Assembly (NCBI GenBank): GCA_000403275.2
Contig: KE159600.1
Span: 393,708-457,707, forward strand
Direction of reading: 5' to 3'
Origin: Lachnospiraceae bacterium 28-4
GTDB taxonomy: Bacteria > Bacillota > Clostridia > Lachnospirales > Lachnospiraceae
Length of the DNA stretch: 64,000 nt
Position numbers and translations under genes: made by a program. Under the pieces are notes generated by a model that saw only the letters and a program-made list of their open reading frames with translations, was not told the DNA's origin and ran no database searches. Shown here in pieces: positions 1-64,000 of the stretch (the stretch's first letter is position 1; each line of letters opens with the position of its first letter).

Positions 1-258
1 TTCCGTTTCCGGTTCTACCTTATAATAATCTATGATAGCCCGTACACTTTCACCACTCAAATTCATAAAAGTCAGGGGCTTCGCCAATATCACTTTATCT
101 CCTCCAATGTAACCCTTACCGATCTTCGCCCTATGCTTTAACTCCGCCACATAAATATCATATTTATCCGCAATCGCGTCTATCGCATCAAATCCCACAT
201 TATGCCTCGTATTCCCATACTCTTTGGAAGGATTCCCCAATCCTACAATCACAAACAT
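1..258 (-). CDS. pth: Peptidyl-tRNA hydrolase, N-terminal part (cut by window edge)
   Basis: Peptidyl-tRNA hydrolase releases tRNA from prematurely dropped peptidyl-tRNA in the cytoplasm. Only the first 86 codons lie in the window; the rest runs off the left edge. The N-terminus reads MFVIVGLGNPSKEYGNTRHN, which matches the family signature: VGLGNP, the conserved Y, and the TRHNVG segment with the catalytic His. Further on, KPLTFMNLSGESV matches the conserved substrate-binding loop with its Asn. The ATG at 258 follows a TTGGAGGC ribosome site at normal spacing. It lies downstream of spoVG on the same strand, beyond a terminator. The identification is secure for a partial gene. Confidence 0.93.
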   Translation of the reverse strand, partial: MFVIVGLGNPSKEYGNTRHNVGFDAIDAIADKYDIYVAELKHRAKIGKGYIGGDKVILAKPLTFMNLSGESVRAIIDYYKVEPETE

Positions 259-405
259 ATGTGCCTCCAATTCCCGGCCTTTTCCAGCCTTTCCTTCTAT
301 ATTCCGGCCGCTTTCTCCAATCACTACATTTGCCATAATACCATACTTTTCCCAGAAATACACGTAATAATTATTAATATGGAAAAAGGAAAGAATATTA
401 GCATG

Positions 406-450
406 GAAAAACAGGCGTTGCTGGAGTCTTTCACTCCGGCAACGCCTGTT
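406..450 (-). terminator. Rho-independent terminator after spoVG
   Basis: On the minus strand an 11-bp stem (ACAGGCGTTGC at 439-449 against 411-421) with an inner GGAGT/ACTCC helix is followed by a short T run. It lies just past the spoVG stop codon and would separate the glg-spoVG transcript from pth. Confidence 0.85.
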
Positions 451-475
451 CTTTATTTCTCTTATAGCAAATACC

Positions 476-751
476 TTAACCCGCTATTTCCGGTTCAAGC
501 AACGCTCTTTCGTAGCTTGTAAGTATGGTAGACTGTATCCGGTCTCTAGTATCTGAGTTAATAGGATGCGCGATATCCCTATACTCGCCGTCCGATGCTT
601 TCTTGCTCGGCATTGCGATAAAAAGTCCTTTCTCGCCTTCTATTACTTTGATGTCGTGAACTACAAACTCGTCATCAAGCGTAATAGAAACAATTGCTTT
701 CATCTTCCCTTCTTTCGCAATTTTCCGCACTCTTACATCCGTAATCTCCAT
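476..751 (-). CDS. spoVG: Septation/sporulation regulator SpoVG
   Basis: SpoVG is a small RNA/DNA-binding regulator conserved in Firmicutes and linked to septation and late sporulation. The 91-residue protein starts [11 protein letters not shown] and has the family segment [20 protein letters not shown] followed by DIAHPI and a C-terminal helix. An ATG nine bases upstream (760) directly abuts the AAGGAGG site and is too close to be used; the ATG at 751 has nine bases of spacing and matches the family N-terminus. Only 35 bp separates it from glgD on the same strand and I see no terminator between them, so glgC-glgD-spoVG may be co-transcribed. A terminator follows. Confidence 0.93.
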
Positions 752-786
752 GCCGTTCATCCTCCTTGGAACATCAAAAAGTTTAG

Positions 787-1905
787 TTACATGACAAATC
801 TGTCATTATGCTCTATCACAATCTTAATTCCGTCATCTCCTTTATGATAGGAGTTCGCCCTGATGGTGTCTCTGCTTTCCACTATGCAGTTTTCAATATG
901 TGTATTGTCTCCAATATAAACATCATTCAAAATAATTGAATTTTTAATATAACAGTTATTTCCTATATATGTTTTCTTAAATATTACCGATCCTTCCACC
1001 GTCCCGTTTACAATACATCCGCTGGAGATCAGGCTGTTCTTTACGCTCGCGCCCACATTATATTTTGCCGGCGGCAGGTCGTCTACTTTAGAGTAGATAT
1101 CGGGATACTGATGGAAGAAATAATCCCTGATTTCCGGTTTCAGGAAATCCATATTCGTGTTGTAATAATCTTGTACCGTTGAAATATTGCTCCAGTACTC
1201 TTTCATTTTGTAGCCAAAGATGCGTTTCATGTCCTTATATCGAATCAGGATATCCTTTACAAAATCGAAACGATCTTCCTCCATTCCCTTTTCAATCATT
1301 TCAATGAGCTGGCGTCTCCTGATTACATAGATCCCGCAGGAAACCACGCTGGATTTGGCTACTATGGGTTTTTCTTCGAATTCCTCGATACGGCTTTCCT
1401 CATTCATCTTAATGACGCCGAACCTTCCGGAATCCGTCTCTGCCGGCATGTCCTTGCACACCACGGTAATATCCGCTTTCTTTTCGATATGGTATTCCAG
1501 CAGCTTATTGAAATCCATCTTATATACGCCGTCGCCGGATGCGATTACCACATAAGGCTCATGGCTGTTTTTCAAAAAATACAGGTTCTGCGCTATGGCA
1601 TCCGCTGTTCCCCGATACCATGCATTGCTTTCTGCCGTCGTTTCGGGAGTACATACAAACAGCCCGCCTTGTTTACGGCCGAAATCCCACCATTTCGAAG
1701 AACTCAAATGTTCATTCAGGCTTCTGGCATTATACTGTGTCAACACCGCTACCTTTTGAATACGTGAATTGGACATATTGCTCAACGCAAAATCTATGCT
1801 CCGGTAGCTTCCGGCGATGGGCATTGCGCATACAGCGCGTTTCTGTGAAAGTTCCTTCATCCTACGATTATTGCCGCCTGCTAAAATAATACCTATTGCT
1901 CTCAC
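787..1905 (-). CDS. glgD: Glucose-1-phosphate adenylyltransferase-like subunit GlgD
   Basis: GlgD is the partner subunit of ADP-glucose pyrophosphorylase in Firmicutes and modulates GlgC, which makes ADP-glucose for glycogen synthesis. The 372-residue protein has a nucleotidyltransferase domain (residues 1 to about 240) and a left-handed beta-helix hexapeptide C-terminus. The N-terminal loop reads [13 protein letters not shown] rather than the catalytic GxGxRL form seen in GlgC, which fits a regulatory or weakly catalytic role. Translation starts at a GTG that overlaps the glgC stop codon by 4 bp (GTGA), so the two are translationally coupled. Downstream lies spoVG. Confidence 0.93.
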
Positions 1906-3176
1906 TTTTCATCACCTGCCTTAATCAATGTTTTTCCGCTTGCAAGATAGCCGTTATCATAGTCTTCCGGTTTCGTAACGCCAAAGATCACAGAATTCTT
2001 GCCCACCTGTATTCCTTTTGGAATAACGCTCTTTTCTCCTATCGTTACCATGCCGCTGTTATAAATATGAGGATCCGTTTCGTTTGGCGCTTCCTCGCCT
2101 ATGCCAAGTTTTACGTTATCGTTGACTACCACGTTCTCAGCAATTATCGCTTTATACAGTTCGCAGTCCTTTCCGATACTGGTCTCATTCATAATGATGG
2201 AATCCCTGACTACCGTCCCTTCGCCTATTGTAACACCGCAGCCGATTACAGAATTGTATACTTTGCCATATATGTTGGATCCTTCTCCGATAATACTCCT
2301 CTCGATCACGCTGTTTTCCGAAATATATTGCGGAGGCAGGATCGTGCTGCTGGTATATATCTTCCAGTATTCTTCATACAGGTTGAACTCGGGAACAATA
2401 TCGATCAGCTCCATATTCGCTTCCCAATAAGAACTTAATGTTCCAACATCTTTCCAGTAACCGTTAAATTCATATGCAAATAAAGGTGCTTCTTTCTTAT
2501 GGCAATACGGGATGACATGTTTACCGAAGTCTAAAGCCGGCTGTTCTGCATTGGTCACCAACGCCTCCTTCAGCGTCTTCCAATTAAAGATATATATCCC
2601 CATAGATGCCAAATTGCTTCTCGGATGCTCCGGTTTTTCCTCAAAGTCCGTAATCTTCCTATTCTCATCCGTAATCATGATGCCGAACCTCTTCGCTTCC
2701 TCCATTGGCACCGGCATAACGGCGATTGTTACTTCCGCATTATTTTCCTTATGGAAATCCAGCATCGCCTCGTAGTCCATCTTGTAAATATGGTCGCCCG
2801 ACAGAATCAGCACATATTCCGGGTTAAAGCTTTCGATATAATCGATATTCTGGTAGATCGCATTCGCTGTACCCGTATACCATTCGCTGTTTGCGCTCTT
2901 TTCATAGGGCGGAAGCACGGTTACCCCGCCGATATTCCTGTCCAAATCCCACGGAATACCTATACCGATATGCGTATTCAATCGAAGCGGCTGATACTGC
3001 GTCAGTACGCCCACCGTATCCACACCGGAATTAATGCAATTACTCAAAGGGAAATCAATAATTCTGTACTTCCCGCCAAAGGCTACTGCCGGCTTTGCTA
3101 CTTTTGATGTAAGAACACCCAATCGGCTGCCCTGCCCACCGGCTAAAAGCATGGCAATCATCTCTTTTTTAATCAT
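1902..3176 (-). CDS. glgC: Glucose-1-phosphate adenylyltransferase GlgC
   Basis: This is the catalytic subunit of ADP-glucose pyrophosphorylase, the committed step of glycogen synthesis from glucose-1-phosphate and ATP. The 424-residue protein has the intact nucleotide-binding loop [14 protein letters not shown], the [16 protein letters not shown] segment, the [12 protein letters not shown] and [11 protein letters not shown] motifs, and the FEEKP motif. A C-terminal beta-helix of hexapeptide repeats follows. It heads a glgC-glgD(-spoVG) unit, with a near-consensus promoter and a perfect 16-bp palindrome just upstream. Length and motifs are typical. Confidence 0.95.
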
Positions 3177-3209
3177 GTCATCACCTCTTAATTTCTTTGA
3201 GTAGGATAA

Positions 3210-3225
3210 AACACTATATAGTGTT
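3210..3225. promoter_or_regulatory. 16-bp perfect palindrome near the glgC start of transcription
   Basis: AACACTATATAGTGTT is a perfect palindrome lying six bases downstream of the glgC -10 box, where the transcript should begin. The position fits a repressor operator; the binding protein is unknown. Confidence 0.5.
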
Positions 3226-3230
3226 GTCTA

Positions 3231-3259
3231 ATTATACCATATTCTGATATGAAAGTGAA
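3231..3259 (-). promoter_or_regulatory. Sigma-A promoter of glgC
   Basis: Minus strand: TTCACT (3254-3259), 17-bp spacer, TATAAT (3231-3236). The perfect -10 box and ideal spacing sit about 55 bp upstream of the glgC start. Confidence 0.75.
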
Positions 3260-3372
3260 TATTTTTTACAAAATACTTTTGCCTTTTCTTATTTTTTTAT
3301 GTAGATTTTTTACAATTTTCTTTTTTATTCGTTTTTCAATTTGTATATTTTCATGATTTTCCATACATGTTA

Positions 3373-3401
3373 TTACATTTTCCCCCGTATGCTTGTATAA
3401 T
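3373..3401 (+). promoter_or_regulatory. Candidate sigma-A promoter of murC
   Basis: TTACAT (3373-3378), 17-bp spacer, TATAAT (3396-3401), about 100 bp upstream of murC. A second TATAAT at 3459-3464 has TTTACA upstream but only a 15-bp spacer, so it is the weaker candidate. The rest of the 3260-3500 divergent gap is AT-rich without other clear signals. Confidence 0.6.
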
Positions 3402-3502
3402 GTTTATTGGTTTGGCACTATTTACCTTTTCCAAACGTTTACATATCCGGAATATGCATATAATAATTTAAGCAAGAATAAAAAAGAATAGGAAGTGTTC
3501 AT

Positions 3503-4882
3503 ATGTACAAAATAGATTTTAATCATCCCTGCCACATATATTTCATCGGTATCGGAGGCATCAGCATGAGCGGACTGGCAGAGATTCTTCTCGAAGAAGG
3601 TTTCCAGGTATCCGGTTCCGATATCAAGCCATCCCCCCTTACCGAATCGCTGGAAAAAAATAACGCCCGCGTATTTTACGGGCAGAAAACCTCCAACCTG
3701 TCCGGCAATATCGATGTGGTCGTTTATACCAGCGCGATCCACGAAGATAACCCCGAATTTATCGCCATGAAAGAGCGGCAGCTTCCCTGCCTTACCAGGG
3801 CGGAGCTGTTAGGGCAGATGATGCAGAACTATAAAGTACCTGTCGCAGTCAGCGGAACCCATGGCAAAACGACAACCACTTCCATGATATCCTCCATTCT
3901 TCTGAAAGCCGAACTGGATCCTACTTTATCCATCGGCGGCATCCTGAAAGAAATAGGCGGCAATATTCGTATAGGCAAGTCCGAATATTTCGTAACGGAA
4001 GCGTGCGAATATACAAACAGCTTTCTGAGCTTTTTTCCAAAAATCGGAATTATATTAAATATAGAAGAAGACCATCTTGACTTTTTTAAAGATATTCAGG
4101 ATATCCGCAATTCATTCCACCGATTTGCCGCGCTCCTGCCGGAAGACGGAACTTTAATTATCAGCGGTGACATCGAAAACTACCGCGAAATTACGGACGG
4201 ACTTTCATGCCGGGTCATTACTTACGGTTCTTCACCCGACAATGATTATTATTGTTCCGATATCCATTATGACAAACTGGCGCACCCTTCCTTCCGCCTG
4301 AACCGCAAAAACGGCAAAAATGAAGCTTTTTCCCTTATGGTGCCCGGGGAACACAACGTCCATAACGCCATGGCTTCCATCGTTCTTGCCGACCTGCTCG
4401 GCATAGACAGCAGCGTCATGCAAAAAGCTTTCCTGGAGTTTTCCGGCACAGACAGGCGCTATGAATTTAAGGGTGAAAAAAACGGTGTTTCCATTATAGA
4501 TGATTATGCACATCATCCTACGGAAATTACCGCAACTTTAAAAGCGGCTTCCAATTACCCCCACCGGTCCCTTTGGTGCGTCTTCCAGCCCCATACCTAT
4601 TCGAGAACGAAGGCCTTTCTTCCTGAATTCGCCAAAGCCCTGTCACTGGCCGACCACGTGGTTCTCGCCGATATCTATCCCGCCAGGGAAACGGATGATC
4701 TCGGCATCAGTTCCAACGACCTTCGGGAAGAACTCCTGGAGTTAGGTGCCAACTGCACCTATCTTCCTTCCTTTGAAGAAATCGAAAAATTTTTATTAAA
4801 AAATTGCATAAACGGAGATCTGTTGATAACTATGGGCGCCGGAGATGTGGTAAAAATCGGCGAAAGCCTTCTTCAAAAATAA
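3503..4882 (+). CDS. murC: UDP-N-acetylmuramate--L-alanine ligase MurC
   Basis: MurC adds L-alanine to UDP-MurNAc in cytoplasmic peptidoglycan precursor synthesis, using ATP. The 459-residue protein shows the N-terminal Rossmann motif GIGGISMSGLAEIL, the ATP-binding loop SGTHGKTTTTSM at about residue 118, and DDYAHHPTEI at the start of the C-terminal domain. Length is normal for the family. The ATG follows an AGGAAGTG ribosome site. The gene stands alone, divergent from glgC, and ends in a long terminator hairpin. The identification is secure. Confidence 0.97.
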   Translation: MYKIDFNHPCHIYFIGIGGISMSGLAEILLEEGFQVSGSDIKPSPLTESLEKNNARVFYGQKTSNLSGNIDVVVYTSAIHEDNPEFIAMKERQLPCLTRAELLGQMMQNYKVPVAVSGTHGKTTTTSMISSILLKAELDPTLSIGGILKEIGGNIRIGKSEYFVTEACEYTNSFLSFFPKIGIILNIEEDHLDFFKDIQDIRNSFHRFAALLPEDGTLIISGDIENYREITDGLSCRVITYGSSPDNDYYCSDIHYDKLAHPSFRLNRKNGKNEAFSLMVPGEHNVHNAMASIVLADLLGIDSSVMQKAFLEFSGTDRRYEFKGEKNGVSIIDDYAHHPTEITATLKAASNYPHRSLWCVFQPHTYSRTKAFLPEFAKALSLADHVVLADIYPARETDDLGISSNDLREELLELGANCTYLPSFEEIEKFLLKNCINGDLLITMGAGDVVKIGESLLQK

Positions 4883-5029
4883 CTATCCACAATATCCACA
4901 AATTCTTCGGAAAAACCCTTTCCGAAATTTGTGGATATTTTTCCGCCCCGCCCCATAATCAGAAAAACTATTTTTCCAGCTCTGCGCTTTTGACCCCTAA
5001 AATTATCCACATTTTCCACATTTTCCACC
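4883..5029. promoter_or_regulatory. Cluster of DnaA-box-like 9-mers upstream of dnaD
   Basis: One perfect consensus DnaA box TTATCCACA lies at 5003-5011. Close variants are CTATCCACA (4883-4891), ATATCCACA (4892-4900), the reverse-strand ATATCCACA (4930-4938), TTTTCCACA (5012-5020) and TTTTCCACC (5021-5029). The last three form a head-to-tail run. Two of the others are also the arms of the murC terminator, so they may serve only that purpose. The cluster sits immediately upstream of replication-initiation genes. Confidence 0.5.
4891..4942 (+). terminator. Terminator after murC
   Basis: A long stem pairs 4891-4916 with 4918-4938 (AATATCCACAAATT against AAATTTGTGGATAT, and CGGAAA against TTTCCG). 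It is followed by a T run, just past the murC stop. Confidence 0.8.
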
Positions 5030-5076
5030 AACTGCGCCGGCTTATATGCTCTTTTCCTTTTTCGGAAAAATGACTA

Positions 5077-5105
5077 TTTCCATTTTATATTCGTTGTGAT
5101 ATAAT
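5077..5105 (+). promoter_or_regulatory. Extended -10 promoter of dnaD
   Basis: TTTCCA (5077-5082), 17-bp spacer, TGATATAAT with a perfect TATAAT at 5100-5105 and a TGn extension. It lies about 70 bp upstream of the dnaD start codon. Confidence 0.7.
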
Positions 5106-5173
5106 GCATCATGCTTTAAGAATGGGTACATCTGTCAATGCAGAATATCGATAGATTTAGGATAGGTGAATGT

Positions 5174-6244
5174 ATGGGCCGTTTAAAAATTTACAAAGAT
5201 AATTATACAGAAGCGACAGCAGTATCCAATATATTTATTGATGAATATATGAAAGATGCTAACGATGCTCAGCTTAAAATATATCTGTATCTCATCCGTA
5301 TGATGAACGCCAATCTTCCTACAAGCATATCGGATATTGCCGATAAGTTTAACCATACGGAAAAGGACGTTCTGCGGGCATTAAAGTATTGGGAGAAGCA
5401 GCGCCTTCTTACTTTGGAATTTGACGATTCCAAAAGTCTGATCGGCATTCATCTGCTCGACCTGAATAAATCGGACAGCCCCGCTATGGATAAACCTTTT
5501 ACGCCGGTAGTCACGCTTATGGCGTCTCCCGCCGTACCGGAAACCGCTGTACGGCCGCAGACGGAAGCGGACAACCCTTATGCAAAGCCCGCGTATACTT
5601 TGGATCAGTTGAAAAAGTTCAAATCCAGCGAAGAAACATCCCAGCTTCTTTTTATTGTGGAACAATATATCGGCAGGACTCTTTCACCCTCCGAAATAAA
5701 AACCATTTTTTTCCTTCAGGACAAGCTTGGATTCTCCATGGATCTGATCGACCATCTGGTGCAATATTGTGTGGAGCGCGGCAAAAAAGATTTCCGTTAC
5801 ATAGAAAAAGTTGCTGTCAGCTGGGCACAGGCTGGTGTCACTACTCCGAAAGATGCTGAAAAATATGCGTACAAATACGACAAAGTCGTTTACGGCATCA
5901 TGCAGGCGCTCGGTAAAACAAGCGCGCCCACAAAAAAGGAAGTGGAATATATCAACCGTTGGACCAGAGACTTTGGCTATGAAATGGACGTGATTGACGC
6001 AGCCTGCGAACGCACCGTTCTTTGCACCGATAAGCACCGTTTCGAATATGCGGACCGTATTTTAACCAGCTGGTACCAGGCCAATGTCCATCACAAATCG
6101 GATATTGCCAGGGCCGATGAACTTTTCCGCCGAAATAAAGCGGCATCCCAGAGACCGGCCGCTTCCAATACTAATAAATTTAATCAGTTTAAGCAAAACC
6201 ACTATGACTTTGATGCTCTTGAGAAAGAGCTCCTGCGTAATTAA
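5174..6244 (+). CDS. dnaD: DnaD-domain replication initiation protein
   Basis: DnaD-family proteins help DnaA-dependent loading of the replicative helicase at origins or during restart. This 356-residue protein has an N-terminal winged-helix region (about residues 20-110), a linker, and two C-terminal DnaD/DnaB_2 repeats ending in YIEKVAVSWAQAGV and YADRILTSWYQANV, both carrying the YxxxIxxxW signature. An in-frame ATG at 5138 lacks a ribosome site; the ATG at 5174 follows ATAGGTGA and matches the usual N-terminus. Its neighbour is the dnaI-like helicase loader, about 60 bp downstream. The duplicated DnaD domain is common in Clostridia. Confidence 0.88.
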   Translation: MGRLKIYKDNYTEATAVSNIFIDEYMKDANDAQLKIYLYLIRMMNANLPTSISDIADKFNHTEKDVLRALKYWEKQRLLTLEFDDSKSLIGIHLLDLNKSDSPAMDKPFTPVVTLMASPAVPETAVRPQTEADNPYAKPAYTLDQLKKFKSSEETSQLLFIVEQYIGRTLSPSEIKTIFFLQDKLGFSMDLIDHLVQYCVERGKKDFRYIEKVAVSWAQAGVTTPKDAEKYAYKYDKVVYGIMQALGKTSAPTKKEVEYINRWTRDFGYEMDVIDAACERTVLCTDKHRFEYADRILTSWYQANVHHKSDIARADELFRRNKAASQRPAASNTNKFNQFKQNHYDFDALEKELLRN

Positions 6245-6305
6245 TATTACTCGCAATTAACATCACTGATAATCAACAATATTCGTGATCAGGGGAGGAA
6301 CAGGC

Positions 6306-7274
6306 GTGCCATTAACGAATACCCAATATGAGTCCATCATCCGTACCTATGAAGAAAAGCAAAATAAAAACCGCCATACACTGGAGGAGCGGCGCGCTTA
6401 TGTCTATTCCCATGTAGACGGTTTCCGGGAACTGGAGGACTCCATTGCTTCTATTTCCGTCTCCCAAGGGAGAAAACTCTTAGAGGGGGATGAATCTGCG
6501 CTTCATGAACTCAGGCTCCTTCTCAGAAACCTGTCCGAAAGCAAAACAAGCCTTCTTATGGCTTCCGGCTTCCCGGCAGACTACCTGGAGCCCATCTACG
6601 ACTGTCCTGACTGTCTGGATAAGGGATACATTGACGGCAAAAAATGCCATTGTTTCCGTCAGGCGGAAATTTCTCTGCTGTACCAGCAATCTAACATCAG
6701 CCGGATTTTGGAAACGGAAAATTTTTCTACCCTTTCCTATGAGTTTTATCAGGGAAACGATTTGATCCATTTTCAAAATGCTGTCGAAGAATGTAAAAAA
6801 TTTACACAAAATTTCAGTTTCGACTACCGTAATCTCTTTTTTTATGGTACAGTGGGAACAGGTAAATCGTTTCTTTCCGGATGCATTGCAAAGGAATTAC
6901 TGGAAACAGGGAATTCCGTCATATATTTCAGTGCCGTCGGACTCTTTGAGGCATTATCCCATCTTTCTTTCGACTATAAAAATAAAGAAGAACTTCATGG
7001 AACTTATGAAGATCTCTATCGATGCGACCTGTTGATCATCGATGACCTTGGAACGGAGCTGACGAATAATTTTGTGACATCCCAGCTCTTTTCCTGTCTG
7101 ACCGAAAGGCATATGCGGAAAAAGTCAACGATTATTTCTACCAATTTATCTCTCGAGGAACTGCGTAACCGCTATTCCGACAGGATATTTTCCCGGATCA
7201 CAAGCAATTATACAATATGCAAACTCACCGGGCCGGACATCCGGATATATAAGAAATTACATAAAGCTGAATAA
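6306..7274 (+). CDS. dnaI: DnaC/DnaI-type helicase loader ATPase
   Basis: This AAA+ ATPase likely loads the replicative helicase DnaB/DnaC onto DNA. The 322-residue protein has an N-terminal helical part, a zinc-knuckle-like CPDCLDKGYIDGKKCHC at about residues 98-114, and a C-terminal IstB/DnaC-type ATPase domain. That domain has Walker A GTVGTGKS and Walker B LLIIDDLGTE. The start is a GTG at 6306 preceded by GGGGAGG with seven bases of spacing; upstream in-frame codons have no ribosome site. It follows dnaD on the same strand, a usual clostridial pairing. IstB-type transposition proteins share the fold, but context and the zinc motif favour DnaI. Confidence 0.88.
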   Translation: MPLTNTQYESIIRTYEEKQNKNRHTLEERRAYVYSHVDGFRELEDSIASISVSQGRKLLEGDESALHELRLLLRNLSESKTSLLMASGFPADYLEPIYDCPDCLDKGYIDGKKCHCFRQAEISLLYQQSNISRILETENFSTLSYEFYQGNDLIHFQNAVEECKKFTQNFSFDYRNLFFYGTVGTGKSFLSGCIAKELLETGNSVIYFSAVGLFEALSHLSFDYKNKEELHGTYEDLYRCDLLIIDDLGTELTNNFVTSQLFSCLTERHMRKKSTIISTNLSLEELRNRYSDRIFSRITSNYTICKLTGPDIRIYKKLHKAE

Positions 7275-7361
7275 GCGGAGCTGGATCAGCCAAGCCGGAC
7301 AAGCTTTAAACAACATCCCCGCGGGGATTCATCATTTAATTACGGAAAGCGAGGATCTTTC

Positions 7362-8552
7362 ATGGCAAAACGTGAAGAAAAAAGGAACTTAGAAACTATC
7401 CCTGTCGGATCTTTGGGGATTATTCCTTTGGACGGATGTAAACCCTTATGTGAGAAAGTAGACTATTATCTTGTAAAATGGCGGACGGAACGCGAAAGCG
7501 AGCATAAAGACAGCCTTGCCTTCGCAGGTTATCAGCGGGATTCTTATATCCTTGGCGCAAAAGTTCCCCGATTCGGTTCCGGCGAAGCAAAAGGTATTAT
7601 CTTAGAGTCCGTTCGCGGCACTGATCTCTATCTTCTTGTCGATGTGGCTAACTATAGCCTTACCTATTCTTTATGCGGTCACGAAAATCACATGTCTCCC
7701 GACGACCATTACCAAAATTTGAAACGCATTATAGCTGCCGTAGGCGGAAAAGCCAGACGTATTACGGTCATTATGCCTTTTCTATATGAAAGCAGACAGC
7801 ATAAACGCACATCAAGGGAATCTCTGGACTGCGCCCTGGCTCTGCAGGAAATGGTTTCCATGGGAGTTGATAATATTATCACTTTTGACGCTCACGACCC
7901 GAGAGTTCAAAATGCAATTCCCCTTCACGGTTTCGAGACTGTGCAGCCTACCTACCAGTTTATTAAAGGGCTGCTGCAGAACGTAACAGGGCTGGAACTG
8001 GATTCGGATCATATGATGGTAATCAGCCCGGACGAAGGCGGCATGAGCCGTGCTATTTACATGGCCAATGTGATCGGCCTCGATATGGGCATGTTTTATA
8101 AAAGGCGCGATTATACAAAGGTGGTGAATGGCCGCAACCCTATCGTTGCCCATGAATTTCTCGGAACCAGCGTGGAAGGTAAAGATATGATCATTATCGA
8201 TGATATGATCTCTTCCGGCGAAAGCGCCCTGGAAGTGGCTGCCGAATTAAAGCAGAGAAAGGCCCGCCGGGTATTTATCTGCTCCACCTTCGGCCTTTTC
8301 ACTAACGGCCTGGCCCGCTTCGACCAGGCTTATGCCAACGGCACTATCGACAGGGTTCTTACGACTAACCTGATCTACCAGACGCCGGATCTTTTATCCC
8401 GGGAATGGTATATCGACTGCGATATGAGCAAATATATCGCATATATTATCGATACGCTGAACCACGATGCATCCATCAGCGACCTGCTCAATCCGAACGA
8501 GCGTATTCAGAGCATTGTGGCAAGATACAAGAACGGAGATTTTGAAGACTGA
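7362..8552 (+). CDS. prs: Ribose-phosphate pyrophosphokinase, long divergent form
   Basis: The enzyme makes PRPP from ribose-5-phosphate and ATP for nucleotide synthesis. At 396 residues it is longer than the usual ~315. Family landmarks are visible but altered: RGTDLYLLV for the RGxDVF segment, MPFLYESRQHKRTSRES for the PYxxYARQDRK region, TFDAHDPRVQ with the conserved His, SPDEGGMSRA where SPDHGGxxRA is usual, and IIDDMISSGES as the PRPP-binding loop. The two half-domains align along their length, so I call it Prs. Reduced or altered activity is possible. It follows dnaI in the same direction with an 87-bp gap. Confidence 0.85.
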   Translation: MAKREEKRNLETIPVGSLGIIPLDGCKPLCEKVDYYLVKWRTERESEHKDSLAFAGYQRDSYILGAKVPRFGSGEAKGIILESVRGTDLYLLVDVANYSLTYSLCGHENHMSPDDHYQNLKRIIAAVGGKARRITVIMPFLYESRQHKRTSRESLDCALALQEMVSMGVDNIITFDAHDPRVQNAIPLHGFETVQPTYQFIKGLLQNVTGLELDSDHMMVISPDEGGMSRAIYMANVIGLDMGMFYKRRDYTKVVNGRNPIVAHEFLGTSVEGKDMIIIDDMISSGESALEVAAELKQRKARRVFICSTFGLFTNGLARFDQAYANGTIDRVLTTNLIYQTPDLLSREWYIDCDMSKYIAYIIDTLNHDASISDLLNPNERIQSIVARYKNGDFED

Positions 8553-8627
8553 TTTTTTCATATTCTGCAATCATTCACCCGTTATCGTTCCAATCCCTTG
8601 CGGAGCGGGACGGAAAGGAGTGTTCTT

Positions 8628-10172
8628 ATGTCTTATATTACGGCGATTATTATCACTACTTTAATAATCATTATTGCTTATATGGGCTATCAGCTTTATG
8701 TCAGAAATATTCATTATCAGTATAAAGCGGATAAAATGTCCGATCTGGAACATAGTTATGAAGGCAAGATCCAAAATCTGGAAAGCGCCATCAGTTCCCT
8801 GAATAAAACGGCTTATACCCATACCGTAACAAAGATAGGAAACATCGACTATTTTATCAACCGTTGTTCTTCCTATTTTGAACGCTTTCCCAATTCCGTT
8901 TTTACTATGATCGGCTTCAGCATTTCCAATTTAGGGAAAATCAATCAGTTTTTTGGCCCTTCCGAGGGGGATAAAGTAATGGTTTATACGGCCGATACGC
9001 TGAAAAACAGTGTGCAGGGCAGCGCCACCTATGCCCATGTCAATTCTAACCTGTTCGGCATCCTTCTGCGGGATACTACGGAAGAGGAGATCATGGAAAT
9101 TATCGGGACGATTACGGAAAACCTAAAAGACTACTCCCCCACCTTTGCGGTTACTGCCGTATTCGGCATCTATTACATCAACCGCGATCATGCCGGGGAC
9201 AGCCTGATGGATATTATGAACTATACCCTGCTGGCACAAAAAGCGATCAAAGATCCTAAGACAGCCAATTATGCGTATTTTACCGATGATTTGATCCGTA
9301 CTTATAACGAAAATAAAAAAATGAGCGCCGAAATGGAAGAAGCGCTGGACAACCATAAGTTTATTGTCTATCTGCAGCCCATGATCGATCTCCATTCCTA
9401 TCAGATCGTATCTGCGGAAGCGCTGGTGCGTTGGGATTATCCCGGCAAGGGGATCCTCTCCCCTTATGCCTTCCTTCCACTCTTTGAAAATACTTCACTG
9501 ATTCAGAAGCTGGATTATTATATGTGGGAAGAATGCTGCAAAGTCATCCGCCGTTGGATCGACAATAAAATGACGCCGCTTCCCATCTCCATGAATATTT
9601 CACCGCTCCACCTGCAAAGCACGGCTTTTATCGATAAGCTGGAACAGTTGATGCACTCCTATCTGATCTCCAAAGAGCTTCTCGTGCTGGAACTCCCCGA
9701 GAGAGGGGTTGCCAATGCCAGCAGGGAAGTGGCCGAGATCATTATGAAATTAAAAGAAAGAGGATTCTCCCTCTGCATCGATAATTTTGGAAGCGTACAT
9801 TCTCCTTTAAATCTGCTGAAAGATTACCCTATAGAACGGATTAAACTGGACAGAAGCTTCCTTACAAAGAACTCTTCCTCTAACGAGGGACTTACGATTC
9901 TCCGCTACCTGATCGCCATGGCGAAGGAGCTGAACCTTACTGTCATTACCGAAGGCGTGGAGTCGCTGCAGCAGGCCAATTTCCTATCCGATATCGGCTG
10001 TGATATCGCCCAGGGATATTTCTTTGCAAAGCCTTTGGATGTAAGGCATTTTGACCAGTTGAATAAATCCATGCTCCGCAACCTTTACCGGCCTTCCGAA
10101 TATTACCCGACTTTCGAAGACTTTGAAAAAGACGTGGATATATTGGCGCAAATGATGCAAAGAGTGGGGTAA
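8628..10172 (+). CDS. Membrane GGDEF/EAL protein with degenerate motifs
   Basis: GGDEF and EAL domains make and break cyclic di-GMP. This 514-residue protein has one N-terminal membrane segment (residues 4-23), a short coiled coil, a GGDEF-like domain (about 65-205) and an EAL domain (about 235-490). The cyclase signature position reads NSNLF, so diguanylate cyclase activity is unlikely. In the EAL domain EALVRW, MNIS, IKLDRSF, ITEGVE and DIAQGYF are kept. The usual DDFGTG is DNFGSV and the usual ELTE is ELPE, so phosphodiesterase activity is doubtful. It may be a c-di-GMP receptor. ATG 8628 follows AAAGGAG; an upstream ATG-like start at 8598 has none. Confidence 0.85.
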   Translation: MSYITAIIITTLIIIIAYMGYQLYVRNIHYQYKADKMSDLEHSYEGKIQNLESAISSLNKTAYTHTVTKIGNIDYFINRCSSYFERFPNSVFTMIGFSISNLGKINQFFGPSEGDKVMVYTADTLKNSVQGSATYAHVNSNLFGILLRDTTEEEIMEIIGTITENLKDYSPTFAVTAVFGIYYINRDHAGDSLMDIMNYTLLAQKAIKDPKTANYAYFTDDLIRTYNENKKMSAEMEEALDNHKFIVYLQPMIDLHSYQIVSAEALVRWDYPGKGILSPYAFLPLFENTSLIQKLDYYMWEECCKVIRRWIDNKMTPLPISMNISPLHLQSTAFIDKLEQLMHSYLISKELLVLELPERGVANASREVAEIIMKLKERGFSLCIDNFGSVHSPLNLLKDYPIERIKLDRSFLTKNSSSNEGLTILRYLIAMAKELNLTVITEGVESLQQANFLSDIGCDIAQGYFFAKPLDVRHFDQLNKSMLRNLYRPSEYYPTFEDFEKDVDILAQMMQRVG

Positions 10173-10184
10173 ACAGGGGGTAAA

Positions 10185-10537
10185 CACGGAAATCAATTTC
10201 CAAAAGCGCCCTGGCAGCCGGAAGCAAAGCGGAGCCGGAAGCGCCGGGGAGTGGAGCGGGAGATTTCAGTTTTTTTGCTGGAGCTTCCAATCAGATTTCA
10301 CTAATGAAATGAGAAATGTTGTAGAACCGAACGAGCCGGGAGCAACGGCATCCATGCCTAACGCTCCCTGAAACCGCCATCCCTGGCGGTTTCTCTCTGG
10401 TTATTGGCCATTTCATAAGTGAAATAACTGATTGTACGCAACAGCAAAAAAACTGAAATCTCCCGCTCCACTCCCCGGCGCTTCCGGCTCCGCTTTGCTT
10501 CCGGCTGCCAGGGCGCTTTTGGAAATTGATTTCCGTG
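10185..10537. repeat. Long inverted-repeat structured element, copy 1
   Basis: A perfect 96-bp inverted repeat (10185-10280 against 10442-10537) encloses a 161-bp core. Inside the core the ends pair again (CAATCAG with CTGATTG and ATTTCACTAATGAAATG with CATTTCATAAGTGAAAT). Two small hairpins follow: GGGAGC/GCTCCC (10338-10343 with 10363-10368) around GGCATCCATGCC, and the 9-bp GAAACCGCC/GGCGGTTTC (10370-10393). A second copy at 61728-62097 shares the core but has unrelated arms. It lies between convergent genes, the EAL gene and the giant surface-protein gene. No coding signal is seen. Function is unknown; terminator, structured RNA or mobile hairpin are options. Confidence 0.9.
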
Positions 10538-10572
10538 CAGGATAAAAGGTAGTGGTCTGGTGGTTTAGTGGT

Positions 10573-13500
10573 TTAATAGTCCAGATCTGTTTTTAGCTTG
10601 GCTATGGTAAATACGAAGAAGTCGCTGAGGGTTGGGTTCATTTCCACTTCAATGTCTCCCGGCGGATCATCTGATACCATAACGGAGGCCATGATCTTAT
10701 AATTGGATAAATTCATTTTTGATCCGTCTTTCACCGTCAGTACCAAATCCCTTATAATAACGCCCCTTCCAATGCCTCCTGTTCCTTTTTCGATTTCCTT
10801 CAGGCTGTATTTGTAAGTGATATAAACAGAGTTCTTAAAATCTCCCACCGAAGAGCTTCCCTTTTGGAGCCCTTTCTGGAAATCGGAAGCAGGAGGGGAC
10901 ACCAGTTCCAGGGAAAGTTGGTTTCCGGTATATGGTTTATACTCAGGTGTTCCATTTTGGTTCGTTTTTTCCAGAATATGATAAGTCACCGTATAATATT
11001 TTTCCGCTATTTGCTGGTTCATGCTCTGGTTGGTATCGCTCAGAATTCCGTTAAAGTCCAGCTTGAAGTCAAAATTTACCAAGTGGGGCATGGGCGTCTG
11101 GTTATGGTATGTATTGATGCCAAGCTCCATCAGATCCTTCGTTTCCAAAGCACATGCCAGTTCTGTCTGTCTCCTTGCAATCAAGGATTTTTCATAAATG
11201 TCCAGCACTTCTCCGCCGGCCGGATAATCCGCATCTTCAATCCGCAGCAATTCCAGATTTACAACATATCTATTTTCCGTATAAGCCGACAGATCTGCAT
11301 TCGCAAAATTAAGGACAACGCTTAATTTCTCACTGACTATGCCGCTGAAATTAATTTCTCCATTTATGTCCATATCTTTTTGGACGATCTCTTTCAGCTT
11401 ATCCAACGGGAAGATAATTTTTCCATCCTTATAGAAATATACTTCTGTCCGGTTCACATATGCTCCCAGATTTTCTTCTTCCTTAATCTCCTCCTCCCAT
11501 GGCTGCACGCGGCTGCCGTTCACCGTTACGTTTGTATTGTCCGGCAGCCTTACCCGGTTGCCGTTTATATCGGTAAGATAAATTCCGATCTCTAAATACT
11601 TATTGTGGTTAGCGCTGTCTATCGTAGTCGTATTACTGTTCAACGCCCTCAGCCAATACGTCCTATCCACCTCCCATTCCCCTTTTTCGTTCTTCCTCTT
11701 CGGCATGATCTCAAAGGTAGCGTCGATTTCTACTTCTCCTCCGTCCTGTATGATGCCGGCAATATCCGTTATGCCCGCTTCTCCCTTGGAAACAAAGCCG
11801 AGCGTAAGGCCTGGCTGCATCGTCACCTTTAAATGACTATGTTCTGTCAGCGTGCTTCTTTTTGCCGTATCGCCGTCCAGCTCCGGCGTTATATGATAAT
11901 CCCTGACATTTCGCGTTGTCAGCTTCAGCTCCTCATCCACCAGCGCAGTATCCACTACGATCAGGAACCGCTCAACTGCTACATCCGTGTACGGCTCTTC
12001 TCTGTCCTCCGCCGGAAATCCATCGCCGTCTTTGTAAATATCCATTCCCTTCTCGCCATGGATCGGTTTATTTTTATATGACCCGGAACCCGGATCTTCC
12101 GGATCCACCTGGAACTGTTCGAACCGGATCGCCGTATCCTGCTCCTGGACGGTGTAATAATATACCTTATTGGAATCACATACATCGATCAGCGTCAGCC
12201 TGGTACCCGGCCATAATTTTGCCGGAACCGCATTGCCCATTTCATCCATATACGTAATTCCCAATACTTTATCGATGCAAATCGGTTTATCATCCTTGCT
12301 GTACTTATCCCTTGCGCTTCCATAGATGTATTCCATGTACAGCGTATATGTGCTGTCGTTCGCCAGCAGCGGATTTTTGTCCGTTCCTTCCGCCTTTGCT
12401 TTATCGGCATTATATACTTCGCCTTCTACCATCTTAAGGTAAGTATCGATTGTCAATCTTTCCACCACAAAAGCAGGTATTTTCAACTCTATTGTTTTGC
12501 CGTCTACGCTGCCTCCATCAACTGCCGTGTAGTCTTTCTGCCGGTAGGTAATCGTAATCATGGAAAATGTGGTTCCTTTTCCGTTTTCATCTTCCTCGTC
12601 ATAATTATTATAAGAAAGTTCTACCCTGTCGTGTCCATTTTCCTTGTCATGATACTTAATGCTTTCCTTTCTGCCGGCGTCTCCGTCCTGAACCGCTCCG
12701 TTTTCCACTTTCATCGGCTCCACGGATATGCCTATGATCTCGTTCATTCCCTCATCATAAACGCTGTCTGTATTCTCGGTTCCGCTGTTATGGACTCCGC
12801 CCGCTCCTGTCAATGCGGCCAATACGCCTCCCATCAGCTGATCCACCGTTCCATACTGCGTATCCAGAACAATCATGGGAAGAGTTACTTCCACTCCGTT
12901 ATCCACGATCGCTACCCGGGAAAGATAGCCGTCTTTATTTTTATATGAATTTTCATAAATATCGGACACATTCCTTCCGGACTCGTTCACAATATTCAAG
13001 CGGTAGGCATCCAGCAACTCCTGCGATCCCACGGATACGCCGCCCATGACCTTCCTGTACGCTTCCAGCACCGCGTCTGCGTTCACCTGTGAGAACAGGC
13101 CGTCCGCCCCTTCCTGGGTATTCTTCCACAATTCTGCCGCCGTATTGTTTGCGCTGTTATCCGGCTCAAAATAAATGACATGTATATTTCTTCGATAATC
13201 ATAAGGAGAAGAGAGCAAAGTATTCTCTTCCTCCGCCACTGCCTCCTTGCTTCCCGTATCTACTGAGGGCCTGGTTGCTGCACTATCGGCATAGCCCACC
13301 TCCGGTCTTAGGAAATAAGCATGGCCGTCCCCGTCATACGTACCCACCAGGTTTCCATAATAGAGCGAATACTTACCGATCTCCTCTTCTTTCAGGTTCA
13401 AAGGAAGTTCGCCAAAGCCGCTTCCATTCCACAGCTTGGCATCCTGTCCCTGAATCTCTGTCATTGCGGCATCCATAGCGTTTATTTGTCCCGCTATCCC

Positions 13501-16500
13501 GTCGCTAAATATTTGTTTTACCGTATTACTATTTGCAACATCGCAGAAGCCGATCGCATTGTCCTCGACTCCCGCCTGGTAGGAATAAATCTCCTTTGTC
13601 AAACCCAAGTAACCGAATACGCCTCCCGCGCTCTGCTTTTTTATGTCATTCCTATGGCAGCTGAAAATCTGGTTCTCCGCTATGGAAACTTCATCCAAAT
13701 TGTGGCTGTCCTGCGCATCCGAAGAGTTTTCCTTCCTTCCGGCAAATCCTCCTGCCGCGCTTTCCACAGACCCGCTCCCAATAGCAACAATCGTATTGCC
13801 TTCAATCAAAACATCGCTAAAACAGGTTTTCTTGCTCCTGTCTGTCCCAAACGCTCCTCCCGCATAATATCCCAATATGCGGTTGTCATGTATACTGATA
13901 CGGTTTCCTGTACTTCCGTCCGACCATATATTTCCGATCTGCTGCTTATCGTCCGCTATGCCGGCAATACCGCCTGTATTTTTCCCATAAATATCGCATT
14001 GTTCTACCTGGAGCAAGCCCTTTATTTTCTGGCTTCCCCTATCATTCAGCACATGGATTCTTCCATAGATGCCTCCCATACCCGCAGAATCGCCGATTCT
14101 CGACAGATCTCCGTTGCTGCCGATCTTACAGGATAAAACGCTCACATTTTCCAGCTGGGAATCCAGCTGGCCGACTGCGTTTCCTATGATACCTCCGGCC
14201 GCTCCCTGTCCGCTTCTGACCACACAGTTTTCTACCGATGCCTCGCAGACGGTAAACGTTTCTATCGCCGATGCCCGGCCGGCAATTCCTCCGGCCGCTC
14301 CTGTAGAAATGCCCGAAGCCTTGTCCGCCGCCTTGTCCGCCCGGCTTCTGCTGTCCGAAACAATATTCATGCCGGAAATTTTGGCATTTTCTATTGTAAT
14401 ATACTTACTCGCTTCCGCTGCCGCCTCTCCGTCCCAACATGCTCCTATCATTCCCCCGGCATTGGACAGGCGGGAAGAAATCTCATACTGCGGCTTACCG
14501 TCCAGCATATCTCCCTGCACTTTCGCATTCGTTATACTAACCCTGCTCTTATAATAGCAATATCCGATCATGCCTCCAGCATTCAGATCCCCTTGAGGCG
14601 CATTGTTCCGATCCGCCCCATTTTCCATGTTTCCATATGCGGAACGTATATTAGTATTAATGACATTGGTATCCTTTATTTCACATGTCGCCTCTCGGTG
14701 AAGTTTACCGATAATCCCCCCCGTACCGAAAGAACCATAGGTTATTTCATTCCTGTTTTTGCTCTCAATCATGCTGTCAGATACCGTAATATTGGCAATC
14801 GTTATGCACGGATCGACCTCGTTCTGCCGGAACCCATAATATTCCCCTACGATTCCCCCTGTGCTGTCGCTTCCGTCCACCCAGACGTATTGCACATCCG
14901 CGTCCGTTCCCACACTGTCCGTTACGCGGAAATTGATTCTTGTCCTGATATTATCATTTGACTGATGGTGTTTTCCCACATGGCCGGCCATACCTCCGCT
15001 TCTTCCACGGGCCCATCCTTCCTGGTCGTCTCCTGCCAGCCCTGTACGGCTGCATTCGTTTTCAATATACACATAATACGGATTTCCGTCTTTCTCTTCT
15101 CCTAAAACCTTACATCCATCCAGACTCAGCGTATATCCGTCCAAATCATTTTCATGCCAGGTAGACATCGTTCCCACAATACCGCCGCTGCTTCCGCCCA
15201 GCGTATGAATCACCGTTCCTTTATCCGCTCCTCCGTCCTTCACCGACAGCACCTTGCAATTTGTAAAGGAATAATTCTTCGCCCTCGGATCCGTCCTCGT
15301 ATTCGCTGGAAGGTTGATCCACGCCACAATGCCCGCAGCCTGCCCTTTACTCCATACATCAACGTTTTTGACCGTTATATTTTCAATCGTCCATGGGCGG
15401 CGCATCATCCCTACCAGGGCGGCCGCGCGATCCGTCGCATAATTCGTACTATTATCCCCTTCCATGGAATCGCTGCTTTTAAAAATACCCGTTATGGTCA
15501 GATTTTTAATGGAATAACTATTTACCGCATCCGTATTCACCAGATCGTTAAACAAAGCCGTCGTATGAATTCCTTTTGCATAATCGTTGATCATTTCCGC
15601 CCTGACAGTAGCACCTTTTCCATCAAAGTTCGCCCTGAAATCGGAGTATACACCGTTTCTCGGCGTCATGTTTGCAGTCACTTCATCTGCATTGAACACC
15701 CGGTAAGTTGCGCCAAGGCCGCGGAACCCCCTTTGATATACCGACAGATCATAATCGATGCTACCGTTCAACTGATAAGTCATCACTGCACTTACCGCAT
15801 TGGTCACGGCATTCAGCTTGCTCCTCCATTTCTTTCTGCCGCCATCGGAACCATAACTTTCCAACGTCCGATAAAAGCCGCCCGCTCCTCCTTCATTGCT
15901 GTTCTCCGCACTGGTTCCGTCAAAAGAGAAGTATCGGTAAATATACGGATACCAATATACATCATCATCTTTTCCTGTGGCAGCCATGAATTCTGCAGTC
16001 GGCGCGGCAACGTTACCCACTTCGTCATACTTCGCCTTCCGGCATGATGCATACTTATCATATCCCCCGCCATCATAATATACGGAGAAAGCATCCGAAT
16101 TAATTGCCATAGACACAATTTGAAGCTGTGCCGCATTGGCAATATCGCAAGTATAATTTCCTCCGCCGGGACGGATCGGTATCTTATTCTTTTCCCCTTC
16201 CATCCCGGATGCTGTAATCACATCATAAGTATTGGAAAAGGGCAGAAGGCCATGGTCATAAATACCCGGAAGATGCTTCGCATCATGGGCAAGTACTTTC
16301 TCATTGGCCGATGTTCCGCTTCCTTCATAAATCACAAATCCGTTTTCCACCCTTCCGATCGCCCCGGACGCAAAAGGATAATTCGCTATTTCGGGAGTTC
16401 CTGCCTCCATATATTCGTTGCTGCCTCTTAACAGCCCCCATCGGAACCCGTCCAAATGATCTTCCGATAAACCACGCAGGATCAGGGAACCCTGCTGTAC

Positions 16501-19500
16501 CGTTCCCGCATATCCCCCCACAGCGGCATTGACTCCATTGGCTGCCGCATCCACCGCCATAAGGACATCCACCGTTACATTATCAATCATATTATCGCCG
16601 CCCAGAATGCACCCCATCACAGCGCCGCCGCTGTTGCTTACGCGTACTACATTGGTCAGCAGATCGTTGTCATCTTGCGGCTCCTCCGCGCTGGCAATTC
16701 TGATATCTTTTACAACCGCTCCTTTTGCATACTGTATCAGCCCAAAATAATCACAGGTATTTCCTCTTCTCTTATGAGGCAGGATAATCGTCGGCACGCT
16801 GCCGCCAGCGACATTCTCTTTCCCCACAATAACTCCGGAAAACGGATAATCCGTCGTCCCAAGCCCGACGAAACTCTGTACCACAGCCGCATCGCCGGAA
16901 CTCTTCAACGCGGAAAAATCAATATCATCCATAATCATATAATATGCTTTCCGCAGTTCTTCACGGGTCGGAAAATCAGCATCTCCGTAGGTTTTCAAAG
17001 TAGCTTCCGTATGGTTTTTCGTACATATCCCATTCCCGTCCAGCGATTCCGTACTCCCTGGCGTTCTTATTTGCCATTCTTTCAAATACTCCTGGTTGTT
17101 CCCATTAATCAGATAATAGGACAATGCCAGAAGCTGCTTCGCGCTTGTGATCTGATACGGGTCTTCATAAGTTCCGCAGCCCATATCGACAGAAACATTC
17201 TTCGGATTGACCTGGATATGCTTGTTCTCCGTATGGACCGTACATACATAAGGAAGGTAATCGTTCCAGGCAATCGTCCCTTTATAATCCAGATCCGCTT
17301 CCCCATCCTTATTCCAATATTCAACGCCATTCTTTAATTCACTGCCGATGGTGACATATGCGCCTATAGAGCCATAATTGTTGTCCCCGAAAATGCCCCC
17401 TTCAAACGGGGCTTTTGTACTATTTCCGGTGGCTGACATATCCAAACCTTTGTATGCTTCTTCCGTAAATAAATATCTGACACGCCCCCTATTTTCCTGC
17501 GTATTGTCCGTAAATTCATGTTTATCGATCAATATCGCCCACCGAAAGACGCCCTCACTCTTATTTGCCGGATTTCGATCCGGGTTTTTTCCTCCCACCC
17601 TGATGTTGGTAAAATCCAGCTTCAAATTCTTTGCGGATGTATTGCCGACTCTCCCGATCAAAGCTGAAGCCGCATATTTTTGCCGGGAATTATCGTTATA
17701 TCCTTCCGTTTCCAGCCAACTGATATTCATATCAGTGTTATCCCCTATCGTTCCGATCAAAAGGCCATATCCATGCGCCGCCCCTCCAAAGCCATTCATA
17801 TAAAGATCCTTCAGGCGGATTTTACATATGGTGTTGCTGCCGCTGACGGACATCACAAATAATGCCCCGGAATCCTCATGAAGCCGGGTGATTTTTCCTT
17901 GCAGCGTAAGATAGTCTTCATTTCCCTGAACCGTTACTCCGCCTCCCGGGCTGACCAGCAGCCCGCTATGCATCATATAATTCTCTCTCCGGTTCCCTTC
18001 TCCCTCCTTAACTTTTTCCGTCAGCCCTCCATTGATGTCCGTCAGCTTATCGCCATGGAAAATAATGGTGGCCTTATTTTCTGTCCGAACCGTGCAGTTC
18101 CCCACAGGAGTCGGATAGTAACCCCTGTGATTCAAATCAATCGTTCCCCGTATGGTTACTCCTGTATTTTTCGCAGGTACCGCTTCCCCCACAAAATAAG
18201 GTTTCAAATATCTGCGAAGCGAATCGTTGATATACTGGGACAAATGCCAGATCATCATTTGATCCGCATCCGCAATAACCAGATCCGCTCCGTTCAGCTT
18301 CCTGTTTTCCGGCAGAAACGAAGCCTCCCCTGCCAGGGAAGTTCCGAACAGATTATAGTAATACCTCGTATTGTTAGAACCCGCGTCTTGGTTAAACAAA
18401 TGACTGCTGTATGCAATGAAGTCATTCTGAAAAGCAGGGCTTATAATATTGACAATTCCCCCGTTCGTATAATTTCTTCTATCTTTATTATCCCCCATAT
18501 TGCTTCCGACGACTTCGCCAAACTTGGCTGTCACGCCCGTTACGCTGACTTTCGCATTGTTCGCCGCAAAATTGATCGAGTCTGCCCTTACGCCCATCCC
18601 CTGATCGGCGATCTGATAATCCTCCAATTCTATCAGCGCGTTATGCCCGTTATGGAATAATAAACCGTTATGATTGCTTCCCCCTGAAGGATTTGCATAA
18701 AAAGAACCGTTCCTTATATAAATTTCTTTCAGCTGGATCCTGCCCGTCACCGTATGTATCAGCCCTCCATATCCGCCGCCGGTGGAATAAGAAGGTCCAT
18801 TCGCCGCCGTACTGCCGTCGCCCACTACCAGATGAGCAATCGAATAATTTCCAGCGCAGGGGGCGATTCCAAACCATTTCCATCCAAGAAGCCCTCCTGT
18901 TTCTCCTACATCGGTTATATTAATCCTCGTATCTTTTGTTATCTCAATATTCTTCATATCCAGCGTTACTCTGTCCCTGCTCCGGTCTTGCGCCGCATTC
19001 TCCATATTTATCTGAGTAATCATACCGCTGGTAAAGCGGCTGCCGGAAGTAATCTGCGCAGCAATTTCCAGTCCGTCTATCTTTATAACAGGAATTTCAG
19101 GACTATCGGCAGCATATTTCGCAATCGCTCCTCCAATATACTGCTTTCGGTTCAGGTCATTCGTATTTTGGATAACCTCAAAGCTCCCCCCGATCCTGCT
19201 TCCGGTTATGCTCAGCGTCACAGCTCCCCCGGCCCGGTAATTTGCAAACATGCCTCCGTACAGATAACCGGGATTCGTTTCGTTATCGGCGCTTCCGGTC
19301 AAAGAAACCCTCATATCCACGTGATCCACCGTGACATTGCCGGATGCATAAGCTGCCAGTCCTGCCGCCGCATTCTTTGCATATTTGATATTTCTTTTCA
19401 CCGTAAGATTTTTAAACTCCGCACCTTCGCCTGCGCAGGGGAACAGGGAAAGGAAGGACTGGTAGGTAATGCAATCCCCCAGGTCGATCACTGCCATCCC

Positions 19501-22500
19501 TTCGCCGGCCAGTTTGCCGCTAAAGCGTTCTCCTGCCTCATTTCCTCTGTCATTACGGTTCAAAGCATATATGCCGGAATTCCCCAAAGCGTAATCCGCC
19601 TTTTTTAACAAATAGTCCGCTCCAAGAAGACCTGCCTTGCCTGTATTGCCAAAACAATTCCCCGCAAACCTTCCTTCCGTATTCAGTACAATCGCCAGGC
19701 GGATCACATCCGCTTCCGAATCCAAGATCCACCCGCTGCCGGAATTCCCCACTACGCCCTGAATCTTTTTTTCTCCATAGGAAATCAAGGGAGGATTGCC
19801 GTCTTCTCCCCATGTTCCATTTCTATATACTCCGCCGTAATTGCCGATATCGTCCACCCACGCTTTTCCTTCCGGCCTTTGATAACGGCAGTTTTCTTCA
19901 AAGTAAACAAGCGCTTCCTTTTGCTGCCCTGCAATATGTCCCCTCAGCAGGGAGGAATCATTGATCCCGAGCGCCGCTACATCGATAGTTCCATCCATTG
20001 CCGCCATGCTGCCCGCATGGATATCGCCAAAAATACCCCCTTGTATTTTGTTATTTCCTTCCGGTGAAAAAGAGGATGCAATCTTCGCATTCTTTACCTT
20101 AACAACAGCGCCCCCCGCATCGCTCCCTACTTTCCCTATGATGCCTCCGATGGAGCCCGCACCGCGTATTTCATTATTTCCCTGGCCCGTCGTTACATGA
20201 TAAATTTCAATAAACTCCCCTTCCGCAGCCCCGATCATTCCTCCGGCGGCAGCTCCCGGATTTCCTGCGGCAATATTTCCCAGCACTTTCATGCAATCGA
20301 AATTATCCGCTTCCCCCGGAAGTCCTATACGGAAATTGCACGCCTTTAAATAACCAACGATTCCGCCTATTTGGGACATGCCTTTTACATCGCCGTTAAC
20401 ATCGATATGGTGTAAGATATGCCAGTCCCCGTCCGCAGCATTTGCATTTCCTGTGCGTGATTCGCTAAAAGATCCGACCAGCCCTCCGGCATTTCCCGCA
20501 TTTGCCGTTACGGAAGCATTAACCGTAACATGGTTCAGCCTTATTTTACTGTCCGCGCACTCTCCGACCAGCCCTCCGGCGCTGCCGCCTTCCACGCTGC
20601 CGGTCAAAATAAGCTTCTTATCATTCCCTTCCACTCTGCAAACCGTTCCGTTTGCTATTCTTCCAACCAATCCTCCGTTGGTTCCGCTTCCGCTTACCTG
20701 GACCGCACATTCCTCAGCCGATCCAGCCGATCCGTCCGCCCCGGCCGCAAACAAAGTCCCTCCGGCTTCCATGTCCCCCACCAGCATGCCGGCATACTGG
20801 GTTCCGCTCACGCCTCCGGTCGGAAACACATCCGTTTTATATACCTCTACCGTTCCTTCCGTTCTGCCTGCCAGCCCTCCGGCACATGCTCCGCTCACAT
20901 CCGTTTTTACGGAAACCCCAAGCCGACTTCCGTCGTTCTTTTCATAGCGGATCTTTATCGGATCTCCTCCGGCGGTGATTACTTCCCCAAATAATCCCCC
21001 GGCTGTCCCTCCTGGATTCGCTACCGATCCCGACAGCGATATATCCGAAACCGTCAGGGTATCTCCCTTATCGGATCTTACCACATGGGCGGCAACCGCC
21101 CCCACCGGGCTGCTTCCATCCCCTTCTATATTCGCGTTTATTTGAAATCCCGACACAACCGCTCCGGTGGCGGCATAATTCAGCAAAGGAGTCGCCGTCA
21201 AAAAGTGCAAAGACGCACTGTCATATGACAGCGTCAAAGTTCCCTTAAACGGCGCATTTTCACTTCCAAGCCCATTAAAATCACCTTTTAATTCCGTCAG
21301 ATCCCATTTTGTACCGTTGTCCGGCCCATCGGAACCATCCGCCATCTTCCGAAAATGAAACTCTATCGTATACCCATCAAAATCGAAGCCAGCCCCGTCG
21401 TTGCTCAGTTCCTGTAAAGCCATCAGATCCGCCAGATTCTTCACTGTGAATTTTTTCCCTGTATAGCTCGCCAGCTGCAGCTGATTGATTGGAATTTCCG
21501 ACGTTTCACCATTTTTATAAGTATAAGTCACCGCATACATGGAAACGCCCATAATCTCAGCGAACAACTCTACCGTCATATCCCACTCGTCCAGAAATTC
21601 CTTCTCCGCACCGCAGACTGCGCAGCGATACTTGCCGGCTTCTCCTTCCTCTGGCATCCATTCAAAAATATGTATCCCATAGCCATCCTCGCCTTCACAG
21701 TCCAGACGCGCCAGCCCACAGCTTTCGCAGACAGGAATAATTTCTCCTTCTGCCCGGTTCCATAAATGGCCGTGAAGGCTGCCTCCCTCAGCTTCCAATG
21801 TCTCTTCCGTTATTTCCCTCAGGCAGAATACGCACCGGTACTTCGTTACCGTACCATCTTCTGCCAATATCTCTTCATATTCATGTTCCTTCCCTTCCAA
21901 GCAGTATAAATCTTCCCAATTTTCCTCGTTCCCGTCCTCCGTTATTTCCTCATCCAGATTGCCATCCACAGGCGGCTTTTCTCCATCCGGCGGCAGCTGA
22001 TCCAGTATATCCTCATCTTCGGGCGGAATGTCTTCAGAGGGAATATCCTGCGGCGGTTCACCGCCTGTTCCGTCTCCTTCCTCCGAAGGCTGGTCTGTGT
22101 TCCCGTCTCCTCCTTCCGGCGGCGGCGTTTCGCTCCCGTCTCCTCCTTCCGGCGGCAGCGTTTCGTTTCCGTCTCCCCCTTCTGGCGGCGGCGTTTCGTT
22201 TCCGTCTCCTCCTTCCGGCGGCGGCGTTTCGTTTCCGTCTCCTCCCTCCGGCGGCTGACCTGTACTTCCGTCGCTCCCATCTCCTCCTTCCGGCGGCGGC
22301 GTTTCGCTCCCGTCTCCTCCCTCCGGCGGCTGGCTTGTACTTCCGTCTCCTCCTTCCGGCGGCGGTGTTTCGCTTCCTCCTCCCTCCGGCGGCTGACTTG
22401 TACTTCCATCACTCCCCTCCGGCGGCGGCGTTTCACTTCCGTTTCCTCCCTCCGGCGGCTGGCTTGTACTTCCGTCTCCTCCTTCCGGCGGCGTTTCATT

Positions 22501-22680
22501 TTGTGAAAAGGCGGACAACGTCTTCTGGTTGTTGCTGTTGACAATATTCCCCCCTGGCGAGTTTTCTGCTGCCAGCACGGAATATATGCCCGCGTTATTT
22601 AAAAATATTGCGCATGACAGAAATATCGCTATCATGCCCGCCATCTTCTTACCGGATTTTTTCGTCAAATACCTTTTCAT
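10573..22680 (-). CDS. Giant secreted GLUG-repeat surface protein (~4035 residues)
   Basis: This is probably an adhesin-like or matrix protein. Order: a Sec signal peptide ending near SVLAAEN (residue ~40); a PPEGGDGS low-complexity stalk (~65-220); a region with four CxxC pairs (CVFC, CESC, CAVC; ~260-370); and a very long array of GLUG-type repeats (GGLVG, GGIVG, GGMIG, GGIIG), well over twenty, which should form a beta-helix. The last ~800 residues look like beta-sandwich domains. The end, KLKTDLDY, has no LPXTG, no membrane helix and no obvious cell-wall-binding repeats. The ATG at 22680 has AGGTGA upstream; a GTG at 22689 is too close to its ribosome site. It is the last gene of the SipW locus, 30 bp after the previous one. 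Confidence 0.88.
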   Translation of the reverse strand: MKRYLTKKSGKKMAGMIAIFLSCAIFLNNAGIYSVLAAENSPGGNIVNSNNQKTLSAFSQNETPPEGGDGSTSQPPEGGNGSETPPPEGSDGSTSQPPEGGGSETPPPEGGDGSTSQPPEGGDGSETPPPEGGDGSDGSTGQPPEGGDGNETPPPEGGDGNETPPPEGGDGNETLPPEGGDGSETPPPEGGDGNTDQPSEEGDGTGGEPPQDIPSEDIPPEDEDILDQLPPDGEKPPVDGNLDEEITEDGNEENWEDLYCLEGKEHEYEEILAEDGTVTKYRCVFCLREITEETLEAEGGSLHGHLWNRAEGEIIPVCESCGLARLDCEGEDGYGIHIFEWMPEEGEAGKYRCAVCGAEKEFLDEWDMTVELFAEIMGVSMYAVTYTYKNGETSEIPINQLQLASYTGKKFTVKNLADLMALQELSNDGAGFDFDGYTIEFHFRKMADGSDGPDNGTKWDLTELKGDFNGLGSENAPFKGTLTLSYDSASLHFLTATPLLNYAATGAVVSGFQINANIEGDGSSPVGAVAAHVVRSDKGDTLTVSDISLSGSVANPGGTAGGLFGEVITAGGDPIKIRYEKNDGSRLGVSVKTDVSGACAGGLAGRTEGTVEVYKTDVFPTGGVSGTQYAGMLVGDMEAGGTLFAAGADGSAGSAEECAVQVSGSGTNGGLVGRIANGTVCRVEGNDKKLILTGSVEGGSAGGLVGECADSKIRLNHVTVNASVTANAGNAGGLVGSFSESRTGNANAADGDWHILHHIDVNGDVKGMSQIGGIVGYLKACNFRIGLPGEADNFDCMKVLGNIAAGNPGAAAGGMIGAAEGEFIEIYHVTTGQGNNEIRGAGSIGGIIGKVGSDAGGAVVKVKNAKIASSFSPEGNNKIQGGIFGDIHAGSMAAMDGTIDVAALGINDSSLLRGHIAGQQKEALVYFEENCRYQRPEGKAWVDDIGNYGGVYRNGTWGEDGNPPLISYGEKKIQGVVGNSGSGWILDSEADVIRLAIVLNTEGRFAGNCFGNTGKAGLLGADYLLKKADYALGNSGIYALNRNDRGNEAGERFSGKLAGEGMAVIDLGDCITYQSFLSLFPCAGEGAEFKNLTVKRNIKYAKNAAAGLAAYASGNVTVDHVDMRVSLTGSADNETNPGYLYGGMFANYRAGGAVTLSITGSRIGGSFEVIQNTNDLNRKQYIGGAIAKYAADSPEIPVIKIDGLEIAAQITSGSRFTSGMITQINMENAAQDRSRDRVTLDMKNIEITKDTRINITDVGETGGLLGWKWFGIAPCAGNYSIAHLVVGDGSTAANGPSYSTGGGYGGLIHTVTGRIQLKEIYIRNGSFYANPSGGSNHNGLLFHNGHNALIELEDYQIADQGMGVRADSINFAANNAKVSVTGVTAKFGEVVGSNMGDNKDRRNYTNGGIVNIISPAFQNDFIAYSSHLFNQDAGSNNTRYYYNLFGTSLAGEASFLPENRKLNGADLVIADADQMMIWHLSQYINDSLRRYLKPYFVGEAVPAKNTGVTIRGTIDLNHRGYYPTPVGNCTVRTENKATIIFHGDKLTDINGGLTEKVKEGEGNRRENYMMHSGLLVSPGGGVTVQGNEDYLTLQGKITRLHEDSGALFVMSVSGSNTICKIRLKDLYMNGFGGAAHGYGLLIGTIGDNTDMNISWLETEGYNDNSRQKYAASALIGRVGNTSAKNLKLDFTNIRVGGKNPDRNPANKSEGVFRWAILIDKHEFTDNTQENRGRVRYLFTEEAYKGLDMSATGNSTKAPFEGGIFGDNNYGSIGAYVTIGSELKNGVEYWNKDGEADLDYKGTIAWNDYLPYVCTVHTENKHIQVNPKNVSVDMGCGTYEDPYQITSAKQLLALSYYLINGNNQEYLKEWQIRTPGSTESLDGNGICTKNHTEATLKTYGDADFPTREELRKAYYMIMDDIDFSALKSSGDAAVVQSFVGLGTTDYPFSGVIVGKENVAGGSVPTIILPHKRRGNTCDYFGLIQYAKGAVVKDIRIASAEEPQDDNDLLTNVVRVSNSGGAVMGCILGGDNMIDNVTVDVLMAVDAAANGVNAAVGGYAGTVQQGSLILRGLSEDHLDGFRWGLLRGSNEYMEAGTPEIANYPFASGAIGRVENGFVIYEGSGTSANEKVLAHDAKHLPGIYDHGLLPFSNTYDVITASGMEGEKNKIPIRPGGGNYTCDIANAAQLQIVSMAINSDAFSVYYDGGGYDKYASCRKAKYDEVGNVAAPTAEFMAATGKDDDVYWYPYIYRYFSFDGTSAENSNEGGAGGFYRTLESYGSDGGRKKWRSKLNAVTNAVSAVMTYQLNGSIDYDLSVYQRGFRGLGATYRVFNADEVTANMTPRNGVYSDFRANFDGKGATVRAEMINDYAKGIHTTALFNDLVNTDAVNSYSIKNLTITGIFKSSDSMEGDNSTNYATDRAAALVGMMRRPWTIENITVKNVDVWSKGQAAGIVAWINLPANTRTDPRAKNYSFTNCKVLSVKDGGADKGTVIHTLGGSSGGIVGTMSTWHENDLDGYTLSLDGCKVLGEEKDGNPYYVYIENECSRTGLAGDDQEGWARGRSGGMAGHVGKHHQSNDNIRTRINFRVTDSVGTDADVQYVWVDGSDSTGGIVGEYYGFRQNEVDPCITIANITVSDSMIESKNRNEITYGSFGTGGIIGKLHREATCEIKDTNVINTNIRSAYGNMENGADRNNAPQGDLNAGGMIGYCYYKSRVSITNAKVQGDMLDGKPQYEISSRLSNAGGMIGACWDGEAAAEASKYITIENAKISGMNIVSDSRSRADKAADKASGISTGAAGGIAGRASAIETFTVCEASVENCVVRSGQGAAGGIIGNAVGQLDSQLENVSVLSCKIGSNGDLSRIGDSAGMGGIYGRIHVLNDRGSQKIKGLLQVEQCDIYGKNTGGIAGIADDKQQIGNIWSDGSTGNRISIHDNRILGYYAGGAFGTDRSKKTCFSDVLIEGNTIVAIGSGSVESAAGGFAGRKENSSDAQDSHNLDEVSIAENQIFSCHRNDIKKQSAGGVFGYLGLTKEIYSYQAGVEDNAIGFCDVANSNTVKQIFSDGIAGQINAMDAAMTEIQGQDAKLWNGSGFGELPLNLKEEEIGKYSLYYGNLVGTYDGDGHAYFLRPEVGYADSAATRPSVDTGSKEAVAEEENTLLSSPYDYRRNIHVIYFEPDNSANNTAAELWKNTQEGADGLFSQVNADAVLEAYRKVMGGVSVGSQELLDAYRLNIVNESGRNVSDIYENSYKNKDGYLSRVAIVDNGVEVTLPMIVLDTQYGTVDQLMGGVLAALTGAGGVHNSGTENTDSVYDEGMNEIIGISVEPMKVENGAVQDGDAGRKESIKYHDKENGHDRVELSYNNYDEEDENGKGTTFSMITITYRQKDYTAVDGGSVDGKTIELKIPAFVVERLTIDTYLKMVEGEVYNADKAKAEGTDKNPLLANDSTYTLYMEYIYGSARDKYSKDDKPICIDKVLGITYMDEMGNAVPAKLWPGTRLTLIDVCDSNKVYYYTVQEQDTAIRFEQFQVDPEDPGSGSYKNKPIHGEKGMDIYKDGDGFPAEDREEPYTDVAVERFLIVVDTALVDEELKLTTRNVRDYHITPELDGDTAKRSTLTEHSHLKVTMQPGLTLGFVSKGEAGITDIAGIIQDGGEVEIDATFEIMPKRKNEKGEWEVDRTYWLRALNSNTTTIDSANHNKYLEIGIYLTDINGNRVRLPDNTNVTVNGSRVQPWEEEIKEEENLGAYVNRTEVYFYKDGKIIFPLDKLKEIVQKDMDINGEINFSGIVSEKLSVVLNFANADLSAYTENRYVVNLELLRIEDADYPAGGEVLDIYEKSLIARRQTELACALETKDLMELGINTYHNQTPMPHLVNFDFKLDFNGILSDTNQSMNQQIAEKYYTVTYHILEKTNQNGTPEYKPYTGNQLSLELVSPPASDFQKGLQKGSSSVGDFKNSVYITYKYSLKEIEKGTGGIGRGVIIRDLVLTVKDGSKMNLSNYKIMASVMVSDDPPGDIEVEMNPTLSDFFVFTIAKLKTDLDY
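22060..22500 (-). repeat. PEGG-coding tandem repeat tract in the giant gene
   Basis: About 30-bp degenerate units on the minus strand encode variants of PPPEGGDGSET and QPPEGGDGST. Unit lengths differ by codon multiples, so copy number could change without frameshift. The product would be an extended, proline- and acid-rich stalk between the signal peptide and the folded domains. Confidence 0.85.
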
Positions 22681-22710
22681 CTCTTTCACCTGTCCTGTTA
22701 TATCCTGACC

Positions 22711-23853
22711 TTACTCTACTTTTTCCGCCTGAATCGTATTTTTAAATTCATCCAATGTCATATTCTGTATCTCCGTGTCAAAATCTTCTTTTTTAAAAAA
22801 AACAAATTTGATCGAAGAATATGGTGCCGTTTCTATCACCATGGTTCCTCCTGCTTCGTCATATTCCACAAGCCGCGTACCCTCCGCATGATTCAAATAT
22901 CTGTCGTTCTTGTTCAGCGAAAACATATTCGGATTCCATTTAATCCGTATCTTTTGCAGCATATTATCCGTTTCCTGCGCAAAATAATTTCCTGTCGTTT
23001 TCAGCTGGTAAACCAGGGCCGATTCTTTTTTTACCCGTTCCTGCCAGCTGTCTTCCTTTAACTCATCCTCTATCGTAAACTTCTGATCGGTAATTTCCAT
23101 CTCCGTTATATTGTACTCGGCTCTGATTATTCCGGCTATTTTCTTTGTATCTTCCAGGAAAACCGGCTCCACGGGATATGCCATCAGCAATACCCTGGCA
23201 GGTTGATACGAATCCGCCGTCTGCCCGCTGCCAAGACTTACCCGCAGTACATAGTTTTCCCATGTCAGCAGACCTCCCTCCAGCGTTCCCCGGAAGCTTG
23301 CCTTCTTTATTGTATTTCCGCTGTTGAGCGGGATATAATTCCCGGTATCCACGCCGTTTATCGTTTTTCCTACGCTGTAATCCGCCCCGCCCGGCTCGTC
23401 CAGCAGAATAAATTCTATCACGTAAGCAACATTCAGATCCTTATCGTTATACAAAAGCTGATTGATGTGATTGCGAACCTCCACATCGAAAGTATAATTG
23501 TTGCCCGCAGCCCACGGCTTATTGCTGACCGCCACCATCAACCGGTTTAGCAAATCCTCATGCACCAGCTTCCCGCCGTTCCTCTTTGTTAGTTCCTCAA
23601 TATCCTCTATATCGTTGAGTCCCTCTTCCTCATACATATAATTGCTGCTGAAATAAAATCCGGAAGCGATTGCCATCCCTTTTTCATATCTTGTTTTATA
23701 ATATTTCGAATATACGGTAAAGGAAGCGCCCGCCAGTACCAGACAGCCCACTAGTATCAGCACTGTCCTTTTCCTGTTTCCCGCTCCCCACTTTTTCCAT
23801 CTCTTTCCAAACATCATAATTTTTCCCGTCTTTTCCCGATGATTCCGCTCCAT
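22711..23853 (-). CDS. Membrane-anchored surface protein of the SipW locus
   Basis: Not recognised as a named family. The 380-residue protein has a basic N-terminus, one hydrophobic segment (about residues 30-48, ending GASFTVYSKYY) and a long extracytoplasmic part predicted to be beta-rich. The segment after the hydrophobic core resembles a SipW-type export signal only loosely, as it lacks the typical AWF/AYF element. ATG 23853 follows GGGAGCAGGAA. It lies 18 bp after the preceding subunit gene and 30 bp before the giant protein gene, so it is very likely co-transcribed and may act with the giant protein. Confidence 0.75.
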   Translation of the reverse strand: MERNHREKTGKIMMFGKRWKKWGAGNRKRTVLILVGCLVLAGASFTVYSKYYKTRYEKGMAIASGFYFSSNYMYEEEGLNDIEDIEELTKRNGGKLVHEDLLNRLMVAVSNKPWAAGNNYTFDVEVRNHINQLLYNDKDLNVAYVIEFILLDEPGGADYSVGKTINGVDTGNYIPLNSGNTIKKASFRGTLEGGLLTWENYVLRVSLGSGQTADSYQPARVLLMAYPVEPVFLEDTKKIAGIIRAEYNITEMEITDQKFTIEDELKEDSWQERVKKESALVYQLKTTGNYFAQETDNMLQKIRIKWNPNMFSLNKNDRYLNHAEGTRLVEYDEAGGTMVIETAPYSSIKFVFFKKEDFDTEIQNMTLDEFKNTIQAEKVE

Positions 23854-23871
23854 TTCCTGCTCCCATATCCA

Positions 23872-24612
23872 TTAGCGCTCCGTCGGCCTTGGCTGCTTTG
23901 CGTTTACCACTACATAAACCAGATCCGTCTCTTTCTTATATGCGTCAAAATCGCTGATATCCTGCCATGTTACTTCGATCAGATAATAATCGTATTCATA
24001 AGTTCCGTTGTTATAAGCAAGCTTCATGCTGTTATCATCAAAAAAAAGATACTGTCCTGCATTCACAATATCCGTAATATCCGTTTCCCCGAACACTTCT
24101 TTCCGCATCTTCTCCGTATGATCGCTCCCTTTAATGGGCGATGCCTGTTTCATCCAGTAATAGGTTTTATAAGCCGGGTCGTCCCCTTCCATGCAAATCG
24201 CTCCGTCCGGCAGCTGCCCTCCCGCCGGTATCTGCTTCCTTTCCAGAGGATACACCGCATAGTCCACCGCCAGGTTTTCCGTATGTACAAGCTGCAAATC
24301 ATAGTTAAATTCCGAATCTTTTACAAGCTCCGACATATTGTCTTCCCCGTCATAATTTTCCGGCACCCGGTTGGAGACGCATATCACCGTATGTTTGACC
24401 TCTCCCGGATGCAGGTTGCCTACCGCAAACTTTAAAGAATCTTTGGCATTAGGGTTCATCAGGTACAAATTATAAGGAGCCATTACTTCCGCTCCGGTAG
24501 TCTGCGCCTGTTTTACATCTTCCCGCAAATACCATGCGAGGGTTCCGCCCCCTGCCGCCAGGCAAAGCGCTGCCAGGATTATAATTATCATTATTTTCTT
24601 TTTTATTTTCAT
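23872..24612 (-). CDS. SipW-cognate TasA-like surface subunit
   Basis: This 246-residue secreted protein has a short basic start, a hydrophobic segment and the sequence AGGGTLAWYLRED at its end (residues ~20-32). That matches the SipW-cognate signal pattern (GGTLAWF/YFT) found on TasA/CalY-type proteins. The mature part carries conserved-looking features of this group, including GNLHPGEVKHTVICVSN, a segment resembling the 'PG..h.....v.N' motif of TasA-like beta-sandwich subunits. ATG 24612 follows GCGAGGAATGGG. A sipW gene lies about 0.8 kb upstream in the same operon, which supports processing by that enzyme. Filament formation is an inference. Confidence 0.75.
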   Translation of the reverse strand: MKIKKKIMIIIILAALCLAAGGGTLAWYLREDVKQAQTTGAEVMAPYNLYLMNPNAKDSLKFAVGNLHPGEVKHTVICVSNRVPENYDGEDNMSELVKDSEFNYDLQLVHTENLAVDYAVYPLERKQIPAGGQLPDGAICMEGDDPAYKTYYWMKQASPIKGSDHTEKMRKEVFGETDITDIVNAGQYLFFDDNSMKLAYNNGTYEYDYYLIEVTWQDISDFDAYKKETDLVYVVVNAKQPRPTER

Positions 24613-24660
24613 CCCATTCCTCGCTTTCCTGCTGCTTTTTCATGCCCTTTCTATGCTGCG

Positions 24661-25446
24661 TCATTCCTCTTCCGTCGTCTGCCCCGTGATATATACGTCA
24701 AACCAGATATGGTCTATGTAATTCCCAAGCATCGTATCTTCCTCGTCATATTCTCTGATTTTCTCCTGCAGCTCTTCCTCTGGCAGATTTTCATTACCCG
24801 GTATATCGCTATATTCATAATTCCAGACCCAATAAATCTCGGCCTTGACCTCCGTATTAAAGACCAGTTCTCCCGTAGCCGCAGTGCCATCCTCCGCATC
24901 CGCAGCCGTATAATATTCCAGCGGATCGGAAAACTTTCCCCATCTTCCCTGTCCGTTTTCCGAAGATACGGTTTCCATTTCCGTATATACGCTGATATGT
25001 CTTTCCATCAGCTCTTTTATTTTTTCCCTCTGTTCCGGCGACAATTTATCGCCGGCTCCCTCCTCTTCCCTGTAAGACAGCCTCACTTTTATGGAATATC
25101 CCGTTACCGTCTCCCCAAGGGAAGTAATATAAAACGTCATGGGGCCATAGGAGCCTGGCGCGATCATCTGCTCCTTTACATTATTTAAATCCGTCAATTT
25201 CACCGGAATCACAGGGATTCCGTCCTCATTCACTTCCGGCAGCATCATAATATCCGGTCCTCCCGGCTCTATGGCTACCTTCAGCCCCCCAATTCCTCCC
25301 GCTCCTATCTCCATCCCGCTCATAACCGCCGTGTTATTGGCCGAATACCAAGCCGTTGTCGCCGAAAAAAGCACAACGCAAAGCAATAGGAACATCACAA
25401 AAGAAAGTATGATCTTTTCCTGGAATAACCTCTTAAGCCTCTTCAT
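24661..25446 (-). CDS. SipW-cognate TasA-like surface subunit
   Basis: A 261-residue protein with a basic N-terminus, a hydrophobic core and FSATTAWYSANNT at residues ~27-40, a SipW-cognate signal pattern. The mature part includes MIAPGSYGPMTFYITSLG, resembling the 'PG' turn region of TasA/camelysin-like subunits, and an acidic C-terminus. The start codon lies 14 bp inside the 3' end of sipW, with AGAGGAAAAG upstream, so translation is coupled to the peptidase. It was identified by signal pattern and context rather than by close family resemblance. Confidence 0.78.
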   Translation of the reverse strand: MKRLKRLFQEKIILSFVMFLLLCVVLFSATTAWYSANNTAVMSGMEIGAGGIGGLKVAIEPGGPDIMMLPEVNEDGIPVIPVKLTDLNNVKEQMIAPGSYGPMTFYITSLGETVTGYSIKVRLSYREEEGAGDKLSPEQREKIKELMERHISVYTEMETVSSENGQGRWGKFSDPLEYYTAADAEDGTAATGELVFNTEVKAEIYWVWNYEYSDIPGNENLPEEELQEKIREYDEEDTMLGNYIDHIWFDVYITGQTTEEE

Positions 25447-26002
25447 CTTTTCCTCTTTTCCGCATTGCTCTTCCGACTTCTTTTATGAGTTGTACTACAC
25501 AGGATGCCAGACATAGGACGATCGGTAAAATAATTGCGACAAAATAAAAATCCTTTTCCGCCAGTTTATCCAAAAAACGGGATAATGTTTTCCCATAAGG
25601 CAGCTTACCAATATATTTTCCAACAATATCATCTTCCGAAACGGTATACTCGTCCGTCCATACATTGTTGTCACCCTTTGTAAAATAAATAGTTTCTCCT
25701 GTCATATAATCTCTGGCAATATCATAAATACGATGGGTATTATATGCTCCATTCAGAGACGGATCCCCGGAAATAAAAGTAATAATATCTCCTACGGCCA
25801 GTTCGTCCTCCCCTATCCCCTTAATGATAATGCAGTCTCCACTCGCAAATACAGGTTCCATGCTGTCCGTGATTACGCGCAGCACGCGATAGCCGAAAAA
25901 TGCCGGCGTCCTGTTATATGCAGCCGATACGATAAAATAGCAGAGATATAACGTAACCATTATAAATATTAAGTTGCCTGCCCCCGCCAATAACTTCTTC
26001 AT
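25433..26002 (-). CDS. sipW: SipW-type signal peptidase I
   Basis: A membrane signal peptidase of the archaeal/ER type, which removes signals from TasA-like proteins. The 189-residue protein has an N-terminal membrane helix, the Ser nucleophile motif VITDSMEPVFASGD (residue ~46), YNTHRIYDI with the His that replaces the usual catalytic Lys, and TKGDNNVWTDE for the C-terminal box. A C-terminal helix (FYFVAIILPIVLCLASCVV) ends in a basic tail. The start overlaps the end of the DUF2357 gene by 1 bp and the 3' end overlaps a subunit gene by 14 bp. At least three genes in the operon encode proteins with matching signals. The call is firm. Confidence 0.92.
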   Translation of the reverse strand: MKKLLAGAGNLIFIMVTLYLCYFIVSAAYNRTPAFFGYRVLRVITDSMEPVFASGDCIIIKGIGEDELAVGDIITFISGDPSLNGAYNTHRIYDIARDYMTGETIYFTKGDNNVWTDEYTVSEDDIVGKYIGKLPYGKTLSRFLDKLAEKDFYFVAIILPIVLCLASCVVQLIKEVGRAMRKRGKDEEA

Positions 26003-27333
26003 TATTTGCCGCCCATTTTACGTTTCGCAGCCCTCTCCTGCCTTCTCTGCCGAAGCGACTGTCTCTTTGCCTTTGCTTTTCCTCTTTTATCTTCTTCTCC
26101 CGGCATAACAATATTTTTTTCGTTGTCTACGTCTTCCAGCGTCAGTTCCCCTTCTCCCTGCTGTATCTGATTCCTGCGGATTTCCTTCCGTTTCTGCCTG
26201 TTAATGCGTTCCAATTCCGCCAATTCTGCTTTCCGTTTCATCTGTAGGTCGGTCAGTTCCTTCATCACCAGCTTTTTCAAGGCTGCATCGCTCAGGCTGG
26301 TTTTCAATACCATTTCCTCCAGCATCTGCCGAATCTGTTTTACGTCCATCTCCCGTTCCTTTTGGGGATGGTCGATATTAATATCGTTGGCAAACTTCAT
26401 ATTATTATGGAGTATCGCATAATCCCTGATCACCGTATTATAAATATCCCTTTCAAACTGCCTGGATATCGTCGGTTCCTGCTTCACGATATTTACTTTA
26501 TATCCGACTCTGTGATAAGAGTGAATAAAATTCCATAATTTATGGCATGCTTTATAGTCTTTGTTCTTTCCGATCACGTTGGTCTTTACAATCGGATGCG
26601 CCACCGCCGGATACCGTTTCATCATCCCGATAAATTCGGTTGCCGCAAGCATATTGACCTGCTGGTGTATCTTTATAATCCGGGCAAAAATATTATTATT
26701 TTCTTCCTCATTATTCACGTCCGTCTGTTTCTCCTGTATCTTCACGGACAAATTATATTCTATGACTTCCGTATAATTATCCACACGGGATTCCATTTCA
26801 AAAAAGGTTCCGACCTCATCCTTGCTGGCCTCAAAAATCACATTAAACCGCTTGTTGACAAAATACTGAAGTTCCGCCATCAGTGTACAGATAAAACGGT
26901 TCTCATAGATATTGATACTCTCTTCCTTGTATACGTTGAGTATCCTGCTGGGAATCACCGTCCCGTCCTCCCTGTATTCGTCGATCAAGTTGCTGTGCTG
27001 CAGAAGATGGCGGATAGACTCCGTCGTAATGTTCCTCGCCATGGCCACGTTCACGACTTCCCTTTCCTCTTCAATAAACTTTCTTGGATGAACGATAACA
27101 TAGTGCAGGGACGGCATAGCCTCTTCAATCTCTCTAACCCATTCCTCATCGATGCTCTTTACCAGCTTCGCATTGGAGAACTTGCAATAATTGCTCGCGT
27201 TTTCCAGCAGATTATAAAAATAATTATAAAATTTGTCGTCTTTCAGCTGCTCCTGCACATCCTCCCGGTTCATCTTCCGGTAAGTTTCATGCACATAGCC
27301 AATGCCTTCCGTATTTTCCATAATCTTCTCCAT
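26002..27333 (-). CDS. DUF2357-type partner of the McrB-like ATPase, nuclease domain not seen
   Basis: This 443-residue protein has the N-terminal helical region and the segment IYENRFICTLMAELQYFV typical of DUF2357/McrC-like proteins that pair with McrB-type ATPases. In restriction systems such proteins carry a C-terminal PDDEXK nuclease. Here the C-terminus (about 330-443) is a charged, Lys/Arg/Glu-rich helical tail and I find no D...ExK pattern. No signal peptide or membrane helix is seen, so it should be cytoplasmic. The start is 1 bp from the end of the ATPase gene and the stop touches sipW. The tight junctions imply a stoichiometric complex. Domain assignment is from motif memory and should be checked. 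Confidence 0.7.
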   Translation of the reverse strand: MEKIMENTEGIGYVHETYRKMNREDVQEQLKDDKFYNYFYNLLENASNYCKFSNAKLVKSIDEEWVREIEEAMPSLHYVIVHPRKFIEEEREVVNVAMARNITTESIRHLLQHSNLIDEYREDGTVIPSRILNVYKEESINIYENRFICTLMAELQYFVNKRFNVIFEASKDEVGTFFEMESRVDNYTEVIEYNLSVKIQEKQTDVNNEEENNNIFARIIKIHQQVNMLAATEFIGMMKRYPAVAHPIVKTNVIGKNKDYKACHKLWNFIHSYHRVGYKVNIVKQEPTISRQFERDIYNTVIRDYAILHNNMKFANDINIDHPQKEREMDVKQIRQMLEEMVLKTSLSDAALKKLVMKELTDLQMKRKAELAELERINRQKRKEIRRNQIQQGEGELTLEDVDNEKNIVMPGEEDKRGKAKAKRQSLRQRRQERAAKRKMGGK

Positions 27334-27334
27334 A

Positions 27335-28942
27335 TTATCCTGCGCTCATTCTCTTAAGCCTTGCCAGATATGCCTTGCTGATCTTCATGTTCTCCCCGCC
27401 GAACTGACGGTTCAGATATACAACCAGGCCGTCCAGTTCATCTCTGATAAAGCCCAGGCCCAAAGATTCAAACTTACGCAGAATTTTCTTGGAAAACATA
27501 AAATCGATCCCGTCGATCTCCGTCCCCCCGCAAGCCACATAGCAAGGGACAAATTCCTTCAACTGGCGCATAATCCTGTTACCGAATGTAAGGCGGAAAT
27601 GTTCGATCAGGTACTTATCCAATTTGTCCAGAAGAATAAGATTTTCTTCCGATATGGGATATTTTTTCTTTGCCTCTTCGTACAATTCTTCCAAATGCTT
27701 ATAACTTAAGCGCAGCGGTTCCGTATCCGGCGCTTCAAAAAATTCCGCCCGGTCATCCAGATCAATAGGAATCGCCCGGTCATACACCTTATCCGCCACC
27801 GCAAAGGTGGAATCATCATTGTTGATCGTCCCTACATACCATACATTATTCGGAATCCAGATTTTCCCTTCTTTCATCAATGCCGGATCGTTCGCCGCCG
27901 TATTGGAAACCACCGTGACAAACCGTTCTTCCTCTCTTGGCAGTTCCAATATGGAAAGCATTTCTGCAAAGTAATATTCCACCCTTGCGATGTTCATTTC
28001 GTCCAAAATCACGATTCTTGGATCTTCATAATAATGCGCTTCATATAATGTTTTCAGGAAATCCGTTTCCGTATACTTTTTCGTAAAATCATTATAGTAG
28101 CCAAACAGCTCCGTTCTGTCCCTCCAGGAAGGCTGTACGGAGCATATGACGCTGGAATTCTGAATGTACTGCCCGAAAGCATACGGGAGGGAAGTTTTAC
28201 CTGTTCCCGATATTCCTTGTAAAATAAGCATTTTTGCCGCTCCAAAAGAGGCAAACGCCTGTTTCATCACTTCCAGTTCATAATACAGGCCCAGCTTGCT
28301 TGCCGCGAAGTTGCGGAAGTTAATGCATATCTCCTCCAGGCTTATCGTGTTATTATAGACCGGCGGCACATATTCCGGATCGGTATAATACAAATCCACC
28401 GCAGAGAGCCTCGGAAATCTTCGCTCTTTCGTCTCGACCATTTCCATGCCTTCCTCTTCCGCTACTGTTTCTTCCGGCTCCGCGGCGGCGTCCGACTCTG
28501 CTTCCTCCATCCCTTTTTCCAAAAGCGGGTTCGGAGTTTCCAGCAGATCCGCGTTCACTTCCATGCCAAGCTCCGATATCTTCATGGCGAGAATTTTATC
28601 CTTTTCATAGTTGGCCTTCATGATCTCCCGTTTCAGCGTCACTACTTCGTCCTTCATTTTCTCATATTCCACCACGGGAACTTTAAAGCGGAAAATAACT
28701 TTTAACGCCTTATATACCAAAAATACAAACAGGGCGAGCAGCAGAAGCAGCAGAATATGTACGATGATCGCGGCTATCCACCCGAGAGGAGACAGATCAT
28801 CCCTGTAGGTATTGAACAGTTCCATATAATAGCGAATATCAAAAATTCCGAAAATAGCATCCTTGATCGCGACCAGCACATTCCAGATATGTCCGAAGAT
28901 ACTCCTCATAAAGTTATAAAAATAGTAAAAAAATGCGTTCAT
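27335..28942 (-). CDS. Membrane-tethered McrB-like AAA+ ATPase
   Basis: The 535-residue protein has an N-terminal amphipathic segment, a strong membrane helix (about 52-84), a coiled-coil/acidic linker (90-190) and a C-terminal AAA+ domain of the McrB/MoxR-like group. Visible motifs are Walker A QGISGTGKTSL (242-252), the McrB-type SWRDRTELFGYYN (272-284), Walker B IVILDEMNIARVEYYFAE (310-327), sensor GTINNDDSTF (371-380) and DRAIPIDL (388-395). McrB ATPases normally power DNA restriction with McrC and are soluble; here a membrane anchor and a SipW/TasA operon suggest a role in building or regulating a surface structure. ATG 28942 opens a gene adjoining the DUF2357 gene. Confidence 0.82.
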   Translation of the reverse strand: MNAFFYYFYNFMRSIFGHIWNVLVAIKDAIFGIFDIRYYMELFNTYRDDLSPLGWIAAIIVHILLLLLLALFVFLVYKALKVIFRFKVPVVEYEKMKDEVVTLKREIMKANYEKDKILAMKISELGMEVNADLLETPNPLLEKGMEEAESDAAAEPEETVAEEEGMEMVETKERRFPRLSAVDLYYTDPEYVPPVYNNTISLEEICINFRNFAASKLGLYYELEVMKQAFASFGAAKMLILQGISGTGKTSLPYAFGQYIQNSSVICSVQPSWRDRTELFGYYNDFTKKYTETDFLKTLYEAHYYEDPRIVILDEMNIARVEYYFAEMLSILELPREEERFVTVVSNTAANDPALMKEGKIWIPNNVWYVGTINNDDSTFAVADKVYDRAIPIDLDDRAEFFEAPDTEPLRLSYKHLEELYEEAKKKYPISEENLILLDKLDKYLIEHFRLTFGNRIMRQLKEFVPCYVACGGTEIDGIDFMFSKKILRKFESLGLGFIRDELDGLVVYLNRQFGGENMKISKAYLARLKRMSAG

Positions 28943-29009
28943 CCTTCTCTCCTATTCTCGCTTCTCCCGCTTCTCCCGCTTCGCTATGCCCTTTTACCGA
29001 AACAGCATC

Positions 29010-29945
29010 TTATCTTCCGCCTTTTACCTCCGAAGAAATAAATTGTATGTTTCCGATGATCTCGTCCAATTCGTTCGAATTGGTACAGTCTTCGTCCGTT
29101 CCTTCCATCCAGACGCGCATCGTCACTTTCACGTCCTGTTCTTCTTCAATCTCAAACAGCTTTTCCGAATTGCCCTCCTCGCCATTTATAAAATTTCCAT
29201 CGCTTGTCTGCTGTAATGTTTTATATGTTCCATAAGAGTCTTTTACGTTATCGATAGCCTTCTCAGGATCACTGTTATGTTTATCGCTGTTCGGTTCCCA
29301 TATGGCGATCTCCTGCCCCTCCACTTCAAAAGAAATGCGGATGGAATTCGCCGCCGTATCGCCGGGCGTCGTACTCGTTACGCCATCGGCCTGCCGCACC
29401 CAGCAGCCGCTGACTTCCTCTCCGGCCTGTTCAGGTCCTAACAGCATAATCTCGTAAGTTTTCATTGCTCCCTGCGAAACCCTTTTTCCCTTGCTGTTTT
29501 TCAGGCTCCCCGCCTTCAGATAAAAAGTCTTTTCATATACATACTGCTGGTTCAGTTCATCCAGATCCGTAATTTCCTTGACATCGCTCACTGCCTTTCC
29601 TGTGTATACCGGAGCATAAAACATCTGCCCGTCCTTCGTTGTCACGGGATTCAGCAATACCTCCTCCATAGGGAACTTTTGCGTAGCCGTTTTCAAATCC
29701 AGCTCCTCGTCATACTCCCCCGGCCCGCCGCCCAGATCGTCGGCGATCATCAGATCCCCGGCTGCCGCCGCGGAAAGCGCAAGATTCAGCACTTTGGGTT
29801 TATTATTCATCGTAAACCACGCGTAAGTCGCAGTGGATAATACCGCCAGATATAACAGACACATCAACAGCCTGGCTTTCAAACCCTGCTTTTCCTGTTT
29901 TTCTTTTCTTTCTTTTTTTTCTTCCGCTATAATCCCTTTTCCCAT
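29010..29945 (-). CDS. SipW-cognate TasA-like surface subunit
   Basis: A 311-residue exported protein with a long charged N-terminal region, a hydrophobic core and TATYAWFTMNN (about residues 37-47), a clear SipW-cognate signal. The mature part is followed by a C-terminal segment VTMRVWMEGTDEDCTNSN and IIGNIQF. This resembles the end of the neighbouring upstream protein (VVIWLEGEDPECVDAIIGG), so the two are probably paralogous subunits. The ATG at 29945 follows GGAGGAGGCAA at ideal spacing; an in-frame ATG at 29984 has no ribosome site. It lies 68 bp upstream of the ATPase gene in the same operon. Confidence 0.82.
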   Translation of the reverse strand: MGKGIIAEEKKERKEKQEKQGLKARLLMCLLYLAVLSTATYAWFTMNNKPKVLNLALSAAAAGDLMIADDLGGGPGEYDEELDLKTATQKFPMEEVLLNPVTTKDGQMFYAPVYTGKAVSDVKEITDLDELNQQYVYEKTFYLKAGSLKNSKGKRVSQGAMKTYEIMLLGPEQAGEEVSGCWVRQADGVTSTTPGDTAANSIRISFEVEGQEIAIWEPNSDKHNSDPEKAIDNVKDSYGTYKTLQQTSDGNFINGEEGNSEKLFEIEEEQDVKVTMRVWMEGTDEDCTNSNELDEIIGNIQFISSEVKGGR

Positions 29946-29992
29946 TTGCCTCCTCCGTCCCTTTTGCCCGCTTCCCCGCTTCATCTAATCAT

Positions 29993-30904
29993 CTAATAAG
30001 TAAAACTCATTGCCAACTCTATTTCTCCTCCTATAATTGCATCCACGCATTCCGGGTCTTCTCCCTCCAGCCAGATCACCACCGTAAACTTATCCATTCC
30101 GTCATGTTCAAAATCCGGCCTTAATCCGGTGCAAATTGTTTTTTCGGAAGCAAAAGGCACCGTTTGCAGCTGATAGATGCCATTCAAACTGTCGAAATCG
30201 TGGTAATCAATAACCTCCTGGGTAATATAGCCCGGATTTCTGTTAGAAATCATGCCCTGTTGTTTTTCGGGATGCAGCGCGTATTCCTGAAACGGGAACT
30301 CAAATTCCGAATATTGGCATTCGGGATGCCCTTCCTTATTCGCCTTTGCAAAAATCTCCTGTTTGCCGTTGTGGAACAACATAATCCATGCAGCTTCCTC
30401 TATTCCCTGCGTTTTATTTCTCATAAACAGCGTATACCTGTAATCTTTTGTTTCCCCTGTCAGATTTTTTACATAAAACGTATAGGCAAACACATCATCG
30501 CTGTGATGTTCTCCGTCAATGTCCATCACATCTTCGTCAATATTGTATATGCTTATGTTCGTGGCATCCACCAGCGCATCCGCGTGAAGCGTGATCAACT
30601 TTTCATCAAAATTGGGAATCTCCGAAAGATAAAAGCCGTCCCTGGCCATTTCCCTGTCCACCTTTACCACAAATTCCCCCGCATTAGTATAAAACGCCGC
30701 CATAATAAATGCCACCAGCAAAATCAGCAGGATAATGGCGATTGTCTGTTTTGCCGCATGGACACGGAAAAATCCCCGGAAAAGGCTGACGCCTCCCATA
30801 TACCAATGTTTAAACCTGTTAAGCGGATCCACTCTGCTGATCAGTGTGCGCTTTATTGGGTTTCCATTCTGCCCTTTGTCCAGAAAACGTTTTCTTTTTT
30901 TCAT
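29993..30904 (-). CDS. Membrane-anchored TasA-like protein, paralogue of the next gene
   Basis: A 303-residue protein with an unusually long basic cytoplasmic N-terminus (~50 residues), one membrane helix (about 52-72, IAIILLILLVAFIMAAFY) and a beta-rich extracytoplasmic domain. The C-terminal VVIWLEGEDPECVDAIIGG matches the end of the following subunit, which suggests a shared fold. It lacks the clear AWF-type SipW site, so it may remain anchored as a base or tip component. ATG 30904 has GAGAGGGG upstream. It follows the HD-GYP gene by 58 bp. Confidence 0.72.
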   Translation of the reverse strand: MKKRKRFLDKGQNGNPIKRTLISRVDPLNRFKHWYMGGVSLFRGFFRVHAAKQTIAIILLILLVAFIMAAFYTNAGEFVVKVDREMARDGFYLSEIPNFDEKLITLHADALVDATNISIYNIDEDVMDIDGEHHSDDVFAYTFYVKNLTGETKDYRYTLFMRNKTQGIEEAAWIMLFHNGKQEIFAKANKEGHPECQYSEFEFPFQEYALHPEKQQGMISNRNPGYITQEVIDYHDFDSLNGIYQLQTVPFASEKTICTGLRPDFEHDGMDKFTVVIWLEGEDPECVDAIIGGEIELAMSFTY

Positions 30905-30962
30905 AATACCCCTCTCGCTTTTCTCTTATGGCAGACGTCTTTTATGGTTTGAAACAATAGGC

Positions 30963-31604
30963 TTAAAATCTGTCGATACATTCTCTAAAAATCTCCACTA
31001 ATTCCGGCTGAAACTGTCCTCCCGATTCTTCTTCGATAATCCGGACTGCTTCTTCCTTTGTCGTCTGTTTTTTCTTATATGGTTTCCAGCTTACGATCCC
31101 GTCATAGGTATCCGCAATAGCGCATATTCTCGCCCCTATCGGAATCTCTTCCCCTTTCTTTCCTTCAGGATATCCCCCTCCGTCGAACCTTTCATGGTGA
31201 TACACCGCGATTTTTTCCCACTGCTCCATGATTTCATCGGGAAAGGGCTGTATATAAATGCTTCTTATCGCCTTACGCGCATTTATCGTATGATCTTTGA
31301 TCATCTGTTTTTCCCCTTCGCTCAATCCGCCTACTTTATTTAAAATGGCAAAGGGAATAAAGTGTCGGCCAATATCGTGCAGAGCATAAATTCTTTCGCT
31401 GTATTCTTCAAAATCCTCCCCAAGCCTTTCCGCTACATTCTCCACGTTCTTTTCCAACATGTGCCGGTACAGTATATCCGCATATTTACCAACCCGCTTC
31501 ATATGTACCCTTACATTTCTCGGCAAAGTACTCAGCAAGGCGTCTATTGTTGGAAAGCACCCGACCTCCGAGCCTTTTACCAAGCTTCTTTCGTCTGTAA
31601 TCAA
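30963..31604 (-). CDS. HD-GYP domain protein
   Basis: HD-GYP proteins are metal-dependent phosphodiesterases, often acting on cyclic di-GMP. The 213-residue protein has the HD motif ALHDIGRHFIP at about residues 75-85, HHERFDGGGYPEG with the GYP element, and PIGARICAIADTYDGIV. All metal-binding His and Asp positions I can check are present. No sensory domain or membrane segment is seen. Translation starts at a TTG (31604) that follows GGAGG with six bases of spacing; no ATG is suitably placed. It is the first gene of the surface-structure locus, behind a strong promoter and a leader hairpin, so it may link c-di-GMP level to that locus. Confidence 0.85.
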   Translation of the reverse strand: MITDERSLVKGSEVGCFPTIDALLSTLPRNVRVHMKRVGKYADILYRHMLEKNVENVAERLGEDFEEYSERIYALHDIGRHFIPFAILNKVGGLSEGEKQMIKDHTINARKAIRSIYIQPFPDEIMEQWEKIAVYHHERFDGGGYPEGKKGEEIPIGARICAIADTYDGIVSWKPYKKKQTTKEEAVRIIEEESGGQFQPELVEIFRECIDRF

Positions 31605-31649
31605 ATGAATCCTCCATTCCCGTTAATCTGTCACAGTTTCCACACTGGC

Positions 31650-31673
31650 AAAAGCCGAACTGTTAGATTCGGC
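31650..31673 (-). terminator. Leader hairpin, possible attenuator of the surface locus
   Basis: On the minus strand GCCGAA-TCTAACAG-TTCGGC is followed by TTTT, about 50 bp upstream of the HD-GYP start and downstream of the promoter at 31736-31764. The T run is short, so termination may be partial or conditional. Confidence 0.5.
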
Positions 31674-31735
31674 CCTTCTGATCATATTGAGTCATTCACT
31701 ACATAGTCCTATTTTCTTAATTTTATATTATTTTA

Positions 31736-31764
31736 ATGATATATTTTTACCACTTCACTGTCAA
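31736..31764 (-). promoter_or_regulatory. Promoter of the SipW surface locus
   Basis: Minus strand: perfect TTGACA (31759-31764), 17-bp spacer, TATCAT (31736-31741). Transcription would start near 31729 and give a leader of about 125 nt containing the hairpin at 31650-31673. The AT-rich block 31700-31920 upstream holds no gene that I can support. Confidence 0.7.
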
Positions 31765-32004
31765 CCTGTTTCTCCTATTTTTTGTTTGTTTTGACTTTTT
31801 TCTTTCTCATTTTTTTATATTTCTTGTCAATAATTTACTATTCATAAATCCTATTTCAAAAAATAATATTTATTCCACTATACACAATACACAAATTTGA
31901 AATAATTTGGTAATCGATGTGGCAGACCTTCTAATCATCTATGGAAATCCATTTTGCCGGAATATTTAGAAAATCTATTTCCCGAAGCCGGCACGAAAAA
32001 CCAT

Positions 32005-32148
32005 GTTCCCCCTGCCTCGCCCCGCCCGCCGCCCGCTTTCTTTTCTCCTGCCCCTCCTTTCCCCCTTCCTTCCCCACCCATTCCCCAAACCGCCAAAATC
32101 GATTTCCACAAACGCTTAGAAACAGATTTCCACAAACGCTTAGAAACA
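32005..32148. repeat. Pyrimidine-rich tract and 24-bp tandem duplication
   Basis: From about 32005 to 32090 the plus strand is almost all C and T. Directly after it, a 24-bp unit beginning GATTTCCACAAACGC occurs twice without mismatch (32101-32124 and 32125-32148), followed by the queT promoter. No gene is seen in 31765-32150. Confidence 0.75.
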
Positions 32149-32153
32149 TTACC

Positions 32154-32182
32154 TTGCCTTCCCCTTAGATTTGTGATACACT
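32154..32182 (+). promoter_or_regulatory. Promoter of queT
   Basis: TTGCCT (32154-32159), 17-bp spacer and an extended -10 TGATACACT (TACACT at 32177-32182). The leader to the queT start is about 115 nt and contains the riboswitch candidate. Confidence 0.6.
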
Positions 32183-32230
32183 TACAAGGCTGAATATCCT
32201 GTATTTTCAAGGTATTCTTACTATTCATAA

Positions 32231-32297
32231 CGTCAGTTCGAGACCTTCCTGACGGACAGAACCGCAAGCGGCTCTGTTAAACAAAACTAAAGGAGAA
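32231..32297 (+). promoter_or_regulatory. Probable preQ1 riboswitch (class II or III-like)
   Basis: A 6-bp hairpin CGTCAG/CTGACG (32231-32236 with 32249-32254) has a 12-nt loop ending GACCTTC. A second hairpin ACAGAACCG/CGGCTCTGT (32256-32277) follows, then the A-rich TTAAACAAAACTAAAGGAG. The loop CCTT (32244-32247) can pair with AAGG (32290-32293) of the ribosome site, forming an H-type pseudoknot that would hide it. This order of hairpin, inserted hairpin and pseudoknot over the SD is that of the preQ1-II class; class III is also possible in Clostridia. The gene downstream is a QueT transporter, the expected target. Confidence 0.6.
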
Positions 32298-32302
32298 GAA
32301 AA

Positions 32303-32830
32303 ATGAAAAATCAAATTTATGACAAAACTGTCACTGTCAAGACCGTACGCCCTTTTTCTGTGGCGGCAATCACTCAGGCGGCAATGATCGCTGCCCTTTA
32401 TGTTGTGCTTACCTTTATAGCCAATGCTTTCGGCCTTGCCAACTATGCGGTGCAGATCCGCTTTTCCGAGGCACTTACTATTTTGCCTTATTTCACCCCT
32501 GCTGCGGTGCCCGGGTTATTTATCGGCTGCCTGATCAGCAATATTCTGACCGGTTGTGCCCTTCCGGATATTATTTTCGGAAGCCTCGCCACCCTCATCG
32601 GCGCCGTATTTACTTACAGGCTCCGCGCTTATAAGTGGATGGCTCCCGTACCGCCGATTGTAGCCAACATGATCATCGTACCTTTCGTCCTTTTATATGC
32701 CTATGGCATCCGCCCGTTGTGGTTTTCCTTCCTTACTGTTACTGCCGGGGAAATCATATCCTGCGGCGTCTTGGGCATGGGACTTCTTTTCACATTGGAA
32801 AAATATAAAAACCGGCTTTTTATTCATTAA
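32303..32830 (+). CDS. queT: QueT family queuosine-precursor transporter
   Basis: QueT proteins are small membrane substrate-binding (S) components that import the queuosine precursor preQ1 or queuine. The 175-residue protein is strongly hydrophobic with about five to six membrane helices. It has the family segments VQIRFSEALTILPYFTPAAV and GLFIGCLISNILTG. AAAGGAG precedes the ATG by seven bases and is the site the upstream riboswitch candidate would mask. An NSS transporter gene follows 27 bp later and may share the transcript. Confidence 0.88.
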   Translation: MKNQIYDKTVTVKTVRPFSVAAITQAAMIAALYVVLTFIANAFGLANYAVQIRFSEALTILPYFTPAAVPGLFIGCLISNILTGCALPDIIFGSLATLIGAVFTYRLRAYKWMAPVPPIVANMIIVPFVLLYAYGIRPLWFSFLTVTAGEIISCGVLGMGLLFTLEKYKNRLFIH

Positions 32831-32857
32831 AGCCACATTTACAGGAGGAATCACAAA

Positions 32858-34255
32858 ATGACAAAGCCAACACCCACGGATCAGCCGTCCCATTCCGGCA
32901 AACCAAGAAGCAGTTTTTCAGGAAAAATGGGATATGTCCTTGCCGTTGCCGGTTCCGCTGTAGGGCTGGGAAACATTTGGCGTTTTCCCTATCTGGCGGC
33001 CAAATACGGAGGAGGGATTTTCCTTCTCGTTTATCTGGTCTTAATGCTTACCTTCGGGTACGCCCTGATTGTTTCCGAAACCGCGTTGGGCCGTATGACA
33101 AAGAAAAGTCCTGTAGGCGCTTTCCGTTCTTTTGGCAAAAGTCTGCCCTTCCGCTTCGGGGGATGGGTCAATGCCGTGATTCCCATGCTCATCGTTCCCT
33201 ATTATTGCGTGATCGGCGGGTGGGTAACAAAATATTTATTTGAATATATTAGGGGAAATGCCGTAACTCTGGCAGAAGACGCTTACTTTTCAGGCTTTAT
33301 CTCTTCCGGAGCCATCGTCGAATTCTGGCTGGTCATGTTCACCTTCTTTATTTTCCTTGTTATTGTTGCGGGAGTAAAGCAAGGTGTGGAACGGGTTTCC
33401 AAAATTATGATGCCTGTGCTGGTTATTCTCGCCATTTTTGTTTCCCTGTATTCCATTACCCGGCCCGGCGCGATGGAAGGGGTAAAATATCTTCTGATTC
33501 CAAACCTGGACAACTTTTCATGGATGACGGTAGTTGCTGCCATGGGGCAAATGTTTTATTCCCTTTCGATCGCGATGGGTATTTTGTATACTTATGGTTC
33601 TTACCTGAAAAAAGAGGTGGATATTGAAAAGTCCACCTCTCAGGTTGAAATATTTGACACTGCGATTGCCGTTCTCGCCGGATTGATGATCATCCCTGCG
33701 GTATTCGCCTTTTCCGGCGGTTCTCCCGATACACTACAGGCAGGGCCCTCGCTCATGTTTATTACAATCCCGAAGGTATTCGCCAATATGGAAATGGGAG
33801 ACGGCGTCGGTATTCTCTTTTTCCTCCTGGTATTGTTCGCTGCGCTGACCAGCGCTATTTCTCTGACGGAAACGAGTGTTTCCACTTTTGAAGATCAATT
33901 CGGATGGAGCCGGAGAAAATGCAGTCTGTTGATGGCTGTCATTATTTTAGTTCTTGGCTCTGCCTCCGCCCTTGGATTCAGTTCCCTGGATTTCGTAACT
34001 TTGCTTGGAATGTCCATCCTGGATTTTTTCGATTTTCTGACCAATTCTATCATGATGCCGTTGGCGGCTCTGGCAACCTGCTTCCTGATCACACGGGTTG
34101 TCGGCCTGGATGCCATTGCCCGGGAAGTAGAACAGTCCTCTGCCTTCCGGCGCAAAAAATTATACTTTTTCTTTATGAAATATCTGGCACCCGTCTGCAT
34201 CGGGATCATACTGGTCAGCTCCATTGCCAACGCGTTCGGCTGGATCAGTATGTAA
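32858..34255 (+). CDS. Sodium-dependent amino acid transporter (NSS family)
   Basis: A sodium-coupled symporter of the neurotransmitter:sodium symporter family, probably for an amino acid. The 465-residue protein begins its first helix with the signature GSAVGLGNIWRFPYLAAKYGG, whose unwound glycine-rich part binds sodium and substrate. SETALGRM follows in helix 2, and about 11 helices in total are visible, as is usual for bacterial members of the MhsT/TnaT type. AGGAGGAATCACAAA precedes the ATG. It is co-oriented with queT. The substrate cannot be read from the sequence. Confidence 0.92.
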   Translation: MTKPTPTDQPSHSGKPRSSFSGKMGYVLAVAGSAVGLGNIWRFPYLAAKYGGGIFLLVYLVLMLTFGYALIVSETALGRMTKKSPVGAFRSFGKSLPFRFGGWVNAVIPMLIVPYYCVIGGWVTKYLFEYIRGNAVTLAEDAYFSGFISSGAIVEFWLVMFTFFIFLVIVAGVKQGVERVSKIMMPVLVILAIFVSLYSITRPGAMEGVKYLLIPNLDNFSWMTVVAAMGQMFYSLSIAMGILYTYGSYLKKEVDIEKSTSQVEIFDTAIAVLAGLMIIPAVFAFSGGSPDTLQAGPSLMFITIPKVFANMEMGDGVGILFFLLVLFAALTSAISLTETSVSTFEDQFGWSRRKCSLLMAVIILVLGSASALGFSSLDFVTLLGMSILDFFDFLTNSIMMPLAALATCFLITRVVGLDAIAREVEQSSAFRRKKLYFFFMKYLAPVCIGIILVSSIANAFGWISM

Positions 34256-34291
34256 TCCCCCGAACACATGATATCTGTCCTTGCCATCCGC

Positions 34292-35182
34292 CTATTCGCC
34301 GCTTAAGCGGGAGGCAAGGAAATAATATACCGGGATCGTTAAATAAAGTACCCAGGCGGGATGCCAGATATCAAGCCAAAAACCGGCACACAGAAACACT
34401 AACGTTACCAGCACAGGATAGGCAAATATTGTCGCATTCCCTTTTTTTACCGCGCTAATAAAGCTATACCATATGGGAATCAGCAAAAATAGAAGCCAGC
34501 CCGGATGCCAGGCGTTAAACATCATTCCAAGAATCCAATAGGCGATACTTATCACAGCGGCAAACGGAAAACTCCACAGCCAGGTCATTTTCCACCCTTC
34601 CTGCTTTTTTCCATTGATAAATACCCCTTTTCTGTCAATATGTACGTCTTCCTCCCTTTTCTTATCATTCACATGGATACCATCCCAGCCTATGCGAACT
34701 TCACTGCCGTCTTTATCTTTTACGTGTACGCCTTCTAATCCGATATTTACATACTCCCCGCTCTCTCCCGCCGATTCTTCTCTCGCCGGTTCTTTTTCCG
34801 TCGATTCTCCTCTCTCCGGTTCTCCTCTCTCCGGTTCTCCTCTCGTCGGTTCTCCTCTCTCCGATTCCTCTTTCGCCGGTTCCTTCCCCGTTGGCTCTTC
34901 TTCCGTCAGCTCCTCCTCTTCATTCTTCATCTGAAAGGCCAAAACTTCCGGGTTTTGCATTTCTTCCCCTTCCTCATCCTCTTCCGTTTTCAGCAATTCA
35001 TCCAGCGACACATGATACAGCTTTGCTAACAAAATTAAATTATCCGTATCCGGCGACGCTTCCGCCCTCTCCCATTTGCTGACGGCCTGCCGGCTGATTC
35101 CCAGCTTTTCAGCGAGCGCTTCCTGGGATAAGTGATTGCTTTTTCGCAAATGAACCAGTCTGTTTGCTATTTCAATATTCAT
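34292..35182 (-). CDS. XRE-type HTH regulator with C-terminal membrane helices
   Basis: A 296-residue protein with an N-terminal Cro/CI helix-turn-helix (residues 1-60; LSQEALAEKLGISRQAVSKWE) and an acidic low-complexity linker with repeats of RGEPE. A small beta-strand segment with repeated 'GW/LEGVHVKDK' and 'GIHVNDK' units follows, then three to four membrane helices. HTH proteins with C-terminal membrane parts are common in Firmicutes and may sense envelope state. ATG 35182 fits the family start and has AAAGG upstream; a longer start at 35221 has no ribosome site. It converges on the NSS transporter gene, with 36 bp between the stops. Confidence 0.85.
   Translation of the reverse strand: MNIEIANRLVHLRKSNHLSQEALAEKLGISRQAVSKWERAEASPDTDNLILLAKLYHVSLDELLKTEEDEEGEEMQNPEVLAFQMKNEEEELTEEEPTGKEPAKEESERGEPTRGEPERGEPERGESTEKEPAREESAGESGEYVNIGLEGVHVKDKDGSEVRIGWDGIHVNDKKREEDVHIDRKGVFINGKKQEGWKMTWLWSFPFAAVISIAYWILGMMFNAWHPGWLLFLLIPIWYSFISAVKKGNATIFAYPVLVTLVFLCAGFWLDIWHPAWVLYLTIPVYYFLASRLSGE
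34786..34875 (-). repeat. 15-bp minisatellite within the HTH regulator
   Basis: Units close to CCGGTTCTCCTCTCT (plus strand) repeat about four to six times with substitutions. They encode RGEPE-type pentapeptides in the linker between the HTH and membrane parts, and copy number can vary in frame. Confidence 0.75.
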
Positions 35183-35364
35183 TCTGTTTTCCCTTTCTTT
35201 TTCCATCGTTCTGTGGAGCAATTTTTCTATAAAACCGACTCAGGTGTCAAAAAGTCTGTCAGCCGGCGTCATTTCACGATCCCATCATATAAAAAATCTC
35301 CCATTTGCACCACCAACTCTGGTTTGAATTTCCGCAACCATTGGTTGCAAAAGGCGTAAATTCC

Positions 35365-37899
35365 CTATTCTTTCATATAGGTGATAAACCTGTTTCCATT
35401 TTCTGCAAACATCTGGGTGGAATCATTCATTCCCTTTTTGAAAGGCGTACCTCCCGTCAGAGGATCCATAAGAACCGTATTTAATTCATTAAACCCGATA
35501 ATCAGCACCGCATTTCCATCATTCATGGATGCAAGAACCGGTATATCTTTATTGACATAGTATAAAATAGCATCCAAACTGCACCCTGTCAGATCGAGTA
35601 CTCTCGCACCTTCCAGATTTTCTTCCAGAATCTCCACGATTGTCTCGCCCCGGTTCAGCATATATTCCGTATTGCGCATAATCCCTTCATATTGGAGCAT
35701 AGTATCCAGACAGACTGCCAGGCTGTTCTTTTCTTCCGTAATCGAAGCTCCCTTGATCGCCATAATCTGATTTTTCAGACTCCGGTTCCCCCGGCTCCAT
35801 ACATATGCCCCTTTTTCATTCACCACAATCCCCGATAAGCTATATGCAAGGTCAATGGCATTTCCCTCATCGGTAAAAATCCCTTCCACGCCTTCTTTTC
35901 CATATACATAATATCTGGAAACTTCAGTCCGGCTTTCCTGTAGAACGATCTCTCTTCCTCCCTCGAACAATACTTCCTTCGGCCTCAGCCTTTTTACCGT
36001 TTTGGCATCAATCGTACTCTTTACCGCAATCTGTACGATTTTTCCATAAGTATCGATCGCCACCGTTTCCAGGACATTATTTCCCTCTGCCATAATCTTT
36101 GTATTTACAATCTGGTCATTTTCAATTTCCGTATAATTTCCGTTTTCTTCCTTTCTTAAACGGGATAAATTAATCTGATTATCCTGAATTTCACTTCCTG
36201 TCACATAGATTCCGGGCTCCGCATAATTTTTCAGCACTTCGCCGTTTTCATTTTGTATTCTGACGCGGTACATCGGAAAAACTATATTCCCTGTATTATC
36301 CCTTACCCGATCCTCCGTGCGGGCCACTCCATATATCAGATCTTCGCCCATAAAGCCGAGCGGAGCAATATACTCGCCGCTTTCTGCTTTGATCTCCTGT
36401 CTTTCCTTCGTATTCAGATTCATGAGTACCAAGCTTTCACTGCTATAAACATCTTCTCCTGTCTGCCACGCTATCATCCGGTTGCTTTCCGACACTTTAT
36501 AACTCTCTTCCCGCAGCCCTGAAACCATCATTTCACAGGTTCTGTCCTCCAGATCCGCCACATATAATGCGCCGTCATGCATAAAAAAGAATTCTTCCAG
36601 CCGGTTAATGTACGCCAGTTCTTCCATTTCTGCATGGAGTACCTCATAAGAACTGTTTTCGGGCACATACAGCATTTCTTCTACCGTGTTCATCATTCCG
36701 TTATAATAATAAACCGTAATGCCCACTTCCCCTTCATGTTTTCCTCGGTTCATATATCCATAGACAATAAACTGTACATTTCCGGCCTCGTCCACATTCA
36801 ATATTTTTATGCCGTGTTTCTGTCTGCATACCCGCTCATCCTCATAATCCCCATTATAAAAGCTGAACAGAGTAGACAATTTATTATCCGCCACATTATA
36901 GGAAAAAAGCCTTTTTCCATCCGTAAAAGCCAGCACATTGCCGCCGTCACTTTCTGCCAGCTTAATATCTTCCGGCGCGATAATCCCCAATTCGATCTTA
37001 TTATTGGCAAATACCTCCCCGTCCTCCTGAAATACCTGCTTCATTGTCCTCTCAAAATCCAGCAGATAAATCCGGTCCGGTGTATATCTCACCCTGTAGA
37101 ATTCTTTTACTGTATATAAATCCTCATTTCTCCCATCTTTCAGGGAAACCACATAATCGAGTTCCAAAGAACCGGTCTGGGACCCCATCTCTTTTATCGT
37201 TACTTTCGGTTCCGTCAGTTTATTTACCTGTAAATCACCCCATGTCACCTGATGAAAGCTGCTATGAATCGTCACCCTGCTGAAAGTGGTATTGTCCCCT
37301 TCCGCATTGGACTCCAAATATTTCGTCAATTCCCTCGCCGCTTCTTTATCAAATGTACGTTCATGGAAATCCATGACATAATCCAGCTTTTCCTTCTCGA
37401 AATAATCCTCCGTCTGAATGATCCTCGTGTAATAACGTATCATCTGATCCCACTCATTTTTCAACGACAGCACAAGCATGTATTCCGTATCCGCATCAAT
37501 CAGATCCTTTATCTGTATTTCGGCGCTGATATTGTCCTGCGTCTCTTCATACATGGTGATCTTCGTACTTTCCACCAGTCTTTCCCCATCGATGCTTCTC
37601 ACTTCAAACACCATATCTTCTATTTCCTGGTCATACTTATCAACACGGATGCGGACTTTTCGCCCCTCTCCAAGAGGGGTAATGCACTCCCTCTGATAAC
37701 TGCATTCCATCGTATCCTTATATCCATAAAGGCTGTTTACTTCTCTTCCACCCACGTACATATGGACCACCGGAAAAGTAGCCTGTCCCATTTCCATCGT
37801 CATATCCGTATTCCCCTGGTTCATCACTGCGCTGATGATAAACAGGGCCAGTATAAAGACTGCCAGAAGATAACAAGATTTTATTATCGTTTTTTTCAT
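35365..37899 (-). CDS. Large anchored extracytoplasmic protein with C39-like C-terminus
   Basis: Not recognised as a named family. The 844-residue protein has an N-terminal membrane anchor (about 8-26), a beta-rich region (30-300), a central part with WD/propeller-like beta repeats (320-600), and a C-terminal domain resembling bacteriocin-type C39 peptidases (720-844). In that domain AVCLDTMLQYEG gives a possible Cys, but the position of the catalytic His reads GNAVLIIGF, where HAV is expected, followed by MDPLTGG. Peptidase activity is therefore unlikely. The start overlaps the end of the methyltransferase gene by 4 bp, so translation is coupled. An imperfect palindrome lies just beyond its stop at 35334-35348. 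Confidence 0.75.
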   Translation of the reverse strand: MKKTIIKSCYLLAVFILALFIISAVMNQGNTDMTMEMGQATFPVVHMYVGGREVNSLYGYKDTMECSYQRECITPLGEGRKVRIRVDKYDQEIEDMVFEVRSIDGERLVESTKITMYEETQDNISAEIQIKDLIDADTEYMLVLSLKNEWDQMIRYYTRIIQTEDYFEKEKLDYVMDFHERTFDKEAARELTKYLESNAEGDNTTFSRVTIHSSFHQVTWGDLQVNKLTEPKVTIKEMGSQTGSLELDYVVSLKDGRNEDLYTVKEFYRVRYTPDRIYLLDFERTMKQVFQEDGEVFANNKIELGIIAPEDIKLAESDGGNVLAFTDGKRLFSYNVADNKLSTLFSFYNGDYEDERVCRQKHGIKILNVDEAGNVQFIVYGYMNRGKHEGEVGITVYYYNGMMNTVEEMLYVPENSSYEVLHAEMEELAYINRLEEFFFMHDGALYVADLEDRTCEMMVSGLREESYKVSESNRMIAWQTGEDVYSSESLVLMNLNTKERQEIKAESGEYIAPLGFMGEDLIYGVARTEDRVRDNTGNIVFPMYRVRIQNENGEVLKNYAEPGIYVTGSEIQDNQINLSRLRKEENGNYTEIENDQIVNTKIMAEGNNVLETVAIDTYGKIVQIAVKSTIDAKTVKRLRPKEVLFEGGREIVLQESRTEVSRYYVYGKEGVEGIFTDEGNAIDLAYSLSGIVVNEKGAYVWSRGNRSLKNQIMAIKGASITEEKNSLAVCLDTMLQYEGIMRNTEYMLNRGETIVEILEENLEGARVLDLTGCSLDAILYYVNKDIPVLASMNDGNAVLIIGFNELNTVLMDPLTGGTPFKKGMNDSTQMFAENGNRFITYMKE

Positions 37900-39110
37900 T
37901 TATTCTTTCCTTTACTTAACAGCTGCTGCAAAGTTGTCTCGATATGGAGAAAATCTGTCATTTCTTTTACCGGCTTCCTTTCCGCCGTTCTCTTTTCTCC
38001 TCTTTTTACTCCTCGGATCAATATATTTTTAGGGGTATGTTCCATATCAATAAATTCCAGGATCTGCACCTCATACCCATTTTCTTCCAACACATTTGCC
38101 CGCACGGCATCAGTGATCAATGCGGACACTCTTTCCTTTAACAGCCCATATTTCAATACCGGCATCAATTCTTCACAATTTATCTGCTTATTTACCTCAT
38201 GCTGACAGCAAGGTACCGATAAAATCACTTCTGCTCCCCATTCCATCGCTTTTGCCAAAGCGTAGTCCGTCGCCGTATCACACGCGTGGAGAGTGATTAC
38301 CATATCCACTTTCCGCTCTTCGGATATTCCCCGGCCCATGCCGCTTTCTTCTTTTCTTTCCCCTTCATAAGTACTGATATCTCCCTGGAGGAAATGCAAT
38401 CCTTCATATTTATATTTCTCTGCCAGTTCATTGCAGCGCTGGATCACATCCTTTTTCAAATCCAATCCCGTTATCTCAATATCCATCCCCTGGAGTTCTT
38501 TTAAAAAATAATAAACCGCAAAGGTGAGATAAGACTTACCGCATCCGAAATCGATCACACGCAATGTCCTTCCCTTAGGAAGTGTTGGCAGAATATCCTC
38601 AATAAATTCCAGAAAACGGTTGATTTGTTTAAATTTATCATATTTTGCCTTAACAATCTTCCCCTCTTCGGTCTGAACTCCCAAGTCAATCAGAAAGGGA
38701 ACCGGGCGGCCCTCTTCCAGAATATAGGATTTCGTCCGATTGTGGGTCAAATCGATTTCTTTCTTTTTACATATTTTTTTCCTCTTAATATTCACTCTTC
38801 CCCTTTTGCTCACAAGAACCGTTGCACGCTCTTTTGCCGTTTCTATCTCGCATTGTTTAAAATCCTTCGACATATATTCTGCGGCCCGTTCCACTTCATC
38901 ATCCTTTTCAAAATTCCCGTGAAACACCTGATTGCCCACATATGCCGTCTCCTGGAACAAAAGATTTCCTTTCAGCATTACCGGACGTATTTTCACCTTC
39001 CCGATTTTTTCCCTGTTCCTTGGATTGCTCATCACAATCTGATATAACTCTCCGCTCAATGTATCTCTCAGCAAATCTTCCACCTGCTGCCTGTTCTCAT
39101 CTATTTTCAT
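37896..39110 (-). CDS. Class I SAM-dependent methyltransferase
   Basis: A 404-residue cytoplasmic protein with an N-terminal alpha/beta region of unknown role (1-160) and a Rossmann-type methyltransferase domain (about 170-340). SAM-binding motif I is VIDFGCGKSYLTF and is followed by TGLDLKKDV and LQGDIS. Motif ALHACDT (as LHACDTATDYAL) and SVPCCQHE resemble RNA methyltransferase-like proteins of the Methyltransf_32 group. An RNA substrate is likely but not proven. It is coupled by a 4-bp overlap to the anchored protein downstream. ATG 39110 is the only reasonable start. Confidence 0.8.
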   Translation of the reverse strand: MKIDENRQQVEDLLRDTLSGELYQIVMSNPRNREKIGKVKIRPVMLKGNLLFQETAYVGNQVFHGNFEKDDEVERAAEYMSKDFKQCEIETAKERATVLVSKRGRVNIKRKKICKKKEIDLTHNRTKSYILEEGRPVPFLIDLGVQTEEGKIVKAKYDKFKQINRFLEFIEDILPTLPKGRTLRVIDFGCGKSYLTFAVYYFLKELQGMDIEITGLDLKKDVIQRCNELAEKYKYEGLHFLQGDISTYEGERKEESGMGRGISEERKVDMVITLHACDTATDYALAKAMEWGAEVILSVPCCQHEVNKQINCEELMPVLKYGLLKERVSALITDAVRANVLEENGYEVQILEFIDMEHTPKNILIRGVKRGEKRTAERKPVKEMTDFLHIETTLQQLLSKGKNK

Positions 39111-39131
39111 AAAGGTACCTCAAATCTAAAT

Positions 39132-39197
39132 GAAGAATGCCGCATTTCAGGCATTCTTCATTTTATTAACTTTATGACCATGACGATTATCGTCATG
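39132..39197 (-). terminator. Two inverted repeats between genes, probable terminator region
   Basis: GAAGAATGCC (39132-39141) pairs with GGCATTCTTC (39150-39159), and CATGACGAT-T-ATCGTCATG (39179-39197) is a 19-bp palindrome. Both lie just beyond the stop of the small unknown gene on the minus strand. T runs are weak, so termination is likely but not certain; the palindrome could be an operator for the methyltransferase. Confidence 0.5.
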
Positions 39198-39209
39198 ATA
39201 AAATTACAA

Positions 39210-39599
39210 CTAAAACTTTAAAATCCCGTTATGATTATTATGTCGTCTCTTATATACCTCGTAAAACAGGATGATCTGTACCAGATCAGATGCCCACTCC
39301 CACTTCTCTTTAGGAATCTCCTTATCCGGATTTTCTTTCTCTTCCTGACGCCTGATACGATCCAGAATATCCTGCGAAAGCTTATACATCTGCCACCGGT
39401 CCGGATATTCATCGTATATCATGCTTCCTTCGTAATCCAGCTTATCCAATATTCCGGCAACCATTTTCTGGTATTTTTTCGCTTCTGCCGGATACATTTG
39501 CTGTAAATACTCCAGATCCCTTGTAGCCGTATCCTCTTCCTGATAATAGAGCGGCAGGGGGTAGGTCATATAAAAAGGTAAGATTTTTTGATTATACAT
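39210..39599 (-). CDS. Small protein of unknown function
   Basis: A 129-residue protein that I do not recognise by name. It begins MYNQKILPFYMTYPLPLYYQ and continues with a helical, charged body containing YPAEAKKYQKMVAGILDKLD and DEYPDRWQMYKLSQDILDRI. It ends in KRRHNNHNGILKF. No signal peptide or membrane helix is seen. ATG 39599 has AAGGA eight bases upstream; an ATG at 39608 is nearly on top of that site. The length and absence of an overlapping better frame support a real gene. It lies between the ATP synthase operon and the methyltransferase, on the same strand. Confidence 0.75.
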   Translation of the reverse strand: MYNQKILPFYMTYPLPLYYQEEDTATRDLEYLQQMYPAEAKKYQKMVAGILDKLDYEGSMIYDEYPDRWQMYKLSQDILDRIRRQEEKENPDKEIPKEKWEWASDLVQIILFYEVYKRRHNNHNGILKF

Positions 39600-39666
39600 A
39601 GACAACATCCTTAAAAAAGATCATTCGTTATGTTATCATATGCAAAAATAACTGCTTAGTGCCATA

Positions 39667-40071
39667 TTACGACAGTACGTTGATACGGGCAATCGCCCTT
39701 TGCAGCGCCGTTTCCGCGCGCAGCAGATCCGTTTCCGGAGTTTTCGTACTCAGCCTTTCTTCCGCTCTCGCTTTTGCTGCCTCTGCGCGCTGCCTGTCAA
39801 TCTCGCCCGGCCATTCGATAATTTCCGCCAGAATCGTTACCTTATCCTGCAAAATTTCTACAAATCCCGCATGAAGAGCCGCATTCATCGCCTTCTCTTC
39901 CTCCGAAATCGTTAAAATGCCGGGGCTGATGATCACTGTCATGGGAACATGCCCTTTATACACGCCGATCTCGCCTTCCGTCGTATTGAATTCCACCATA
40001 TATACGTCTCCTTCATAGAAAACGCGTTCAGGGGTAATTATTTTTAACCGGAAACTTCTTTCATCTGCCAT
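39667..40071 (-). CDS. atpC: ATP synthase F1 epsilon subunit
   Basis: Epsilon is part of the central stalk and regulates ATP hydrolysis. The 134-residue protein has the N-terminal beta-barrel domain (FRLKIITPERVFYEGDV, GEIGVYKGHVPMTVIISPG) and a C-terminal helical pair rich in Arg, Ala and Glu (DRQRAEAAKARAEERL). It is the last gene of the atp operon, 25 bp after atpD. Length is normal. Confidence 0.95.
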   Translation of the reverse strand: MADERSFRLKIITPERVFYEGDVYMVEFNTTEGEIGVYKGHVPMTVIISPGILTISEEEKAMNAALHAGFVEILQDKVTILAEIIEWPGEIDRQRAEAAKARAEERLSTKTPETDLLRAETALQRAIARINVLS

Positions 40072-40096
40072 ATGTCAATCCTGCCCCTTTCTCCGA

Positions 40097-42407
<2,311 letters not shown>

Positions 42408-42479
42408 AATCGTTACCTATCCTCTCCAAAACAAACATATTTGTTATGAATCATTTATGAATCATTATGACCATAATGA

Positions 42480-44024
<1,545 letters not shown>

Positions 44025-44046
44025 TCAATCGCTTTCCAAACTGAGG

Positions 44047-44595
44047 CTATGACAGCTGTATTTTCATAAGCTGCCTCGTCAGTTCGCTTAACTTTGTTTT
44101 TATGCTGCTGTCCACCACGCGGTCCCCGATTCGGATCACCATTCCGCCTATCAGGCTTTCGTCCGTATGATAATGCATTTCCATCTGCTGATAGGATGTG
44201 GTTTCCAGAAGCTTCCGCTCCACTTCTTTCTGCTGTCCGCTGTTTAATGCAGACGCCGTCGTCACATATGCGATGCCGATTCCCTTATAACTTTTAATCT
44301 CCGCAAGGAAATAGTCCAATATCGCATCGATTTCATGGTAACGGTCCTTCGTCACTATCAAGGTCAAAAAACCGGTCAGTTCATCCGCAATGCGCCCTCT
44401 GAATACGTTCTCCAGAACTTCCAGCTTTTCTTCCTTCAAAATCTTCGGATGGTTCATAAATCTGGAAAAATCCGTATTCTGTGCCAGAACCTTCCTTATT
44501 TCCGTAATTTCCTCCATGAAAACATCGACTTTCTCCTCTTCGACGGCCAGCTCGAATAAAGCTTCTCCATATGTTTTTGAAACTAGCTTAGCCAT
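44047..44595 (-). CDS. atpH: ATP synthase F1 delta subunit
   Basis: Delta joins F1 to the peripheral stalk. The 182-residue protein begins MAKLVSKTYGEALFELAVEE and ends with GGMVIRIGDRVVDSSIKTKL, the conserved C-terminal motif of OSCP/delta. It overlaps the end of atpF by 13 bp, indicating coupled translation. Confidence 0.94.
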   Translation of the reverse strand: MAKLVSKTYGEALFELAVEEEKVDVFMEEITEIRKVLAQNTDFSRFMNHPKILKEEKLEVLENVFRGRIADELTGFLTLIVTKDRYHEIDAILDYFLAEIKSYKGIGIAYVTTASALNSGQQKEVERKLLETTSYQQMEMHYHTDESLIGGMVIRIGDRVVDSSIKTKLSELTRQLMKIQLS

Positions 44596-45146
44596 GTGCT
44601 TTCACCTATTTCTTTCAATGTCTCATCGATCAAACTGTCGCGGACAGTGGCATCAATGGAAGAATTCACTACTTTGCTTGCCATCATGGATGCAACCACG
44701 ATCATTTCACGTTTCACGTCGTCGGCAGCCTTCTTCTTCTCCAGCTCCGCTTCCGTAGCCGCCCGTTCAATAATACGCGAAGCTTCCTCTTTTGCCTCTG
44801 CGATGATTTTATTCTCATTCGCAAGAGCTTTTTTGCGCGCTTCGCTTAAAATAGCTTCCGCTTCTTTTTCTATGTTTCTGATCCTGGATTCATAATCAGC
44901 CTTCAGCTTTGCCGCTTCTTCCATATCATGCGCAGCAGTATCGAGTTCTCCTTTGATCTTCTCCTGTCTCTTCTGCATCATATCCCTTACCGGGTTGAAC
45001 AACAGCTTGGATGCGATCAAAAACAGTGCAAATACGGCAATGATCATCAAAGATGCGTCTGCAATCAGCTGCAAATCCAAATCGAACAGCCTTGGGGCCA
45101 TCTGTTCCGTCGCCAGAACAAACCCCGCGCCTACTAATGTGTTCAA
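44583..45146 (-). CDS. atpF: ATP synthase Fo subunit b
   Basis: Subunit b forms the peripheral stalk. The 187-residue protein has an N-terminal membrane helix (ADASLMIIAVFALFLIASKL), then a long charged coiled coil with KRQEKIKGELDTA and AEAILSEARKKALANENKII. Translation starts at a TTG (45146) preceded by AAGGAGG with eight bases of spacing. It overlaps atpH at its 3' end. Confidence 0.94.
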   Translation of the reverse strand: MNTLVGAGFVLATEQMAPRLFDLDLQLIADASLMIIAVFALFLIASKLLFNPVRDMMQKRQEKIKGELDTAAHDMEEAAKLKADYESRIRNIEKEAEAILSEARKKALANENKIIAEAKEEASRIIERAATEAELEKKKAADDVKREMIVVASMMASKVVNSSIDATVRDSLIDETLKEIGESTWLS

Positions 45147-45218
45147 GACGTGAGCCTCCTTTCCAAGATTCCTGCACGCAGGTTTCTATAAGTATTTTTA
45201 TCTTTTCCCCGAGGCTCC

Positions 45219-45476
<258 letters not shown>

Positions 45477-45565
45477 TTATTCCTCCTTGAGTTTTTTATA
45501 ATCTCATTTTTATAATTTGATATAGCTTTATATCCCTTATTCAATTTTTACCAGTTCCCGGCACA

Positions 45566-46282
45566 TCACTCCGTCGTACAGGCATCTGCAACATATGTCA
45601 TTGTAAGCATACAGAATACATATGTCTGGATCGCTCCCGAAAATAAATCAAAATAAACATGGAGCGCTCCCGGCCATATAATCGCTATCTTGGAAAGCAG
45701 CCCGTATACCAGCGCCATCATTACCACCCCTGACAAGATATTTGCGAACAAACGCAACGACAGGGAAATCGGCACGGCAATATCGCCAATCATATTAATC
45801 GGTGCCCAAATAGGCCACGGATCACACAAGCCTTTGATAACGCCCTTCACCTTCTGATGCTTGAACTTGTTAAAATGAATCGTTGCAAACGTCATAATGC
45901 CGAGCGCAAAAGTCACGCCGTAATCCGCTGTCGGCGGCCGCAGTCCGAACAGTCCGGAAATATTGCTGATCAAAATAAAGATAAAGATCGTTCCGATATA
46001 ATTACGGAAATTTACAGCATGTTTTCCCATAACTCCACCGACCATATTATCCAGCTTTTCCACGACCAGCTCCACGATATTCTGGAACGTCCCCGGCACT
46101 TCCGCTGCATGCCTGACAGCTCTGTTTGCCGCAAAACAAAAACCGATAATGACAAGCATCACGATCAATACGCATACATGCGTAGTTGTTATCCAGACGG
46201 TCTGGCCGAACAGTTCATAAGAAAACACTCCATGAACCATAAAGTCAATATCCGCCGCAGATAACAAAATCCCTTCTCCCAT
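45566..46282 (-). CDS. atpB: ATP synthase Fo subunit a
   Basis: Subunit a provides the ion half-channels beside the c ring. The 238-residue protein has five to six membrane helices, including GTIFIFILISNISGLFGL and the essential-Arg helix SLSLRLFANILSGVVM. The C-terminal helix carries the conserved Gln in GAIQTYVFCMLTMTYV. ATG 46282 follows TAAGGAGG. It is the first core Fo gene after two small accessory genes. Confidence 0.95.
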   Translation of the reverse strand: MGEGILLSAADIDFMVHGVFSYELFGQTVWITTTHVCVLIVMLVIIGFCFAANRAVRHAAEVPGTFQNIVELVVEKLDNMVGGVMGKHAVNFRNYIGTIFIFILISNISGLFGLRPPTADYGVTFALGIMTFATIHFNKFKHQKVKGVIKGLCDPWPIWAPINMIGDIAVPISLSLRLFANILSGVVMMALVYGLLSKIAIIWPGALHVYFDLFSGAIQTYVFCMLTMTYVADACTTE

Positions 46283-46311
46283 ACCCTCACCTCCTTATCC
46301 TTGCTCAATGA

Positions 46312-46743
46312 TCAATCTGTTCCAAATTGATCTTGATAGAATTTAGCACATATTTTATGAGTAAACGGCTGTAAATATGCCGCTACTTTCAACCCCATCA
46401 GTCCAAGAAACGCAGAAAGCGGATTGGCAAACCCGCTGATCATTACCAGGGCCATTACTATTACAATTACCATATACCGGATGATATTGTGCCTGGTTAT
46501 TAATTTTACCGCAGCATCCCCCGCATATTCGAGAAACCGATCCAGGGCCCACCACATATGGGTTCCCGACAATGCCGCCAAAAATATGCCGATCCACAGG
46601 CCGATGCTGTATCCCGGCTTATCTTTCACGATCCACACGCCGGCTGCTTGGCAGATAACGCCCCAAAAAAGAATTCCGACAAACAGTTCCAGCAAAGTAT
46701 TATTTATGATCCCCTTCTTCTTCCCGCCCTGCTTTTCTTCCAT
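46312..46743 (-). CDS. atpI: ATP synthase accessory subunit I
   Basis: A 143-residue membrane protein of the ATP synthase subunit I type, with four helices (LLELFVGILFWGVICQAAGV; SIGLWIGIFLAALSGTHMWW; YMVIVIVMALVMISGF; FLGLMGLKVAAYL). AtpI proteins help c-ring assembly or stability. The ATG at 46743 follows AGAGGG; a TTG at 46749 is the alternative. It overlaps the preceding small gene by over 40 bp and is 29 bp from atpB. Confidence 0.82.
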   Translation of the reverse strand: MEEKQGGKKKGIINNTLLELFVGILFWGVICQAAGVWIVKDKPGYSIGLWIGIFLAALSGTHMWWALDRFLEYAGDAAVKLITRHNIIRYMVIVIVMALVMISGFANPLSAFLGLMGLKVAAYLQPFTHKICAKFYQDQFGTD

Positions 46744-46975
46744 GCGCAATATCCCTCTCGCTCTTCATGTTGTAAATCTTTCTTGCAAACACATACACAT
46801 TGCGGAAACCAGCCAGGGCCCCCACAAAAAACAAAAGCACCATCCAGAACGAAGTATCCAGTTTTCTGTCTATATAAATCCCTAAAAAAGAACAAAGAAA
46901 AATAGGAACCAGCATATTGATCCCGAATTGAGTGATCATCATCAGGGCATGATAAACATTTTTTTTATATCCCAA
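46700..46975 (-). CDS. atpZ: AtpZ/AtpI-type small membrane protein, first gene of atp operon
   Basis: A ~91-residue protein with two membrane helices (MITQFGINMLVPIFLCSFLG and FWMVLLFFVGALAGFRNVYV) typical of the ATPase gene 1/AtpZ family, which is often encoded at the head of atp operons. The open frame extends upstream to 47056, but that part overlaps the promoter. I favour the TTG at 46975 preceded by GGGGGT; the TTG in TTGCGCCGC near 47010 is another option. The 3' end overlaps atpI. Confidence 0.72.
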   Translation of the reverse strand: MGYKKNVYHALMMITQFGINMLVPIFLCSFLGIYIDRKLDTSFWMVLLFFVGALAGFRNVYVFARKIYNMKSERDIAHGRKAGREEEGDHK

Positions 46976-47024
46976 TCGCGTACCCCCATGCCGCCTCTGG
47001 CGGCGCAAATAGTCCCCGCCTATA

Positions 47025-47052
47025 ATTATAACACTTTTTAGAGCAATGTCTA
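47025..47052 (-). promoter_or_regulatory. Promoter of the atp operon
   Basis: Minus strand: TAGACA (47047-47052), 16-bp spacer, TATAAT (47025-47030). It lies about 50 bp upstream of the first small atp gene. Confidence 0.65.
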
Positions 47053-47102
47053 GCATAATAGACTGCGAAAATTGGTTTCCATATAAAACTTACGGTAGTC
47101 AT

Positions 47103-47130
47103 TGACTTTTTCCTATCCAAATAGTATATT
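47103..47130 (+). promoter_or_regulatory. Promoter of the DUF402 gene
   Basis: TTGACT (47103-47108), 16-bp spacer, TATATT (47125-47130), divergent from the atp promoter and about 50 bp upstream of the gene. Confidence 0.6.
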
Positions 47131-47178
47131 TAGGCATATAGTTCCATAGTCTTTTATTAAGAATCATGAGGAAATCAT

Positions 47179-47655
47179 ATGACACATCCCACGCTTTACA
47201 GAAAACGGATCATTCCCGACGAATGCATCCAGCTCAAAGACGATATTATTCTCCATTGCAGCGAAGATATCATCCTTACCAAATGGAATGCCATCCGCCC
47301 AAAAAAGGATCTGCATCATGGTTATTCCTGCTATTTTCTGAAAGAGGGGTTCAAAGTGAGCAAATTTTACTGCGAGAACGGCTCCCTTTTATGCTGGTAC
47401 TGCGATATTGTAGAATATGAGTACCGCCAGGAGGACAATTCCCTCGTCTCCCTCGACCTGCTCGCAGATGTCGTCGTATACCCTGACGGCTTCGTAAAAG
47501 TCATGGATTTGGACGAACTCGCTTTTTCCATGGAGAAAGGCACTTTATCGGAAGATCTCCTCAAAAAATGCCTTATCCGTCTCAACAAGCTGCTTCAGAT
47601 CATCTATAGCGGTAATTTTCACACGCTTCAAAATTATATCAACAACATTGAATAG
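47179..47655 (+). CDS. DUF402 domain protein
   Basis: A 158-residue protein of the DUF402/FomD-like beta-barrel family. Some members are nucleoside di- or triphosphatases, but most are untested. The conserved C-terminal half is visible: KFYCENGSLLCWYCDIVEYEY followed by LDLLADVVVYPDGFVKVMD, the region that carries the metal-binding acidic residues. ATGAGGAAATCAT precedes the ATG. The gene is alone on the plus strand and its stop is only 7 bp from the stop of the convergent hydrolase gene, so no separate terminator fits between them. The exact substrate is unknown. Confidence 0.85.
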   Translation: MTHPTLYRKRIIPDECIQLKDDIILHCSEDIILTKWNAIRPKKDLHHGYSCYFLKEGFKVSKFYCENGSLLCWYCDIVEYEYRQEDNSLVSLDLLADVVVYPDGFVKVMDLDELAFSMEKGTLSEDLLKKCLIRLNKLLQIIYSGNFHTLQNYINNIE

Positions 47656-47662
47656 TTTATTA

Positions 47663-48856
47663 TTAATAGAATATATGTCCGCCAATACGGATTCCGTTCA
47701 GCCCTTCGATGGGCGTACGGAAATATACGCAGTTGCCTACGTTAGTATTCCCCCGCATCGCCTCATCCGCCGCCTGGTAGCAGCTTTGTGTCGCAGAGCC
47801 GCCAGCCAGGGCCGCCGCCAGCCTTCCGCTGCCCACCGGCGAAAACTGTCCCCCCTGGTAGATCACACCTACCACCGAGTCGGGATACACCGAACTGAGT
47901 ACCCGATTGATCACTACCGCTCCAACCGCCACTTGCCCGGCATAGCTTTCCCCTCCCGCTTCGCAATAGATCAGATTTGCCAGAAGATATCTGTCCCCTT
48001 CCGCAAAGCTCACTTCGGAAATATCCCGCCATGCCGATTGCGCCGCCAGCTGTGACAGCCTGATCTCCTCTGCCAGTTTTTCCTGAAGCTGTTTAATATT
48101 TTCTTCCTGTTCTTTTAATTGCTGCTCGTAAGCGAGAGCCTCGGACTCCGCCTGGGATATTTCATTCTTTTTCCCGGCCACGCTGGTAGAAGTCCGGCTG
48201 ACCAGGCCGGATACGCTGCTCTTTTCCACTTCCACCTGTGCCTTATAATCTTCCAGTTCTTCTCTCTCATCCTCCAGCTTCGCTTCCGCCAATGCAATCA
48301 GTTCTTTCGTCTGCTGGTATTCTTCCAGCTTCTTGCGGTCATATTCCGATAACTGTTCAATATAATCGCTGCGGTTGATCAGATCCGAAAAACTCGCCGA
48401 AGAAAAAATCATTTCCAGCATAATATAATCCTGGGTTTCATAAATAAACTGGATTCGTTTTTTCATGCATTCGTACTGCCACTCCTCCGTCTCCTTCGCA
48501 TCCTCCAGTTCCGCCTTCGTGGCCGCTATCTCTGCTTCCTTATCCCGTATCATGCGTTCCAGCTCTTCCAGTTTTTCGCTGACTTCCTGCAACTGCCCGT
48601 TCAATGCATTCAGCTGTCCCTGCAACGCATTTTTTTCCTCGTTTAAATTTTCCAGCTCTTCTTTCGTCTGCCCCAACTCGGCTTCCGTTTTCTTCTTTTC
48701 GTCCTCCGCCTCCTGCAGCTTCTTCCTGGTCGCCTCCGTAGCATGCACCTTTATCGCGTTTATTTCAGGGAAGACCCCTACCAACAGCACTGCCAGCAGC
48801 AGCACCGCCATATTCCGTTTTCCCATCTGCCCCATTTGTTCTACCTGCCTCGTCAT
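47663..48856 (-). CDS. Secreted coiled-coil cell wall hydrolase with SleB-type domain
   Basis: A 397-residue exported protein. A signal peptide (hydrophobic core AVLLLAVLLVGVFP, cleavage near KVHAT) is followed by a long coiled coil (about 45-265; Lys/Glu/Leu-rich), as in PcsB/NlpC-associated proteins. The C-terminal Hydrolase_2 domain (about 285-397) has LANLIYCEAGGESYAGQVAV, the SleB/CwlJ signature containing the catalytic Glu, and VINRVLSS. SleB-type enzymes are lytic transglycosylases of spore cortex or cell wall. Start choice between 48856 and an ATG at 48835 is uncertain. It is the last gene of the 54-to-48-kb run. Confidence 0.85.
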   Translation of the reverse strand: MTRQVEQMGQMGKRNMAVLLLAVLLVGVFPEINAIKVHATEATRKKLQEAEDEKKKTEAELGQTKEELENLNEEKNALQGQLNALNGQLQEVSEKLEELERMIRDKEAEIAATKAELEDAKETEEWQYECMKKRIQFIYETQDYIMLEMIFSSASFSDLINRSDYIEQLSEYDRKKLEEYQQTKELIALAEAKLEDEREELEDYKAQVEVEKSSVSGLVSRTSTSVAGKKNEISQAESEALAYEQQLKEQEENIKQLQEKLAEEIRLSQLAAQSAWRDISEVSFAEGDRYLLANLIYCEAGGESYAGQVAVGAVVINRVLSSVYPDSVVGVIYQGGQFSPVGSGRLAAALAGGSATQSCYQAADEAMRGNTNVGNCVYFRTPIEGLNGIRIGGHIFY

Positions 48857-48910
48857 TTGATCTGTTACCAGCCAAAAAGCATCTTTTCCGTACCCGGCCC
48901 CCTTGATTGA

Positions 48911-49390
48911 CTACAATTCCAGCTCTATCTTCCGCCCGGTTCTTGCATACTGGTAATATCTTACCCCTGCGGCATCCAGCATCCGCTTGGACGCCTTCGT
49001 TGCGGGCGAATCCGCATATTTATCGCTGTCATATACAATCGTTTTTATACCGGCCTGAATAATTGCCTTTGCGCATTCATTACACGGAAACAGCGACACA
49101 TATATCTTTGCTCCCTCCAGGCTGCCTCCACGGTAATTCAATATTGCATTCAATTCGCTGTGCGTCACATAAGAATACTTCGTATCGTACGGGTCGCCCT
49201 CTCTCTGCCAGGGAAATTCATCATCCGAACATCCTGCGGGAAAGCCATTATAACCCATAGATAAAATCTTATTATCCTGGCTGACGATACAGGCCCCCAC
49301 CTGCGTATAAGGATCTTTGGAACGCATGCCCGCCAGCATGGATACCCCCATAAAGTATTCATCCCATGAAATATAATCCGTTCTCTTCAT
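48911..49390 (-). CDS. dCMP deaminase
   Basis: This enzyme deaminates dCMP to dUMP, feeding dTMP synthesis. The 159-residue protein has the zinc site HSELNAI (His and Glu) and PCNECAKAII (two Cys) of the cytidine/deoxycytidylate deaminase family, plus the substrate-loop Asn in MGYNGFPAG. The same family includes ComEB. GGAGGAGAACGGCT precedes the ATG. It lies 20 bp after upp, an expected pyrimidine-salvage pairing. Confidence 0.93.
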   Translation of the reverse strand: MKRTDYISWDEYFMGVSMLAGMRSKDPYTQVGACIVSQDNKILSMGYNGFPAGCSDDEFPWQREGDPYDTKYSYVTHSELNAILNYRGGSLEGAKIYVSLFPCNECAKAIIQAGIKTIVYDSDKYADSPATKASKRMLDAAGVRYYQYARTGRKIELEL

Positions 49391-49410
49391 AGCCGTTCTC
49401 CTCCGTACCG

Positions 49411-50040
49411 TTATTTCGTTCCAAAGATCCTGTCTCCGGCGTCCCCGAGCCCCGGCACAATATAACCGTGGTCGTTGAGTTTCTCATCCAAAGCGCCGAT
49501 ATACATATCCACGTCCGGATGCTCCTTCTGCATCCGCTCCACTCCTTCCGGCGCCGCTATAATGCACATAAAATGAATATTTTTGCACCCTTTGTCCTTC
49601 AACATCTGAATAGCCGCCACGGAAGACCCCCCTGTCGCCAGCATGGGATCTACCACAAACACTTCCCTTTCCGCGCAGTCTGCCGGAAGTTTGCAGTAAT
49701 ATTCCACAGGATTCAACGTCTCCGGATCTCTGTATAACCCGATATGCCCTATCTTTGCCGCCGGAATCAGCTGCAATACGCCGTCCACCATTCCAAGCCC
49801 GGCCCGGAGGATGGGTACGATCGCCATTTTCTTTCCTTTCAGCGCCTTTACCGTGGCCTCACAAATGGGTGTCTCTATCTGGATATCCGAAAGCTGTAAT
49901 TCCCTTGTCGCCTCATAACAAATCAGCATCGCTATCTCGCTGATCGTCTGGCGGAAATCTTTCGTTCCCGTCTGTTTTCTCCTGATATAACCGATCTTAT
50001 GCTGAATCAACGGATGATCCATAACCACTACTTTTGACAT
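49411..50040 (-). CDS. upp: Uracil phosphoribosyltransferase
   Basis: Converts uracil and PRPP to UMP in pyrimidine salvage. The 209-residue protein begins [20 protein letters not shown], has [13 protein letters not shown], the PRPP loop [15 protein letters not shown], and ends [11 protein letters not shown]; all are standard. GGGAGGTACGCCA precedes the ATG. Confidence 0.96.
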
Positions 50041-50094
50041 TGGCGTACCTCCCTTTTCTCTTATGCTCTTATTTGTTTCCTGTATTTCTAATTT

Positions 50095-50541
50095 TCAATC
50101 TTCTTCCAGCAATTTGATCTTTTCGACCCTCCTGCGGTGTTTTTCCTCTCCCGAAAAATCGGTTCCTAAAAATGCCTCTACAATGCTCAACGCCAGGTTA
50201 GTCCCTACAATACCCGCTCCAAGAGCAAGCATGTTCGCATCGTTATGTTCTCTCGTCAGCCTTGCGGAAACCGTATCGGAACACAATGCACAGCGGATGC
50301 CTTTCACTTTATTCGCTGTAATCGATATACCGATTCCTGTCGTGCATATTACAATTCCCTTCTCATATTCTCCGGACGCCACCGCTTTTGCCGCCGCGGC
50401 TCCAAATTCAGGATAGTCGCAGGAACTTGTATCCCCGCATCCAAAATCTTTATACGGGATTCCCCTTTCCTCCAAATACCGGATAATCTCCTGTTTCAAA
50501 CGATAGCCTCCATGATCGCTGCCCAGTGCGACATTCACCAT
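50095..50541 (-). CDS. rpiB: Ribose-5-phosphate isomerase B
   Basis: Interconverts ribose-5-phosphate and ribulose-5-phosphate. The 148-residue protein begins MVNVALGSDHGGYRLKQEII, has VICTTGIGISITANK with the active-site Cys, and REHNDANMLALGA. Galactose-6-phosphate isomerase (LacAB) is a relative, but length and motifs fit RpiB. AAAGGAGGGCAAT precedes the ATG. Confidence 0.92.
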   Translation of the reverse strand: MVNVALGSDHGGYRLKQEIIRYLEERGIPYKDFGCGDTSSCDYPEFGAAAAKAVASGEYEKGIVICTTGIGISITANKVKGIRCALCSDTVSARLTREHNDANMLALGAGIVGTNLALSIVEAFLGTDFSGEEKHRRRVEKIKLLEED

Positions 50542-50579
50542 ATTGCCCTCCTTTTCTTCTTATTTTTATTATGCCTGTC

Positions 50580-51638
50580 CTATATCCTCTCTATACGGTA
50601 TCCGGCCGCTTTCAGAAGACGGTTCATAATAGCCTGTCCAATCCCCCCGCCCGCCGGTTCCTCGAAAGATTCCGAATAAATCACCGTAATCCCCTCATCA
50701 TCGAATTCCCTCAAAATACGGTACAATGTCCTGGCTATCGACCCTTCTTCTTCACGGCTGCCCGCGCTTTTTACACTGGCCCCCTTATAGAAAGCCGCCG
50801 TACGATCCGTACCGATAATACCAACCTTCTCCCCCCGTTTTTTCATTTCAGCGCTTCTGCGGTTGATCTCTTCCACCACTTTTTCTTCGCTGCCGCTGAT
50901 GATCGTCAGTTCCCCTTCCGGGGAATAATGCCTGTATTTCATTCCGGGAGCCTTTGGAGCCTGTCCACCGTCTCCCTGCATCACCGCCCGGTCCGTTTCC
51001 ACACGGCCCAGAACCTTTTCCAGCATCTCCTGCGTAATATAACCGGGCCGAAGGATCAAAGGAACTTCTTCCGTCAGGTCTACAATCGTCGACTCCAGCC
51101 CTATGCGGTTCCCCCCGCCATCGATAATCATATCTATCCGGCCGTCCATATCCTCCATCACATACCTGGCCAGCGTAGGACTCGGTTTCCCCGACCTGTT
51201 GGCACTGGGGGCGGCCACATATCCGCCCGCAGCATCTATAAAAGCCAATGCCGCTTTATGAGCCGGCATTCTGACCGCAACAGTATCCAGTCCTCCCGTC
51301 GTCGCATACGGTATCTTTTCATTTTTCTCCAATATCATCGTCAACGGCCCCGGCCAGAACGCATCCGCCAGCTTTTTTGCCGCTTCCGGCACTTCTTTTA
51401 CAATGGAATACATATCTTCTATCCTGCAGATATGTACGATCAACGGATTATCCGACGGCCTGCCTTTCGCCCGGTATATTTTTTCCGAAGCCTTTTCGTC
51501 CAGGGCATTGCCGCCCAGACCATAGACCGTTTCCGTGGGAAACGCCACAAGTCCGCCGTTTTTTATAATCTTCCCCGCTTCGCCCACAGCCTCCCGGCTG
51601 ATTTTTTCTTCTTCTATTAAAATGACTTTTGTCTCCAT
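50580..51638 (-). CDS. L-threonylcarbamoyladenylate synthase (Sua5/TsaC type)
   Basis: Makes threonylcarbamoyl-AMP from threonine, bicarbonate and ATP, the first step of the t6A modification of ANN-reading tRNAs. The 352-residue protein has the YrdC fold: GLVAFPTETVYGLGG, KGRPSDNPLIVH, FWPGPLTMIL, PSANRSGKPSPT and STIVDLT. A C-terminal Sua5 domain fits the longer Bacillus YwlC form. AGGTGAATTCGG precedes the ATG. It is co-oriented with rpiB and the amidase gene. Confidence 0.94.
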   Translation of the reverse strand: METKVILIEEEKISREAVGEAGKIIKNGGLVAFPTETVYGLGGNALDEKASEKIYRAKGRPSDNPLIVHICRIEDMYSIVKEVPEAAKKLADAFWPGPLTMILEKNEKIPYATTGGLDTVAVRMPAHKAALAFIDAAGGYVAAPSANRSGKPSPTLARYVMEDMDGRIDMIIDGGGNRIGLESTIVDLTEEVPLILRPGYITQEMLEKVLGRVETDRAVMQGDGGQAPKAPGMKYRHYSPEGELTIISGSEEKVVEEINRRSAEMKKRGEKVGIIGTDRTAAFYKGASVKSAGSREEEGSIARTLYRILREFDDEGITVIYSESFEEPAGGGIGQAIMNRLLKAAGYRIERI

Positions 51639-51701
51639 CCGAATTCACCTAATATAGTATATCATAGCCTGGCTTTTTTGTCTCTACCTATTCGTTTTAT
51701 G

Positions 51702-52439
51702 TCACGGTTTTCCGTCATTCAGGTATTGCATGATCCCCATATGTACCGCCCAGGCCGCTTTCTCCTGATAAATTTCCGAATTGAGTTTTTCTTCTTCTTC
51801 CCGATTGGAAAGAAACCCGCATTCCACAATTACGATTGGGCAGGAAGTTTTTTTCAGCAGATAATAGCTGTTGTTCGCTTTTGCCTCCCGCTTATTTCCC
51901 GGATCCACATTGATGACAAAACGTTTCTGAATCAGTTCCGCCAGCTTCCTCCCCGTGGAACTTCCGGTATAATAAAATACCTGGGCTCCATGGACATATT
52001 CCTCATGATAACTGTTCTGATGAATGCTCACCACGATTTCAGGTTCCGCTTCTTCAATAATAGCGATCCTCCGCTTCATATCCTGTACCTTTTTATTAGA
52101 AGCTCCTTCGTCATACAGCCCGCCGTCATCCGTCCTTGTCATAACGACTTCCACACCTTCCGCTTCTAAAAACGCTTTTACCATTTCCGCTATTTTTAAA
52201 TTAATATCTTTCTCCAGAGAACCATTTACTCCTACCTTGCCCGGATCGGCACCGCCATGCCCGGCATCTATCACCACGCAAAGTTTTTCCCGATCTTCTT
52301 TTTCCTGGTTCCCCCCTCTTTCCTCCACATTGTCCGAATTAACATAGGCGGCACCCTCCCCGGCCACAAAATACATGGATACAAGAAGAATTGCCGCCAT
52401 TATAATCCTTAAAACCTTACCTTGTTTTTCCTCCATCAT
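51702..52439 (-). CDS. CwlD-like N-acetylmuramoyl-L-alanine amidase
   Basis: A zinc amidase of the Amidase_3 family that cleaves the muramoyl-alanine bond; CwlD is required for muramic-delta-lactam in spore cortex. The 245-residue protein has an N-terminal membrane/signal segment (MAAILLVSMYFVAG) and the metal ligands VIDAGHGGADPG (His), GSLEKDINL (Glu) and SIHQNSY (His). The catalytic Glu lies in IVECGFLSN. Its length matches CwlD, and it lacks cell-wall-binding repeats. Confidence 0.9.
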   Translation of the reverse strand: MMEEKQGKVLRIIMAAILLVSMYFVAGEGAAYVNSDNVEERGGNQEKEDREKLCVVIDAGHGGADPGKVGVNGSLEKDINLKIAEMVKAFLEAEGVEVVMTRTDDGGLYDEGASNKKVQDMKRRIAIIEEAEPEIVVSIHQNSYHEEYVHGAQVFYYTGSSTGRKLAELIQKRFVINVDPGNKREAKANNSYYLLKKTSCPIVIVECGFLSNREEEEKLNSEIYQEKAAWAVHMGIMQYLNDGKP

Positions 52440-52507
52440 ATCTCTACCGCTCTGTCTTCTCTATTATTAAAACTTATGAGACAGTCCGGTGAAAAATGAA
52501 CTTTACC

Positions 52508-54250
52508 TTATTGATTCAAATACTTTTCAATCACATCCCATATGGAAGCCTTTTCAAATCCAAGCTTCCATGATGCCGCTCCGGCAATATTATATTTCTG
52601 CATAATATTCAGTTTCGCTTCTATGGAATGCTCATCTTCCAGCCACACCTGATAAAAAGTACCGCCCTCCTGGACTTCTCCGTAATTTTGGCAAGTTTCC
52701 TCATCCCAGCGCAGCTCCATATTATGGTTGACCACAAACTGCTCCGCCATTTCCATTCCTACTGCCTCGCTCGTCAGCCCTGCGCCTTCACTTTTCCATA
52801 TGCGGGTATAAAACGGCAGACCGTTAATCACTTTTTCCGCCGGAACCTGCTCCACCGTTTTCCGTATCCCATCTTCCACAAATCCTATCGATGCCACGCT
52901 TCCAGCTTCCGGGCTGCCATTATAATGCTCGTCATATCCCATAATAATCACATAATCGGCAAATACCCCTTGCTCTCCTCTATTATAATGATCCGTATAG
53001 CCCATAGGCACATAGTTGTCCACCGAAAGCACGATTCCGTTTTTCCGGCATGGAATGGACAGTTCACGGACAAACTGAATAAAATGTTCTCCCGTATCCT
53101 GACTTAGCCCTTCGAAATCGATATTAATGCCGTCCAAGTCATATTGCAGCGCCGTATTTACCAACGCCTCAATAAGATAAGCCCGCTTGCTCGTATAGGA
53201 CAGCACTTCATAAGTATCTACGTCAGGGTTGGAAAAATTATCGATCAGCCCCCATACTTCCAATCCCATATTATGCGCCTTATCCACATAATCTTTTGAT
53301 GCAAAGCTGGAAAAATCCCCTTCATTATTCGTCAGTGCAAACCATGTGGGAGAGATTACATTGATCCCTTTGGTATTCGCCAATGCCGCCGACAGCGTGT
53401 CATTTCCTGCCGTTCCGGCCACCGCGTGCCATGCCAAATTGATCTTATAGGGCCTGGAAATGCTCGTAAATTCAGGGTTGGCAAAAACAGCCCTTCCCTC
53501 TTCCACAGGCTGCGCCTCGATTCCCGCCGCACTGCCTCCATCCGCTTCCAGTCTCTTATTCTCCACATAGCCTATGATGGCATCCTCTGTCTTTACTTTA
53601 CTCCAAGTCTCCATTTCTTCCAAAATGGTTACTCTGGCGCCTTCCGTCACATCCGCCAGGATAGGGCTTTTTACACCGCCCTGATAGCGAACCGCCGTGT
53701 CCTTTGCGATTCGGGCCTTTTCCCCCGTATCGCCGTATTCCGCCGTATAAACCTGCATACGGTTCGGCTCTGTAAAAGTCTGATATCTGTAATCTGCAAA
53801 TAATTTTACATAATCTGCGGCCACATACAGCGTTTCCCCGCTGCCGTCCGCCGATTCTTCATATCTTGCTGCCGGAAAACCGATTTCCGTCGCCCCGCTC
53901 TCCAGATAATAAACCGAAGAACCGATCTCCGTTCTCACCGTATCCTCCGGAAGACTGTACAGTAACAGCCCCTCGTTTTTATCTTCATAAAATCTGTCAT
54001 TAAAATACTTGCGAACCGTCATAAGGTCGAAGTAATAAACTCCATCCAAAAGCTTTGCCGATTCTTCGACAACCTCATTCCCAAGCACGATAGCGACCTC
54101 GTCCCCTCCGCTCACGGAAAAATATTCTTCCAAATCCGCCCTTTCTTCGGAATAAGAATATTTGTCCATCAGTTTTAAGCCGACGCTGAGTACGGCGACT
54201 ATAATAATAAGGACGATTGCAATTAACACTGGAATTATTTTTTTCTTCAT
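52508..54250 (-). CDS. GH18 hydrolase with SH3 domain, SleL/YaaH-like
   Basis: A 580-residue membrane-anchored or secreted protein: an N-terminal hydrophobic segment (about 5-27), a copper-amine-oxidase-like domain (45-155), an SH3 domain (about 170-230; ARIAKDTAVRYQGG) and a GH18 catalytic domain (260-580). The active-site sequence is LDGINIDFEG, so the middle Asp of the usual DxxDxDxE is Asn, as in the spore-cortex SleL/YaaH group. No LysM is present. ATG 54250 follows GGAAGGGAG; a TTG at 54268 lies upstream. It heads a run of six same-strand genes. Confidence 0.88.
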   Translation of the reverse strand: MKKKIIPVLIAIVLIIIVAVLSVGLKLMDKYSYSEERADLEEYFSVSGGDEVAIVLGNEVVEESAKLLDGVYYFDLMTVRKYFNDRFYEDKNEGLLLYSLPEDTVRTEIGSSVYYLESGATEIGFPAARYEESADGSGETLYVAADYVKLFADYRYQTFTEPNRMQVYTAEYGDTGEKARIAKDTAVRYQGGVKSPILADVTEGARVTILEEMETWSKVKTEDAIIGYVENKRLEADGGSAAGIEAQPVEEGRAVFANPEFTSISRPYKINLAWHAVAGTAGNDTLSAALANTKGINVISPTWFALTNNEGDFSSFASKDYVDKAHNMGLEVWGLIDNFSNPDVDTYEVLSYTSKRAYLIEALVNTALQYDLDGINIDFEGLSQDTGEHFIQFVRELSIPCRKNGIVLSVDNYVPMGYTDHYNRGEQGVFADYVIIMGYDEHYNGSPEAGSVASIGFVEDGIRKTVEQVPAEKVINGLPFYTRIWKSEGAGLTSEAVGMEMAEQFVVNHNMELRWDEETCQNYGEVQEGGTFYQVWLEDEHSIEAKLNIMQKYNIAGAASWKLGFEKASIWDVIEKYLNQ

Positions 54251-54277
54251 AGATCCGCTCCCTTCCAATCGCCCTTT

Positions 54278-54306
54278 ATTATAGCAAACTATTTAAGTAC
54301 CGTCAT
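54278..54306 (-). promoter_or_regulatory. Promoter of the GH18-cwlD-tsaC-rpiB-upp run
   Basis: Minus strand: ATGACG (54301-54306), 17-bp spacer, extended -10 TGCTATAAT with TATAAT at 54278-54283. Confidence 0.6.
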
Positions 54307-54309
54307 TAC

Positions 54310-54960
54310 AAAATTTGACTTTTCCCGGCTTTTTTTGACAACATGCCCTGTCGCCAGGGGGTCTTCCTGTTTTCCTGCCACGGCATGCTGCCCTCTGTCT
54401 TTCCTGCCGGAAAGCGGAAAGTCCGATTCCCTGCCAAAAGAAAAATAGTGCCTTCGAGTTCCATCAAAAGAGTTCCCCCAAAAGAAGATAAGAAATACGT
54501 GATATATTTTGATTTAAGATGATACTCTTCGGATTATCTGGCAATACTAGATATCTGACGGCTTTAAACAATTTGAAAAAACGGAATGTCCGGACATGTA
54601 TTTATGTTCCAAGCGACGGCTTATCCCGCCAACGCTTATCTTTGGATAAAAATAAAATGACCTTTTTTTATAAAAAATATTCGTGAGGTTTAATGATTGA
54701 ATTATAATAACGTGAAATTATTTGGAAAATTTTATTTCCCGAACAAGCACATAAGCTTGTAAGACTTCTCCCATACTAAACTGGGGAGAAAAGATTAAAA
54801 TACAATAAAACTGCCTATTAGACTATCATGCCTCCTTCCGATACAGACTATCCGGAAGCATTCCGTGAAATCAATTATATCAAAGGCTTCCATTTATTTC
54901 AAGGATTTTTAAAAAAAATGTCGAATTTTTATTAAAAATTTTTAAACAGTGATGGAATTC
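54310..54960. other. 650-bp intergenic region without a supported gene
   Basis: No open frame with a ribosome site is convincing here. Visible items: a 12-bp palindrome ATGTCCGGACAT at 54586-54597 and two small hairpins at about 54746-54792 (ACAAGC/GCTTGT and TTCTCCC/GGGGAGAA). There are also several AT-rich TATAAT-like segments. It may hold a small RNA or be a decayed gene. Confidence 0.5.
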
Positions 54961-54962
54961 TA

Positions 54963-54997
54963 TTGACTTAAATTTATGAAAAGTATAATATACTTTT
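54963..54997 (+). promoter_or_regulatory. mecA promoter with overlapping palindrome
   Basis: TTGACT (54963-54968) precedes an AT-rich -10 region (TATAAT at 54984-54989, with only a 15-bp spacer; TAATAT at 54986-54991 gives 17). The -10 lies within the 19-bp palindrome AAAAGTATA-A-TATACTTTT (54979-54997), a likely operator. Confidence 0.6.
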
Positions 54998-55088
54998 AAC
55001 TGTAGAGCATTATCTTCAGGGATAATTTGGTTCAGGTTAGTCACAATATAACAAGGTGGCAGTATCTTAATAGTAAGGATGTGATAAC

Positions 55089-55871
55089 ATGAAAATTGAA
55101 AAAGTAAATGACCATCAGATTCGCTGTACACTTACCAGAGAAGATTTGGCCGACCGTGAATTAAAAATCAGTGAACTCGCATACGGAACGGAAAAAGCCA
55201 AAAACCTGTTTCGGGATATGATGCAACAGGCATCCTTCGAATTTGGTTTTGAAGCCGAAGATATTCCGTTAATGATAGAAGCCATTCCTCTTAATTCAGA
55301 ATGCATCGTCCTTATCATTACCAAGGTGGAAGATCCGGAAGAGTTGGATACACGCTTCTCCAAGTTCGCACCATCCGTCCACGATTCGGAAGGCGATCTG
55401 GATGAAGTCATTGACAGCCTTTCCGAAGGCGCTGACGATGTGCTTGATCTGTTTAAGAAGATTCACGAAGGCAAATTTGCCGATGCGTTGGAAAAAAAGG
55501 CTTCCGATTCCACTCCAAAGGAAAAACAGGCCAAAAAGAATACGGAAAAGCAGGAAAAAAGCCCTGCCCCGGATCAGGAACTCATCAGGATATTCTCCTT
55601 TGATTCCATCCGTACCGTAGCAAGGATATCCCATGTCCTTGCTGGTTGCTATGGCGAAAGCAACTCGTTGTATAAAAATGAAAATACCCACCGGTATATT
55701 CTGGTCGTCGCAAAAGGAAGCCACTCGCCGGCAGAGTTCAATAAGGTATGCAATATCTTATCCGAATACGGCCAGACAGAAAAATATGTTTCCGCCGGAG
55801 AAGCATATCTGGAAGAGCATTTTTCTCCGATTATCAGGGAGAATGCCTTGCAGTCTTTACGCAGGATATAA
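55089..55871 (+). CDS. mecA: Adaptor protein MecA
   Basis: MecA delivers substrate proteins to the ClpC-ClpP protease. The 260-residue protein begins MKIEKVNDHQIRCTLTREDL, matching the MecA N-terminal domain, and has an acidic and Lys-rich linker (about 120-165; TPKEKQAKKNTEKQEKS). The C-terminal ClpC-binding half has RVIRIFSFDSIRTVARISHVL-like sequence and ends ENALQSLRRI. A strong terminator follows. AGTAAGGATGTGATAAC precedes the ATG. Its promoter overlaps a palindrome, suggesting repression. Confidence 0.92.
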   Translation: MKIEKVNDHQIRCTLTREDLADRELKISELAYGTEKAKNLFRDMMQQASFEFGFEAEDIPLMIEAIPLNSECIVLIITKVEDPEELDTRFSKFAPSVHDSEGDLDEVIDSLSEGADDVLDLFKKIHEGKFADALEKKASDSTPKEKQAKKNTEKQEKSPAPDQELIRIFSFDSIRTVARISHVLAGCYGESNSLYKNENTHRYILVVAKGSHSPAEFNKVCNILSEYGQTEKYVSAGEAYLEEHFSPIIRENALQSLRRI

Positions 55872-55878
55872 TGTACAG

Positions 55879-55911
55879 GGGGAGCCTCAAACTATTGAGA
55901 CTCCCTTTTTT
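55879..55911 (+). terminator. Terminator after mecA
   Basis: GGGAGCCTCAA pairs with TTGAGACTCCC around a 4-nt loop (one mismatch) and is followed by six T residues. Confidence 0.92.
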
Positions 55912-55939
55912 CCTGCCTTTCTGTCATTCTGCCTTCTCT

Positions 55940-58729
55940 TTACCTGGCTTTGATCCCATCCGTTTTATAAATAAATTTCACGCTTCCTTCCGTTCCTTCC
56001 TGCACGCCGCTGAATGTATGATAGCGATCCCCCGCGTCCTTCAGCGCGTCTATCCTGTCGATCACTCTCTCCACGTCGTCGCCGAACAACTCCGTCAGTT
56101 TACGAATACCTTCCTCATCGAAACGGATCATTCCGTCTTTCAATTCCAATGCACCCTCATCCAGTTCCGTTGCTCCATCCTGCAATTTCGCCGCTCCTTC
56201 GTCCAGTTCCGCCGTTCCGTCCTGCAGCTCCCCGGCTCCTTCATCCAGCTGCGCCGCTCCATCCTGCAGCTGTAGAGCCCCATTGTCCAGCTGCGCCGCT
56301 CCGTCCTGCAACTTCCCGGCTCCTTCGTCCAGCTCCTTTGCACCGTCATTCAATTTGCCCGCTCCGTCTTTCAGGGAAGCCGCTCCTTCATCCAGCTTGC
56401 CCGTCCCCTCTGCCAGTTTGGCCGTTCCTGTTTGCAGCGCTTCCGTTCCTTCTTTCAATGTACCGATTCCCCCGTTCAAACCCTCCGTTCCTTCCTGCAG
56501 TTGTTTTGTTCCCGTTACTGCCGCTTCCGTTCCTTCTTTTAATTCCTCTGCCCCTGCTGCCAGCGCTGGAACCCCTGACTGCCCATCGTTTAGCAGCAGC
56601 AATGCCTGATATAGCGAATCCGTTCCCGCCCGGACCGTCTGCGCGCCTGCCGCCAGATTTGCGGACACCTCTTTCATATATTTAATATAAGCCGCCTGAG
56701 AAGCTGTCTGAACATCATTCCCGAACTGTCCCGACTGCATCAGCTCCTGCGTATACTGGGCGATAATCTGTTGAATCGCTTCTTCCTCCGCCTGGGCCGC
56801 GGCAGCTTCTGCCTGATATGCGGCAACCATTTCCCCCGCATTGCGGTAATCCAAAGCCGCTTTCTGTACTTCATCCGCCGATATGCTCTGAACCGGCACT
56901 TCCGCCGTCGCCGTTACCGGCTCTATGCTGTATCCCGTTACCGATCCGCTGATCGTTGTCTGAGGCATCGTTCCTACGGCCTCCACTTCCACTTCAATCG
57001 TCTTTGTTTCCGGCACACATGCGGCATTCAGGGCCGCTTCCGCTTCCTGCTGATGCTCCAGCGCCTGTGCCAGCCCCGCCTGGGCTTCTGTTTTCCTGGC
57101 TTCCGCTTCCGCCGCCATCTGTCGCAGCGCTTCTATTTTCCCGTTAATATCCGCTTCATACATTTCAAAATAACGATTCAGCAGCGAATCCAGTCCCGCA
57201 ATTCCTTCCGCCAAAGACCTGCTTCCTTCCACAAGCCCTATGCTTCCGTCGCTTCCCTGACATGCTTTTACCATAGCTGCAATCGCCGCATCTACCGAAG
57301 CCAACCCCTGCTGTATCCGCAAGGCCCCTGCATCCAATGCCGCGCTCCCTTCCGCCAGCGCTTTTGTACCTTCTGCCAGCGCTTTGCTTCCAGCCGTCAG
57401 CTGTGCCGTTCCTTCATTCACCTTTCCGGCCCCTGTTTCCAATTCCCCCGACTTTTCCCTTAACTCCTGCGTACCGTTTTTCAATGTATCCGCTCCTGCT
57501 TTTAAGTCTTCGCTTCCAACGGCCAGTCTTCCCGTCCCGTCTTTCAAATCAGAAGAACCCTTTTGCAGTTCATTCGTTCCATCTTTCAAATCTAATGCAC
57601 CTTCCAGCAGCTTCCCTGTTCCGTCTTTCAACTCCGCTGCCCCGTTTTTCAATTCTCCCGTTCCATCCTTTAATTCCACGGTTCCGTCTTTCAGCTCTCC
57701 CGTTCCATCCTTCAGCTTTGCGGTTCCATCTATCAACTCGTGGGACGCGGACTCCAGGTCATCCATGGATTCGTTGATATCGTTCAAATCGATGGAATTC
57801 GTCAGACTAATATCCGAAAGCACATCACTCATAGCCATCGTCATCGTCATATTCAGGTCAAAGTCCACCGCGTCGGCCGAAATCTCAATATATTCCGGGA
57901 TATTCAGCTCATCCAGTTCTTTCCTCTTCTCCTCATCTTCCATCCCCTCTTTCAATTCTTCCAAATTCAGACTGTCCCTCAGCCCCGGAAATGCCACTCC
58001 CACTGCCAGCAGATTGTCTCCCTCTGAAATCAGCCTTGCATTGGTCACTTCAACATTTGAAAAAGTATCGGAGGGAAGCACCATGCCGGAAATCATTGCA
58101 AAGGGCACATAAATTTCTTCCTCCCTTCCATTAATGCTGACTATCTGTTTTTCTCTGTTCTCATAGTCAAAGCGTATTGTCACCCTTCCGCTCTTTCCTG
58201 CCAGTTCTTCCGGCGCGATCTCCTGTCCGTCTAATGTATAGGAAAGTTTTACATCCACAGGGAGTTCCTTATCCGAGGTTCCCTGGTAATAAATATCGGA
58301 TCCTTTCGCCTCCCATGTCAATGTTCCGTTTTCTCCCGGCGTATAATCTTCATATCCCTTTACATTTTCTATATTGGACAAGTCGCTCACATCCGTCAGC
58401 ATATCGCTTCCTTCCCCGTTTTTTACCCAGTTACTGACGATCACCTGGCGGATGCTGCCCTGCGCGTCGGCCAGGACATATACCGTTTCCTCCTTACCCG
58501 TCTGCGCGCTGTGCGACTTCACCTGTTCGTTCAATGCCTGTTCCAATAGTACTTCCCCGCCTCCAGCATTGTTTTGGAGATTGGACGCTCCTGTTTCCTT
58601 TCCCGCCTCCTTTCCGCAAGCCGCCAATGAAGCCGTCATCGATCCGCACAATATCAGGCTGACCGCCTTGTTCCATTTTCGATTTCCCCATAAAGATTCA
58701 CGCCCTGTTCTTTTTTTTGATCTCATCAT
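55940..58729 (-). CDS. Heptad-repeat lipoprotein paired with the MMPL exporter
   Basis: A 929-residue lipoprotein with a lipobox SLAAC (Cys at about residue 38). Two long arrays of 7-residue repeats of the form ELKDGTG/ KLxDGAx (about 330-466 and 720-866) are separated by an Ala/Glu coiled-coil region. The N-terminal part (60-310) is beta-rich, and the C-terminus lacks a membrane helix. Such DG heptads are known from YhgE/Pip-like proteins, but the usual membrane domain is absent. ATG 58729 overlaps the MMPL gene stop by 4 bp and follows GGAGGAGAGG. The tight coupling implies a joint envelope function; the substrate is unknown. Confidence 0.8.
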   Translation of the reverse strand: MMRSKKRTGRESLWGNRKWNKAVSLILCGSMTASLAACGKEAGKETGASNLQNNAGGGEVLLEQALNEQVKSHSAQTGKEETVYVLADAQGSIRQVIVSNWVKNGEGSDMLTDVSDLSNIENVKGYEDYTPGENGTLTWEAKGSDIYYQGTSDKELPVDVKLSYTLDGQEIAPEELAGKSGRVTIRFDYENREKQIVSINGREEEIYVPFAMISGMVLPSDTFSNVEVTNARLISEGDNLLAVGVAFPGLRDSLNLEELKEGMEDEEKRKELDELNIPEYIEISADAVDFDLNMTMTMAMSDVLSDISLTNSIDLNDINESMDDLESASHELIDGTAKLKDGTGELKDGTVELKDGTGELKNGAAELKDGTGKLLEGALDLKDGTNELQKGSSDLKDGTGRLAVGSEDLKAGADTLKNGTQELREKSGELETGAGKVNEGTAQLTAGSKALAEGTKALAEGSAALDAGALRIQQGLASVDAAIAAMVKACQGSDGSIGLVEGSRSLAEGIAGLDSLLNRYFEMYEADINGKIEALRQMAAEAEARKTEAQAGLAQALEHQQEAEAALNAACVPETKTIEVEVEAVGTMPQTTISGSVTGYSIEPVTATAEVPVQSISADEVQKAALDYRNAGEMVAAYQAEAAAAQAEEEAIQQIIAQYTQELMQSGQFGNDVQTASQAAYIKYMKEVSANLAAGAQTVRAGTDSLYQALLLLNDGQSGVPALAAGAEELKEGTEAAVTGTKQLQEGTEGLNGGIGTLKEGTEALQTGTAKLAEGTGKLDEGAASLKDGAGKLNDGAKELDEGAGKLQDGAAQLDNGALQLQDGAAQLDEGAGELQDGTAELDEGAAKLQDGATELDEGALELKDGMIRFDEEGIRKLTELFGDDVERVIDRIDALKDAGDRYHTFSGVQEGTEGSVKFIYKTDGIKAR
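56130..56560 (-). repeat. 21-bp repeat array encoding DG heptads, second block
   Basis: Tandem degenerate 21-bp units encode KLQDGAA, ELDEGAG and similar heptads, about 20 in a row. Each carries Leu at position two and Gly at position five. Confidence 0.85.
57330..57740 (-). repeat. 21-bp repeat array encoding DG heptads, first block
   Basis: About 20 degenerate 21-bp units encode ELKDGTG-type heptads, similar in pattern to the second block but not identical in sequence. Confidence 0.85.
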
Positions 58730-60825
58730 AATACCTCTCCTCCTTTTATCTTTTCCCTTTTCTTTTTTATTTTCTCTTTCCACGTACTCGCTATGATCAG
58801 CCCATCGAATATCATAAACATGGACGGCAGAATAAAAATAACGCTTACCATGCTGATAATTGCCCCTCTCGCCATCAGAGTACAAAGCGAACTTATCATA
58901 TCAATGTTGGAATACATCCCAACTCCGAATGTCGCCGCAAAAAACGTGAGGGCGCTGACAAGGATGGATTTTGCACTCGTCTGGCAGGCAACTGCCACTG
59001 CCTCCCTTTTTTCTGCTCCGGCGCTTCTTTCTCTCCGGTATCTGGTCGTCATCAGTATCGCATAATCCACTGTTGCGCCGAGCTGTATCGTCCCGATTAC
59101 AACGGAAGCGATAAAAGGGATCGGCGTTCCCGTATAAAAAGGAATGCCCATATTGACGAAAATAGCTCCCTCAATCACTGCCACTAAAATGACCGGCAGG
59201 GAAACCGATTGAAACACGAACATAATGATAAGGAAAATAACGCCAATCGACACGACGCTCACCGTCTTAAAATCTTTGTCCGTAATACGTATCAAATCTT
59301 TCGTACATGGTGCTTCCCCTACGAGCATTCCTTCGGGATCATAGGATTTACATATCCTGTCCAAAACATCGCATTGCTCGTTCACTTCCTCCGACGCCAC
59401 TTTGTATCTGGAACCGACCAGCAGCAGCTGCCAGTTTTCATTGCTTAACGCCTCTTTCAGTTCATCCGGTACCATTTCATCCGGCAGCGCCGCCCCTTTT
59501 ACGGCATTCAGGCCCAATATCCAGCTCACGCCGGGAACCTGTTTCATCTCATCGCTCATATGTTTTACGTCTTTGGCCGGGATATCCGCATTTACCAAAA
59601 GCATGTGGGTGGCGTTCATATCGAATTCCCCCTCCAGTTTTTCATTCGCTATAATACTCTGCAAGTCTTTTGGCAGCGTTTCATCCAGATTGTAATATAC
59701 TTCTGCGTTTCTATAACCATACAGCGCCGGAACGAGTATGATGGCAAAGAGAATGGCAAAAATCATGAAATGCCCCGTTACAAATTTGCCGATCTGATCC
59801 ATATCGGGGATCAAAGCTCTGTGCCTCGTTTTTTCCAGCGGCTTATCCAGCACCAGAATCAGCGACGGCAGGATAGTTACACAAGCCGCCACGCCGAACA
59901 CAACTCCCTTTGCCATTACCAGGCCAAGATCCATACCAAGCATAAAACTCATAAAGCATAAGGCGATAAATCCGGCCACCGTAGTAATGGAGCTGCCAAC
60001 CACGGAAGAAAGGGTTTCCCCGATTGCCTCCGCCATGGCTTCCTTTTTATCTCCATGGCTTTTCTGCTGTTCCTGATAGCTATGCCAGAGAAAAATAGAA
60101 TAATCCATCGTCACTCCAAGCTGCAGCACCGCGCTCAATGCCTTTGTGATATATGAAATCTCCCCGAAAATAATATTGCTCCCAAGATTATAAATAACCG
60201 CCATCCCTATGCTGACCAAAAAAATGAAAGATACCAGATAGGAATCCATCGCCAGCGACAAAACAATGCAAGTCAGCAGCACTGCGATAAATACATAGAC
60301 CGGCGCTTCCTTCTCCGACAAATTCTTCGTATCCGTAACCACTGCGGACATCCCGCTCAGAAAACAATTTTTATCCGCTGTCCTTCTGATTTCTTCTATC
60401 GCTTCCATCGTGGAATCCGCCGATGTGGTTTCGTTAAAAATAATAATCATCAACGTACAGTCACCGCTGTTAAAAGCCTCATACAGCTCATCCGGCATCA
60501 ATTCCATCGGTACGGAAATATCCATGACTGAATCATACCAGATCACTTTCTCCACATGTTCCGTCTTCTCAATTTGCGCTTTCAGGGCTGCCGTTTCTTT
60601 CGGCTTCATCCCTTCCACCATAAACATAGAAAAAGCTCCGGTTCCGAATTCATCCACCAGAATATCCTGTCCCACCATCGTCTCGATATCCTTCGGCAGA
60701 TAGGAAAGAATATCATAATTGACCCTCGTTCCCACATACCCGAAAAAAGACGGAATGAGCAACAGAAAACTGATGATCAAAATCGGGATTCTTAACTTTA
60801 CTACTCCTTTTCCAAATTTTCTCAT
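58726..60825 (-). CDS. MMPL/RND family transporter
   Basis: A 699-residue inner membrane exporter of the MMPL branch of the RND superfamily, with about 12 membrane helices in two halves. Each half has a large extracytoplasmic loop (GTRVNYDILSYLPKDIETMV; RNAEVYYNLDETLPKDLQSI). Sequences such as LQLGVTMDYSIFLWHSYQEQ and QLGATVDYAILMTTRYRRER carry the Asp-Tyr motif typical of the proton-relay helices. The start is an ATG at 60825 preceded by GGAGCGAAAA; longer options at 60837 and 60885 lack good sites. It is divergent from tetR, with operators between, so repression by TetR is likely. Confidence 0.9.
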   Translation of the reverse strand: MRKFGKGVVKLRIPILIISFLLLIPSFFGYVGTRVNYDILSYLPKDIETMVGQDILVDEFGTGAFSMFMVEGMKPKETAALKAQIEKTEHVEKVIWYDSVMDISVPMELMPDELYEAFNSGDCTLMIIIFNETTSADSTMEAIEEIRRTADKNCFLSGMSAVVTDTKNLSEKEAPVYVFIAVLLTCIVLSLAMDSYLVSFIFLVSIGMAVIYNLGSNIIFGEISYITKALSAVLQLGVTMDYSIFLWHSYQEQQKSHGDKKEAMAEAIGETLSSVVGSSITTVAGFIALCFMSFMLGMDLGLVMAKGVVFGVAACVTILPSLILVLDKPLEKTRHRALIPDMDQIGKFVTGHFMIFAILFAIILVPALYGYRNAEVYYNLDETLPKDLQSIIANEKLEGEFDMNATHMLLVNADIPAKDVKHMSDEMKQVPGVSWILGLNAVKGAALPDEMVPDELKEALSNENWQLLLVGSRYKVASEEVNEQCDVLDRICKSYDPEGMLVGEAPCTKDLIRITDKDFKTVSVVSIGVIFLIIMFVFQSVSLPVILVAVIEGAIFVNMGIPFYTGTPIPFIASVVIGTIQLGATVDYAILMTTRYRRERSAGAEKREAVAVACQTSAKSILVSALTFFAATFGVGMYSNIDMISSLCTLMARGAIISMVSVIFILPSMFMIFDGLIIASTWKEKIKKKREKIKGGEVL

Positions 60826-60916
60826 TTTTCGCTCCATTTCTCCGCGGCTTTTGTCCCAACTTCGTTGAATGCCGCGCAAATACAAACTTTACATTTACCC
60901 TCTTTTTTACAAATAT

Positions 60917-60929
60917 TGACCAATGGTCA
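60917..60929. promoter_or_regulatory. TetR-type operator 1
   Basis: TGACCAATGGTCA within AATATTGACCAATGGTCATTT. It differs from operator 2 (read on the opposite strand) by only two positions and the two centres are 42 bp apart. Confidence 0.65.
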
Positions 60930-60943
60930 TTTCTTGTAAATAT

Positions 60944-60972
60944 GGTATATCACAAAAATGACTATTAGTCAA
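60944..60972 (-). promoter_or_regulatory. Promoter of the MMPL operon
   Basis: Minus strand: TTGACT (60967-60972), 17-bp spacer, TATACC (60944-60949) with an upstream TG extension. The -35 box lies in operator 2. Confidence 0.65.
60959..60971. promoter_or_regulatory. TetR-type operator 2
   Basis: TGACTATTAGTCA within AAATGACTATTAGTCAATATT, the inverted near-copy of operator 1. It overlaps the MMPL promoter -35 box. Confidence 0.65.
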
Positions 60973-61021
60973 TATTTGTACAAGCAAAAATTTCTAAAAA
61001 AAATGTAAACTTTAAAATCCA

Positions 61022-61050
61022 TTGCGTTTCCGCCATACTTTCTCTATAAT
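61022..61050 (+). promoter_or_regulatory. Candidate tetR promoter
   Basis: TTGCGT (61022-61027), 17-bp spacer, TATAAT (61045-61050), about 60 bp upstream of the gene. Confidence 0.6.
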
Positions 61051-61110
61051 GATGTAAATATAAATTTCCGGCACCGAATCTGCCGTCCTCAAAATAGGAA
61101 AAGGGAAAAT

Positions 61111-61710
61111 ATGGGAAAAATAGACAATAACAAGAAACAAAAAGAAGATGCTCTCCTGAATACTGCTTTTGATTTGTTCACCAAGCAGGGAATTCAGAAA
61201 ACATCCATCTCAGACATCGTCAATCAGGCCGGGGTGGCCAAAGGTACTTTTTATCTTTACTTTAAGGATAAATATGATATCCGCAATAAGCTGATTGCCA
61301 AAAAGGCCAGCCAGGTATTCCGTCTCGCCGACGATGCCCTGCAGCGGACAGGCATCCATGCCTTAGATGAGAAAGTTATTTTCCTGATCGACAATATCAT
61401 CGATCAGTTTGCCGAAAATAAATCACTGCTGAATTTTATATCTAAAAATTTAAGCTGGGGGGTCTTTAAAAATGAACTCCTTTATTCCAGTGCCGCAGAT
61501 ATCGATTTTTATAATATTTACTCCTCCCTGTTCGAACAATCCGAAAAAAAATACAAGAACCCGGAGGTTCTTGTATTTATGATCATTGAATTGGTCAACT
61601 CTACCTGTTTCAGCTGCATCCTTTACAGCGACCCTGTGCCAATCGGTGAATTGAAACCCTATCTTTTCGGGGCTGTAAGGCAGTTGATGAAAAGCATGGA
61701 ATTGGGTTGA
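61111..61710 (+). CDS. TetR family transcriptional regulator
   Basis: A 199-residue regulator with an N-terminal helix-turn-helix (TSISDIVNQAGVAKGTFYLY, about 29-48) and a helical ligand-binding C-terminal domain. It is divergent from the MMPL-lipoprotein operon and two matching inverted operators lie between, so it most probably represses that operon until a ligand binds. AAAAGGGAAAAT precedes the ATG. The ligand is unknown; the second element copy follows closely downstream. Confidence 0.9.
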   Translation: MGKIDNNKKQKEDALLNTAFDLFTKQGIQKTSISDIVNQAGVAKGTFYLYFKDKYDIRNKLIAKKASQVFRLADDALQRTGIHALDEKVIFLIDNIIDQFAENKSLLNFISKNLSWGVFKNELLYSSAADIDFYNIYSSLFEQSEKKYKNPEVLVFMIIELVNSTCFSCILYSDPVPIGELKPYLFGAVRQLMKSMELG

Positions 61711-61727
61711 AAACTGCCAGCGCGGAA

Positions 61728-62097
61728 CATACGGAATCCCCTTTTTGCAAACGCCATGGCAGAACGAGAACGGCGGTGCGGAAGGCTGGAGGGCGAACCG
61801 GCCGGAGCCGGGGAGGCGGAGTTTCCGGCTGGAGCTTCCAATCAGATTTCACTAATGAAATGGGCAAGGATATTTTAACCGGCCGGGGCGGAAGCAAGGG
61901 CATCCATGCCCAGCTTCCTAAAATCGCCCTCCGTGGCGATTTTTCCCTTGTGTCGTTGACCATTTCATAAGTGAAATTACTGATTGGATGCAACCGCTGG
62001 AAACTCCGCCTCCCCGGCTCCGGCCAGTCCGCCCTCCAGCCTTCCGCACCGCCGTTCCCATTTTGCCATGGCGTTTGCAAAAAGGGGATTCCGTATG
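61728..62097. repeat. Long inverted-repeat structured element, copy 2
   Basis: Arms of about 99 bp (61728-61826 and 61999-62097) pair with about five mismatches. They share no obvious sequence with the arms of copy 1 (10185-10537). The core is conserved: GCTGGAGCTTCCAATCAGATTTCAC is identical, as is GGCATCCATGCC. Hairpins GGAAGC/GCTTCC (61890-61895 with 61913-61918) and AAAATCGCC/GGCGATTTT (61920-61943) differ from copy 1 by compensatory changes. It lies between convergent genes (tetR and the DUF1858 gene). The strong complementarity also yields long ORFs in all directions, which I do not regard as coding. Confidence 0.88.
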
Positions 62098-62132
62098 CAT
62101 TATTGTGTGCCATTATTCCTACCCATAGAGCA

Positions 62133-62324
62133 TTAGGCGTTGGCAATTTTCTCCATCAGTACATCTGCATCAAGTCCATGCACCATAGCCGCCTCTTCCA
62201 GCGTTTCACCCTGTGCCGAAGGGCAGCCAAGGCAATGCATTCCTATCTCCATGAGTACCGGGGCAATATTCGGGTTAATCCTCAATGCCTCGCCAATCGT
62301 TGTATTTTTAGTAATCTCTGCCAT
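62133..62324 (-). CDS. DUF1858 domain protein
   Basis: A 63-residue protein made of a single DUF1858 domain, which is found alone or with redox proteins. It has [20 protein letters not shown] and the CxxC of [19 protein letters not shown] redox or metal-binding role is often suggested, but function is not established. AAAGGAGG precedes the ATG at 62324 and a promoter (62384-62412) lies upstream. Confidence 0.9.
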
Positions 62325-62383
62325 ATCTTAAACCTCCTTTTGTATAAAATATTCCCATATTTTTTAACGGAAAAACTGATACC

Positions 62384-62412
62384 AGTATAATACTTTCTCC
62401 ATTTTGTTTCAA
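62384..62412 (-). promoter_or_regulatory. Promoter of the DUF1858 gene
   Basis: Minus strand: TTGAAA (62407-62412), 17-bp spacer, TATACT (62384-62389). The palindrome ACTGATACCAGT (62375-62386) overlaps the -10 box. Confidence 0.65.
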
Positions 62413-62584
62413 GTCATTCCTTTTTTCACACCGTTATTAACTTGTAGTAACGTTACCTTAAGATTTACTTGAGATTATGTTACTTTTGATAGACTATAAA
62501 AGTTATGAAAATAACAAGAAAATAATAAAAATAAGATGAGTTTTCCATTATTGTAGAATTTTAAAAGATGTTTTGTTATGATAT

Positions 62585-62613
62585 GAATTGGGTAGACGAC
62601 TTCTACCCAATTC
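62585..62613 (+). promoter_or_regulatory. 12-bp inverted repeat upstream of the nuclease gene
   Basis: GAATTGGGTAGA (62585-62596) pairs perfectly with TCTACCCAATTC (62602-62613) around a 5-nt loop. It ends a few bases upstream of the GGAG ribosome site of the nuclease gene, so it could be an operator or a translational control hairpin. Confidence 0.6.
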
Positions 62614-62630
62614 AATTTGGAGAATATTTT

Positions 62631-63671
62631 ATGGAAAATATCAAGAAGAATGATTTTTTTGACAGAGTATTAGAAGTTCTTAAAAATGCCAGAAGACAAG
62701 CAAAATTGGCACTAAATATTTCTATGGTCTATTCCTATTATGAAGTAGGACGAATAATTTTCGAAGAAGAGCAAAACGGGGAGAAGCGTGCTGAATATGG
62801 AAAAGCGATTCTTAAAGAATTATCAAAACGTTTGACAGAGAGTTTAGGAAAGGGATTTTCCGTAGAAAATCTGAAACTGATGCGTAGATTCTATATGGTA
62901 TATTCCCAAGATCAGATTGGACAGAAAGTGTCTGCCCAATTTGAAAACCTACCTGCAACAAGAGAAGGAAGGAAATTTTTTTTGAGTTTTTCGCATTATG
63001 TATTACTTATGCGTATTTCTAATATAGACGAACGGCACTTTTACGAAATCGAGGCAGTTCGTAACGGATGGGGCGTAAAAGAACTGGGAAGACAATATGA
63101 CAGTGCATTATATGAACGATTAGCGTTAAGCAGGGATAAAGAGGGGATAGAGCGATTATCCGCAGAAGGACAAATAATTGAGAAACCAGAGGATTTATTG
63201 AAGGACCCGTATGTATTGGAGTTTACAGGTTTGCCAGAACTGACAAAATATTCAGAAACAGATTTGGAAACCAAGATAATTGATCATCTACAAGAATTTC
63301 TGTTAGAATTAGGAAGAGGGTTCACTTTTGTTGGAAGACAAGTCAGATTCACCTTTGAAGATGAGCATTATAAAGTAGATCTGGTATTTTTCAATCGTCT
63401 GCTACGTTGCTTTGTACTCTTTGACTTAAAGATTGGTCGATTAAAGCATCAAGATATAGGACAAATGCAGATGTATGTGAACTATTATGACCGTAAGGTA
63501 AAATTAAAAGACGAACATCCGACTATAGGTATTCTGTTATGTAAAAACAAGAATGATTCAGTAGTAGAAATGACTTTGCCAGAGAATAATAGCCAGATAT
63601 TTGCGAGCAAATATTTAACTGTTCTTCCTAGCAAAGAGGAACTGAAAAAATTGATGGAAAGTGAAGAATAA
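62631..63671 (+). CDS. DUF1016/YhcG-type PDDEXK nuclease
   Basis: A 346-residue protein of the YhcG/DUF1016 group, with an N-terminal DUF1016 helical domain (about 10-150; YYEVGRIIFEEE, GFSVENLKLMRRFY) and a C-terminal PDDEXK nuclease-like domain (about 180-330). In that domain KVDLVFFN...FVLFDLKIG gives the Asp and LK residues and HQDIGQMQMYVNYYD follows. Such genes are often near restriction-modification or mobile DNA. ATG 62631 follows GGAGAATATTTT; an open frame to 62568 has no ribosome site. Its base composition is clearly more AT-rich than that of the rest of the window, suggesting horizontal gain. Confidence 0.88.
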   Translation: MENIKKNDFFDRVLEVLKNARRQAKLALNISMVYSYYEVGRIIFEEEQNGEKRAEYGKAILKELSKRLTESLGKGFSVENLKLMRRFYMVYSQDQIGQKVSAQFENLPATREGRKFFLSFSHYVLLMRISNIDERHFYEIEAVRNGWGVKELGRQYDSALYERLALSRDKEGIERLSAEGQIIEKPEDLLKDPYVLEFTGLPELTKYSETDLETKIIDHLQEFLLELGRGFTFVGRQVRFTFEDEHYKVDLVFFNRLLRCFVLFDLKIGRLKHQDIGQMQMYVNYYDRKVKLKDEHPTIGILLCKNKNDSVVEMTLPENNSQIFASKYLTVLPSKEELKKLMESEE

Positions 63672-63679
63672 AAAGGGGG

Positions 63680-63702
63680 CAACTACACCTTTAAAGTAGT
63701 TG
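63680..63702 (+). terminator. Hairpin after the nuclease gene
   Basis: CAACTAC pairs with GTAGTTG around a 9-nt loop, about 10 bp past the stop. It is followed by A rather than T residues, so it may be an RNA hairpin rather than a terminator. Confidence 0.35.
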
Positions 63703-63775
63703 AAAAATGTTGTTCAGTAACACAAAAAGCATGCAAATGATTAAAAGATTTTCAAAAACGGAAAGAAGGTATTGT

Positions 63776-64000
63776 ATGAATCAGCGAGGATTCAATGATT
63801 TTTTGAAAAGTATTGGATTGGTAAATTATCCTTTTAATTTATATACTGCCGAAAACGAGCAAGAGTATGCGGATAAATTATTTGTCCGAGCAGATAATTA
63901 TGATTCAATAAAAAGTAGTTTTGAAGGCAATAGGAGTATTATTGTGAGGGGAAATAGAGGAATTGGGAAAACCGCACTTCTTCTTGACTTACAGAGAGGG
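63776..64000 (+). CDS. P-loop NTPase, N-terminal part (cut by window edge)
   Basis: Only the first 75 codons are in the window. The sequence begins MNQRGFNDFLKSIGLVNYPF and contains a Walker A loop VRGNRGIGKTALLLDL at about residues 57-72. That suggests an AAA/STAND-like or KAP-type ATPase; no further domains can be seen. AGAAGGT precedes the ATG. The AT-rich composition and position after the nuclease gene fit a shared horizontally gained module. The product type beyond 'P-loop ATPase' cannot be decided from this part. Confidence 0.75.
   Translation, partial: MNQRGFNDFLKSIGLVNYPFNLYTAENEQEYADKLFVRADNYDSIKSSFEGNRSIIVRGNRGIGKTALLLDLQRG

Follow-up and report, generated by a model that had tools for sequence, protein, structure and literature searches.

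Layout of the locus

The window is a stretch of 64,000 nucleotides from Lachnospiraceae bacterium 28-4. Between positions 10573 and 31764 its minus strand carries ten tightly packed open reading frames, with an HD-GYP gene first and a giant gene last, as the first-pass annotation had proposed. From the HD-GYP gene to the giant gene the intergenic gaps are 58, 8, 67, 1, -1, -14, 48, 18 and 21 bp, and the 1-bp and 14-bp overlaps described at sipW are therefore correct. The features are as follows, in the reading order of the minus strand and with one plus-strand neighbor at the end.

31736..31764, minus strand: putative promoter TTGACA-17-TATCAT, 11/12 consensus positions; a similar element in L012 and G004
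31650..31677, minus strand: leader hairpin with an 11-bp stem that is kept in L012 and G004
30963..31604, minus strand: HD-GYP domain protein, 213 aa, c-di-GMP phosphodiesterase-like; PF13487 (HD_5) 2.5e-26
29993..30904, minus strand: predicted bitopic anchor protein M303, with a tail in the cytosol, a hydrophobic segment (45-80) and a beta-rich ectodomain; AF2 pLDDT 85.8
29010..29984, minus strand: predicted exported subunit T324; ATYAWFT signal end, W.EG.D..C C-terminal motif; AF2 pLDDT 86.9
27335..28942, minus strand: McrB-like NTPase of 535 aa with a membrane anchor (hydrophobic segment 48-86); its motifs are Walker A GISGTGKT, Walker B DEMN and NNDDST
26002..27333, minus strand: DUF2357 (McrC N-domain) protein with a charged C-terminus; PF09823 2.6e-10, no nuclease family found
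25433..26002, minus strand: SipW/ER-type signal peptidase; TIGR02228 1.8e-26, NF046067 9.2e-23
24661..25446, minus strand: predicted exported subunit T261 with an ATTAWY signal end
23872..24612, minus strand: predicted exported subunit T246, N-terminus weakly camelysin/TasA-like; PF12389 E 0.059, NF046066 E 0.066
22711..23853, minus strand: predicted exported or anchored protein E380; hydrophobic segment 29-50
10573..22689, minus strand: giant protein of 4038 aa, predicted to be secreted; hydrophobic segment at the N-terminus, repeats rich in Pro/Gly and others resembling GLUG, a conserved C-terminus and no LPXTG
8598..10172, plus strand: GGDEF-EAL protein, convergent with the giant gene; PF00563 2.8e-64, PF00990 3.4e-12

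The promoter and hairpin recur in two of the seven relatives that were aligned with the window (L012 and G004). The earlier reading of a promoter with a leader hairpin stood with regard to the promoter match and the stem, but the folding energy of the hairpin proved ordinary (z -0.89, with 38 of 200 shuffles equally good). A terminator scan placed no terminator at the hairpin, and a riboswitch, sought with Rfam across the whole window, was not seen in the leader at gathering score. The only Rfam matches at that score were two TwoAYGGAY elements outside the leader, and these were set aside, as they belong to a set of 62 in the genome.

The signal peptidase and the exported proteins

The peptidase scores 92.9 bits against TIGR02228 (archaeal-type signal peptidase I, cut-off 51.85), which upholds the call of a signal peptidase gene, and 80.8 bits against the Bacillus SipW equivalog NF046067, below the cut-off of 190. 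It is the sole match to NF046067 (E<=0.01) in its own genome, and all three matches to the T324 profile in that genome fall inside the locus. A hydrophobic segment ending in an AW motif is present in 177 of 219 T324 family frames, all 46 T261 frames and 21 of 24 T246 frames, compared with a background of 28 among 634 other frames having a hydrophobic segment. The motif does not single out cut subunits, because 46 of 82 ATPase frames have it as well, often as GW[IV] at the membrane segment. For E380 the count is 1/23. For M303 it is 4/68, which, set against the background, suggests that this protein is probably not cut at an AW-type signal end. Residues 31-45 of the M303 tail are among the best-kept segments in the 13 Lachnospiraceae-type rows (modal identity 0.74); the value across all 35 rows is 0.36.

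Two of the proteins had been called TasA-like. The SipW-type signal motif is in keeping with that description, but the profile matches are weak: the best scores were 13.6 of the 22.5 bits required for PF12389 and 12.6 of 450 for NF046066, and no window subunit scored above a TasA or camelysin cut-off. Within the families, PF12389 was touched (E<=0.1) by 2 of 22 T246 rows, and the TapA profile TIGR04087 by 1 of 31 T324 rows, at 1.1e-4. Neither the M303 nor the T324 model found a Foldseek match at E<=1e-3, and the 50 best rows for each lacked TasA. Six of the ten best rows for T324 are pilins, all with low TM-scores, namely five FimA chains (including two engineered variants) and the archaeal bundling pilin 7ueg. 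PDB sequence searches with the M303, T324, T246 and DUF2357 profiles returned no useful match.

The giant gene has 4038 codons from its GTG and 4035 from the next ATG, in agreement with the length first reported. Its description as a GLUG protein holds at the level of the motif, with 23 GGLVG-type sequences against a shuffled mean of 1.0 and a maximum of 5 in 500 shuffles, but no Pfam family, GLUG included, was matched at E<=0.1. Relatives of the giant were found in 16 loci. Compared with the relative G013/L012, its identity ranges from 17 to 77% per 150-residue segment, and the other products are 90% (ATPase), 88% (M303), 85% (DUF2357 protein), 81% (T324) and 76% (T246) identical.

The McrB-like NTPase and its DUF2357 partner

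The best PDB profile match of the ATPase is E. coli McrB (6hz4, E 4e-5), which, together with the hydrophobic segment and Walker motifs, bears out the membrane McrB-like ATPase of the first-pass annotation; its AAA_5 match lies just under the cut-off (E 5.2e-4, 20.5 of 22 bits). Walker A GISGTGKT is kept in 77 of 78 ATPase frames, Walker B DEMN in 76 and GT[IA]NNDDST in 73. The NNDDST motif can be read as NxD followed by D, and an ungapped alignment with E. coli McrB sets the second D on NxxD. Ahead of Walker A, a hydrophobic segment is present in 114 of 115 ATPase frames of the window type and in 17/17 sister ATPases, but in 0/3 canonical McrBs. The ATPase also has a conserved charged stretch, a candidate coiled coil. 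No modified-base-reading domain was found on the ATPase by Pfam at E<=0.1, and the membrane segment occupies the N-terminus.

The DUF2357 assignment was likewise confirmed, and PF09823 is matched in 19 of 29 family members, several of which also have coiled-coil-type Pfam families. A profile scan of the 29 members detected no nuclease family at E<=0.01. PF04411 had no match in the own genome, but it had none in the control genomes either, and this negative carries no weight.

Conservation across genomes and the sister loci

Relatives of the ATPase are encoded in at least 563 genome stretches, from which 80 loci were kept for comparison. Neighbors were counted in six frames, with HMMs trained on these same 80 loci, in the 58 flanked by 5 kb or more on each side; the other 22 were dropped for short flanks. 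DUF2357 and T324 are present in 58/58, SipW in 57/58 (L017 being the exception) and M303 in 55/58, and the more variable partners are T261 (33), HD-GYP (31), T246 (18) and E380 (17). In the family and class draws, SipW adjoins 34 of 35 ATPases of the window type, the sole miss (L109) being at a contig end. T324 and M303 each accompany 29 of the 35, and DUF2357 accompanies 33, its two misses (L132 and L146) again being contig ends. One flanked locus, L116, has SipW and no recognizable subunit family, and L134 begins near a contig end. The class-draw matches G451 and G699, also at contig ends, were left out, G000 and G004 were not taken a second time, and several draw loci are places already in the first set (e.g., L036/L112). 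The ATPase, DUF2357 protein, SipW and exported subunits are thus a conserved unit, and the co-occurrence that had been proposed as a check of their joint action is found. The locus occurs in 4 of 16 genus genomes and in 25 of 397 family genomes, three of the latter with the sister type only; in the phylum draw, the ATPase was seen in 1 of 299 genomes, namely its own.

Nine near-relative loci encode membrane-anchored ATPases with SipW in 0/9, and eight of the nine are McrB-DUF2357-McrB tandems. Homologues that never cluster with sipW, the case held up against the original proposal, are therefore seen in this sister type and not in the window type. Each of the eight tandems lies next to further proteins that carry hydrophobic (membrane) segments at the N-terminus, so that a linkage to the envelope is common to both membrane branches. 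The canonical McrBs (n=3) have neither the membrane segment nor the SipW linkage. Distant McrB controls were drawn from G033 (L103, a 5-kb contig), G036, G011 and G023; the locus from the last (L102) gave no match to the McrB HMM and was dropped, and the DUF2357 HMM had no match in any of the four control loci. In an ATPase tree covering 59 of 134 sequences, SipW-linked and other ATPases separate with a support of 84/94 and in 83% of bootstraps, a split that is not strong, given these values and the long branches of L103 and L145. The conserved SipW, subunit and anchor linkage, the membrane sister loci and the canonical McrBs with neither trait favor an envelope role over DNA restriction.

Relation to known systems

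The first-pass annotation knew of no described system joining these parts. This was mistaken, because the locus fits CoCoPALM, a name that Bell et al. 2024 (eLife, PMC11090510) introduced in a single paragraph. The available sections of that paper describe an McrB-like NTPase with NxD rather than NxxD, an FtsB-like transmembrane segment with a coiled coil, a neighboring signal peptidase and an McrC/DUF2357 homologue that usually has a coiled coil. The window shares the membrane McrB-like NTPase, DUF2357 partner and signal peptidase, and those sections offer no analysis of subunits, an anchor, a giant protein or c-di-GMP genes. A literature search on the name found no follow-up, nor, in the sources available, a mechanism or component analysis, and none gave a function for relatives of the window-type ATPase. 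The locus counts for the partners, the SipW-free membrane sister loci and the contrast with canonical McrB are new.

As in the tapA-sipW-tasA operon of Bacillus and sipW-bsaA of Clostridium perfringens, a SipW-type peptidase adjoins exported beta-rich subunits; the window subunits, however, score under the TasA and camelysin cut-offs, and the available text on the two operons mentions no AAA+ ATPase or DUF2357 protein. With canonical McrBC and CoCoNuT the locus shares an McrB-type AAA+ domain and a DUF2357 partner, but its membrane segment stands where canonical McrB has the base-reading domain, the profile scan gave no nuclease family and the neighbors are exported proteins. MoxR-type RavA-ViaA, an AAA+ protein with a dedicated cofactor to which the maturation of other complexes is ascribed, is comparable in the way it works only and is not classed in the same family; it is not known to be linked to SipW.

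Proposed mechanism and alternatives

From the gene content, the conserved linkage and the hydrophobic anchors, together with the lack of a detected nuclease family, we infer a membrane-tethered McrB/DUF2357 machine that assembles or remodels a SipW-processed surface polymer, a reading to which we give roughly even odds (about 0.5). T324, T261 and T246 would be exported and cut by SipW at xAW[FY] signal ends, and the beta-rich subunits would then polymerize outside the cell, perhaps by donor-strand exchange as in TasA. M303 would retain its membrane segment and cytosolic tail and root or nucleate the polymer. On the cytosolic face, the tethered NTPase would form a ring, activated by the DUF2357 protein without a recognizable nuclease, and act on the M303 tail or on uncleaved subunits, and would thereby drive assembly, set its timing or undo it. 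The giant repeat protein may be an exposed, fast-diverging cargo or adhesin, and the HD-GYP and convergent GGDEF-EAL proteins may link the polymer to c-di-GMP. SipW-dependent polymers have been demonstrated for TasA (PMC9674648) and BsaA (PMC7395162). The ATPase pair may power export or assembly, although the need for energy is not evident, since recombinant BsaA polymerizes from E. coli without partners (PMC7395162) and the available text of the TasA paper makes no mention of ATP (PMC9674648).

The ring could instead be a sensor or regulator that reads the state of the polymer through M303 and governs the synthesis of subunits, the activity of SipW or c-di-GMP, with no role in power. The HD-GYP gene, which comes first in the window and is present in 31/58 loci, the convergent GGDEF-EAL gene and the M303 tail kept among close rows would suit such a role, but it is improbable: keeping a whole AAA+ domain with its Walker motifs (77/78 and 76/78) seems costly for sensing, and neither a kinase nor a transcription factor family was found in the nine smaller proteins, and the giant matched no Pfam family. 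AAA+ rings are common protein remodelers, and this ATPase is membrane-anchored, so quality control or disassembly, in which it pulls subunits that are misassembled or uncleaved out of the membrane or takes the polymer apart, also has to be weighed. A role in maturing complexes is ascribed to MoxR ATPases (PMC3893208); yet, apart from the signal peptidase, no protease family scored above cut-off in the nine smaller proteins, and we consider this account unlikely.

A membrane anti-phage system, in which the McrBC-derived NTPase responds to infection and the surface proteins sense it or form a barrier, would accord with the McrB ancestry seen in the 6hz4 match, with the ATPase's match to the PADLOC candidate defense model PDC-M26A (9.5e-39) and with the view, in the available sections of PMC11090510, that CoCoNuT relatives are defensive. 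The patchy occurrence (4/16 genus and 25/397 family genomes) fits defense, but is also compatible with surface loci. The core of a signal peptidase with exported subunits is stable, the DUF2357 partner has no detected nuclease family, and at E<=0.01 the DUF2357 and SipW proteins have no PADLOC match and the HD-GYP protein only weak Cas3-HD matches, all of which makes defense doubtful. That the ATPase pair is an unrelated passenger, merely co-transcribed, is very improbable. A shared operon does not by itself prove joint action, but the SipW linkage of 57/58 and 34/35 loci contrasts with a sister type that lacks SipW in 9/9.

Returning to the assembly machine, a wider and more tentative proposal is that McrB/DUF2357 machines in one membrane-anchored group shifted from nucleic-acid work to nucleotide-driven building or remodeling of extracellular polymers. 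There would be two branches, one with a single ATPase, SipW and beta-rich subunits, and one with the ATPase-DUF2357-ATPase tandem and membrane-anchored transglutaminase/antigen-like proteins. If true, this would be a new class of energized Gram-positive surface-assembly machine with M303 as its transmembrane coupling rod. Should the coupling prove genuine, secreted proteins would be handled across the membrane by a repurposed restriction-type motor, and some Clostridia would have an energized, sortase-free surface polymer. The M303 anchor and the SipW-free sister branch make the motor question directly testable.

The GGDEF-EAL gene at the 3' end of the giant gene lies outside the stretch covered by the first-pass annotation. 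Among the 16 genus genomes it is present in precisely the 4 that have the locus, is convergent with the giant gene in 4/4 of them and is a possible c-di-GMP partner of the locus. By title, many of the 80 loci kept for comparison come from gut or rumen genomes.

Organization of the locus

Ten genes stand in a row on the minus strand of the window, from 31604 to 10573, flanked on the left by a convergent GGDEF-EAL gene and on the right by a divergent QueT gene. The tight packing claimed in the first-pass annotation, including 1-bp and 14-bp overlaps at sipW, was borne out: from the HD-GYP gene to the giant gene the intergenic gaps are 58, 8, 67, 1, −1, −14, 48, 18 and 21 bp, with the two negative values flanking sipW, and this spacing makes a single predicted transcript likely. 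The promoter and leader hairpin proposed earlier were both located, and both are also present in L012 and G004 among the seven relatives aligned with the window, but the folding energy of the hairpin is ordinary. The names M303 (a bitopic anchor), T324, T261 and T246 (exported subunits) and E380 (exported or anchored) were coined in this analysis from a letter and the length in amino acids.

Features of the locus and its surroundings (window coordinates)
31764–31736, minus: putative promoter, near-consensus
31650–31677, minus: leader hairpin
Gene 1, minus: HD-GYP protein, 213 aa
Gene 2, minus: M303, 303 aa
Gene 3, minus: T324, 324 aa
Gene 4, 27335–28942, minus: McrB-like NTPase, 535 aa
Gene 5, minus: DUF2357 protein, 443 aa
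Gene 6, minus: SipW-type peptidase, 189 aa
Gene 7, minus: T261, 261 aa
Gene 8, minus: T246, 246 aa
Gene 9, minus: E380, 380 aa
Gene 10, ending the row at 10573, minus: giant repeat protein, 4038 aa
8598–10172: GGDEF-EAL gene, convergent with the giant gene
10281–10441 and 61832–61993, minus: TwoAYGGAY RNA (RF01731)

The ATPase matches E. coli McrB (6hz4; E 4e-5) across the Walker A, Walker B and sensor motifs, and has a single hydrophobic segment (residues 48–86) with a conserved stretch of charged residues behind it. In the DUF2357 protein the McrC N-domain was recognised (2.6e-10), and no nuclease family was detected in the 29 DUF2357 proteins scanned. The peptidase scores over the TIGR02228 cut-off and under that of the Bacillus SipW equivalog; within its genome, matches to the SipW model (one) and to the T324 profile (three) are confined to this locus.

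Conserved linkage

A profile search of genome contigs with the ATPase alignment returned at least 563 relatives, from which 80 loci were kept; HMMs were built from these, seeded with the window proteins, and same-strand frames within 6 kb were counted. Both DUF2357 and T324 were found in all 58 loci that have flanks of 5 kb or more on both sides, SipW in 57, M303 in 55, T261 in 33, HD-GYP in 31, T246 in 18 and E380 in 17. The sole flanked locus without a detected SipW gene, L017, has the ATPase, DUF2357 and subunits. Going by their titles, the named records of the 80 loci fall in Lachnospiraceae, Oscillospiraceae/Ruminococcus and other Clostridia or are unplaced, with one in Erysipelotrichaceae (L072).

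Since the HMMs were trained on the same loci, the count was repeated on genomes drawn from the family and class. The ATPase was matched at E ≤ 1e-60 in 25 of 397 family genomes; the class gave 21 of 391, and a draw from the phylum gave 1 of 299, its own genome. Of 44 loci fetched from the family and class draws, some shared with the first set of 80, 35 belong to the type seen in the window; SipW is present in 34 (the single miss, L109, lies at a contig end), DUF2357 in 33 (misses at contig ends), T324 and M303 in 29 each, and at least one of T324, T261, T246 and M303 in 33. No subunit was recognised by these HMMs in L116, which has flank. The expected co-occurrence of McrB-like, DUF2357 and SipW genes thus held in both sets. 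Identity to the relative G013 (L012) drops outward, from 90% for the ATPase through M303 (88%), DUF2357 (85%) and T324 (81%) to T246 (76%).

Exported subunits and the anchor

An AW motif at the end of a hydrophobic segment occurs in 177 of 219 T324, 46 of 46 T261 and 21 of 24 T246 family frames, against 28 of 634 among the remaining frames that have such a segment; M303 has it in only 4 of 68. The tail of M303 is predicted to be cytosolic, and its residues 31–45 are among the best kept M303 segments in 13 Lachnospiraceae-type rows (modal identity 0.74); across the full 35 rows they lose that standing (0.36). M303 and T324 are both beta-rich in their AlphaFold models (pLDDT 85.8 and 86.9), and Foldseek gave neither model a match at E ≤ 1e-3. 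Pilins make up six of the ten best T324 rows (five FimA chains and 7ueg, an archaeal bundling pilin that belongs to a kind termed TasA-like in PMC9674648), with low TM-scores; "TasA-type" therefore serves here as a working label that does not place the subunits in a family, and the same limit applies to the earlier "TasA-like".

Envelope or defence

Nine fetched loci with near relatives of the ATPase have none of SipW, T324, T261, T246 or M303 (0 of 9); eight are McrB-DUF2357-McrB tandems (L123, L124, L125, L140–L144). In the tree the SipW-linked ATPases all lie on one side of a moderately supported branch (84/94; 83% of bootstraps). An N-terminal hydrophobic segment is present in 17 of 17 sister ATPases from the nine loci, and related proteins lie downstream of all eight tandems, with such a segment in all 13 frames found. 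The three of these scanned match AgI_II_C2, one above the cut-off and two just under, and one also matches a transglutaminase core (8.1e-22). In three canonical McrBs the hydrophobic segment is absent, and neither SipW nor subunit genes lie nearby. Membrane anchoring and exported neighbours thus coincide in both branches, which favours envelope work and speaks for the ATPase pair acting there rather than on nucleic acids. Of the rival readings, a role in defence has the most external support, given that the ATPase hits the PADLOC candidate defence model PDC-M26A (9.5e-39), a name under which no literature was found.

On the envelope reading, the McrB/DUF2357 pair would be a cytosolic machine working through bitopic M303 on a polymer of the SipW-dependent type, which it may build, time or dismantle. 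TasA and BsaA are SipW-dependent, sortase-free polymers (excerpts of PMC9674648 and PMC7395162), and in Bacillus cereus the chaperone-like CapP acts on filaments of this sort (PMC13082335). The first-pass annotation knew of no described system that joins these parts, but the excerpted text of Bell et al. (2024; PMC11090510) names such a kind, CoCoPALM, combining a membrane McrB-like NTPase, a DUF2357 protein and a signal peptidase. The locus fits this kind; for two of the defining features, the ATPase motif can be read as NxD or as NxxD, and the conserved charged stretch is a candidate for the FtsB-like coiled coil. Beyond that excerpt go the subunit and anchor families, linkage counts, giant, c-di-GMP neighbours and SipW-free sister branch. 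Searches found nothing related under the name CoCoPALM beyond Bell et al., and no literature joining McrB, DUF2357 and SipW.

Neighbouring genes and repeats

The operon opens with HD-GYP, and its genome has 11 GGDEF matches, 10 over the cut-off. Of 16 genus genomes, the four that carry the locus are exactly those with this GGDEF-EAL gene, which each time runs convergent to the giant; these genomes may be closest kin, so the tie to c-di-GMP is suggestive only.

A hydrophobic segment lies at the N-terminus of the giant, which also has Pro/Gly-rich repeats; no LPXTG was found in it. Its description as a GLUG protein stands for the motifs (23 GLUG-like, against 1.0 in shuffles) but not for a family, with no Pfam match at E ≤ 0.1. 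Against G013 its identity is 17–77% by segment, the C-terminal part being among the best kept. L068 and L084 each have one very large ORF (2554 and 2553 aa; the stretch end may cut them) directly after the ATPase pair, downstream of DUF2357, where the subunit row sits elsewhere.

Across the genome, 62 matches to TwoAYGGAY RNA exceed the gathering score; they lie on both strands and include several close divergent pairs (e.g., C3:653045− and 653430+), a pattern more like that of an interspersed or mobile repeat than of a single cis-regulator.
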